This document shows positions 1 through 33,873 of a stretch of DNA of 33,873 nucleotides, piece by piece. Under the pieces are notes generated by a model, which was given only the letters and a program-made list of their open reading frames with translations, ran no database searches and was not told the origin of the DNA. The position numbers were made by a program, and so were the translations under genes. Positions within the stretch are counted from its first letter, which is position 1. Every line of letters starts with the position of its first letter. Source of the DNA: a virus. The stretch spans positions 1-33,873 of the IMG/VR virus record IMGVR_UViG_3300025154_000281. One strand, 5' to 3'.

Positions 1-36
1 TGATCGCAAGCACCCCATTCTTTTTGAACGCACAAG

Positions 37-72
37 TTTTTTTCATTGGCTTACTGTGGTAAAATTACCACA
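37..72 (+). promoter_or_regulatory. Candidate late-operon promoter with overlapping inverted-repeat operator
   Basis: An extended -10 element, TGG followed by TAAAAT (60-65), lies 29 nt upstream of the terminase small-subunit start, with a poor T-rich -35 (37-42). A perfect 8-bp inverted repeat with a 2-nt spacer, TGTGGTAAAATTACCACA (55-72), covers the -10. Such placement suggests a repressor or activator site controlling the packaging/late operon. No gene precedes it in the window, so a continuing upstream transcript cannot be excluded. Confidence 0.45.
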
Positions 73-93
73 CATTTATACGACGAGTGAAAA

Positions 94-729
94 ATGGCAA
101 AGATAAACGACCAGGCGCGAAAAAAACAGTATCAAAACCTCGCAAAGAAACTTGCGGAGGGAAAAGTTTTATCGTCGGCGCAGATGGAAACTTTCGAGAC
201 ACTTGCCGATGAATTTTCTCCCGACGAATCACCGGAGAAAAACGAGCGGCACGGGAAAATCATTGTAACGAATACCCAGCTTTGCAGGCTTTTCGTCTGC
301 TCGAAGATGGCAATAAGCGATTGGGTGAAACGTGGTGCGCCGAGGCTCACCTATGGGAAGTATGATTTCGAGGCTTTTTTCCGGTGGTGGCAAACGAACA
401 TCAACCAGAACCAGACCCGGAAAACGCTCGAAGGGAAAGAGCGCTACTGGTCGGCGAAGGCTGACGCGGAAGAAATCAAGGTGTTGAATCTCACAAAAGA
501 AACCGTCCCGGTCAGGGAAGTGAAAAAGTGGGTTGCGTCGCAGGTCCAAAAGATGAAATCAAAATTCCTCGGGTTGCCGGCGGCGATTGCTGGGAGTTTG
601 GAGGGAGTGCCATGGCATGAAATCCAGCAAAGACTTGATCGGGAAGTTAGAAGAATCTTGGAAGAAATCGGCGATACCTTCTCTATCGGCGCTAGTAGCA
701 GAAAGCGCAAGACCACCAAAGCAGCTTAA
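94..729 (+). CDS. Terminase small subunit (Nu1-like)
   Basis: This 211-aa protein should recognise phage DNA and recruit the large terminase. Residues about 58-100 form a helix-turn-helix-like segment in the Nu1 style (TNTQLCRLFVCSKMAISDWVKRGAP, then YDFEAFFRWW), as in DNA-binding domains of small terminases. The C-terminal part (KFLGLPAAIAGSLEG, then a helical stretch with IQQRLDREVRRILEEIGD) matches the usual large-subunit-binding tail. The last residues are basic (SRKRKTTKAA). The start at 94 is the first ATG after the candidate promoter. The gene overlaps the large subunit by 113 nt in another frame. Its position directly before a gpA-type terminase makes the call secure even though small terminases diverge fast. 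Confidence 0.85.
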   Translation: MAKINDQARKKQYQNLAKKLAEGKVLSSAQMETFETLADEFSPDESPEKNERHGKIIVTNTQLCRLFVCSKMAISDWVKRGAPRLTYGKYDFEAFFRWWQTNINQNQTRKTLEGKERYWSAKADAEEIKVLNLTKETVPVREVKKWVASQVQKMKSKFLGLPAAIAGSLEGVPWHEIQQRLDREVRRILEEIGDTFSIGASSRKRKTTKAA

Positions 730-2539
730 TCCCTGGCGGTGGGCTGAAGAGTATCTTGAAATCCCGCCCCGGGTATCCCCGCTTTCCGGGATGTATCGAA
801 CCGATCAATGGTGTTATGTTCGGGAGCCGCTGGAAGCGTTCGCCGATCCTGCGGTGAGAGAGATCACTCTTTGTTGGTCGGCGCAATCGACCAAGACCAC
901 GACGGCAGCGGTGATGCTGCTTTATTCGATCGACAATGACCCGGGGAATAGTCTTTTCGTCCGCCCGTCTTTGGGCGTTGCCCGCACATTTTCCGAGGGG
1001 AAATTGATTCCGCTGATTACCGGGAATAAGGCGCTATCGAAACACATCACAGGCGATAGATACGACCTGAAAAAGACCGAGCTTTCCCTGGACAACATGA
1101 CCATTTTTATCCGTGGCGCGAACCCAAACCAGCTTGCAGCCGAGTCGTGTAAGAACGTTTTCCTTGATGAGACTGACAAATTCGAGGAATACAACGAAGA
1201 GAAACGGGAAGCCGATCTAGTATCATTGGCCTTTGAGCGCATGAAGTTTTTCCGAAATAGTAAGGGCGTGCTCACATCCACGCCAAGCCTCATTGGTGGC
1301 ATTATCTGGCAGCATTACCTTGCCGGGGATCAGCGGTTTTTCATGGTCCCTTGCGTCGAATGCGGGGCATCTTTCCGGATGGAATGGAAGTTCATCAAGT
1401 GGCCTTCCGGCGCGACTCAAGACCAAATCAGGAAAGAGGTTGTCATCGAATGCCCGCACTGCTCGAAGGCGATCCGCGAGAACAAGAAAAATGAAATGCT
1501 TCTGGCCGGCAAGTGGGAGCCGCAGAACCCAAGCGCCAGAATGGAAAAGAGAAGTTATCACCTTTCGGAGCTTTACACTACGACAAAATGGGGCGATCTG
1601 GCGCTGAAATTTATCCAGGCCAACGAGCACGCAAAGGTGGGCTTTCTTGGCCCGTTGCATAACTTCATCAATTCAAGCCTCGCGGAACCTTGGGACCCAA
1701 CCGAGCGACAGAAGCGTGATGATGCTACAATCCGGGCGTTATGCGATAACCGGAAGCGCTTTGAAATACCGCTTGATGGCGTTCTCGGAATCACGGCAGG
1801 GGTTGATACGCAGGATCTCGGGTTTTGGTATGTCGTCCGGGCATGGGGAAAAGACCTTGAATCGTGGCTTATCACCGAAGGGTATGCCGACGACCTTGAT
1901 ACCGTTCGCCGGTTGATTGCGGAAGGGGATTACCGAGACACGAAGGGCCAAAAATACGGAGTGAACCTCGCTCTGATCGACTCAGGCGGGCACAGGACCG
2001 ATGAAGTATACGACTTTTGCCGAAGGAATCCGCGTTTCCGCCCATCAAAGGGCATGCAGCGAACCGCAAAGAATTGGACGATCAGCAAGATCGACAAATA
2101 TGCGAACGGGAAAGACATGCCCCGGGGCTTGAAGCTGATCATTGTTTCGACCAACCATTACAAGGATACGGTGCTGACAAAGCTGCAATTAGAGCAAGGC
2201 GCACGCGGTTCTTTCCATTTGCACTCTGACCCGATCAACGATTATTTCGGGCATATGGCGGCGGAATACCGAGATGAGCGCGGCGTGTGGAAATGCCCAT
2301 CAGGCAAGCGTAATGATCTTTGGGATTGTGAGGTATTGGCTTTGTGCGCCGCTGATATGCTTGGAATAAGGTATTGGTCGAAGTCTCGCGTGATGATCCG
2401 CGCCGATAAATCCGAGAGCGAAAATGAAAAAGATCCTGGGGAAGCTACGCAAAGCATATCTGCCAGGGCAACGGAAAGAAAGGAAACACCGGCAAATGCC
2501 ACGCCAGCGCGTGGTAATCCATACATAAGGAGATTTTAA
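617..2539 (+). CDS. Terminase large subunit, lambda gpA family
   Basis: This is the packaging motor and nuclease that cuts concatemers and pumps DNA into the prohead. With the start at 617 it is 640 aa, the usual gpA length. Visible parts are a P-loop-like segment WSAQSTKTT (about 87-95), Walker B VFLDETD (181-187), a zinc-ribbon-like insert CVEC/CPHC (C246, C249, C279, C282), and an RNase H-fold nuclease region with GVDTQ (D397) and LALIDSGG (D455), then DLWDCEVLAL near the end. I chose ATG 617 because GAGGGAG at 601-607 is well placed. The next usable starts would remove conserved N-terminal sequence (NPWRWAEEYLEIPPRVSPLSG). The family is associated with cos-type packaging in lambda. Confidence 0.95.
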   Translation: MKSSKDLIGKLEESWKKSAIPSLSALVAESARPPKQLNPWRWAEEYLEIPPRVSPLSGMYRTDQWCYVREPLEAFADPAVREITLCWSAQSTKTTTAAVMLLYSIDNDPGNSLFVRPSLGVARTFSEGKLIPLITGNKALSKHITGDRYDLKKTELSLDNMTIFIRGANPNQLAAESCKNVFLDETDKFEEYNEEKREADLVSLAFERMKFFRNSKGVLTSTPSLIGGIIWQHYLAGDQRFFMVPCVECGASFRMEWKFIKWPSGATQDQIRKEVVIECPHCSKAIRENKKNEMLLAGKWEPQNPSARMEKRSYHLSELYTTTKWGDLALKFIQANEHAKVGFLGPLHNFINSSLAEPWDPTERQKRDDATIRALCDNRKRFEIPLDGVLGITAGVDTQDLGFWYVVRAWGKDLESWLITEGYADDLDTVRRLIAEGDYRDTKGQKYGVNLALIDSGGHRTDEVYDFCRRNPRFRPSKGMQRTAKNWTISKIDKYANGKDMPRGLKLIIVSTNHYKDTVLTKLQLEQGARGSFHLHSDPINDYFGHMAAEYRDERGVWKCPSGKRNDLWDCEVLALCAADMLGIRYWSKSRVMIRADKSESENEKDPGEATQSISARATERKETPANATPARGNPYIRRF

Positions 2540-2770
2540 ATGTCTATTAGATCACTTCTTAAACGCCTAAAATGCTCTGTTCGTAGCGATCCCGAGTGTG
2601 GCAGCTGTTCCTATTTTTTCGACGAAAGAGAGGAAGCTCGCGGATTCTGCCGAAGGTTTCCACCGGTCCATGTTTTTTCTGACGTTGAACCGAACGGAAA
2701 ACTTAATTTTTTTTTCCAGTTTGCCGTTGTCGGCCGTCATGCGTGCTGTGGCGAACATCTGCCGAAATGA
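2540..2770 (+). CDS. Small Cys-rich phage protein, probably zinc-binding
   Basis: A 76-aa protein starts directly after the terminase stop. It contains CGSC (about 21-24), a GFCRRFPPVH segment and a final HACCGEH. The spacing CxxC...GxCRRxPP...CGEH is a pattern I recognise from many small uncharacterised phage proteins located near terminase or head genes. The cysteines and histidines suggest one zinc site. No function is known to me. The SD is GGAG in the preceding gene's 3' end (about 2530). The DNA ends in an ATGA overlap with the next small gene. Confidence 0.75.
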   Translation: MSIRSLLKRLKCSVRSDPECGSCSYFFDEREEARGFCRRFPPVHVFSDVEPNGKLNFFFQFAVVGRHACCGEHLPK

Positions 2771-2901
2771 ATTACGGCCAAAAGATTAGCTTCACACACA
2801 CCATGGTTTTGAACGATTTCTTCAACGTCTTTGCATCCAAGGATGCTGCTGAATGGTTTCTTTGGCGGCAAAAAAGGCCAAAAGAAAGGATCTGGCGGTA
2901 A
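2767..2901 (+). CDS. 44-aa hypothetical protein
   Basis: This short reading frame starts at an ATG overlapping the previous stop (ATGA, 2767-2770) and fills most of an otherwise empty gap. The product begins MNYGQKISFTHTMVLNDFFN and ends in a basic tail (RQKRPKERIWR). I see no recognisable domain. The overlap-type coupling and the fit between neighbours support it, but an internal ATG at 2803 could also be the start, and the gene may not be expressed. Confidence 0.45.
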   Translation: MNYGQKISFTHTMVLNDFFNVFASKDAAEWFLWRQKRPKERIWR

Positions 2902-2905
2902 AGGA

Positions 2906-3157
2906 ATGATGGGGCGATGGGCAAAAATCAGGGCGTTGTATGTTATTTGTATCGAGAAAAGGGTTGTTTATGAGCGTGGAGAAGGGGCTAAATGCCCCAT
3001 GTTTTGGTGTCGAGACGTGCCAGAAGCGTCTGGGATAGTCGCACACACCACTGACGGCGAGGTAAAATACTGCAAATGCCCCGTCTGCGGGCATAATTTC
3101 AAGGCAATTTGCCCGCCTGATCCTAACCGCAAGAAGAGGAAACCCCCTAAAAAATAG
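2906..3157 (+). CDS. Small zinc-ribbon-like protein
   Basis: An 83-aa basic protein with CPMFWC (first Cys pair), about 25 intervening residues, then CKCPVCGHNF, and a lysine/arginine/proline-rich tail (NRKKRKPPKK). The arrangement resembles short zinc-ribbon transcription or translation regulators in phages (Ogr/Com-like size), but this is only a structural analogy. The frame is open further upstream (TTG 2831). I chose ATG 2906 because the upstream part overlaps the 44-aa gene and because GGCGG sits 7 nt before it; ATG 2909 is equally possible. Confidence 0.6.
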   Translation: MMGRWAKIRALYVICIEKRVVYERGEGAKCPMFWCRDVPEASGIVAHTTDGEVKYCKCPVCGHNFKAICPPDPNRKKRKPPKK

Positions 3158-3209
3158 CCGTTGTTGCTCAAAAAAGCGCACTCTTAAAACAGGATAGGGG
3201 AAAGAGTGC

Positions 3210-3437
3210 ATGGCCTACGTTACGTCAACAACCGACCTGGAAACGTATCATACCGCGTTGATCGCGGCGAGAACGGCTATTCTTTCTGGGAAAAGTTATT
3301 CGATTGGCGGCCGCACTCTTACCCGCGTTGATGAGAAATGGTTGTCGTCTGAAATCGAAAAGACTGAGGCGCGACTGTCCCGCCGGGCTTCCGGTGGCAA
3401 CAGCGTCAACCCGGTCTTTATCGTGTCTCGCGGCTGA
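3210..3437 (+). CDS. gpW-like head-tail joining protein (DUF6148-like)
   Basis: A 75-aa protein between the terminase and portal, the position and size of lambda gpW (68 aa). It shows the usual pattern: an N-terminal helix with LETYHTALIAARTAILSGK, a short beta hairpin (SYSIGGRTLTRVD) and a second helix (LSSEIEKTEARLSRR). In lambda, gpW binds the portal after DNA packaging and prepares the head for tail attachment. Its stop overlaps the portal start by one base (TGATG), so translation is probably coupled. SD GGGG at 3197-3200. Confidence 0.75.
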   Translation: MAYVTSTTDLETYHTALIAARTAILSGKSYSIGGRTLTRVDEKWLSSEIEKTEARLSRRASGGNSVNPVFIVSRG

Positions 3438-4945
3438 TGGGTATTTACAATTTTACGCGTGGCGCAATCGAGCGCGCCATTGCTATTTTATCCCCCCGAA
3501 CGGCTCTTGAATACAGGCGCGCCCATCTGATCCTTGACAGCCTGCGGTCATACGACGCTGCGAAAACAGGCGGGCCGAATCAACGATGGAACCCGGGAAG
3601 TCTTTCGGGCGATTCGGAATTGCGTGTTGCCGGCCAAAGAATCCGAAACCGGGTAAAGGATCTTGAGCGCAACCACGCTGTTGTCGCCGGTGCCATTCGC
3701 CGGCTTGTTGCTAACGTTGTCGGCGAGGGGAATTTTCCACAATCAAAAATCAGAATGCCTGACGGCAAGGGCCTGGATAAAGTTAAGGCCGACATCATTG
3801 AACAGGCTTTTCTTGAGTGGGCCGAAAATTGCTGTGTTAACGGGGATTCCCTGGCCGAAGCTCAGGTGCTTGTGCAGCGGCATAAAACGCTTGACGGCGA
3901 GGCTTTTGTAATTCAGTCTCAGACGCGGAACCTGATGAAAATTCAGGTGATCGAGGCGGATCAACTCGCGGTAGAGATAGACGGGCCATTGCAAAACGGG
4001 AACTATGCCGTCAAGGGAATCGAGCTTAACAGGTTTGGCGCGCCGGTGAGCTACCATTTCTATGAGGTCCACCCGTCTGACGGTGGCCGTTTTTCCTCGA
4101 AGATAAATGTGATTCCGGCTTCCCGAGTCTTTCATGTTTTCCAGCGTGAGCGGGCTTCAACGTGTCGCGGCGTTTCAATTTTTGCTTCCGTCGTCCAGAA
4201 TATTTTCAACATGGGTGAACTTTCCGATGCAACCATGCTGCTTTCACGGCTGGCAACGGCTTACGGCATCTTCATCAAGACCCCAAATCCTGACGAATTT
4301 ATGAACGCCAGCGATACCGGCGCTGATACCTCAAGCCCTGATCCCAACAAGCGCTTCAAATATGTGGACCCCGCCGGAATCCATTACCTGAACCCCGAGG
4401 AAGAGCCGTTCGGATTCACCCCGCCACAGCCAGGACCGATCTACGAACCGTTTATGCGTATGAATATGCGAAGCGTGGCAAGCGGTATTGGGCAGTCTTA
4501 CAGCGCCATCAGCGGCGATTACTCACAGGGAAATTTTTCAAGTGAGCGTCAAGCCATGCTGTTAGAACGTGCTCTTTTCCGCATGGAAGGCGCTTGTAAT
4601 GACCGCAAGTTTAACGTCCCGTTGTTCCGGTCATGGCTTGATTGGGCAGTGCTTACCATGAAGATCGACCTTCCGGGGTATTATCTCGATACCTGGAATC
4701 ATCAGCGTGTGAAGTTCTCGCGCCCGCGTCAGGAATATATCAACCCGTCTCAGGATGTGGCCGCGTTAAAGGAACAGCTCAATGAAAAAATGATCTCTCT
4801 GACTGAGATTATCGAGGATCGCGGGCAAGACCGTGACGACGTTTTCAATGCCATTGCCGACGATGAGGAGACGCTTCTTGAACTCGGCATTGGTGACGCT
4901 GTTCCTCTCGACGAAAACGAAGGGATTAAAAAATGGCTGAGATGA
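3437..4945 (+). CDS. Portal protein, lambda gpB family
   Basis: A 502-aa protein of the lambda portal family, forming the dodecameric ring at the head vertex through which DNA enters and leaves. Characteristic segments include RIRNRVKDLERNHAVVAGAIRRLVANVVGEG near residues 70-100, a conserved WAE...DGEAFV region, HVFQRERASTCRGVSIFASVV (about 235-255) and SYSAISGDYSQGNFSSERQAML (about 355-380), all typical of the family. Length is normal. Its 3' end overlaps the next small gene by 13 nt. No defect is visible. Confidence 0.95.
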   Translation: MGIYNFTRGAIERAIAILSPRTALEYRRAHLILDSLRSYDAAKTGGPNQRWNPGSLSGDSELRVAGQRIRNRVKDLERNHAVVAGAIRRLVANVVGEGNFPQSKIRMPDGKGLDKVKADIIEQAFLEWAENCCVNGDSLAEAQVLVQRHKTLDGEAFVIQSQTRNLMKIQVIEADQLAVEIDGPLQNGNYAVKGIELNRFGAPVSYHFYEVHPSDGGRFSSKINVIPASRVFHVFQRERASTCRGVSIFASVVQNIFNMGELSDATMLLSRLATAYGIFIKTPNPDEFMNASDTGADTSSPDPNKRFKYVDPAGIHYLNPEEEPFGFTPPQPGPIYEPFMRMNMRSVASGIGQSYSAISGDYSQGNFSSERQAMLLERALFRMEGACNDRKFNVPLFRSWLDWAVLTMKIDLPGYYLDTWNHQRVKFSRPRQEYINPSQDVAALKEQLNEKMISLTEIIEDRGQDRDDVFNAIADDEETLLELGIGDAVPLDENEGIKKWLR

Positions 4946-5214
4946 TGTCGTCAGCTGAAAAGCTGAAATTCATTATGGACGCATACGCTGTCGGCGTTCG
5001 AGCTGGCGTTCTCACGCCTTGCCTCGAAGATGAAAACAAGTTCCGGGAATTGCTGGGCTTGCCTACTGCCCCGGAATCGGTTAAGGCCGATTGGGCTGCA
5101 TCCGCTGGGGTTCGTAGGCCAATTACATTATCCAAACCTGCCGACACCACCGGACAAGAAAAACCAGCTCAAACAGTTGTAAACAACGAGGACAAGACCA
5201 ATGAAGAAGTCTAA
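4933..5214 (+). CDS. Hypothetical protein between portal and capsid fusion
   Basis: A 93-aa protein with a helical N-terminal half (SSAEKLKFIMDAYAVGVRAGVLTPCLEDENKFRELLGL) and a low-complexity, probably disordered C-terminus (PADTTGQEKPAQTVVNNEDK). The N-terminal half resembles short helical regions found after portals in related phages, where a small protein may act as a portal or scaffold accessory; I do not recognise a named family. The SD AAGGG lies at about 4919-4923. Both ends overlap neighbours (13 and 14 nt), so the three genes are translationally linked. Confidence 0.7.
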   Translation: MAEMMSSAEKLKFIMDAYAVGVRAGVLTPCLEDENKFRELLGLPTAPESVKADWAASAGVRRPITLSKPADTTGQEKPAQTVVNNEDKTNEEV

Positions 5215-7345
5215 CAAAGGCAGCTTTTCGGGGAAACGCAGCGCGGCCCAGACACACGCAAAAAATAACGAGATTGCTGGAAGTCGCGCCGTTCCCCTTT
5301 CTTTCACCACTTTTGACGAAAAGAATCGGACGATTGAGGCTGTCATGGCGACGGAAGCGCCGATTATGACCGTAGATTTTCGACTCGGGGAAATGGTTGA
5401 CGAGGTGCTGTTAATGAGCGGCGCGCGGTTCCCGGAACAGGTGCCGCTTCTAGACGCTCACGACGATTCAACCATTATCAAACAGCTTGGATCAACCCGC
5501 AACATCAGGATTGATGCCGATAAAATGATCGGACTGAGAAATTTTGCGGCCACCCCCGAAGCCGATCGGGCTATTGCCCTGATCAAAGGTGGACATCTCA
5601 AAGACGGATCAATCCGGTATCGGTATCAAAACCCGGTATACGTGGATGTTGGCGCTTCTGCCACCGTTGGCGGGAAACAGTTCACCGCAACCGCCCGCCC
5701 GCTCAGGATTGCAACCGAGTGGCAACTGCTTGAAGACAGCGTTTGTCCTATTGGTGCTGACCCTGCCGCGAAAATGCGGAAAGACCAGGAACCGAAACAA
5801 GAACAAGAACCCATTCCGGCGCAACCCGCCGAGAAAAAAGGAGCTTTCAGAATGAATCCCAAACTCAAACTCATCCTGATCTCTCGCGGATTGGCGCAGG
5901 GATCGACCGACGAGGAAGCCGCCGCTTTCTTGTCGAAACTCACGTCGGAAGAGCAGACCGCCTGTCGCAGGGAAGCCGGGCTTATCCCCGAGACGGTGAA
6001 GGAACCGACCATCCCACAACCCAACACCGAAGTCATCCGAAAGGAAGCCGAGGAGAAGGCCCTGCAATACATGACTGAGGTTCGGTCCCTGTGCGAAAAG
6101 CACGGAATGGCGGATATCGCCGACGAACAGATTCGGAAACGGGCTTCCATCTCGGACGTCAAAGACATGATCCTTGCCCACCGGGAAAAAGAAATGCCCC
6201 CGATTGGTGTGCAGATCACCCGCGTTGCCGACGCCGCCGATAAATTTCGCGCGGCCATGTGTGACGGGATGCTGTTACGCGCTGGCGTTCGGGTCAAAGA
6301 CCCCGCCCCCGGTGCCGTGGAAGTCGCGCGGCTGTCCTTTGAAGCCGTCGCGCGGGAATGCCTCGTCGTTGCCGGTATTGCGCACAGCCGCATGGGGAAA
6401 GAAGAAATCCTCAAGACAGCCATGGGTCGCGGGACTCGTGCCATCCCGAACCACAACACCACCGACTTTCCCTACATCCTGAGCACTTCCGCCAACAAGG
6501 CCATGTTGATCGGTTATCAGGCGCAGCCGATGACCTATCAACGGTGGTGCAAGATCACCAGCTTGAACGATCTCAAGACCAATGACAGGATCAGAATTTC
6601 CGACATTGCCCAACTCGACCAGGTGCTTGACTCCGGCGAACTGAAACGCCGCAGCATGAGCGAAACCAGGGAACAATACCGGGCATACACCTATGGGAAT
6701 ATCCTCGGGATCACCCGGGAAGTCATGATCAACGATGATATGGGCGTCTTCAATTCGATCTTCGCCGCGTTTGGTCTGGCCTACGCCCGCACCGTGAACT
6801 ATTTCCCGTATGCGCTGATTGCGGCCAACGGGAACTTGACCGACGGTGGCGCGCTGTTCAATTCTACAGCCGTTACCACCACCGGAGGCCATGCCAACCT
6901 TGCTACTTCCAGCGCCGCCCCGAGTTCAACCACCATGTCCGCAGCGCGGGCCGCAATGAGAAAACAGGTTGACATCAAGGGCGGGAAACTCAACATTCAG
7001 CCGCGCATTCTGTTGGTTGGCCCCGAGCAGGAAGAGAACGCCCTGATTGTCATCACTTCCACTTCGCTTCCGGTTGATGGCATGTCTTCCGGCGTTACCA
7101 ATGTCCACCGGAACAGCGCCGAGGTCGTCGTTGACGCCGAGATCACCGGCAAGCCCTGGTATCTGTTCGCTGATCCCATGTTGGCCCCGGTGGTTGAGAT
7201 GGGCTTCCTAAACGGACGGCAAGAACCCTTCCTGGAAGAGCGCCCCGTTTCCAGCGACATCCTCGGCACCGACTTCTGGTGTTATGGTGATTTCGGTGGC
7301 GGCGTGGTCGATTTCCGTGGCGCTTACAAAAACGCCGGAGAATAA
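5201..7345 (+). CDS. Fused prohead protease and major capsid protein
   Basis: This 714-aa polyprotein joins an HK97-type prohead protease (about residues 28-200) to a major capsid protein. The protease part shows VPLLDAHDD (the usual catalytic His context), GSIRYRYQNP near the expected Ser, and EWQLLEDSVCPIGADPAAKMR at its end, a strong family hallmark. A charged linker (PKQEQEPIPAQPAEKKG) follows. From about residue 218 a helical delta-like region (TEVIRKEAEEKALQYMTEV) leads into the capsid fold (RGTRAIPNHNTTDFPYILSTSANKAMLIGYQ... up to DFRGAYKNAGE). The protease would cut the scaffold-like part during maturation. Fusions of this kind are known in phages. The start at 5201 overlaps the preceding stop. 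Confidence 0.9.
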   Translation: MKKSNKGSFSGKRSAAQTHAKNNEIAGSRAVPLSFTTFDEKNRTIEAVMATEAPIMTVDFRLGEMVDEVLLMSGARFPEQVPLLDAHDDSTIIKQLGSTRNIRIDADKMIGLRNFAATPEADRAIALIKGGHLKDGSIRYRYQNPVYVDVGASATVGGKQFTATARPLRIATEWQLLEDSVCPIGADPAAKMRKDQEPKQEQEPIPAQPAEKKGAFRMNPKLKLILISRGLAQGSTDEEAAAFLSKLTSEEQTACRREAGLIPETVKEPTIPQPNTEVIRKEAEEKALQYMTEVRSLCEKHGMADIADEQIRKRASISDVKDMILAHREKEMPPIGVQITRVADAADKFRAAMCDGMLLRAGVRVKDPAPGAVEVARLSFEAVARECLVVAGIAHSRMGKEEILKTAMGRGTRAIPNHNTTDFPYILSTSANKAMLIGYQAQPMTYQRWCKITSLNDLKTNDRIRISDIAQLDQVLDSGELKRRSMSETREQYRAYTYGNILGITREVMINDDMGVFNSIFAAFGLAYARTVNYFPYALIAANGNLTDGGALFNSTAVTTTGGHANLATSSAAPSSTTMSAARAAMRKQVDIKGGKLNIQPRILLVGPEQEENALIVITSTSLPVDGMSSGVTNVHRNSAEVVVDAEITGKPWYLFADPMLAPVVEMGFLNGRQEPFLEERPVSSDILGTDFWCYGDFGGGVVDFRGAYKNAGE
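5836..5843 (+). promoter_or_regulatory. Internal ribosome binding site for the capsid
   Basis: AAAAGGAG lies 8 nt upstream of the in-frame ATG 5852. The sequence encodes the KKG of the linker, so it could be incidental. Its near-ideal match and spacing, and its exact placement at the domain border, argue for use. Confidence 0.65.
5852..7345 (+). CDS. Probable internally initiated major capsid protein (inside the fusion)
   Basis: Inside the protease-capsid frame, ATG 5852 (codon 218) is preceded by AAAAGGAG at 5836-5843 with an 8-nt spacer. This is among the best ribosome sites in the window. Initiation here would give a separate 497-aa capsid precursor (MNPKLKLILISRGLAQGSTD...), in excess over the fusion. 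The start falls exactly at the end of the acidic/lysine linker and at the start of the capsid scaffold domain, as expected for a functional site. This reproduces the logic of lambda C/Nu3, where a scaffold is translated from inside the protease gene. The separate product is an inference. Confidence 0.7.
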   Translation: MNPKLKLILISRGLAQGSTDEEAAAFLSKLTSEEQTACRREAGLIPETVKEPTIPQPNTEVIRKEAEEKALQYMTEVRSLCEKHGMADIADEQIRKRASISDVKDMILAHREKEMPPIGVQITRVADAADKFRAAMCDGMLLRAGVRVKDPAPGAVEVARLSFEAVARECLVVAGIAHSRMGKEEILKTAMGRGTRAIPNHNTTDFPYILSTSANKAMLIGYQAQPMTYQRWCKITSLNDLKTNDRIRISDIAQLDQVLDSGELKRRSMSETREQYRAYTYGNILGITREVMINDDMGVFNSIFAAFGLAYARTVNYFPYALIAANGNLTDGGALFNSTAVTTTGGHANLATSSAAPSSTTMSAARAAMRKQVDIKGGKLNIQPRILLVGPEQEENALIVITSTSLPVDGMSSGVTNVHRNSAEVVVDAEITGKPWYLFADPMLAPVVEMGFLNGRQEPFLEERPVSSDILGTDFWCYGDFGGGVVDFRGAYKNAGE

Positions 7346-7357
7346 GGAGCAATGACG

Positions 7358-7822
7358 ATGAAACGATTGATTGCCGTTATCCTACTTCTCATCGTTGCGT
7401 GCCCGACGTGGGCACAGCTTTCTGACGCCGCGCTGGGGAAACCCAACAGCGTCACGCTTTCCGGGTCGAATAACACGGTCAAGGTCAGCACCGACGGCAA
7501 CACCGTCAAGGTTGATCAGACGACCGCAGGCGCTAACGATGTTGATACCGATTCCCTGGGAACCGGCCATATCGGAAGCGTTACGCTTGATGTCGGCATT
7601 GTCACGCCGGTATCAATCGGGACGCTTACCGCCGGAACCAAGTATATCGAGATCACCCCCAAAACCACAGCGCTTCTCGGTGGTGCCAGCTTGGCCACTG
7701 ATAGCGCGCGCCCGCTTACCGCCGGGACAACCTATACCTACAAGGTCAGCACTACCACCCCGGTTATGTATGTTCTGTCCACGGTAAGCACCACGACGGT
7801 TCACGTTGCCCATTACAAATAA
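7358..7822 (+). CDS. Signal-peptide protein in the head operon, function unknown
   Basis: A 154-aa protein with a classical Sec signal peptide: KR, then LIAVILLLIVACPTWA, with likely cleavage before Q. The mature part is rich in Thr, Ser, Gly and Val with beta-strand periodicity and no cysteine, like a decoration or fibre protein. ATG 7358 is preferred to ATG 7352 because AAGGAG (7344-7349) is 8 nt from the former and only 2 nt from the latter. It lies between the capsid and the DUF2190 gene, where head decoration proteins are normally found, so export is unexpected. I do not recognise a family. Confidence 0.75.
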   Translation: MKRLIAVILLLIVACPTWAQLSDAALGKPNSVTLSGSNNTVKVSTDGNTVKVDQTTAGANDVDTDSLGTGHIGSVTLDVGIVTPVSIGTLTAGTKYIEITPKTTALLGGASLATDSARPLTAGTTYTYKVSTTTPVMYVLSTVSTTTVHVAHYK

Positions 7823-7834
7823 GGAGCCGAAAAA

Positions 7835-8272
7835 ATGATTATGAAAAGAAATGTTGTCTTTCTTCTTGTTGCGCTGCTGTTTGCCAGCATCGCGTATGCT
7901 GCTACCAACTACGTTCAGGAAGGCGATGTTGTCACGCTTTCGTGGGCAACCACGTCCGTAACCGCCGGTGATCCCTGCATCAAATGCACCGCCAAGGCTA
8001 CCGGCGGAATCGTTGGCGTGTCCCTTACCGGAACCGGAACCGCCGAAGAGGCGCACCGCGTCGCCACAAAGGGCGTCTTTGATCTCAACGTCACCACGAC
8101 CAGCACCACCACGGTCGCCATTGGCGATTATGTCTATGCGGAGGTTGGTGGTGTCGAGGTCGGTATTGCCACGCTTACCGATGACCCAGCCGGCGTGATT
8201 TTTGGCCGCGCGCTTGAGGCCATTTCCGCCACTTCGACCACTTCGCGTATCAACGTCCTTCTCGGTCAGTAA
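7835..8272 (+). CDS. DUF2190-family capsid decoration protein with a signal peptide
   Basis: Residues from about 24 on (TNYVQEGDVVTLSWATTSVTAGDP... GVFDLNVTT... VAIGDYVYAEVGG...VIFGRALEAI...RINVLLGQ) follow the DUF2190 pattern, a small beta-barrel family found next to phage capsids and thought to be a capsid cement protein. Before this domain lies an added signal peptide (MKRNVVFLLVALLFASIAYA). Usual DUF2190 proteins begin directly at the ANxVQxGD segment, which here lies just after the predicted cleavage site, so the mature form would equal the normal protein. AAGGAG at 7821-7826 supports ATG 7835. Confidence 0.8.
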   Translation: MIMKRNVVFLLVALLFASIAYAATNYVQEGDVVTLSWATTSVTAGDPCIKCTAKATGGIVGVSLTGTGTAEEAHRVATKGVFDLNVTTTSTTTVAIGDYVYAEVGGVEVGIATLTDDPAGVIFGRALEAISATSTTSRINVLLGQ

Positions 8273-8291
8273 CTACCTCATCCCTCATCAA

Positions 8292-8317
8292 GAGGCGGGG
8301 GCTTCGGCTCCCGCCTC
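8292..8317 (+). promoter_or_regulatory. Strong UUCG-loop hairpin between head and head-completion genes
   Basis: GAGGCGGGGGC (8292-8302) pairs with GCTCCCGCCTC (8307-8317) around a TTCG loop: 11 pairs with one G-U. There is no T-run after it, so it is not a simple intrinsic terminator. It lies in the only sizeable gap between DUF2190 and the next gene. It may stabilise the upstream capsid/decoration mRNA 3' end or partly attenuate downstream expression. Confidence 0.6.
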
Positions 8318-8332
8318 GCCCGAAAGGCAAAC

Positions 8333-8668
8333 ATGACGCTCAAAACGCAAATGGAAACCGATGTCGGAACCGTCTTTTTTAACAATGACGAGTTTTCCGA
8401 GGACGTTTCCTACGCGGTTTACGGCGGGTCTACGAGCACAATCAAGGCAATTATCACGCCCGAAATTGACCTTGCAGAGTCCGACCCGGGCCAGGTTGCA
8501 CAAGGGCGGGCGTTAATCAAAGTTTCCGACCTTGCGAACCCAACCAGACATGATACGCTCACGACCGCTGCCGCCATTGTCTGGCGCGTCGATGATGTTC
8601 TCGGCGGGGATGGCTACGTGTGGACCTTGCAGGTAAGCACTGACCACCGGCCCGGGGTGAAGGCATGA
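8333..8668 (+). CDS. Head-completion/head-tail connector protein (gpFII-like position)
   Basis: A 111-aa protein beginning with the typical TLKTQMETDVGTVFFNNDEFSEDVSYAVYGG, as in small head-tail stopper proteins, then a beta-rich body (ALIKVSDLANPTRHDTLTTAA..WRVDDVLGGDGYVWTLQV). Lambda gpFII and related connectors are the same size and occur in this slot, between decoration and gpZ-like genes, and form the platform to which tails attach. AAAGG at 8323-8327 is the SD. The end overlaps the next gene by 4 nt (ATGA). Family assignment relies on pattern and order. Confidence 0.75.
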   Translation: MTLKTQMETDVGTVFFNNDEFSEDVSYAVYGGSTSTIKAIITPEIDLAESDPGQVAQGRALIKVSDLANPTRHDTLTTAAAIVWRVDDVLGGDGYVWTLQVSTDHRPGVKA

Positions 8669-9387
8669 GCGTCTTCAAGATTGACGTTTCGGTTGAATCC
8701 AGAACGCAAGATAATTTCATGGCAAAAGTTTTGTCGGAAGCCATTGCTAACCCTGCTCTTGCACAGAAAAAGATCCTCGAAGCTAAGTCAGCTTTCGACG
8801 GCGTTCGCCGCCGGGCTCTGTATTCCACCGGGAAAGTCTTGCGGTTGGCGTTTCGCGCGGCGATTGAGACAAACAAATACGGCTACAAATACAAAAAACA
8901 TTCCAACTGGTTCGGGTTGGGCGTTGATGCTGACTGGACGCCGTTGACGAGACGATACCCGGCAAACAGATTTACAGGGAAAAAAGCCGAGAAAAGAAAA
9001 AAGGGTGAGCGATTTGGCACCATTTTTCCCGCCCCATTGAGCGCTGTTGATCGGCCTTTCTATCGTTCGCGCGGGATCTACACCAGCTTGGTTGATACGA
9101 AAGAAGGATCTCTCAAGTTTGGCGTCAATCCTGGTCTCAGAGGAACAACCTACAACGTCAAAGTTTTCCAGTTCCTTCAGGACGGCGGCCCGTCCATCTT
9201 CCGAGAAAAAGACAATCAGGAAAAGATGCGGCGATACCTTGCCGGGCTTGGTCTGATCATGCGGAAAGGCACTAGGCACGAAGTCGAAGGCAGGCCGATT
9301 ATGCAATCCTTCATCAACGACATCAACCCGCAGGCTGTCTATGAGCAGAAATACCTAGAAAAATTCGAGGATACGGTCTATGTCTGA
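8665..9387 (+). CDS. Tail completion/minor tail protein, gpZ-like
   Basis: A 240-aa protein in the gpZ slot. The N-terminus is helical (NFMAKVLSEAIANPALAQKKILEAKSAFDGVRRRALYSTGKVLRLAFRAAIE); the middle is rich in Lys and Arg (FTGKKAEKRKKGERFG). The later section has KVFQFLQDGGPSIFREKDNQEKMRRYLAGLG and ends with EGRPIMQSFINDINPQAVYEQKYLEKFEDTVYV, similar to the end of HK97 gp10/lambda Z-type proteins (GRPFIxPAF-like). Such proteins help couple the finished tail to the head. Both ends overlap neighbours (4 and 8 nt). Confidence 0.65.
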   Translation: MSVFKIDVSVESRTQDNFMAKVLSEAIANPALAQKKILEAKSAFDGVRRRALYSTGKVLRLAFRAAIETNKYGYKYKKHSNWFGLGVDADWTPLTRRYPANRFTGKKAEKRKKGERFGTIFPAPLSAVDRPFYRSRGIYTSLVDTKEGSLKFGVNPGLRGTTYNVKVFQFLQDGGPSIFREKDNQEKMRRYLAGLGLIMRKGTRHEVEGRPIMQSFINDINPQAVYEQKYLEKFEDTVYV

Positions 9388-9826
9388 TTCGATTGAAACA
9401 ATCTGCGGGAACATCTTGACGGGCATTTCCAACTCGCCAAGTGTTGCGGCTTTCGTGACGGCAAACTTCCCCGGGAAAACGCTTCAACTCTATCTCGGGT
9501 TGGACGTTAACCAACTGCCAGTAGAAAGCATGGTGCCGTGGTGCGCGGCTATCCCGAGGTCAACCGGACGCGACGACAACAACCAAGCACGTCAGCGGAA
9601 TATCACCATGGGCATCGTCATCAAAAGTGCCACCGTCACGGACGTAGGTGCTTATACCAAAATGGCCGGGTATGGCCTGATGGAACAGCTTGCCGAGCTT
9701 ATCCAGGACAACATCTTGAACACGCTCAACGGCAACATTTTGAACCTTTCCAGCATTGATTTTGAAGTTGACTTTCCATATTTCCGGTGTTCGTTTTCTT
9801 TCAACGTGCCGGAAGAAACGGATTAA
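9380..9826 (+). CDS. Tail terminator protein (gpU-like)
   Basis: A 148-aa protein in the position of lambda gpU, right before the tube protein. It has an amphipathic N-terminal helix (SIETICGNILTGISNSPSVAAFV), strands around RQRNITMGIVIKSATVT, a helix (AYTKMAGYGLMEQLAELIQDNIL), and a C-terminal strand pattern ending FPYFRCSFSFNVPEETD, as in tail terminators that cap the growing tube. The assignment is by order and predicted fold, not close identity. Confidence 0.65.
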   Translation: MSDSIETICGNILTGISNSPSVAAFVTANFPGKTLQLYLGLDVNQLPVESMVPWCAAIPRSTGRDDNNQARQRNITMGIVIKSATVTDVGAYTKMAGYGLMEQLAELIQDNILNTLNGNILNLSSIDFEVDFPYFRCSFSFNVPEETD

Positions 9827-9838
9827 AAGGAGAATAAT

Positions 9839-10867
9839 ATGGCTTTCCCAACCTCACCGACTACCGGCAAAAACGCAAAGGTTTTGATCAACAGCAACGA
9901 CGGGGCCTACGAGGCGTCAACCGCCATGACCGTGCAAACGACCTACACTTACAAGGGCGTGAGCTATGCGAACCGCGTCTATCTGTGGGGTTCGGGGAAA
10001 ACGCTGATCAACATGCGCCCCGCCATCGAGCCGCGAATTGACATCGACGGCATCATTGACGGGATCGTCTGCACCGTCACGGCCAGCAATGATGAGGTCC
10101 AAACCTCTGCGGGCACGATCCTGGTTGACAATGTCGTCACCACCGTTGCCGCCGATACGAGTATCGCCGTTACCCGGCCAGCTGCCGGTGAAGGCGCGTG
10201 GGTTGCTATCCACGTCCACAAAGGAACTCAGGCCGTCACTGCCACCAAAGGCACCGACACTTCCGGCTCTGCTGGTAAGGGCGGTCTTCTGACCACATAC
10301 GGCACTTCCGCCGGTCAACGTCCCCTCATTGCAACCACTGACCTGTTGATTGCTCTGATCCAACTGGACAACGGCGCGAAGCCTGTTACCAGCTCTGAAA
10401 TCTTTTCCTACGATCGGCAGACCGCAGACGTTGACGCGCAGGTTCTTCCCAACATCGGCGGGGTTCTGTTGCCTACCGCCCTTCCGGCGCTTCACGTTGG
10501 CCCGACTCGCCAGCCGGTGAAGATCACCGGATACTACCTTGACAACGCACTGGCCGAAATCGGGACGGCAAAATCCTGGAACCTCAACCCGTCTACCAAC
10601 GAGGTTTCAGACACCACGTTTTCGCGCGGGATCAGTATCACTGAGGTATCTTCGTGGGCTTTCACCTTTGAGCAGTTGGCCACCGATCCGAAGGCCAAGA
10701 ACGCCATCATTGACCGGCAGGGGTATGGTGCGGTCAGGCTGCAATATCCGAATGGTGGTTACTGGCAAGGGGCCTGCACTCTGGTTCCGTCGTTCGCGGT
10801 CGCGCCTGGCGCGTTAAACAGTATCAGCGTTTCCGGATCGCTGCTTGATGATCCGGTCTTCACCTGA
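9839..10867 (+). CDS. Major tail tube protein (gpV-like), with a large insert
   Basis: A 342-aa protein preceded by AAAAGGAG. The C-terminal part (KSWNLNPSTNEVSDTTFSRG, WAFTFEQLATDPKAKNAIIDRQGYGAVRLQYPNGGYWQGACTLV, ISVSGSLLDDPVFT) follows the tail-tube pattern of strand, acidic loop, W, and a final strand. An N-terminal/central Thr-rich region (about residues 60-165: ASNDEVQTSAGTILVDNVVTTVAADTSIAV...) looks like an added beta domain that would project from the tube. It makes the protein longer than simple tube proteins. It lies between the terminator and the gpG/gpGT frameshift pair, as expected. Confidence 0.8.
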   Translation: MAFPTSPTTGKNAKVLINSNDGAYEASTAMTVQTTYTYKGVSYANRVYLWGSGKTLINMRPAIEPRIDIDGIIDGIVCTVTASNDEVQTSAGTILVDNVVTTVAADTSIAVTRPAAGEGAWVAIHVHKGTQAVTATKGTDTSGSAGKGGLLTTYGTSAGQRPLIATTDLLIALIQLDNGAKPVTSSEIFSYDRQTADVDAQVLPNIGGVLLPTALPALHVGPTRQPVKITGYYLDNALAEIGTAKSWNLNPSTNEVSDTTFSRGISITEVSSWAFTFEQLATDPKAKNAIIDRQGYGAVRLQYPNGGYWQGACTLVPSFAVAPGALNSISVSGSLLDDPVFT

Positions 10868-10886
10868 TAATTTAAGGGGGTAAGGG

Positions 10887-11213
10887 ATGAGCAAGAAACA
10901 AGCGGTAAAGGTCTTCGGGCGGGATGAAATCTTGGCCCATGTCGAAACCAAGATTGAAAACGTGGAAGTCAACGGGTGGGGCGGGTGCGTTCGCATTCGC
11001 CCACCCAACTTCCAGGTGATCAGCAAGTTGAAACTGGACTACCCCGACGAGCGGGATTTTCAGTTTGCATTGTTGACGGCTTGCATGGTTGACCTTCAAC
11101 CCGACGATGTGCGAGCCATGATGACCGGGAACGGGTTGAGGTATGCCCAACTTCTCGACGCCGTTCTTGGGAAGGGAAGCCCGCTCAATGACGCTGCCGT
11201 GGGAAAGCAATAG
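10887..11213 (+). CDS. Tail assembly chaperone (gpG-like)
   Basis: A 108-aa protein between tail tube and tape measure, the slot of lambda gpG. The sequence (VFGRDEILAHVETKIENVEVNGWGGCVRIRPPNF...FQFALLTACMVDLQPDDVRAMMTGNGLRYAQLLDAVLGKGSP) fits small acidic/helical chaperones that coat the tape measure during tail assembly. Its last codons run through the slippery heptamer GGGAAAG at 11201-11207, three bases before the TAG stop. SD AAGGG at about 10880-10884 (taaGGGatgagc). Confidence 0.8.
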   Translation: MSKKQAVKVFGRDEILAHVETKIENVEVNGWGGCVRIRPPNFQVISKLKLDYPDERDFQFALLTACMVDLQPDDVRAMMTGNGLRYAQLLDAVLGKGSPLNDAAVGKQ

Positions 11214-11371
11214 AGCGCCTTGAATCTGATCCGGGATTCCTGGCGCTGGTTTCAATCGCTGCCGACGATGGCGTGAGTATCGCGGAGGTTATTTCCCGGG
11301 GGGAAAACGATTCGATAAATCGGATAGCTTTGATGGAGCTGAGGCGAAGGGAGCGCAAGAACAATGGCTGA
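10887..11371 (+). CDS. gpGT-like frameshift product (-1 shift at 11201-11207)
   Basis: A -1 slip on GGGAAAG (zero-frame codons GGA AAG) joins residues 1-107 of the gpG-like protein to a 54-residue extension read from 11207: AIERLESDPGFLALVSIAADDGVS, then SRGENDSINRIALMELRRRE, ending at TGA 11369-11371. The total is 161 aa. The extension has no start codon of its own, fills an otherwise non-coding gap of about 150 nt, and its stop overlaps the tape-measure ATG. Lambda uses the identical heptamer to make gpGT, which binds tail tube protein while the G part coats the tape measure. Confidence 0.85.
11201..11207 (+). promoter_or_regulatory. Programmed -1 ribosomal frameshift site GGGAAAG
   Basis: The heptamer is in the correct phase (G GGA AAG) and lies just before the gpG-like stop codon. 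The -1 frame is open for 54 codons beyond it. Identical to the lambda G/T slippery site. Confidence 0.85.
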
Positions 11372-13151
11372 AGGCCTTGTCAGGATCGTTATCAACGCGG
11401 TTGATAAGTATTCTGGCGTTCTTACCGGCTTGAATCAGGGCCTTGAGCTTGTCGGCAAGGGCTTTTCCTTCGTAACGAATGTTTCCGGGAAATTCTTCGA
11501 CGCCCTTGGCTCCGGCCTGGATCTTGCCGTGAAAGGCGGGAATTTCGCGGAGATAAACGCCCAGCTAAACAATGTCGCCAAGAGCTTTAACATTAGCTCA
11601 AAATCTGTTGTGGACTCGCTTGACGACATAACACAGAATATGCTCAAGCTGCCAGAGCTGGCCATGCTTGCCGGGCGTGGAATCACCGCTGGTCTTGATG
11701 AGACGCAGCTCGAAAAGGTTTTCACCTTTGTCAAACGGCGCACAGAGGTTACGGGCGAATCTTTCACGGCAATGAGTGAACAGATTTTTTCGGCTCTTCA
11801 GTCTGGCCGGTTCGCAACCATCAAGCAAATGGGTCTTCTGGTAGAAAAGGGCGATGATGTCGCCTCGATCATGCGGAAAATTGAGGATGCCACAAAAAAG
11901 TATGGTGACGCAGGATTCAACGCTGCCGACAAGGTAGCGGCATTATCCGCGCAGGCAGATAATTTCACAACAAAAATAGGCGTTGCGATCAACGATACGC
12001 CAAGGTTTCAGGCCATTCTCACAAAGCTGACTGACACGGTTGTTGATTTTGTGCAAGAGTTTGATACCGCCCCCGTCACCCGCTTTTTTGATTACGTGCT
12101 TCGAGTCGCTGAGAGCACGTTTAACGCATTTGCCCAAAACTTCCCGGGCATTTCTGCGATCTTTGATAATCTCTTCGGGGGCGGCACAGACTCGGCAAAG
12201 TCATTTACTCGGAATGTCGTGTCGTTAATATTCCAGCTAGTTACGGCTTCGGCAAAAGTAGTTAACCAGATAATAGACGTTATTCAGGCTGCAAATTTTG
12301 GCGACAATATCGGAGAAATAATTAGCATTATCATCAGGACCGTAACATTCGGAGCATCTAAATTGCTTCAAATAATAAACAGCATAGACAGATTTTTTGT
12401 ATCTGGAATACAAAAAATAATTGAAACGATAGCATCAATAGCCGAGAATAACCCAAGCATTGCTGAACTTATCGGCATTAACCCGGAAGACTTGCGGGAG
12501 GTTCAAGCATCTTTAGAAAAGCAAACAGAATTTTTTAATTCCACCACTGAAAAAATAAGCAAAAGTCTTGAACAAATAGGGCTATCGTCTTCTGATGTTT
12601 TTGAGGACATGAATAAAAATCTAGAGGGTTGGAAAATAGACCTTGGTGATATTGCAAAAGGGCAAAAAGAAATAACTGACTCCATTGATACCATTTCCTA
12701 CGAGAAGCCTATCGCCAGCGCTATTAAGTCTTTTGAGGCGGTAAAGCCTGCTGTTGAAGCAACGACAGAGGCTATCAGCAACGCCGTGAAGAAATCAGCA
12801 CTATCAGCCAAGGATACTATTTCCGCCCTGGAAAATGCCTTGACCGATATTGAGAAGCGGTTGAACCGTGGCACAGTTGTTGAAGGCGGACGGTTTTTCA
12901 CTGGCTTAGAGCGTGAAGCCATGCTCAAAGAAGCCGAAGAGCTGCGGGACAAGATCAAGAAGGCAATCGGCGGTGATCTCAGTATTACCGCTGACGTCGG
13001 GAAGGGGACCGGGTTGGAAGAGGAAATCAAGTCCTACCTTGCTTCCGTAAACTGGCCGTCCGAGTTTCGCGCTATGGGCGAGTTCCTTCTTAATTTCGTG
13101 CTGCAAAAAGCCAGGGGCGAGCGCGTCCCCTTCGCGCTGATCACGCAATGA
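11364..13151 (+). CDS. Tail tape-measure protein
   Basis: A 595-aa protein directly after the frameshifted chaperone. It is largely helical with long hydrophobic stretches (ISIIIRTVTFGASKLLQIINSIDRFFVSGIQKIIETIASIAENNPSIAELIG) and coiled-coil parts (ALSAKDTISALENALTDIEKRL). The N-terminal region (VINAVDKYSGVLTGLNQGLELVGKGFSFV) is typical of phage tape measures that begin with a sliding alpha-helical domain. At roughly 1.5 angstrom per residue it would set a tail of about 90 nm. The central part (about 12230-12700) is clearly AT-richer than its surroundings, suggesting exchanged DNA. SD GGGAG at about 11349-11353. Confidence 0.9.
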   Translation: MAEGLVRIVINAVDKYSGVLTGLNQGLELVGKGFSFVTNVSGKFFDALGSGLDLAVKGGNFAEINAQLNNVAKSFNISSKSVVDSLDDITQNMLKLPELAMLAGRGITAGLDETQLEKVFTFVKRRTEVTGESFTAMSEQIFSALQSGRFATIKQMGLLVEKGDDVASIMRKIEDATKKYGDAGFNAADKVAALSAQADNFTTKIGVAINDTPRFQAILTKLTDTVVDFVQEFDTAPVTRFFDYVLRVAESTFNAFAQNFPGISAIFDNLFGGGTDSAKSFTRNVVSLIFQLVTASAKVVNQIIDVIQAANFGDNIGEIISIIIRTVTFGASKLLQIINSIDRFFVSGIQKIIETIASIAENNPSIAELIGINPEDLREVQASLEKQTEFFNSTTEKISKSLEQIGLSSSDVFEDMNKNLEGWKIDLGDIAKGQKEITDSIDTISYEKPIASAIKSFEAVKPAVEATTEAISNAVKKSALSAKDTISALENALTDIEKRLNRGTVVEGGRFFTGLEREAMLKEAEELRDKIKKAIGGDLSITADVGKGTGLEEEIKSYLASVNWPSEFRAMGEFLLNFVLQKARGERVPFALITQ

Positions 13152-13534
13152 TAACGATATTTCCGACAACTGCATCCGGTTTAACAGCTACTTCATACCG
13201 GCTATCTATCCCGCATGGCGAAGGGTTCAACCTCGGGAAAGAGCGGCCGGAATCTGTTGCTACAAACCTGGACGGCAGCGCTACGGTAACGACATGGGCA
13301 CACTCAATCACCGGCCATATCACGTCAATAACCGTGGATCTGACCGAGGCGCAATACACGGCGCTGCGCCTTATCGCCGAACATGCTACCGTATTAGAGT
13401 GGGTTATGACGATCTACAACAGGACGTTTCAGACCGCTGTATCAATCGTATCAGCGGTCCCCGTGGTTCGTTCTGGCGCTCCGTATTGGCGCTGCTCGAT
13501 CCGGTTTACCATCGTGTCTGAATTGCACAGGTGA
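13148..13534 (+). CDS. Minor tail protein after the tape measure
   Basis: A 128-aa protein whose ATG overlaps the tape-measure stop (ATGA). It is mainly beta-rich (SYRLSIPHGEGFNLGKERPESVATNLDGSATVTTW, HITSITVDLTEAQYTALRLIAEHATVLEWVMTIYN, YWRCSIRFTIVSE). The size and position match small tail-tip proteins such as lambda gpM or a distal tail component. I cannot prove the family from sequence alone. Confidence 0.6.
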   Translation: MITIFPTTASGLTATSYRLSIPHGEGFNLGKERPESVATNLDGSATVTTWAHSITGHITSITVDLTEAQYTALRLIAEHATVLEWVMTIYNRTFQTAVSIVSAVPVVRSGAPYWRCSIRFTIVSELHR

Positions 13535-13540
13535 GGAAAA

Positions 13541-14725
13541 ATGATCATAGGCGGGGCTTCTGGCGCTCTCCTGGCCGGTGGCGGTCGGGCCGGGTATTCG
13601 GAACAGTATCTTCCCTGCTCTGCGTTCATCGTCCCAGCCGGGTATAAGGCCGTCATCGAGCAAACAACCAGGGCAGCGGTGAAGTATTCCGCATCTGCCC
13701 GCATCAGGAACGTTGCCGACACCGCATGGATCAATCTTTCCAGCGTGTCCTATTTCCAGGTCACGAAAAACAGCGACGGGTCTTTGTGGACCGCTGACGT
13801 AACGGTTCAAGCGCCGACCACATGGAGTCCGTATATCAGCGGCGGCACCTATGAGGACGTGTTAAAGCCGTCTAATCGCAGATTACAGTTGTGGTGCGGT
13901 ATCACCGTGAGTGGAACGACCTATTCATACCTGCTTTTTACGGGCCACGTCATCAGCTATCAAGAAGCCGTAGGCGCTTCAGGCGGGGCAATCAACCTTC
14001 GCCTAGAAGATGCCCGCGAGATTCAAACCCGCACAGATTCAGCAACTCTCAGCATTGCCAGTGCTACGATTTTCCGGGCCATGCAACATCAGGTCATGTC
14101 GACAACCCAGGCCAGTCGACCGTATCAGGGGCTTCATGCAGGAATTGAAGATCAAGAGATCGAAGTAGAGACTGTCGGCCCGCTCTCGTATGACAACGCG
14201 CAGGCCGTCATAGACGGGTTGATACCGGGAAAACCATTGCAAAACCTCACGCCCGGGAACCTCCTCAAGTTGTCTTACAGCGGCATCTCTGCCGGTGAGG
14301 ACACCCCGGCATTTACTTACTCCGACGCAAACATCATCAGTTTGCAGCGCTTTGGCGGCTCCAACAACTTCAACGCGGCTCGAATCTATGGGTTGTCTGG
14401 AAGCACGGTAACGACCGATGAAACATTCGATGCTGCTGATGTTGCCAAACGGGGGAAAATCTATTACGCGGCGGGGCTGATCGGGTCGCCGTATATCCAG
14501 CTCACCGAAGCCGAAAGCATCGCAGATGCCTGCATCGCTGAGGAATTGCGCGGCAAGGTATCGGTTGAAGTTTTGCTTAACCCGCTGATCGAACCGGGGC
14601 AGCTTCTCACCGTTGGATCGTCCCGATATTCCGTGGCCAGCGGGACAGCTATTGTTAGGCGCGTCAATCATCAGTATGCGGTCGGCCGCGCGCGGTCTTA
14701 CATGGGAGATCTGATCCTTGCCTAG
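13541..14725 (+). CDS. Tail-tip/baseplate hub-like protein
   Basis: A 394-aa protein, SD GGTGAGG before ATG 13541. The N-terminal Gly/Ala-rich segment (IIGGASGALLAGGGRAGY) is followed by beta-rich sequence, including TGHVISYQEAVGASGGAINLRLEDAREIQ and a C-terminal section with LRGKVSVEVLLNPLIEPGQLLTVGSSRYSVASGTAIVRRVNHQY. The latter resembles the final domain of hub proteins that alternate short strands and end with a residue-swapped barrel. Order (tape measure, small tail protein, hub) supports a hub role. Confidence 0.6.
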   Translation: MIIGGASGALLAGGGRAGYSEQYLPCSAFIVPAGYKAVIEQTTRAAVKYSASARIRNVADTAWINLSSVSYFQVTKNSDGSLWTADVTVQAPTTWSPYISGGTYEDVLKPSNRRLQLWCGITVSGTTYSYLLFTGHVISYQEAVGASGGAINLRLEDAREIQTRTDSATLSIASATIFRAMQHQVMSTTQASRPYQGLHAGIEDQEIEVETVGPLSYDNAQAVIDGLIPGKPLQNLTPGNLLKLSYSGISAGEDTPAFTYSDANIISLQRFGGSNNFNAARIYGLSGSTVTTDETFDAADVAKRGKIYYAAGLIGSPYIQLTEAESIADACIAEELRGKVSVEVLLNPLIEPGQLLTVGSSRYSVASGTAIVRRVNHQYAVGRARSYMGDLILA

Positions 14726-15158
14726 CACGCCTAAAATAAACACCTACGTCACCAACGCTTCAGACGTGCGCGTTAGCATCCTGAAGTTCCACCCGACCAT
14801 CGGGACGCCGACCCCTGCGCTTTCACTTCGGCTCTATAATGGTGAGGTCAGCCAGGGGACAACTGCCAACTTGCTTTTTGCCATTCGCGCCGACCTGCTT
14901 CGAGAAGCGCCGGCATGGGAAGAAACCGAGGAAAGCAACGCTAACGGAACTGAATTGATGACCGAATCGTGGTTAGAGATCAGCACCGACGGCGGATCAA
15001 CTTGGGCAGGCATTGATGAGTATGCTTCTGGTGGCGTTGATCTCGGGGCCGTTGCTGCCGGTGCGTATGCCGCGTTTCATGCGCGGGTGAACACGCCCGC
15101 AGGCGCGTCTACTTTGGGCGAATGCAATTTCGCGCTTGTGGTGAGGTCTCGCCCATGA
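14718..15158 (+). CDS. Tail-associated hypothetical protein
   Basis: A 146-aa protein. The frame has no early ATG; TTG 14718 follows GGGAGA (14704-14709) and overlaps the preceding stop. The composition is beta-rich, with IKTY-like N-terminal sequence (KINTYVTNASDVRVSILKFHPTIGTPTPALSLRLYNGEVSQGT) and WLEISTDGGSTWAGIDEYASGGVDLGAVAAGAYAAFHARVNTP, like beta-sandwich tail-tip proteins. The Wx(I/V)SxDGGxxW motif is common in secreted or adhesive beta folds. Function unknown. The stop overlaps the next ATG (15155-15158). Confidence 0.6.
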   Translation: MPSTPKINTYVTNASDVRVSILKFHPTIGTPTPALSLRLYNGEVSQGTTANLLFAIRADLLREAPAWEETEESNANGTELMTESWLEISTDGGSTWAGIDEYASGGVDLGAVAAGAYAAFHARVNTPAGASTLGECNFALVVRSRP

Positions 15159-16054
15159 GCCGAGAACGACTTTACGGAATTGTTGAAGCCGATCTCGGGG
15201 ATAAACAATACCGGGTCAGGCCGAGTATCGGGAACCTTGAAAGCATCCAGGGAACCGACATCAAGCGGGCGGGCTTAACCATTGGGCAATTCGTCGATAT
15301 AATCCAGTGCTACAATAACAATTCAAGTCAAGCAGGATGGGGCTTTGCCGACGTATCCTACAACTACGGCAGCATTTTCGAGCCTTCGCAAGGCGCAGTT
15401 GATCAGCTTATCAATTCAAACCCGGCGCAGGCGGCAGCATTCTATCTGCTCTGGAAGGCGAGAAAAACATCGGTCCCATACTTTCCGGCAAAAGTTTTGA
15501 GTGTTCATGCTGGTTATCTTATGCTCGAATCTTGGGGATCATCAGCAGAGACGCCTATTTCGGTAACGGCGGATCTCAACGTTACGGACTTTGCCGTCAA
15601 CGATGTGGCGCTTGTAATAGCTCGGCCCATGTCTTTCTTGCAAGTCATCGGTTGGTGGCAGAAAGCTGGACCTGTAATACCTTCAACGGTGTATTCTGAA
15701 TGGACACTTAATGCCCCGATAGCTCTTTTTTCACCACATGGAACATACGAATTTGAGGCAAGGTTTTCTTTCAGCATAGCCCCGACCGCTTCGGCTGGTG
15801 ACGTATCCATATTAGTGAACCAATACTTTTCAGGCCCGGCAACATATTTGAATGGGAATACATACTCAATAATAATCGGGCTAGACAATGGTGGGCCTGC
15901 CGAAACAAACATAATTGAATATTTTCAAACAAAATTCGGCTACCAAAAAGAGGCGTTTTATCCAATTACGATTACACTGATAACTAGATTCACTGGTGGC
16001 GGTGAAACAGTTTCTCTTAGTGCTAACTTTTCTGACGGGATTTTATCCAATTAG
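15155..16054 (+). CDS. Tail/baseplate protein of unknown function with an AT-rich 3' half
   Basis: A 299-aa protein starting MSRERLYGIVEADLGDKQYRVRPS. The N-terminal portion (LESIQGTDIKRAGLTIGQFVDIIQCYNNNSSQAG) may be a small barrel as seen in tail-tip assemblies. A frame extending upstream to 15122 is rejected because ATG 15155 overlaps the previous stop and has GTGAGG before it. The 3' third (from about 15700) changes to AT-rich DNA with many AAT/ATA codons and encodes a separate beta-rich domain (FEARFSFSIAPTASAGDVSILVNQ), suggesting an exchanged receptor-facing module. Confidence 0.6.
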   Translation: MSRERLYGIVEADLGDKQYRVRPSIGNLESIQGTDIKRAGLTIGQFVDIIQCYNNNSSQAGWGFADVSYNYGSIFEPSQGAVDQLINSNPAQAAAFYLLWKARKTSVPYFPAKVLSVHAGYLMLESWGSSAETPISVTADLNVTDFAVNDVALVIARPMSFLQVIGWWQKAGPVIPSTVYSEWTLNAPIALFSPHGTYEFEARFSFSIAPTASAGDVSILVNQYFSGPATYLNGNTYSIIIGLDNGGPAETNIIEYFQTKFGYQKEAFYPITITLITRFTGGGETVSLSANFSDGILSN

Positions 16055-16063
16055 GAGCATCGA

Positions 16064-16390
16064 ATGTCATTCACTTGGACTTTAACAAATGCCTTCATCG
16101 CCGCTGGCGTTGGTGCGCCTTTGGATACTGAACTGATCGAGGAAATACAGGACAACATTGACCTTTTGGGCGGCGTAGCCGCAGGGACTTCGACGTTCAA
16201 TTCCCTGACCGGCAGAGCAATTACGATTGCTGACCAGGGCGGGGTTGCGTATCATGTCAGCATCACGCCAACGGAAAACCCTGGCGGGAACCTCGGGGAA
16301 GTCTGGGTTGTGAACAACAGCGCCACGCAATTTACGGTATACAACGGTGGGACCGCCACAACGGCATTCTCTTACAAGGTGCTCGGATGA
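16064..16390 (+). CDS. Small tail-fibre-associated protein
   Basis: A 108-aa protein, SD AGGAG at 16052-16056. The N-terminus (FTWTLTNAFIAAGVGAPLDTELIEEIQDNIDLLGG) is helical, and the rest is beta-like (AITIADQGGVAYHVSITPTENPGGNLGEVWVVNNSATQFTVYNGGTATTAFSYKVLG). This arrangement is common in small tail-fibre or fibre-connector proteins. It has no signal peptide, unlike the next genes. It ends in an ATGA overlap with the LamG gene. Confidence 0.55.
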   Translation: MSFTWTLTNAFIAAGVGAPLDTELIEEIQDNIDLLGGVAAGTSTFNSLTGRAITIADQGGVAYHVSITPTENPGGNLGEVWVVNNSATQFTVYNGGTATTAFSYKVLG

Positions 16391-17817
16391 TTCGATACGG
16401 GATAATTTTCCTCTTCCTAATCGCACTGCCAGTGTGCGGTGCGGTCGATGATTCCTATACCAGGGTTCTTCACCACTTCGACGGGGCCAGCGGGTCCGCC
16501 GTGATCGTTGACGAGCATTCAGATAACGCATGGACGGCCAGCGGCGGGGCGCTTCTAGACACCGGAAAACAGCGCTTCGGGGTGTCGTCATTATATTTCG
16601 ACGGCTCCGGAAGTTACCTCAGAAACCTTGCCTCTGACTCACGGTTTTCCAACGCCAGCGGCACCTGGACTTTCGAGGCATGGGTCTATCCGACCGCATA
16701 CAAGCCAATCCGGACAACGCTTTTTTCCTATCTGAACGGCTCATCTTTTTTGCAGGCGTTTTTTAACAGCTCGGGTGTGCTGTGGATCTCAACCAACGCG
16801 GAAGCACCGTCAGGTCAACTCATGGGATCTACCGGTGTCTCTACCGGGCAATGGTCCCATGTCGCGTTGGTGGGACAGGTTGGCACCGTCACGGCATACA
16901 TCAACGGCGTTCCAATCGCATCGCATACGTTGACATTGCCGAACGTGGCGTCAGGAACGTTTGACATGGGATGGGATGCTGCTCAAGTTTCAGGCCGAGA
17001 ATTTACCGGGTGGATGGATGAGATACGCTTTTCCAACGGCATCGCGCGGTATACCGAGGCATTCACGCCACCAACAAAAGCATTTTCCCCACCAATGCCT
17101 AATCTTGCTTTTGCGCCTGGCGGGAAAATCAATTTCAACATTTCTGCCCCGCTTCCGTTCCGGTCGCTCATGCACTTTAACGCCTCGACAACGCTTGACG
17201 CTTATGCGCGCGAATGGATTGACCCGCCGTTTATCGCCAATGATCCGGAAATTTCGACCGACGTTTATAAGTTTGGCGGTGGGGCGCTGTCGCTGCTGAC
17301 GGCAGCAAGTGCCGTCATATCTTCTGACGACGCGCCAACGGCCAGTGGGACAGAACCGTTTACGTTTGATACGTGGTTCCGGATCGCGACTTATTCCGCG
17401 ATTGCAGGGCAAAGATTTTACCCGACATGGGACACTGGCGGCTTTGCCGTGAGGATAGACACCCCTCTTGCCGGTGGTGACATAAGCATTTTGGACGGTG
17501 CCGTCGTCATAGCATCATACACCTTCCCGGCATTTCCGGGCGATGAATGGCACCACTTGGCAGTAACATATGACGGGTCGGACGCCGATCTCTATTACGA
17601 CGGGGATTTAATTGCATCGGGTGCGTATGCAGCTTTTGGCAATTCGGGACAGGTCAACGCCGGGTATATGGTCAACATCAGCGGAAGCGCTAATATGCAG
17701 CGATACCTTGACGAATGGCGGTTTTCTGATTCTATTTTATATTCCGGAAATTTCACCCCACCGATTTCTGAAACTGCATCAGAAACTTTTGTCGGTCGGA
17801 TAAAATTTTACCCATGA
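16387..17817 (+). CDS. Exported double-LamG (concanavalin-like) adhesin
   Basis: A 476-aa protein with a signal peptide (MIRYGIIFLFLIALPVCG) and two LamG/concanavalin-like jelly-roll domains, about residues 27-220 (TRVLHHFDGASGSA...YFDGSGSYL...GTWTFEAWVYP...WSHVALVG...GWMDEIRFSNGIARYTEAFTPP) and 255-465 (FRSLMHFNAS...FTFDTWFRI...WHHLAVTYDGSDADLYYDGDLI...YLDEWRFSDSILYSGNFTPP). Such domains bind carbohydrate or protein surfaces and occur in tail fibres. The signal peptide is not expected for a virion protein. It overlaps both neighbours by 4 nt. Confidence 0.85.
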   Translation: MIRYGIIFLFLIALPVCGAVDDSYTRVLHHFDGASGSAVIVDEHSDNAWTASGGALLDTGKQRFGVSSLYFDGSGSYLRNLASDSRFSNASGTWTFEAWVYPTAYKPIRTTLFSYLNGSSFLQAFFNSSGVLWISTNAEAPSGQLMGSTGVSTGQWSHVALVGQVGTVTAYINGVPIASHTLTLPNVASGTFDMGWDAAQVSGREFTGWMDEIRFSNGIARYTEAFTPPTKAFSPPMPNLAFAPGGKINFNISAPLPFRSLMHFNASTTLDAYAREWIDPPFIANDPEISTDVYKFGGGALSLLTAASAVISSDDAPTASGTEPFTFDTWFRIATYSAIAGQRFYPTWDTGGFAVRIDTPLAGGDISILDGAVVIASYTFPAFPGDEWHHLAVTYDGSDADLYYDGDLIASGAYAAFGNSGQVNAGYMVNISGSANMQRYLDEWRFSDSILYSGNFTPPISETASETFVGRIKFYP

Positions 17818-17825
17818 GGGAACGC

Positions 17826-18434
17826 ATGAAAAATAAAATTGTTGTTTTGATCTTCTTATTGTCCATTGGCCCGGCTTTCGCGGGTAGCGTTGCCTCAATA
17901 CCAGCTAACATGAGCCTTCGCGGAATCGCTGATTGGGCTCTTTCTGGCGGGCACATTGGCAGCGGCACAGGCGCGATACCAACGCCCAACGCAACCGGGG
18001 CGGTATACATCGACATCAGCACACCGACAACGCCGATACTCTACTACTCTACCGACGGGGCCAGCTTTACGGTTGTTGCCAGCGGTGGCGGAAGTGGAAT
18101 TTCCACTCACTCGAATTTGCTCGGGCTTGACTTCGCTGACGCAGGGCATACCGGCTTTGCCAGCGAGACAACGGTAAACAACCACATCGCCGACACGGTT
18201 GACCCACACGGCGCGTCAATGACTGTGACAGAGGTTGTCAACGTAGGTGTCGGGTCGTTTTCCGGGTCGATTGAATCGACGGCTACCGGGGTTGTCAAGA
18301 TCTCGTCATACACCGTAATCATCCCCGAATCAGCGACACCATCAGCCGTGATTGCAACGGGGACTTTGTGGTATGATAGTAACGTGAACGCTTTGAAATG
18401 CTACGATGGCAGCGCATGGAACGCGCTCTGGTAG
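17826..18434 (+). CDS. Exported tail-fibre-like protein
   Basis: A 202-aa protein starting with a signal peptide (MKNKIVVLIFLLSIGPAFA). ATG 17826 is chosen over 17814 because GAGGGA at 17815-17820 precedes it. The middle contains the fibre motif NNHIADTVDPHGASM, and the C-terminus (TLWYDSNVNALKCYDGSAWNALW) is the widespread short fibre-tip pattern LWYDxxxNxLKxYDGxAWxxL. These features indicate a tail-fibre or adhesion role. Export is predicted only from the N-terminus. Confidence 0.75.
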   Translation: MKNKIVVLIFLLSIGPAFAGSVASIPANMSLRGIADWALSGGHIGSGTGAIPTPNATGAVYIDISTPTTPILYYSTDGASFTVVASGGGSGISTHSNLLGLDFADAGHTGFASETTVNNHIADTVDPHGASMTVTEVVNVGVGSFSGSIESTATGVVKISSYTVIIPESATPSAVIATGTLWYDSNVNALKCYDGSAWNALW

Positions 18435-18454
18435 ATGAAACAATGGAGGCAACC

Positions 18455-18979
18455 ATGAAAAAACTATTTATTCTCGCGCTGGTTCTCGGCGTTTCCTGCG
18501 CTTTCGCTGAGGGTGTCCCCAGCCCGGCCACGCCTCGCTTGCAGATTGATTCTGACGGAACACTTGTTAGCCCGACGAACCCATTGCCGACAACCGCAAC
18601 CATAGCGTCAGCTACTTTTACCCCTGCCGGTGCTCTTGATGTCACCCCTCAGATCGTGGACGACAGCGGGAACATCGTGGACATGCCCGGCACCGCTTCC
18701 GGCGTCTACACGATCCCGAGGCCCTACGACACGGCATCAACTACCATTGGGTCATTTACCATTACGGCATACACCATGCCGCTTAAAAGCGGGTGTCAGA
18801 CGATCAGCGTCACTCTCACGCAGGCCGACAAGGAGGCGTGGTTTGCCGTCAATGCCGATCCAACGGTAGGCAACGGGTATCCGTTCCATACCAACGTCGA
18901 GGTTTCCAACCTAAACCCCGGAGACGTGCTTAAATTCATCGCTTCCGAAACCATCGGGGCGTGTTGGATTCAGAGGTGA
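18455..18979 (+). CDS. Exported hypothetical protein
   Basis: A 174-aa protein with signal peptide MKKLFILALVLGVSCAFA. TGGAGG (18444-18449) precedes ATG 18455; the same frame opens at 18398, but that is inside the upstream gene. The mature part is Thr/Pro-rich with beta character (SDGTLVSPTNPLPTTATIASATFTP...YTIPRPYDTASTTIGSFTITAYTMPLKSGCQTISVTLTQADKEAWFAVNADPTVG). It may be a fibre or surface protein. No family recognised. Confidence 0.7.
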   Translation: MKKLFILALVLGVSCAFAEGVPSPATPRLQIDSDGTLVSPTNPLPTTATIASATFTPAGALDVTPQIVDDSGNIVDMPGTASGVYTIPRPYDTASTTIGSFTITAYTMPLKSGCQTISVTLTQADKEAWFAVNADPTVGNGYPFHTNVEVSNLNPGDVLKFIASETIGACWIQR

Positions 18980-18984
18980 GAGCG

Positions 18985-20973
18985 ATGACGACATCGAAAC
19001 GATGGATTATTTTCTTCCTGTTTCTCGGGGCTATCGCGTTCTGCCTGCCTGACCTGTTCGGGTATTCGGTCGAGGCCGACAAAAATTTCGATTGGGGCGC
19101 AAACCGGAAATCAAAAAACCTATCAGACGTTGCAAGCGCCACGGTTGCCCGCGAAAACCTGGATGTCTACAGCCGCACAGAATCGGATGCTCTCGCGGCT
19201 CAATCTACTCTCCGATACAGTTTTACAGAAACCAACTCGGACATCGCAACCGATTCGGTCACTTACGAATACATGGCGACCTCCTCATCGGCCATCCAGG
19301 CGTCCGAATCTCTCAGTCTTGCGCTCACAAATAGCCTCCTGGACGCTTGGGTCACTCCTGCGGGGACGCCGAACCTCGACAAATTGGTCGCCGGAAAGTA
19401 TGAGGTTGAGTTTTACTTTTCCAAGACCGGCCCCGGAACAGCAAATTTATACACGGAATTGTGGGGATTTGCCGCAGATGGAGCGACCGGAACAATCGTT
19501 GCCTCGTCCGCTGTTACCATCCTTTCTGGAACCATTGATAAACAGCTTTCAATTTCCAGGATCACCCTTTTGATGGACGCACAAATGCTTCATTCGGATC
19601 GCCTGGCGCTCAAGCTCTACGGATACCGCTCAGGCGTTGCATCCATCACCATATGGTATGGTGGCACCACCGACTCATTTTTCGGCGTGCCGATCAGCCC
19701 GAGAAACTTCCTACGCGTTGATGGTTCCAATGCCGATACGGCGGCTGAGGTTCGCACCAATATCGGCCTTGGGTCTATGTCGACTCAAAACGCTGATACC
19801 GTTGCCATCACAGGCGGTGTCGCCACCCTAACCGGCCTGGAAATGAACGCCGGAAATATCGACCTAAACGGCAATTACCTTTCTGGTGATGGTGACTCCG
19901 AGGGTATCAGCATTGACATTGACGGCAACGTGGGGATGGGAATCCTCGACCCAACTTTCCTGAACGGTGGCGGGCTTGAAATCATGCGCCTTGCCACGGC
20001 AACCTTGCGCATTCAGAATTATAACGGCGGGAACAACTTCGAGCTGCACGTCAGTTCTGAAGCTGCTGGCATCCACTACTACGGCCTGAACAACTCGCCC
20101 CATTATTTTTGGATCAACGGCGGGCAGGTCTTTTCCCTCCGGACTGACGGAATAGCCTCGTTCAATTACTCGATCGAGGTAGCCGGGACGGTTGACGGTG
20201 TGGACTTGGCGGCGGCATCATCTGCGTTTGATGCCCATGTTATCGACAATTCCAGCGTTCACGGCGTTTCGGTTGTTGCATCTCAAGCTCACGTTGACGA
20301 GAGCATAGCGACCCATGCCGCTCTTATGGCTGCCCACGGCTCTACCGTAATCGCGTCGCAGAGCTATGTTGATGGCAGGATCACCGAGGCAGACGCGAGC
20401 TACACGCTATCCCTCAATTTTGCAACGGACTCGGTTGCCACTCACTCGATTTTGAACGCCACGCACGGATCGTCAGTGATTGCCAGCGCGGCACACGTCG
20501 ATCAGTCTATCGCTACTCACGCGTTGTTAATGGCCTCGCACGGATGCGCCGCCATTGCTTCCGAGGCATACGTTGACGCGGCGGTTGCCTCTGCCGGGTC
20601 AGGGGATGTTTCCGGCAACGAATATCGGCTTGCCGCTGATACCGCTTCTGAGCCAATCTACCTGAGCGGGACCGATCTCGGTATTGCCGTTGCTTCCGGT
20701 TCGGCTGTGCGCTTTGAGATTGATTTTATCGCCGTTGCCAGCGCCACCGACACAAAATGGGGTGGGAAAGTGCAGGGAATGGCCATTGCTTCCGGGGCTA
20801 TCGCCTACCTCGCCGGGTCGGAGGTGACGGATACCTGGCCGCTAGATCCCGGTGCGCTTGGTATCGTTGCCGGAATTGCCGGCGGAGAAGTTGGGCTTTA
20901 TGCCAGCGGGACGGCGGGAAGCCTGTGGAAAGCTGTGCGCGTGAAATCCTGGTCACTGGATGATGAGCCGTGA
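18985..20973 (+). CDS. Large exported tail-fibre-like protein with HG/VD repeats
   Basis: A 662-aa protein, the largest in this block. N-terminus: TSKRWIIFFLFLGAIAFCLPDLFG, a signal peptide or membrane anchor. The body is beta-rich, with typical fibre segments (FLRVDGSNADTAAEVRTNIGLG, VATLTGLEMNAGNIDLNGNYLSGDGDSEGISIDIDGNVGMG). From about 20220 to 20600 it contains repeats of the form HGxxVxASxxHVDESIATHAxLMAxHG, probably trimeric coiled-coil/stalk units. The end holds a beta domain. GTG 18961 in the same frame is rejected since ATG 18985 has GAGGTGAGAG before it. It resembles a host-recognition fibre. Confidence 0.75.
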   Translation: MTTSKRWIIFFLFLGAIAFCLPDLFGYSVEADKNFDWGANRKSKNLSDVASATVARENLDVYSRTESDALAAQSTLRYSFTETNSDIATDSVTYEYMATSSSAIQASESLSLALTNSLLDAWVTPAGTPNLDKLVAGKYEVEFYFSKTGPGTANLYTELWGFAADGATGTIVASSAVTILSGTIDKQLSISRITLLMDAQMLHSDRLALKLYGYRSGVASITIWYGGTTDSFFGVPISPRNFLRVDGSNADTAAEVRTNIGLGSMSTQNADTVAITGGVATLTGLEMNAGNIDLNGNYLSGDGDSEGISIDIDGNVGMGILDPTFLNGGGLEIMRLATATLRIQNYNGGNNFELHVSSEAAGIHYYGLNNSPHYFWINGGQVFSLRTDGIASFNYSIEVAGTVDGVDLAAASSAFDAHVIDNSSVHGVSVVASQAHVDESIATHAALMAAHGSTVIASQSYVDGRITEADASYTLSLNFATDSVATHSILNATHGSSVIASAAHVDQSIATHALLMASHGCAAIASEAYVDAAVASAGSGDVSGNEYRLAADTASEPIYLSGTDLGIAVASGSAVRFEIDFIAVASATDTKWGGKVQGMAIASGAIAYLAGSEVTDTWPLDPGALGIVAGIAGGEVGLYASGTAGSLWKAVRVKSWSLDDEP

Positions 20974-21110
20974 CCAGATTAAGCCTTGCTGAAATCGCGC
21001 TGTTGCTTGGCATCATTATTTCCGGTTGGTGCGTGGTGCTGTTCGGGGTTGTGCAGGCGCAAGACCGGCTCGATTCTGAAACGATTGAAAATATCGGAGG
21101 GACAAAATGA
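20970..21110 (+). CDS. 46-aa membrane or signal-peptide protein
   Basis: GTG 20970 overlaps the fibre stop (GTGA) and opens a 46-codon frame ending at TGA 21108, which itself overlaps the next ATG. The product is VTRLSLAEIALLLGIIISGW, then CVVLFGVVQAQ, then a charged tail (DRLDSETIENIGGTK). The hydrophobic stretch could be a membrane helix, or a signal peptide with an A-Q-A-like site. It may belong to the lysis set or to the exported series. GATGAG lies 2 nt before the start. Confidence 0.55.
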   Translation: MTRLSLAEIALLLGIIISGWCVVLFGVVQAQDRLDSETIENIGGTK

Positions 21111-21442
21111 TGGAGCGTATCATCCTTGTTGGCTTGCTGATAATCATTGTTTGCGGGGTCGCGTTCGGCGGCGAGGGCAAAGCCTATCGGCCAGAGGAAA
21201 ACAAAATCGAATTTTGGCAGCGTCTTTCGGCCATGAACCAAGCCATTTCTGAAGAGGCCGACATTGCCCGCAAGGTCGATCTGTTGCACCAAAAAGGCAT
21301 GGTCTTTGAGCGACTAATTGACCCGGAGGTCACTTCGAGAATTCCTGAGTTCCGGAAGCTAAAAAGCGCCGCCATCCTGGGCCAGCCAGACGAACTTGTT
21401 ACCGAGAGCGTTATTGACGTTATTATGGGGGCGGGGGAATGA
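21107..21442 (+). CDS. Exported or membrane-anchored helical protein
   Basis: A 111-aa protein with an N-terminal hydrophobic segment (RIILVGLLIIIVCGVAFGG) followed by a hydrophilic helical body (KIEFWQRLSAMNQAISEEADIARKVDLLHQKGMVFERLID). A start at ATG 21110 is 8 nt from GGAGGG (21096-21101) and may be the real one; ATG 21107 overlaps the upstream stop. The cysteine at the end of the hydrophobic run is not in a good lipobox context. Unknown family; possibly a spanin-like or surface protein. Confidence 0.6.
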   Translation: MMERIILVGLLIIIVCGVAFGGEGKAYRPEENKIEFWQRLSAMNQAISEEADIARKVDLLHQKGMVFERLIDPEVTSRIPEFRKLKSAAILGQPDELVTESVIDVIMGAGE

Positions 21443-21942
21443 AACGATTTTTCATCATTCTATTCTTCATCTTGTCGGTAGCACCTGGATTTTGCCAAGT
21501 CCGTGACCAGGGCCTGGGCCGAATCAAGACTGTCTCATTTTATGCGGTGGCATCATCCTCGACACCCATGGCTGCATATGGTGTGGCCACCTATACAAGC
21601 GTTATCGTTGACACCAACTCCGCCTACGACGGCCTCGCATCATATACAATCCCGCTCGCAGGCAGATACCGCGTTGAGTGGGTTGTTGCTTATTCTCAAA
21701 GCAGCGGGTCCGCCGTAAACGCAACATCTGAGTTGTGGAAAAATGGTGCGCAGATAGGCCAAAGCGGAACAATAGCCGTAGCGAATGCAACAGTAGCAGC
21801 ATTGGGTGGCAATATCGAGGTGGATTTATCTGCCGGGGATATCTTATCTGTAAAGCTATACACGTCTTCAACCACTGGGAACAAGTATGGAACCAGCTAC
21901 ACCATTGGGTATTTTAAGGTTGAGAAGATGATCGTGAGATAA
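21439..21942 (+). CDS. Exported C1q/TNF-like jelly-roll protein
   Basis: A 167-aa protein with a strong signal peptide (MKRFFIILFFILSVAPGFC) followed by a C1q-like domain. Typical pattern pieces are VIVDTNSAYDGLASYTIPLAGRYRVEWVVAY (the first strands with a central aromatic), then SELWKNGAQIGQSGTI, IEVDLSAGDILSVKLY and a final strand GYFKVEKMIV. These domains trimerise and are known at the tips of phage fibres and in secreted adhesins. It overlaps the preceding gene by 4 nt (ATGA). Confidence 0.75.
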   Translation: MKRFFIILFFILSVAPGFCQVRDQGLGRIKTVSFYAVASSSTPMAAYGVATYTSVIVDTNSAYDGLASYTIPLAGRYRVEWVVAYSQSSGSAVNATSELWKNGAQIGQSGTIAVANATVAALGGNIEVDLSAGDILSVKLYTSSTTGNKYGTSYTIGYFKVEKMIVR

Positions 21943-21960
21943 ATACAAGGGGGTAGCACT

Positions 21961-22056
21961 ATGACCCCATTCGAGCAACACGAGGACGGAGAAAAGCGGG
22001 CCTTGAGTATCTTCCAACGGCTCTACGTGTGGTTTCAAAATCTATTCCGAGGGTGA
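21961..22056 (+). CDS. 31-aa small protein
   Basis: AAGGGGG at 21948-21954 is an excellent SD, 6 nt from ATG 21961. The frame gives MTPFEQHEDGEKRALSIFQR, then LYVWFQNLFRG. It lies 18 nt after the C1q-like gene and 4 nt before the holin-like gene, so it is part of the operon. The amphipathic, aromatic C-terminal half could interact with membranes. No homologue is known to me. Confidence 0.55.
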   Translation: MTPFEQHEDGEKRALSIFQRLYVWFQNLFRG

Positions 22057-22060
22057 CAAT

Positions 22061-22267
22061 ATGGGCGAATGCCCTACCGGCGAGTGTAAGAACCATGCCA
22101 ATAGGATTACGGTATTGGAGGCTGATATGAAAGAAGTGCAGGCAAATCAAAGAGATCCGCGCTTATGGGTGGCGCTATTCGGTTTGGCTGGCGTTTGCTT
22201 CTCGACTATGGGAAGCCTTGCGGGCGTTCTGCTGGCGGCTTGGGCAAAGTCTCAGGGTTGGATGTGA
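22061..22267 (+). CDS. Holin-like small membrane protein
   Basis: A 68-aa protein: an N-terminal Cys-rich segment (MGECPTGECKNHANRITVLEADMKEVQANQ) with coiled-coil character, then a C-terminal membrane helix (LWVALFGLAGVCFSTMGSLAGVLLAAW) and a short tail. This topology and size resemble XhlA-like holins and related phage lysis proteins. It opens the presumed lysis cassette. GAGGGTG at 22050-22056 is the SD. A non-lysis membrane role is possible. Confidence 0.65.
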   Translation: MGECPTGECKNHANRITVLEADMKEVQANQRDPRLWVALFGLAGVCFSTMGSLAGVLLAAWAKSQGWM

Positions 22268-22271
22268 GCGC

Positions 22272-22694
22272 ATGAAATTATTTTTGAATAGCCTCTACGA
22301 CGACGGGACACGCACGCTGGGGGTATTGAGCGTCTATGACTGTCTCTCGAAGGTCTTCGAGTGCAAAACGCTTGAGCCGCCGTGGAAAGACAACCTCCCC
22401 CGCGTTTCCTGTATTCCTGCCGGCGAGTATTCCTTGATGGCCCGGTGGTCGGAGAAATACGGGGCTCACTACGAATTGATCGGCGTCCCCCACCGATCGC
22501 TGATTCTGTTGCATTGGGGCAATTTCCCCGAAGACACCGAGGGATGCGGTCTGACGGGGGAATCGTTTGTGGACTTGGACAAAGACGGGAGGCCCGATGT
22601 CGCCAAAAGCAAACAGACCTTTGAAAGACTCCGGAAAATCCTTGGAGACAAGCCCGCAAAAATCTATGTCTCCGGCTCGGGTCGAAAGGTGTGA
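22272..22694 (+). CDS. DUF5675-family protein, candidate lysis-cassette enzyme
   Basis: A 140-aa protein matching DUF5675: LGVLSVYDCLSKVFECKTLEPPWKDN (N-terminal strand set), SCIPAGEYSLMARWSEKYG, and the core HRSLILLHWGNFPEDTEGCGLTGES, followed by SKQTFERLRKILG. The His (H80) and Cys (C91) spacing recalls L,D-transpeptidase-type sites, though this is only an analogy. DUF5675 is common beside phage holins. An extra loop VDLDKDGRPDV resembles a calcium-binding EF-hand loop. ATG 22272 follows the holin-like stop by 4 nt; an earlier start at 22218 lies inside that gene. Confidence 0.75.
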   Translation: MKLFLNSLYDDGTRTLGVLSVYDCLSKVFECKTLEPPWKDNLPRVSCIPAGEYSLMARWSEKYGAHYELIGVPHRSLILLHWGNFPEDTEGCGLTGESFVDLDKDGRPDVAKSKQTFERLRKILGDKPAKIYVSGSGRKV

Positions 22695-22788
22695 GTGTGG
22701 TAAAGACGTTTGGCATGGGTCCGTGTGCGTGGTATGCTATCTCAGGATTTCCGCCGAAATGGCAAGAACAATCATAAGGAGAAAGTAA
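22666..22788 (+). CDS. 40-aa zinc-knuckle-like protein
   Basis: ATG 22666 opens a 40-aa frame that overlaps the DUF5675 3' end by 29 nt and whose TAA stop shares one base with the next gene's ATG (TAATG). The product has CEC (9-11) and CVVC (21-24) with Gly and aromatic residues between, a compact CxC...CxxC zinc-binding pattern. It ends in a basic tail (RTIIRRK) whose DNA supplies the next SD (AAGGAG). No strong SD of its own, so coupling is assumed. Confidence 0.5.
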   Translation: MSPARVERCECGKDVWHGSVCVVCYLRISAEMARTIIRRK

Positions 22789-23165
22789 TGGACACGTTGA
22801 AAGCTGTTTTGGTGTGGCTCTCGGAGCCAAACCACCTGGTTCTTTTTTCGATTTTGCTGATTCAGGTTTGGAAGCTAGCCCGGCCGTATCTGCCGGGGGG
22901 TGTTGTTTCCACGGGGGACAAGGTTGAGTCCTTCTTTTCGTGGGCTATTCCCGCGCTGTATCAAAATGTTCAGGGACTCGAAAAGGTCGGTGTTATTACG
23001 AAAAGCTCAAAGCTAGGAGCTTTCCTCGACCAGCTTTTCCTAGAGGCTCAAAAGCACAATGTCAAGTTGTCGGTCGAAGACGTTGCCAAGGCAAAGGCCA
23101 TTGTCGGCACCATTGCTGCTGGGGACAAGCCAGGAAACCCTACGCTACCCGCTCCCTCAAAGTGA
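22788..23165 (+). CDS. Membrane protein, possible second holin (LLH-like)
   Basis: A 125-aa protein with one N-terminal membrane helix (LVLFSILLIQVWKLARPYLPGG) and a hydrophilic helical C-terminus (QGLEKVGVITKSSKLGAFLDQLFLEAQKHNVKLSVEDVAKAKAIVGTIAAGDKP). This resembles LLH-type phage holins, which have the same topology and a similar size. AAGGAG at 22776-22781 supports ATG 22788. It may instead be a lysis regulator. The call is by topology and location. Confidence 0.55.
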   Translation: MDTLKAVLVWLSEPNHLVLFSILLIQVWKLARPYLPGGVVSTGDKVESFFSWAIPALYQNVQGLEKVGVITKSSKLGAFLDQLFLEAQKHNVKLSVEDVAKAKAIVGTIAAGDKPGNPTLPAPSK

Positions 23166-23240
23166 GCGCGGGCGGGTCGAACCTGGCGCAGAGGACCCGG
23201 GACGTGTGGGCCCGGATCGAATATGAAAGGCGGTGGTAGC

Positions 23241-23807
23241 GTGACGAAGCGGTTTACGACGGCTCTTCTTTTTGTCGTCTTTTCGTGCGCGTGCGTGTGG
23301 GCTGATTCTGAGCTTATTTCAGCTCAAACAAAAGTATGGCTCGATCAGGATTACCAGAATGACAACGGGCTTTCCGTGGCCCGCGACAACACGCAAATCA
23401 GGGCAGAGGTTGAATACACGAACGGCACCGGGTCATCTACCACGGTCGCGGACATCGAATGGATCACACAGCGCGAATTGGGCAGCGGGGCTACCGATAT
23501 TTTCGACCTTGCCGGTGGGGTGTCTGACCCGTTTGGCAACGCCCTTACGTTTGCCCGGGTAAAATCGCTGCACATCCGCAACCTATCTACTTCTGAATCC
23601 CTGACCATCGGAAACGCGACCGCCCCGGTATCGTTCCTCTCGCCGGCAACGGCAACGTATGCCCTTGAGCGCGGCGCGTTCGTGGTATGGGAATCGCCTT
23701 ATGCCGGTTTTACCGTGACTGCGGGGACGGGGGACTTGCTCAAAATCACCAATTCCTCGGGGGCTTCGACGACCTACAATATTAGGGTGGTAGGTAGCTC
23801 TCAGTGA
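23241..23807 (+). CDS. Exported beta-rich protein at the end of the late operon
   Basis: A 188-aa protein with a signal peptide (TKRFTTALLFVVFSCACVWA). GTG 23241 is preferred (AAAGG at 23226-23230) over ATG 23223, which would place six extra residues (MKGGGS) before the signal. The mature protein is beta-rich (ARDNTQIRAEVEYTNGTGSSTTVADIEWITQRELGSGATDIFDLAGGVSDPFGNALTFARVKSLHIRNLSTSESLTIG...AFVVWESPYAGFTVTAGTGDLLKITNSSGASTTYNIRVVGSSQ). The last part recalls beta-barrel fibre/capsid-decoration families (VKSLxIxN...). It ends shortly before the terminator. Confidence 0.65.
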   Translation: MTKRFTTALLFVVFSCACVWADSELISAQTKVWLDQDYQNDNGLSVARDNTQIRAEVEYTNGTGSSTTVADIEWITQRELGSGATDIFDLAGGVSDPFGNALTFARVKSLHIRNLSTSESLTIGNATAPVSFLSPATATYALERGAFVVWESPYAGFTVTAGTGDLLKITNSSGASTTYNIRVVGSSQ

Positions 23808-23902
23808 TCCCGCAGGCGGCGGTCAATGATGCCGTCCACGCCATGTTAGACCGACTCCAAGACGCAGGAACCCCGCAGGACTATTACCAGCTAAACAATA
23901 AC

Positions 23903-23937
23903 CAGCCCGCCGAAAGAATCGACGGGCTGTGTTTTTT
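23903..23937 (+). terminator. Intrinsic terminator of the late operon
   Basis: CAGCCCG (23903-23909) pairs with CGGGCTG (23923-23929), with a further inner CGA/TCG pairing, followed by TGTTTTTT (930-937). This separates the plus-strand late operon from the convergent minus-strand operon (last stop at 23980). In the other direction the stem is followed by a weaker T-rich run, so it may work on both strands. Confidence 0.9.
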
Positions 23938-23979
23938 GGTGACGTGTTGGTTGCGTTCCGGGGGTGTGGAAGTGTCGCC

Positions 23980-24165
23980 TTAGTATTTCCACCCCTCCGG
24001 CGCTCTGAAGCCTATGGGGGTGCAGGCTGGCGCATACCGACACCAATTTCCAAGGGGAATATGGTCGTTCTCGACGTGGACCCTTCCCCCTTTTGACACC
24101 AGCAGCCTCACCAGCCCATCCGGCAGCTTGTCCCACCAATCGGCCCGGGGCTTGTCGTCATTCAT
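23980..24165 (-). CDS. Hypothetical protein with NDDKPRA N-terminus
   Basis: The last gene of the minus-strand operon, 61 aa: MNDDKPRADWWDKLPDGLVR, then LLVSKGGRVHVENDHIPLGNWC and RYAPACTPIGFRAPEGWKY. ATG 24165 is chosen because it overlaps the upstream stop as ATGA, like the other junctions; ATG 24171, with AGGAGGG at good distance, is an alternative. The N-terminus repeats, almost base for base, that of the upstream gene (TNDKPRAG). Function unknown. Confidence 0.6.
   Translation of the reverse strand: MNDDKPRADWWDKLPDGLVRLLVSKGGRVHVENDHIPLGNWCRYAPACTPIGFRAPEGWKY
24143..24158. repeat. 5'-end repeat D (NDKPR), copy 1
   Basis: GCCCGGGGCTTGTCGT encodes the DDKPRA start of the gene at 23980-24165 on the minus strand. 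It is identical over 16 bp with 24538-24553; a 14-bp version is at 26840-26853. Confidence 0.75.
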
Positions 24166-24563
24166 TCCCATTTTTCGGTTGCCCTCCTTGCGTCTTCGTT
24201 CCTGCTCGATACAAACCGTCTGCAAATGTCTTCCGCTTCTTCCTTTGTCGCGCATGGGTATATGTTGACGACATTTTCATAATTGCCCGACTTTACTTTG
24301 ACCCGCCACTCCTTGCCGTTGGTGACGGCGCGATACTGCCAAACGCGGTCGGCGGTCCAGTGCCAGCCGTCAGAGGCGACAACTGCAACAGGTGCCATCT
24401 CGGCTTTGACGGGGACATTTACCGCCTCAGCAACTACCCGCCTTTTCTGGTCGGGTTGGTCCAGGGTGATTCTGACGCGGATTGTTGCCAATAGTGCCAG
24501 GAAAAGAATAAGACAGACGATTACCAAGCAGTTACCCGCCCGGGGCTTGTCGTTAGTGGTCAT
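24162..24563 (-). CDS. Membrane-anchored hypothetical protein
   Basis: A 133-aa protein with a single N-terminal membrane helix (NCLVIVCLILFLALLATIRV) after the shared TTNDKPRAG start. The soluble C-terminal part shows GWHWTADRVWQYRAVTNGKEWRVKVKSGNYENVVNIYPCATKEEAEDICRRFVSSRNEDARRATEKWE, a small alpha/beta domain probably outside the membrane. GGAGG lies before ATG 24563; the start overlaps the preceding stop (24560). Unknown family. Confidence 0.65.
   Translation of the reverse strand: MTTNDKPRAGNCLVIVCLILFLALLATIRVRITLDQPDQKRRVVAEAVNVPVKAEMAPVAVVASDGWHWTADRVWQYRAVTNGKEWRVKVKSGNYENVVNIYPCATKEEAEDICRRFVSSRNEDARRATEKWE
24538..24553. repeat. 5'-end repeat D, copy 2
   Basis: The same 16 bp as at 24143-24158, giving the NDKPRAG start of the membrane protein at 24162-24563. 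Confidence 0.75.
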
Positions 24564-24961
24564 TTCCAATCCTCCATTTTTTGTGATTCCTGCTTCCCGC
24601 AAAGAGCACAGCGGCGCCTGGTAGTTGCCGGGTAGTTGCCGTCAACGCAATATTCCATGGTGACGTGAAGGACGTTGGCCCAACAGTGCCCCATGACGCG
24701 GCAGACCTGGCCGGACTCGGCGACAAAGCGTATCTGATCGTCGGTTAGATCGACCTCCCTGGCCGGGGACGCATCCGTAAACGTGGCCGGAAAAACGATC
24801 CTTGCCGTTGGCGTGGCGGCTCTGATGCAAAGCTCACCGGATGCGTTGATGGTCGATTCGACGCCTTGCGGGTTCAGGATCTCGACATCAATCACGGTTC
24901 CCTGCCCGAAGGCCGCAACACTGGCCAGCATCAACAACACAATAATGGTTCTCGTGCTCAT
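24560..24961 (-). CDS. Exported Cys-containing hypothetical protein
   Basis: A 133-aa protein with a signal peptide (STRTIIVLLMLASVAAFGQG) and a mature domain (VIDVEILNPQGVESTINASGELCIRAATPTARIVFPATFTDASPAREVDLTDDQIRF) followed by several cysteines (CRVMGHCWANVLHVTMEYC, then RRRCALCGKQES). The C-terminal CALC pair suggests metal binding or disulfides. Its ATG overlaps the upstream stop (24958). It may help modify the cell envelope; no family recognised. Confidence 0.65.
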   Translation of the reverse strand: MSTRTIIVLLMLASVAAFGQGTVIDVEILNPQGVESTINASGELCIRAATPTARIVFPATFTDASPAREVDLTDDQIRFVAESGQVCRVMGHCWANVLHVTMEYCVDGNYPATTRRRCALCGKQESQKMEDWK

Positions 24962-25374
24962 TCGCTCTTCCCTTTCGCTTTCAGCTTCTTCGCCAGCCGG
25001 ATTACCTCGTCGGCTCCCAGGTCTTTGACGGCCTGTCTGATCTGGCCTTCGCGCATAGTTTCCTGGTAGTCGGCGTTTCTCTGCTCAATCTCGGCCTTTA
25101 TTTCGCGGTATTGCGTCTGCGTAATCAAGCGTGCAGCATAAAGCAGCTTCAAAAAAGGTTCGCGAAATGCGCTTCTTGAGTCCACTCTATAAGCGCTTTT
25201 ACTGGCTTTATTCCACATCGGCGGAATTTTCTTGTCATCGGGAATGATGATCATATTTTCCCCGTCATCATCGGTAAACGCCTTGCCCTGTGTTCCGTTT
25301 TTGATTGGCCTTAATTCTAGCCCGGGAACCAGACACATTTTGTTTTTCCCTAGTAAATAAATTCGCGTTGTCAT
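24958..25374 (-). CDS. 138-aa hypothetical protein
   Basis: The protein starts MTTRIYLLGKNKMCLVPGLE and carries a Trp/basic middle part (IPPMWNKASKSAYRVDSRSAFREPF) and a helical, charged C-terminus (REIKAEIEQRNADYQETMREGQIRQAVKDLGADEVIRLAKKLKAKGKSE). The last residues (AKGKSE) are encoded by a variant of the junction repeat that supplies the next SD. A longer in-frame extension upstream is rejected since it duplicates the neighbouring gene's DNA in the wrong frame. The start overlaps the preceding 41-aa gene (ATGA). Function unknown. Confidence 0.65.
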   Translation of the reverse strand: MTTRIYLLGKNKMCLVPGLELRPIKNGTQGKAFTDDDGENMIIIPDDKKIPPMWNKASKSAYRVDSRSAFREPFLKLLYAARLITQTQYREIKAEIEQRNADYQETMREGQIRQAVKDLGADEVIRLAKKLKAKGKSE

Positions 25375-25496
25375 TCGCTCTCCTTTTCGATCTGCTCCAC
25401 CACGGACTTGAGCGCGGCCCACGTCTGAGGGCAGTTGCTCTCTGTTACCGCTTTCGCGGCGTGAAATAGGGCTTGAAATGCTTCTTCGAGGGTCAT
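25371..25496 (-). CDS. Duplicated 41-aa protein, copy 1
   Basis: The gene runs from ATG 25496, overlapping the upstream stop, to TGA 25371-25373. It encodes MTLEEAFQALFHAAKAVTES and then NCPQTWAALKSVVEQIEKESE, a short two-helix protein with one Cys. A second copy with few changes lies at 28041-28172. Conservation of the reading frame in both copies, with mostly conservative changes, supports a real protein. The 20-bp 3' end is shared with two other genes. Function unknown. Confidence 0.7.
   Translation of the reverse strand: MTLEEAFQALFHAAKAVTESNCPQTWAALKSVVEQIEKESE
25374..25393. repeat. Junction repeat A, copy 1 (IEKESE tail)
   Basis: TTCGCTCTCCTTTTCGATCT on the plus strand encodes, on the minus strand, the end of the 41-aa gene and carries AAGGAG for the next gene. 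Exact copies are at 27334-27353 and 28050-28069. Confidence 0.85.
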
Positions 25497-25810
25497 GGTT
25501 CGTATTCCCGCATCCGTTCAACTTGGTCATCGGTCAGCATCACATAACCAGCGATAACTACCTTATCCTGGTTGTCGGGCCAGCATTCTTTCACCATTTC
25601 CAGTGCTTCGGATTGTTCAGCCTCCGGGGCCAGCATGATACCTCCTTCAGGATCTTTGATTTTGGCAAATTTTTCGAGCTTAAAGTTTTTGCATCCCGGC
25701 GAGTGATCCGATGGGGGATATTTCCCCTCATGGGTTTCTGCCCAATCGCGGCAGTGGTCGATACAGCACTCGTTAAGTTTCAATCGGTATTCTTTTCCGT
25801 TGACTCTCAT
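25493..25810 (-). CDS. Cys-rich 105-aa hypothetical protein
   Basis: A 105-aa protein: RVNGKEYRLKLNECCIDHCRDWAETHEGKYPPSDHSPGCKNFKLEKFAK. It has a CCxxHC arrangement and later GC, with more than one possible metal ligand, then an acidic helical part (EGGIMLAPEAEQSEALEMVKECWPDNQDKVVIAGYVMLTDDQVERMREYEP). ATG 25810 follows AAGGAGGG (the junction sequence) and starts 1 nt after the upstream stop. Upstream in-frame sequence is not used. Possibly a small zinc protein; function unknown. Confidence 0.65.
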   Translation of the reverse strand: MRVNGKEYRLKLNECCIDHCRDWAETHEGKYPPSDHSPGCKNFKLEKFAKIKDPEGGIMLAPEAEQSEALEMVKECWPDNQDKVVIAGYVMLTDDQVERMREYEP

Positions 25811-25811
25811 C

Positions 25812-26084
25812 CTACTTTCCCTCCTTGCCCCGCAGAGCTTCAATCGGGCTCTTGAACTGCAAAGACATGCCGGTTTCGATTGGGTAAAAACGCCAGTTTT
25901 CACCGTCGTCGTTGGCGGCATACCGGTGCAGTTCTTCACCCGGCTTCATCGCCTCGACCGCCCGGCCTACCTCGATCAGACGGCGGCAGGTGGGGCAGAG
26001 TCCGAACGCAATGCCGGGGAGGTCGATGATGCCGTGAGCGTCGGGCGGGTATTCTGCGTTGCATTCAATGCAAGTTGTGTTCAT
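25812..26084 (-). CDS. Small zinc-ribbon protein ending in the LRGKEGK tail
   Basis: A 90-aa protein with two CxxC knuckles (CIEC at 5-8, CPTC at about 30-33), a classic zinc ribbon, followed by a hydrophilic part (ANDDGENWRFYPIETGMSLQF). The C-terminal tail EALRGKEGK is nearly identical to that of the gene at 28501-28836 (VLRGKEGKEG), although the rest differs. Its ATG overlaps the upstream stop (ATGA). May bind DNA, RNA or protein; no specific function. Confidence 0.7.
   Translation of the reverse strand: MNTTCIECNAEYPPDAHGIIDLPGIAFGLCPTCRRLIEVGRAVEAMKPGEELHRYAANDDGENWRFYPIETGMSLQFKSPIEALRGKEGK
25816..25835. repeat. Junction repeat C, copy 1
   Basis: TTTCCCTCCTTGCCCCGCAG, minus-strand coding for LRGKEGK and holding AAGGAGGG as the next SD. 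It differs at one base from 28511-28530. Confidence 0.8.
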
Positions 26085-26293
26085 TTCTTTTTCGGTCCTT
26101 TCTTCCGCTTCTTGCGCCCGAGGGTGGCATCAAGCAGAGTCTTGGTTTTCTCCCAAGTTTCCATCAGCAAACCCTTGGAAAACTCGGGGGCGTAGTCGAT
26201 CAAACCAAGCTCGCAAAGCCTTTCCCACGATTCGAGCAGGTCATACGCTGTGTGACAGTTTTCGGCAAGTTGACAATTCCATTTCTCAGCCAT
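26081..26293 (-). CDS. 70-aa helical basic-tailed protein
   Basis: The protein starts MAEKWNCQLAENCHTAYDLL and is mainly helical, ending in a strongly basic tail (LGRKKRKKGPKKK), which suggests nucleic-acid contact. A GTG at 26296 just upstream is an alternative start; AGGAGG serves either. Both ends overlap neighbours (the ATG region with 26286, the stop with 26084). Function unknown. Confidence 0.6.
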   Translation of the reverse strand: MAEKWNCQLAENCHTAYDLLESWERLCELGLIDYAPEFSKGLLMETWEKTKTLLDATLGRKKRKKGPKKK

Positions 26294-26498
26294 CACCCCG
26301 GCCCTCCTTCACTAGGCGACGGAATTGCCTATGTGCCGGGAATAGCGGGTCTGGTGCTGGCGTCCCAATCTCTGCCGGTGATGCCATCACCCACCGTTCA
26401 TTCCCACCATGCCATGGGTGGTCGCTGTCAAGACGCTCGTCTGTCGCCAAGATAATTTCACCAAATTTCAGCGGTCTGAATCTGTGATCCCATTCCAT
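26286..26498 (-). CDS. 70-aa hypothetical protein
   Basis: The protein begins MEWDHRFRPLKFGEIILATD, continues ERLDSDHPWHGGNERWVMASPAEIGTPAPDPLF, and ends RQFRRLVKEGRGDG. ATG 26498 is preceded by GGAAGGAGAAA, within the junction repeat, 1 nt after the upstream stop. The longer upstream extension of this frame only reads the tandem repeats of the neighbouring gene. No family recognised. Confidence 0.6.
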   Translation of the reverse strand: MEWDHRFRPLKFGEIILATDERLDSDHPWHGGNERWVMASPAEIGTPAPDPLFPAHRQFRRLVKEGRGDG

Positions 26499-26499
26499 T

Positions 26500-26793
26500 T
26501 TATTTCTCCTTCCCCGGCTCGGTGCCGGTGTCAACCACGAGGTCCGAAACACCCACCCCTGCGTCCCTATCGGCATCCGTAATATCACACTCATCCACAT
26601 CGCCGCGCAGCCCGGAGACATCGCCGCGCAGACCGGAGACATTGCCGCGCAGACCGGAGACATCGCCCCATAGCCCGGAGACATTGCCCCACAGCTCGGG
26701 ATGGATCTCGCCCGTCAGCTCGGGCAACAATCCCCTATCCCCTCTGAGCTGATCAGCGGGAATTTCGACCTTTTTTGTCAATTTCCTAATCAT
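26500..26793 (-). CDS. Heptapeptide-repeat protein (NVSGLWG/DVSGLRG)
   Basis: A 97-aa protein. After a short basic N-terminus (IRKLTKKVEIPADQLRGDRGLLPELTGEIHPEL), it has about five 7-residue repeats of G-[ND]-V-S-G-L-[WR], then DECDITDADRDAGVGVSDLV and a tail (DTGTEPGKEK). The repeats are 21 bp long (about 26598-26702) and likely form a beta-solenoid-like stack. Similar LRGDVSGLxGNVDxC proteins occur in many phages without known function. AAGGA precedes ATG 26793. The copy number could vary by slippage or recombination. Confidence 0.7.
   Translation of the reverse strand: MIRKLTKKVEIPADQLRGDRGLLPELTGEIHPELWGNVSGLWGDVSGLRGNVSGLRGDVSGLRGDVDECDITDADRDAGVGVSDLVVDTGTEPGKEK
26507..26530. repeat. 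Junction repeat B, copy 1 (24 bp)
   Basis: The sequence starts TCCTTCCCCGGCTCGGTGCC and is identical for 24 bp with 26800-26823. On the minus strand it encodes the TGTEPGK end of the heptapeptide-repeat gene and includes the next SD. Confidence 0.85.
26598..26702 (-). repeat. Tandem 21-bp repeat array, about 5 units
   Basis: On the plus strand the unit is CATCGCCGCGCAGACCGGAGA with small changes, five in a row, in register with the heptapeptide repeat. The changes keep G, V, S and L codons and vary N/D and W/R. Confidence 0.85.
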
Positions 26794-26872
26794 ATTTTAT
26801 CCTTCCCCGGCTCGGTGCCGGTGCCGTATTTCCAGTCCGCCGGGGCTTGTCGTTCGTGCTATTCCTTTTCAT
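26786..26872 (-). CDS. 28-aa peptide or gene remnant with NDKPR start
   Basis: ATG 26872 (overlapping the preceding gene) gives MKRNSTNDKPRRTGNTAPAP, then SRGRIKYD, stopping at 26786, 8 nt into the next gene. The first part repeats the NDKPR sequence of the genes starting at 24165 and 24563, and the end is the 24-bp junction repeat also present at 26507. It may therefore be the leftover 5' and 3' ends of a deleted cassette rather than a functional gene. Confidence 0.4.
   Translation of the reverse strand: MKRNSTNDKPRRTGNTAPAPSRGRIKYD
26800..26823. repeat. Junction repeat B, copy 2 (24 bp)
   Basis: Exact copy of 26507-26530, located in the 28-aa frame just before the heptapeptide-repeat gene, so the two copies flank that gene as direct repeats. 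Confidence 0.85.
26840..26853. repeat. 5'-end repeat D, copy 3 (14 bp)
   Basis: CCGGGGCTTGTCGT, the N-terminal NDKPR of the 28-aa frame. Confidence 0.65.
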
Positions 26873-27107
26873 AAATTATCTTTGCTCTCCCATCCATTAC
26901 CGCCTGGCCAATTTCATACAGCGTAATCGGCCCGCTGGCTTCGATAGATATGAACGCTGGCCCCGTGATGACGCGAACGCTTCTTGGTGCTATGTTCGTG
27001 CGGGGCTCTCTCATCTGGTTCCATTCAATGCTGGCTTGTATCGCTAAGGCTACACCAAATACCAAAATAACCACGTTAAAGGCTACCTCCGTCATGCTGT
27101 TTTTCAT
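26859..27107 (-). CDS. 82-aa membrane protein
   Basis: MKNSMTEVAFNVVILVFGVALAIQAS is a membrane helix or uncleaved signal; the rest (MREPRTNIAPRSVRVITGPAFISIEASGPITLYEIGQAVMDGRAKIIYEKE) is a short beta-rich domain. AAGGAGG is upstream of ATG 27107, which also overlaps the preceding stop. No family recognised. Confidence 0.6.
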   Translation of the reverse strand: MKNSMTEVAFNVVILVFGVALAIQASIEWNQMREPRTNIAPRSVRVITGPAFISIEASGPITLYEIGQAVMDGRAKIIYEKE

Positions 27108-27328
27108 GGCTTCCCAGCCTCCTTTCCAGGCCGATCCTGTTCCAAGAATTCGGTCAGCTCCTTCAGCGGTTCGAGCCCGAGGAATCTGAAATGGTAGATC
27201 CGGCCATATCTGAGGCACAATTCGCACGTTGGACACAGGGATATGACCTCGGTTTCGGTCGTAAGGGTATCGGTTCGGTCGATGATCCTAATGGTTCGAC
27301 AAGTGCATCCTTTCAGCGGGTTTTTCAT
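27104..27328 (-). CDS. Small Cys-pair protein (74 aa)
   Basis: The protein starts MKNPLKGCTCRTIRIIDRTD and has CTC (8-10) and CPTCELC (about 32-38), so two Cys groups that could hold a zinc ion. A helical, charged tail follows (LKELTEFLEQDRPGKEAGKP). The ATG overlaps the Thg1-like stop (27325). The DNA near its end includes the next SD (AAGGAGG). Unknown function; one of several CxxC proteins in this operon. Confidence 0.65.
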   Translation of the reverse strand: MKNPLKGCTCRTIRIIDRTDTLTTETEVISLCPTCELCLRYGRIYHFRFLGLEPLKELTEFLEQDRPGKEAGKP

Positions 27329-28044
27329 TTCCCTTCGCTCTCCTTTTCGATCTTCGCGGTTCCGATATTTATCAGTGGCCAGATTGCAGCATTAACGCTC
27401 TCAAACGTCGGCTTGATGGTGCAATCCATGCAAATTCCTTTAGGGGTTTTGAGGAGGAATGTCCCATTTTTCTCCTGGTCGGTCAGGTCTGTTGCCCAAT
27501 TTGCGCCAATAGAGAAAAGCATTTCATGAATCTGCGCGTGGTTCTTGAATTTCAGTTGATTGTGGCTGAACTTGGACCGGGCATACATTTGCAGACTGTT
27601 CCGCTCCCAATCCTTCGCCCGCCACAGGAAGCAATTAACGGCATCATGGAGCGGCACAGAGAACGCTCTGGAATCGAAGACGGACAGCGGCATTCCTCGC
27701 GTATAGGTGTTGAACATAACGCTCATCAGCGCGGCAGAAATAGAAATTACCTTTGGGATCTCATAATTAAACCATCCATCCGTCTCGAACGCGTCGTAGT
27801 CGGTGAGTAGAAACGTCGCTTCATCGCTCTGGACATACGCGGCCTTGAATCCTTGCATCTGCTCTGCAACGTATTTTGCCGAGACAGTCATTGCCGTGAT
27901 GAAATTTCCATCAAACGGCTTCCGCATTTTCCTGGTCAGCGTGTGAAACGCCCGCCCGTCAACGCGGATAACCAGCGGCGTTCGCCTCAACGCTGACGCC
28001 TGAAATGTTCTTTCGTATTGTTTCATCCTATCGCCGAGATTCAT
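27325..28044 (-). CDS. Thg1-like protein (3'-5' tRNA nucleotidyltransferase)
   Basis: A 239-aa protein with the clear Thg1 pattern: PLVIRVDGRAFHTLTRKMRKPFD (metal ligand D29), AYVQSDEATFLL (D74, E75), then I-S-A-A-x-M-S-x-M-F-N, and the C-terminal HNQLKFKNHAQIHEMLFSIGANW, then KNGTFLL. The three carboxylates match the catalytic set of Thg1 (D29, D76, E77 in the human enzyme). Family members add nucleotides to tRNA 5' ends in the reverse direction; bacterial and archaeal types repair 5'-truncated tRNA. In a phage it may mend tRNAs cut during host defence. ATG 28044 overlaps the upstream 43-aa gene. The last residues (IEKESE) carry the shared junction repeat. Confidence 0.93.
   Translation of the reverse strand: MNLGDRMKQYERTFQASALRRTPLVIRVDGRAFHTLTRKMRKPFDGNFITAMTVSAKYVAEQMQGFKAAYVQSDEATFLLTDYDAFETDGWFNYEIPKVISISAALMSVMFNTYTRGMPLSVFDSRAFSVPLHDAVNCFLWRAKDWERNSLQMYARSKFSHNQLKFKNHAQIHEMLFSIGANWATDLTDQEKNGTFLLKTPKGICMDCTIKPTFESVNAAIWPLINIGTAKIEKESEGK
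27334..27353. repeat. Junction repeat A, copy 2
   Basis: The same 20 bp as at 25374-25393, here at the 3' end of the Thg1-like gene; the downstream gene starts just after it. Confidence 0.85.
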
Positions 28045-28172
28045 TTCTTTTCGCTCTCCTTTTCGATCTGTTCCACGACCGCTTTCAACGCGGCCCACGT
28101 CTGCGGGCAGTTGCTCACGGTTACCGCTTTCGCGGCGTGAAATAGTGCGCTGAAGGCTTCTTCTAGGGTCAT
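28041..28172 (-). CDS. Duplicated 43-aa protein, copy 2
   Basis: MTLEEAFSALFHAAKAVTVS, then NCPQTWAALKAVVEQIEKESE plus KK. This is a near-identical paralogue of the 41-aa protein at 25371-25496, with five substitutions (Q-S, E-V, S-A among them) and two added residues. The ATG overlaps the upstream stop and its stop overlaps the Thg1-like ATG. Each copy sits immediately in front of a different gene, suggesting cassette transfer. Confidence 0.7.
   Translation of the reverse strand: MTLEEAFSALFHAAKAVTVSNCPQTWAALKAVVEQIEKESEKK
28050..28069. repeat. Junction repeat A, copy 3
   Basis: The same 20 bp as at 25374-25393, here at the 3' end of the 43-aa gene and before the Thg1-like start. Confidence 0.85.
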
Positions 28173-28504
28173 GGCTCCACCTGTTTCCATCTATTTCGAC
28201 TCTCGCGGGGCGTTGCTCCTTGCCAGCGCCGCCACCTCTGTGCGTGCTTTCTGGGCATGATCGTCCACAAAAACCTGCAGGGATATCGAGCGGCCAGGAA
28301 GCGGAATAGCGGGTAATCCTCGCCACTTGGTGGATCAAAAACATTTGTCGCAAAAAAAGCATCCGCAATGGCTCTCATTTCTTCTTCGAAGGCCTTGGTT
28401 CTGGCGGCCTGTTCATGGGAAACAACCATGATTCCGTGGTGCTCCAGGAGAGCTTTTGCGGCCTCGAAGCCCTCGCCTTCCCCTATTAGGGTAACCTGCA
28501 TCAT
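28169..28504 (-). CDS. 111-aa hypothetical protein
   Basis: A first part with Rossmann-like alternation (MQVTLIGEGEGFEAAKALLEHHGIMVVSHEQAARTKAFEEEMRAIADAFFATN) and a Trp/Arg-rich C-terminus (RYPCRFLWTIMPRKHAQRWRRWQGATPRESRNRWKQVEP). The beginning is reminiscent of short NTP/sugar-binding beta-alpha units but lacks a full domain. The ATG overlaps the preceding stop. Function unknown. Confidence 0.6.
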   Translation of the reverse strand: MMQVTLIGEGEGFEAAKALLEHHGIMVVSHEQAARTKAFEEEMRAIADAFFATNVFDPPSGEDYPLFRFLAARYPCRFLWTIMPRKHAQRWRRWQGATPRESRNRWKQVEP

Positions 28505-28836
28505 CCTTCTTTTCCCTCCTTTCCCCGCAGGACTTTCTTTGCGCGCTCCAAAAGCCTCATAGGCGCCCCGTCTTCATCCTGAAATCCGGCGCAAACGGTG
28601 ATAAACTCGTCAATTGTGGCCTCAAGCTCCCGCACCCGCGAAAGCAACGCCGGGATGGACTCCGCGCCCATGGCCTTGCCGTCACCTTCCCGCGGCTGAA
28701 CGATCGCGGCGTTGATGGCTTCGATCTGATAGCACTCGTCGAAGGGAATCCCCACAAAGGGGCATGTGCCCTTTTTCGGGTGGTGCCATGAGTCATGTTT
28801 GTGAGTCCACTCTGCGCCGCAACTTTCACATTTCAT
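28501..28836 (-). CDS. Zinc-binding hypothetical protein with LRGKEGK tail
   Basis: A 111-aa protein: CESC (3-6), HKHDSWHHPKKGTC (clustered His and Cys), then PFVGIPFDECYQ. The C-terminal half is helical (PALLSRVRELEATIDEFITVC, MRLLERAKK), likely a coiled coil. The end VLRGKEGKEG shares a 20-bp stretch, with one mismatch, with the gene at 25812-26084. AAAGGGGAG precedes ATG 28836, which overlaps the upstream stop. Possibly a small zinc DNA- or RNA-binding protein. Confidence 0.65.
   Translation of the reverse strand: MKCESCGAEWTHKHDSWHHPKKGTCPFVGIPFDECYQIEAINAAIVQPREGDGKAMGAESIPALLSRVRELEATIDEFITVCAGFQDEDGAPMRLLERAKKVLRGKEGKEG
28511..28530. repeat. Junction repeat C, copy 2
   Basis: TTTCCCTCCTTTCCCCGCAG, 19 of 20 bases as at 25816-25835, at the end of the gene 28501-28836. 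Confidence 0.8.
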
Positions 28837-29027
28837 GGTTTCTCCCCTTTCTCGAACTTGGCTAGCGCGGCATCGAGATCCCTCGCGCTTTTTAGCGTTT
28901 GCGAATAGCGGTAAACCCTAGCGGCCTCCACCAGCTGCTCCACTCGCGGGTCGCGGGCGCGGTGCGCACATGAATCTGCGATGTCTTTCAGCCCTGGATT
29001 ATGAAGCAACATTGGGCACATTTTCAT
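28833..29027 (-). CDS. 64-aa helical hypothetical protein
   Basis: ATG 29027, within GGGAGGTGGGGAAATG, gives KMCPMLLHNPGLKDIADSCAHRARDPRVEQLVEAARVYRYSQTLKSARDLDAALAKFEKGEKP. The part after residue 20 looks like a helical protein-interaction module (VEAARxYRYSQ...LDAALAKFE), similar to small phage helical proteins with a single helix pair. The earlier upstream start is rejected because it overlaps the neighbour and lacks an SD. Function unknown. Confidence 0.6.
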   Translation of the reverse strand: MKMCPMLLHNPGLKDIADSCAHRARDPRVEQLVEAARVYRYSQTLKSARDLDAALAKFEKGEKP

Positions 29028-29569
29028 TTCCCCACCTCCCAGAACCTGACTTTGGTTGGCTTCCATGGGCCGTGAATCTCACAAGCCATCGGCACACAAT
29101 ACCAACCCTCGCCAACTCCCCCGGCTTCACAATCGCAGGAACAGGGGGATTCTTGATAGATCCCCCCGAACCCGACCATGCCGGGGGCTTCGCAGAGGTA
29201 ACGCTTTGTCCCGACTGAGCCTTTCAGCCCTTCAATGATATAGTTAGTGTCATGGGGGATCACCTTAAACTCCAGCCACCCGGCTTTCGGCTTCTCCGGG
29301 GCAATCTCGGCACCACACCAGGAACACACGATACAACCATCGGTTGCGTGTTTGTGTTTCTCCGGATGCTGGCAAACATAGCAGGGCCGGAGCTGGTAGG
29401 TAAAGCGGCACTCAAACACCTTTGGCTCACAGTTATCCCAAGCGAATGACTTCCTGCCTGTTCCCTCGAAAAAGTTTTCAGGCCCAATCTTCTCCGCGAC
29501 CAGGCGCAGTTCCGGGTCCATCAGCCCGAAGGCCGACGTGTTGTTTTTTAACCGTTCGATAATTTTCAT
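29024..29569 (-). CDS. Large Cys-rich hypothetical protein (181 aa)
   Basis: An N-terminal part like a helical unit (KIIERLKNNTSAFGLMDPELRLVAEKIGPENFFEGTGRK) and then many cysteines: CRFTYQLRPCYVC, CIVCSWCG, CEAPGMVGFGG, CSCDCEAG, YCVPMAC. These probably form two or more zinc sites. The first part resembles a phage protein segment (LxLxAEKIGPENxFxxG) seen in other uncharacterised genes. GGAGAA precedes ATG 29569. Role unknown. Confidence 0.65.
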   Translation of the reverse strand: MKIIERLKNNTSAFGLMDPELRLVAEKIGPENFFEGTGRKSFAWDNCEPKVFECRFTYQLRPCYVCQHPEKHKHATDGCIVCSWCGAEIAPEKPKAGWLEFKVIPHDTNYIIEGLKGSVGTKRYLCEAPGMVGFGGIYQESPCSCDCEAGGVGEGWYCVPMACEIHGPWKPTKVRFWEVGK

Positions 29570-29742
29570 CGCAATTCTCCATTCTCCGGGTTGCCCGGCT
29601 TCAGTTGTTCAAGCGCCGACTTGAACTTTGCGTTCTGCTCACGAAGGTCGGCGAGGTCGGATTGCAGCTTGGCAACGGCATCTTCGAGGTCGGCGCACCT
29701 CCGGCAGAGTTGTTCTGACATTGATGAGTGCATGTCGGTCAT
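29566..29742 (-). CDS. 58-aa coiled-coil protein
   Basis: TDMHSSMSEQLCRRCADLEDAVAKLQSDLADLREQNAKFKSALEQLKPGNPENGELR has a clear heptad pattern (LEDAVAKLQSDLADLREQNAKFKSALEQL) after one CRRC. GGAGGGCGG lies 4 nt or more before ATG 29742. The ATG overlaps the stop of the wHTH-like gene. Likely dimeric. Unknown role. Confidence 0.6.
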   Translation of the reverse strand: MTDMHSSMSEQLCRRCADLEDAVAKLQSDLADLREQNAKFKSALEQLKPGNPENGELR

Positions 29743-29933
29743 GCTTCCGCCCTCCTGTAAATGCGCGGCGCGTTGCCATGCTTGCGCGTCCGCGTCATCA
29801 GCTTGAGCCGCCAGAGGCGACGCAAGACCACTTGCGCCCGGTTCAGGGATACGCCCCATGCGAGGGCGTAGTCGATCGGCTCACCCTCGGGCAGGGCTGT
29901 GGCATCGTATTTTTTGAGTGTTTTTTCCTTCAT
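29739..29933 (-). CDS. Winged-helix-like regulator, first gene of the minus operon
   Basis: A 64-aa basic protein: KEKTLKKYDATALPEGEPIDYALAWGVSLNRAQVVLRRLWRLKLMTRTRKHGNAPRIYRRAEA. The segment from YALAWGVSLNRAQVVLRRLWRLKLMTRTR... to IYR is a typical wHTH arrangement (helix, turn, recognition helix, wing ending RIYR). AAGGGGG lies just before ATG 29933. As the first gene after a promoter, divergent to an RHH gene, it is likely the operon's own regulator. Other DNA-binding roles are possible. Confidence 0.65.
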   Translation of the reverse strand: MKEKTLKKYDATALPEGEPIDYALAWGVSLNRAQVVLRRLWRLKLMTRTRKHGNAPRIYRRAEA

Positions 29934-29961
29934 TTTTCCCCCTTAAAATTCCTATGACCCT

Positions 29962-29990
29962 ATTTTACCAGCAATTAAATTTTAAGTCAA
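29962..29990 (-). promoter_or_regulatory. Sigma70-like promoter of the minus-strand operon
   Basis: Read on the minus strand, TTGACT (29990-29985) is 17 nt from TAAAAT (29967-29962). This is a very good match with ideal spacing, about 30 nt before the first start codon. Confidence 0.85.
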
Positions 29991-30004
29991 GCAAAAAAAA
30001 CCTA

Positions 30005-30033
30005 TTGCTTTTTAATTGTTTGCGTGGTATGAT
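30005..30033 (+). promoter_or_regulatory. Sigma70-like promoter of the early/recombination operon
   Basis: TTGCTT (30005-30010) is 17 nt from TATGAT (30028-30033), and the AGGAGGA ribosome site (30041-30047) follows at once. The transcript would have only about a 10-nt leader. The -35 boxes of the two divergent promoters are 14 nt apart, so a protein bound between them would control both. Confidence 0.8.
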
Positions 30034-30050
30034 TTTCAAAAGGAGGAAAT

Positions 30051-30200
30051 ATGGACGAACCGAAAAAAATCATCATCAGCGTTTACCTCGAAGCATCGTT
30101 GCATGAGGCTGTCCGGGCCATGGCTGCCCGTGAAAACCGGGCTGTCTCAAACTATATTGAGACGGTCCTGAAAAATCACGTCGAGAAGGGGGGCAAGTGA
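30051..30200 (+). CDS. Ribbon-helix-helix (Arc/CopG-like) DNA-binding protein
   Basis: A 49-aa protein: DEPKKIIISVYLEASLHEAV, then RAMAARENRAVSNYIETVLK, then NHVEKGGK. It has the short strand (IIISVYLE), helix, and helix with a loop containing NRAVSNYIE, the classic RHH layout. AGGAGGA is immediately upstream. Being first after its promoter and next to a divergent promoter, it is likely an autoregulator controlling early and minus-strand transcription. Only 49 codons, but the pattern and RBS are strong. Confidence 0.8.
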   Translation: MDEPKKIIISVYLEASLHEAVRAMAARENRAVSNYIETVLKNHVEKGGK

Positions 30201-30367
30201 TGCTCTCGAATCAGTGGGAAACCCTTCAGGAAATCCGCGACCGGAACGGCGCGACCGATGAAGCCCTGCTTGACGCCCTTCAAGAGGCCGCCCGACTGCG
30301 CCAGATCGAAACCCGCATGGAGGAGCGGGAAGGCGTTAAGGTCTGCGTCCACCGCCTTCGGGCATAA
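30200..30367 (+). CDS. 55-aa hypothetical protein
   Basis: ATG 30200 overlaps the RHH stop (TGATG). The product, LSNQWETLQEIRDRNGATDE then ALLDALQEAARLRQIETRME, ends REGVKVCVHRLRA. It is helical and charged. It may work with the RHH protein. No domain recognised. A small hairpin lies 8 nt after the stop. Confidence 0.6.
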   Translation: MLSNQWETLQEIRDRNGATDEALLDALQEAARLRQIETRMEEREGVKVCVHRLRA

Positions 30368-30392
30368 AAAAAGGCCCGGCGTTGCAGCCGGG
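30366..30392 (-). terminator. Leftward-acting hairpin terminator within the rightward early operon
   Basis: CCCGGC (30375-30380) pairs with GCCGGG (30387-30392). Read on the minus strand the stem is followed by CC and then TTTTTTT (complement of the A run at 30366-30372). In the plus direction there is no T run, so rightward transcription should pass. It would stop antisense transcripts before they reach the regulator genes. Confidence 0.55.
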
Positions 30393-30428
30393 ACAGAAGG
30401 AAAAATCACGTTCAAAGGAGTCTACCAT

Positions 30429-31481
30429 ATGTTTAAGAAAGCAGTCAAGGAAGGCTTACACCTTCGGCTTGGTCTTGTTGGGCCGTCGGGAAGCGGCAAA
30501 ACCTATTCCGCCCTGGAAATTGCATCGGCGCTTGTCGGGCCAGGAGGCAAGGTTGCCGTCGTTGATACTGAGCGTAAGTCGGCCTCGAAGTATGCCGACA
30601 TCTTTTCTTTCGATTCCACCGAACCCACTGAATATGATCCACGCGGGCTTATCAAAGCGATTGAAGCCGCAGAGTCAGCCGCTTATGGAGCGCTCATCAT
30701 TGACTCTCTTTCTCACTACTGGATGGGCACAGGCGGGGAGCTTGATATGGTCGATCAGGCGGCATCCAGGATCAAAGGAAATTCATTTGCGGCATGGAAG
30801 ACCGTTACCCCGATCCACAATCAGCTTGTCGAAAAATTATTGTCCTGCAAGCTGCATGTCATCTGCACCCTGCGAAGCAAAACCGAGTGGGTCATCGAGC
30901 AGGTAGAGCGTAACGGCAAGACTTTTTCCCAGCCTCGGAAGGTCGGGCTTGCCCCGGTCATGCGTGACGGCCTCGAATATGAGTTTGACGTTGTTGGCGA
31001 CATGGACCAGGAAAACAACCTCACGATCACCAAGACCCGTTGCCCGGAACTCAACAACAAGGTAATCAACCGGCCCGGAAAAGCGCTTGCCGAAACAGTA
31101 AAAACGTGGCTTGGGAACAAGCCCCTGACCACGCCCAAACAGGAGCCGCAAACACCGCCAGCATTGCCTCCCAACAAGCCCCTGGTTGATTTTAACACCA
31201 AGGCCCCGGCAAATACCCCGGCCACCACCCCGGAGGCGCAACCGCCCGCCCCGGATACCCCCCCGGAGAATCCCCCCGCGACCACCGCAAAAAAAATGGC
31301 CGATCAGCTCAAACTGATCCGGGAAGGAGCGATCAAAGCCGGGGCGAAGTCGCAGGACGAAATCAGACTGTTGGTCGGGAACCTGGTTGGGCGCGAGATC
31401 AAGAGCGCCACTGAGCTGACCGCACAGGAACGGGAAGACGTTCTTGGGGTCTTCGCGCAGGAAGGAGCCGCAAATGGCTAA
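30429..31481 (+). CDS. AAA ATPase of phage recombination type (AAA_24, Sak4-like context)
   Basis: A 350-aa protein, start chosen at ATG 30429 after AAAGGAG. Walker A GPSGSGKT (18-25), Walker B ALIIDSLSH (about D92), and further motifs (CKLHVICTLRSKTEWVIE, SQPRKVGLAPVMRDGLEYEFD) match the phage AAA_24 ATPases. A Pro/Thr-rich linker (about 230-290) joins a helical C-terminal domain (LKLIREGAIKAGAKSQDEIRLLVGNLVG, ELTAQEREDVLG) like that at the end of several phage recombination proteins. It lies two genes before SSB, as in Sak4/SSB recombination modules. The exact mechanism is inferred. Confidence 0.8.
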   Translation: MFKKAVKEGLHLRLGLVGPSGSGKTYSALEIASALVGPGGKVAVVDTERKSASKYADIFSFDSTEPTEYDPRGLIKAIEAAESAAYGALIIDSLSHYWMGTGGELDMVDQAASRIKGNSFAAWKTVTPIHNQLVEKLLSCKLHVICTLRSKTEWVIEQVERNGKTFSQPRKVGLAPVMRDGLEYEFDVVGDMDQENNLTITKTRCPELNNKVINRPGKALAETVKTWLGNKPLTTPKQEPQTPPALPPNKPLVDFNTKAPANTPATTPEAQPPAPDTPPENPPATTAKKMADQLKLIREGAIKAGAKSQDEIRLLVGNLVGREIKSATELTAQEREDVLGVFAQEGAANG

Positions 31482-32016
31482 GAAAAAAAAACCCATCGAC
31501 AACACCGAAAAGGCCCTCACGGCGTTTGATATCGCCGCAGAGCTTCAGACCATTACGCAAAAGATCATCGACCAAGAGGGCGAACTTGTCGAAGGCGACA
31601 TGGAAGCCTTGCAGTCATGGCAGGCGGCTCTTGAGGACAAGGCCGAAAACATTGGCCACGTCAAACAGCGGCTTGAGAGCGAAGCCGCGTATTTCAAAGC
31701 CGTCGAAGATGCCGCGAGCGCCAGAAGAAAAGCCCGCGAGGGGGCCATCTGCCGGCTAAGAAAATATCTTGCGATCGTCATGGGGCAGGCGGGCGTGAAG
31801 TCGATCAAAAAGAATGATGGGCTTTTTTCGGTGTCCCTGTGCGAAGGGAAAACGGCGGTCAGGATCGAAAACGAGAATATTCTGCCGGTCGATCTGGTCG
31901 AAATCGTCGAAGTCACCCGGCCCAAGACAGCCGAAATCAAGGCCCGCATTGAGTCCGGGGAAGATGTTCCCGGCGCGACCGTCGAACGTGGCGAAAGCTA
32001 CGTTACCATCAGATAA
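31474..32016 (+). CDS. Gp157-family phage protein
   Basis: A 180-aa protein of the siphovirus Gp157 type: AFDIAAELQTITQKIIDQEGELVEGDMEALQSWQAALEDKAENIGHVKQRLESEAAYFKAVEDAASARRKAREGAICRLRKYLAIVMGQAGVKSIKKNDGLFSVSL. It has a long coiled coil and then a small beta domain (TAVRIENENILPVDLVEIVEVTRPKTAEIKARIESGEDVPGATVERGESYVTIR). Family members occur in early operons with recombination genes. Length is normal. AAGGAG precedes ATG 31474, overlapping the ATPase 3' end by 8 nt. Confidence 0.85.
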   Translation: MAKKKKPIDNTEKALTAFDIAAELQTITQKIIDQEGELVEGDMEALQSWQAALEDKAENIGHVKQRLESEAAYFKAVEDAASARRKAREGAICRLRKYLAIVMGQAGVKSIKKNDGLFSVSLCEGKTAVRIENENILPVDLVEIVEVTRPKTAEIKARIESGEDVPGATVERGESYVTIR

Positions 32017-32030
32017 CGAAAGGAAAAACA

Positions 32031-32423
32031 ATGCCAAATTCAGCAACCATCGTGCTCATCGGGCATATTGCCCAACCGGAAGAGTTGAAATTCATCCCCA
32101 ACGGGACCGCGCTCTTGCGCTTCTCGCTGGCCGTAAACACCGGCTACGGCGACAAACGCACCTGTTCCTGGTATTCCTGCACCCTTTGGGGCAAGCAGGC
32201 CGAAACCATGGTGCAATTCCTCGAAAAGGGGAAAGCGGTTCAGGTCGTCGGGGAACCGTCGATCCGCGAGTATTCCACCGACCGGGGCAAGGGGAAGTCG
32301 TTTGACGTGCGCGTTAACCAGATCACCCTTTTGGGCGGTCGGGACCGGCAAGATCAGGCCCCGGCGCAGGAAAGCCAAGATCAGCAACCGGCGCTTGACG
32401 ACAACGGCGAGATTCCATTTTAA
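32031..32423 (+). CDS. ssb: Single-stranded DNA-binding protein
   Basis: A 130-aa OB-fold protein: SATIVLIGHIAQPEELKFIPNGTALLRFSLAVNTG, then CSWYSCTLWGKQAETMVQFLEKGKAVQVVGEPSIREYSTDRGKGKSFDVRVNQITLLGG, and a Gln-rich linker to the acidic tip DDNGEIPF. The tip (ending IPF) is the usual protein-docking end of bacterial SSB. It coats single-stranded DNA and probably recruits the upstream ATPase. GAAAGGAAA precedes the start. Confidence 0.95.
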   Translation: MPNSATIVLIGHIAQPEELKFIPNGTALLRFSLAVNTGYGDKRTCSWYSCTLWGKQAETMVQFLEKGKAVQVVGEPSIREYSTDRGKGKSFDVRVNQITLLGGRDRQDQAPAQESQDQQPALDDNGEIPF

Positions 32424-32476
32424 TCTGACCCTGGGCCGGGCCGCGCATGGCGAACACGCGGAGAAAGAAGGAAAAT

Positions 32477-33205
32477 ATGAATCAATTCAATGCAGTGAAT
32501 GAAATCGAAGTAGCGGGAACATCTATTTCTTTGCGCTGTTTGACATTTCGGTTGAGCAGCATTCACGAGCTTTTCGTAAAGCTCAATTCTGAGGCGGAAC
32601 AGTTCAGTGTTGAACCAGAAAACCCAGGTTTCCACGATTGCGATCGGAACGACAAAATGATTCGCGGCCATTACTCGATGGTGGTCCCGTTTGAGGTTGA
32701 GCACTTGGTCGAAGGCCTCATTACCAAGTCGCTTTTCAAGACGATCGAGAGTTGCGAATTCTTCGCCACCCCGGAAATGCTGTTCGTTACCGGCAAGACC
32801 GCTCCCCAAAAAGTCATGGAGCTGGCGCTGTCCGGGCACTCCGGATACGCTGTTTCCCCGATTGAGTTCGAGTTCCACCAGCTCGGGCAAATTCAGGACC
32901 GCCTTGCCCAGGTGAAAAACATCGCCCTGACCAACCCCAAAACCAACGATGTCAGGCTGGCGAGACTGGCCGGCAAGATCGAAAACTACACCGAGTTCAA
33001 CGTCATCGACCCTCGCAATCACGGAATTGAGAGTGTCTCCGGGCTTCTTGATTCCCCTCTCGGGCCGATCACCGTCACGGTGTCTCGAAAAGGCGGCATT
33101 CGCCTGGGAGTGCGGCGCGGGTTCATCCTAACCGTCGATTGTCTGCTCTGGATTGTCGCCATGATTCGCGACGAGAAACCGCCGGAAAGGATGGTGATCG
33201 CATGA
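32477..33205 (+). CDS. 242-aa hypothetical protein of the early operon
   Basis: Start ATG 32477 after AGAAGGAAA; the frame extends up to 32447 but that lacks an SD. The sequence includes SISLRCLTFRLSSIHELFVKLNSEAEQFSVEPENPG, HYSMVVPFEVEHLVEGLITKSLFKTIESCEFFATPEMLFVTGK, and a C-terminal VRLARLAGKIENYTEFNVIDPRNHGIESVSG. I do not recognise a family. It may be a DNA-replication or recombination accessory because of its place. Mixed alpha/beta, no membrane segment. Confidence 0.6.
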   Translation: MNQFNAVNEIEVAGTSISLRCLTFRLSSIHELFVKLNSEAEQFSVEPENPGFHDCDRNDKMIRGHYSMVVPFEVEHLVEGLITKSLFKTIESCEFFATPEMLFVTGKTAPQKVMELALSGHSGYAVSPIEFEFHQLGQIQDRLAQVKNIALTNPKTNDVRLARLAGKIENYTEFNVIDPRNHGIESVSGLLDSPLGPITVTVSRKGGIRLGVRRGFILTVDCLLWIVAMIRDEKPPERMVIA

Positions 33206-33279
33206 CTGGTTCCCAACCTCACTCACGCCTGGCTGCCGGGTGTGGCGACGCCGGCCGATTTTGGAAGGGGGAATGGTAA
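33202..33279 (+). CDS. Possible 25-aa peptide
   Basis: ATG 33202 overlaps the previous stop as ATGA and encodes MTGSQPHSRLAAGCGDAGRF, then WKGEW, ending at 33279. No SD of its own. It may be a real coupled micro-protein or a chance frame. GGAAGGGGG at its end would serve an ATG at 33281. Confidence 0.3.
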   Translation: MTGSQPHSRLAAGCGDAGRFWKGEW

Positions 33280-33305
33280 AATGAAAAACTCGAAAGGAAA
33301 AAATC

Positions 33306-33873
33306 ATGTGTAACCCAGCATCGTTTGTATTGACCAAGGAATCCGTATTTTGGAGCCGTAAAAGCGACTCGCACGAGGACATTATCAAAGAACACGCGTT
33401 GCACGACGGCGGCATGAACCCAGAGCCGAACATCCTTCGGGTGGAAATTGCCCCGGATGATGGCGATATTTTCAGCGATCCGGCGGGGTGGGTCTACAAA
33501 AAAGACCAGGATATTTTGCCCCACTGGCACGATCCGGCCGAGGACGAGAAGCGGGCTCGGATTGCACTCAAAGAATGGGTTGCGGCCAGGGTGTTTATTG
33601 GGGTCAATGGAAAAGTGTTTGACGCAGACGAGGTTGTTTTCGTAAAAAATTCTGTCATTGATAGGGTCGAAAAAACGGCCGAAATAAGAATTCTCATGGG
33701 CGGCCAGGTCCGCTTGGTCAGGGAAAACGGCCAGGTCCGCGAGGTCAGGGGAAACGGCCAGGTCGGCGAGGTCTGGGGAAACGGCCAGGTCGGCGTGGTC
33801 AGGGGAAACGGCCAGGTCCGCTTGGTCAGGGAAAACGGCCAGGTCCGCGAGGTCAGGGAAAACGGCCAGGTCG
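33306..33873 (+). CDS. Repeat-containing phage protein, cut by the window end
   Basis: The frame from ATG 33306 (AAAGGAAA upstream) stays open to the end, giving at least 189 aa. The N-terminus (MCNPASFVLTKESVFWSRKS, DSHEDIIKEHALHD, EIAPDDGDIFSDPAGWVYKKDQDILPHWHDPAEDEKRARIALKEW) is a pattern I recognise from uncharacterised phage proteins. From residue about 132 it consists of 9-residue repeats (NGQVREVRG type), probably a solenoid. The 27-bp units start at 33699. The gene is partial. Function unknown. Confidence 0.75.
   Translation, partial: MCNPASFVLTKESVFWSRKSDSHEDIIKEHALHDGGMNPEPNILRVEIAPDDGDIFSDPAGWVYKKDQDILPHWHDPAEDEKRARIALKEWVAARVFIGVNGKVFDADEVVFVKNSVIDRVEKTAEIRILMGGQVRLVRENGQVREVRGNGQVGEVWGNGQVGVVRGNGQVRLVRENGQVREVRENGQV
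33699..33873 (+). repeat. Tandem 27-bp repeats, six full units and a partial one at the window end
   Basis: Units start at 33699, 33726, 33753, 33780, 33807, 33834 and 33861 (partial). The consensus begins AACGGCCAGGTC and ends GAGGTCAGGGAA or variants. The units encode N-G-Q-V-[RG]-[EVL]-V-[RW]-[GE]. Confidence 0.9.

Follow-up and report, generated by a model that had tools for sequence, protein, structure and literature searches.

We asked why nine genes of the late operon of a tailed phage should begin with what look like Sec-type export signals, given the accepted view that tailed phages complete their virions in the cytoplasm. The phage is known from environmental DNA alone (IMG/VR record IMGVR_UViG_3300025154_000281; the whole stretch of 33,873 nt that was analysed is called the window here) and is recognisable as tailed by its gene content, with a terminase, a portal, a fusion of protease and major capsid protein (MCP) and a tape measure protein. 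The relatives of its large terminase subunit (TerL) are distant (a Desulfuromonadaceae MAG, 52%; contigs L100, 49%, and L101, 48%). A query with the MCP retrieved mostly near-identical fragments.

Leaders were scored with a strict rule, which demands an uncharged 10-residue core with a mean Kyte-Doolittle (KD) value ≥2.0, a net positive n-region, a cleavage-like site and a score ≥3.5. Eight of the 29 late-strand genes passed, compared to a mean of 0.11 and a maximum of 1 when the same genes were codon-shuffled (200 rounds), which rejects a chance origin of the leaders. The ninth, MMERIILVGLLIIIVCGVAFG on the gene at 21107, failed solely because its n-region has a net charge of zero. The rule errs on the cautious side: of the proteins in a 49-kb calibration region of E. 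coli K-12, with classes assigned by ourselves, it caught four of nine exported, none of 22 cytoplasmic and one of nine membrane proteins. By a similar rule, 9 of the 45 ORFs in the window carry a leader versus ∼1.4% of the ORFs in other phage and prophage loci, host flanks included (18 of 1287, 9 of 1084 and 30 of 1594). Thus, the original prediction was right that such a run is unusual in a morphogenesis operon, and all nine ORFs were found to begin where it had placed them. A further leader that it had suspected near 20970 belongs to an ORF that starts at 20986 with TTG, overlaps the gene at 21107; it is unlikely to be a real gene.

The n-h-c structure of Sec/signal peptidase I substrates, with small residues at −3 and −1, was found by the strict rule in eight of the nine leaders. 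Their cores are unusually hydrophobic (mean KD 2.8–3.9; several true E. coli signals scored lower), and a clear Shine-Dalgarno sequence lies right before the leader in eight of the nine ORFs (weaker at 16387). As had been proposed, the leaders are not simple copies: the mean pairwise identity of their DNA is 0.56 versus 0.52 for codon-shuffled leaders, and copying of one leader was rejected on these grounds. The leaders at 7358 and 7835 are the same in two contigs from other metagenomes (L002 and L003), indicating that they are not sequencing errors. By this rule the leaders are non-random and real, predicted Sec/signal peptidase I export signals, and it is highly probable that Sec and the signal peptidase act on these proteins. 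A point absent from the earlier account is where they occur: none of the core proteins (terminase, portal, MCP, tape measure, hub) has a leader, and within the late operon leaders are confined to surface and accessory proteins. A tenth leader ORF (24560..24961, minus strand, 133 aa, Cys-rich; MSTRTIIVLLMLASVAAFG with the cut before Q) lies outside this operon.

What, then, are the proteins behind the leaders? The protease-MCP fusion (5201..7345, plus strand like all the late genes below; phrog_4523, E 3e-139; PF25209) has no leader and is followed by the first leader gene (7358..7822, 154 aa; MKRLIAVILLLIVACPTWA with the cut before Q, and an alternative lipobox, IVAC, at C14–C15). The second gene after the fusion encodes a leader, MIMKRNVVFLLVALLFASIAYA, at 7835..7900 and a mature part, beginning ATNYVQEGD, at 7901..8272. 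This mature part matched phrog_122 (E 9e-7 over 117 residues; hhalign E 3e-6), but not the Pfam model PF09956 itself. The best matches of its predicted structure, a model with a mean pLDDT of only 71, are capsid decoration proteins at Z about 10 (phiCD508 gp48: Z 10.1, rmsd 2.4, 102 aligned; HFTV1: Z 10.7), and the leader is modelled as a helix (7–16) apart from the beta domain. The gene occupies the cement position seen in phages S1, LPPA33, yong2 and Dulem virus 34. By profile, modelled fold and gene position we identify the mature part as a capsid cement of the Phage_cement_2/DUF2190 family (PF09956, phrog_122), to which Stenotrophomonas phage S1 gp9 and phiCD508 gp48 belong and whose size it shares. 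It differs in its Sec leader, as ∼55 other homologues examined have none (one, in L123, is doubtful). The predicted cut, between AYA and ATNYVQEGDV, aligns with the start of the leaderless cement of L101 (MAKNYVQEGKV), so that cleavage would restore the normal N-terminus. Codons 9–35 hold no start codon for a leaderless isoform, and a search of the window found no second, leaderless cement gene, 7835 being single copy; judged from the sequence, the cement can apparently be made only with its export leader.

A similar arrangement was found in the gene at 23241..23807 (GTG start; MTKRFTTALLFVVFSCACVWA with the cut before D). Its product matches phrog_22694 (E 4e-28; over the whole mature protein E 2e-28, residues 17–164 against profile positions 19–169 of 170), a virion-module family of unknown role with members in Bradyrhizobium ppBeUSDA76-1 and Streptomyces phage Hiyaa (gp9). 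The mature part aligns over its full length with leaderless homologues, and the AF2 model places the domain from residue 28. In nearly all of more than 80 phages the family has no leader; otherwise leaders occur only in L009 and L064, and the family tree has them gained at least twice. The gene has also changed place, and now lies at the late operon's end. A fold search gave unspecific beta-sandwich and cupin matches only, all at Z about 8 or less, among which the KHP40 cement trimer (7.1) and the HFTV1 turret (7.7) are not decisive. Comparison of mature parts with leaderless homologues, which the original prediction had called for, thus indicates that in 7835 and 23241 at least, the leader is joined in front of a virion-family protein. 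An origin from secreted host adhesins, also suggested there, does not fit these two, in which the mature part is of a phage family and the leader was added, but is possible for 16387. Surface display (decoy, adhesion, superinfection exclusion) and membrane-associated assembly, two further readings offered there, may also apply.

The gene at 16387..17817 (MIRYGIIFLFLIALPVCG, cut before A) encodes two LamG (concanavalin-like) stretches (PF13385, E 4e-28), which match LamG regions in PHROGs of virion structural and baseplate proteins. The 662-aa product of 18985..20973 (MTTSKRWIIFFLFLGAIAFC) is tail-fibre-like (phrog_4465 tail fibre, E 5e-6 with the leader and 1e-4 without), and that of 21439..21942 (MKRFFIILFFILSVAPGFC, cut before Q) has a TNF/BclA-like domain of minor tail proteins (phrog_746, E 1e-4; PF18573, E 3e-5, short of that model's cut-off). 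For four of the nine leader products no family was found: 7358, 17826 (17826..18434; MKNKIVVLIFLLSIGPAFA, cut before G), which is fibre-like by eye, 18455 (18455..18979; MKKLFILALVLGVSCAFA, cut before E) and 21107 (21107..21442, 111 aa, cut before G). The last is the weakest case and, lying near the lysis genes, could be a conventional protein of the envelope or of lysis. BLAST against 50,697 phage records gave no match for 7358, 17826, 18455, 18985 or 21439.

The explanation that we prefer, tentatively and from sequence evidence, is that Sec exports these surface proteins, that they are cleaved, and that they become part of the virions at lysis. The head shell, portal, tail and tape measure would assemble in the cytoplasm as usual, while the capsid cement, decoration, fibre and lectin-like proteins would be made as precursors and exported by Sec, probably co-translationally because the cores are very hydrophobic. 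Once exported, the proteins would lose their leaders, which leaves normal N-termini, and would wait in folded form in the periplasm or envelope until lysis opens the cell, when the virions would cross this pool and pick them up. That the leader products work outside the inner membrane is probable; that they end on virions, as we infer, is the weakest step, and dilution at lysis could prevent the addition of cement. In JBD30, virions with cement present and absent occur at 5:7 (PMC11445458); occupancy can thus be partial, which fits late addition.

A serious rival, although a rather unlikely one in our estimate, is that the proteins, although exported by Sec, have ceased to be components of the virion. 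In that case, reused virion domains would cover the surface of the infected or lysogenic cell and act in adhesion, in the masking of receptors, in superinfection exclusion or as decoys. Cell surfaces often carry lectin-like LamG domains and TNF-like ones, blocks of leader genes resembling these lie between TerL and portal in Omnitrophota prophages, and 7835 may have changed its role, given that cement is not always required (PMC11445458). However, 7835 retains the fold, position and N-terminus of a cement, no replacement cement was found in the window, and all nine genes lie in the late operon, where expression is expected shortly before lysis. It is less probable again that targeting is leaky, with a fraction that stays in the cytoplasm being built into virions by the normal route, and the exported fraction having a second role or none. 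This would retain the usual assembly route, and it is known in general that weakly targeted proteins can end up in two compartments, but the hydrophobicity of the cores argues for efficient targeting and 7835 has no start for a leaderless isoform.

Uncleaved leaders might instead tether the proteins, and through them the assembling particles, to the inner membrane, as the strong cores would allow and as the membrane-linked prohead assembly of phage T4 recalls. We consider this improbable, as a basic N-terminus followed by a core predicts a mature domain outside, away from the cytoplasmic capsids, and the A-x-A-like sites in nearly all leaders argue for cleavage. Still less probable is that some or all of these are unrelated lysogenic-conversion or lysis genes within the late operon. 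Such signal-peptide genes do occur in tail regions, for example lysogenic-conversion genes lambda lom and Gifsy sodC; modules of L196 and L206 hold leader genes that look like PEP-CTERM-type secreted cargo and were not counted as virion proteins; and the position of 21107 and the four products with no family would agree with it. Yet lom and sodC are not of virion families, whereas 7835 and 23241 are, and 7835 is in its normal place. An artefact (wrong starts, chance hydrophobic N-termini or an assembly error) is barely credible in view of the shuffled control, the Shine-Dalgarno sequences and the identical leaders in contigs from other metagenomes.

Virion proteins with Sec signal peptides are familiar from filamentous phages (coat proteins pIII and pVIII). 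The likeness ends with the export, here predicted, of virion proteins: filamentous virions assemble at the inner membrane and are extruded without lysis, whereas the present phage is tailed and encodes a capsid, a portal and a tape measure. Our literature searches, which covered open-access papers, turned up no account of a tailed-phage cement protein with a Sec leader, and to our knowledge the export of tailed-phage virion parts through a membrane before use is undescribed.

Finally, leader genes also occur in the structural modules of Omnitrophota and Nitrospirota prophages. In L174 and L193 one lies directly after the MCP gene, and the fibre-like gene of Omnitrophota has kept a leader in five relatives although the gene's sequence varies. 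A similar leader on an MCP in L256 is not explained by addition after lysis. The tail-fibre/J-like ORF at 16825 of L064 passes the rule and was left uncounted, its N-terminus lying inside the phrog_5616 profile. Sec leaders are not general to this TerL group (none in 342 Bacillota and 73 Negativicutes ORFs of structural modules). The leader genes elsewhere, especially the fibre-like ones of Omnitrophota prophages, suggest that the present case is no one-off, and, with more reserve, virion assembly may be split across the inner membrane in phages of diderm environmental bacteria, a cytoplasmic core receiving Sec-exported cement and appendages outside at lysis, as a strategy that has arisen repeatedly. 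The 7835 protein and its leaderless L101 homologue make a concrete test case. A cement with an export leader either breaks the rule of completion in the cytoplasm or serves another function on the surface of the cell, and either would be new as far as we know.

The window, 33,873 bases long, is an IMG/VR virus record whose plus strand carries a siphovirus-like late operon that runs from the small and large terminase (TerL) genes through portal, a fused protease-major capsid protein (MCP), head-tail attachment, tape measure, hub-like and fibre-like genes to DUF5675 and the gene of a small membrane protein. The relatives that turned up are distant (best TerL, 48-52%; MCP, ~31% to isolates), except for near-identical fragments from other metagenomes. 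Short tandem repeats lie in coding frames at 33650-33873 and 26500-26793 (NGQVREVRE..., SGLRGDV...).

The original prediction placed Sec-type leaders on nine ORFs, named here by start coordinate, and all nine indeed begin with one or two basic residues and a hydrophobic core of at least 10 residues, with an A-x-A-like site at the leader end in nearly all; as had also been proposed, none of the leaders is a copy of another. A clear Shine-Dalgarno sequence directly precedes the start in eight of them, and a weaker one precedes 16387. By a strict rule, 8/29 late genes have a leader, whereas 200 codon-shuffled sets averaged 0.11 and never exceeded 1; no core protein has one. With a similar rule, leaders occurred in 18/1287, 9/1084 and 30/1594 ORFs of other phage and prophage loci, host flanks counted in. 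The rule is conservative, since in an annotated E. coli region it missed five of nine exported proteins and called none of 22 cytoplasmic ones. Two of the leaders, on 7358 and 7835, are also present without change in contigs of other metagenomes. On the opposite strand, a tenth leader ORF (24560-24961, minus) is Cys-rich (MSTRTIIVLLMLASVAAFGQ...), and another hydrophobic N-terminus (24563-24162) adjoins it.

The case of 7835 is decisive. Stripped of its leader, the protein matched the head decoration family phrog_122 (E 9e-7, positions 2-105 of a 109-position profile), and this match was lost in the profile search when the leader was left on; profile-profile comparison gave the same family (E 3e-6). 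The top structural matches to its AF2 model (29 sequences, mean pLDDT 71) were capsid proteins of viruses, most of them of the decoration or cement kind (Z: HFTV1 10.7, phiCD508 gp48 10.1, Pam3 9.6, E217 8.5, TW1 7.7, lambda gpD 6.1). The gene lies second after the MCP; in phages S1, LPPA33, yong2 and Dulem virus 34, a cement gene that lacks a leader follows the MCP immediately. Among ~55 other homologues there is no convincing leader, the hydrophobic N-terminus of one (locus L123) being doubtful. Cement of L101, among the nearest relatives by TerL, begins MAKNYVQEGKV, whereas 7835 reads AYA|ATNYVQEGDV, so that cleavage at the predicted site would give back a normal cement N-terminus. Codons 9-35 contain no start codon, and no second cement gene was found in the window. 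In Pseudomonas phage LPPA33, a type IV pilin-like N-terminus (GFSLIELMVVVVLLA, 8573-9094) and a second leader ORF (9166-9693) lie directly before the tail genes.

The second solid case is 23241, whose mature part belongs to phrog_22694, a family present in >80 phages; where checked, its gene is part of the structural module and has MCP or tail genes nearby. Almost every copy lacks a leader; besides 23241, leaders occur only in two other loci (L009 and L064), and at least two leader origins are required to explain the tree. In the AF2 model the fold begins at residue 28 and most of the leader has pLDDT <50. The other leader genes are less firmly identified: 16387 contains LamG domains, which large virion proteins also have, 18985 carries a tail-fibre motif, and 21439 has a TNF-like domain of a type found in minor tail proteins, while no family was found for 7358, 17826, 18455 and 21107.

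Leader genes also occur in structural modules elsewhere. Another phage contig (L174, TerL 32%) has one immediately after the MCP and a further two behind the tail terminator, a Nitrospiria locus (L193) has one immediately after the MCP, and in L020 a tail-spike-like protein with a leader adjoins the connector gene. Omnitrophota prophages carry two to three between TerL and portal, LamG and fibre-like proteins among them; the fibre-like gene retains a leader of differing sequence in five relatives, and a more distant repeat protein (L292) is leaderless. No such genes were found in structural modules of Bacillota (0/342 ORFs) or Negativicutes (0/73). In a Deltaproteobacteria MAG prophage (L256, 16538-17707), the MCP itself (Phage_cap_E, E 5e-69) has an N-terminus resembling a signal peptide, preceded by a good Shine-Dalgarno sequence; this leader may be an oddity, as only 1/27 MCPs sampled in the phylum has such a leader. 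In two prophages, secreted genes with PEP-CTERM-like C-termini lie between TerL and portal (L196, 12079-13053; L206, 12128-12793).

What, then, might the leaders do? The 7835 product combines a leader with a cement fold and has no evident isoform. The main rival explanation is that leader proteins serve only in the envelope, and that cement can be dispensable speaks for it. Leaky targeting, membrane docking via the leaders and carriage of the genes as unrelated cargo are less likely, as is an artefact. We favour a route in which the proteins are exported and then join virions at lysis, because 7835 keeps the cement fold, gene position and N-terminus, because no cytoplasmic form of it seems to be made and because cement occupancy can be incomplete; JBD30 virions with and without the cement protein stand at 5:7 (PMC11445458). 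Under export and uptake, the leader proteins would be exported, lose their leaders by cleavage and be taken up onto virions as the cell lyses.
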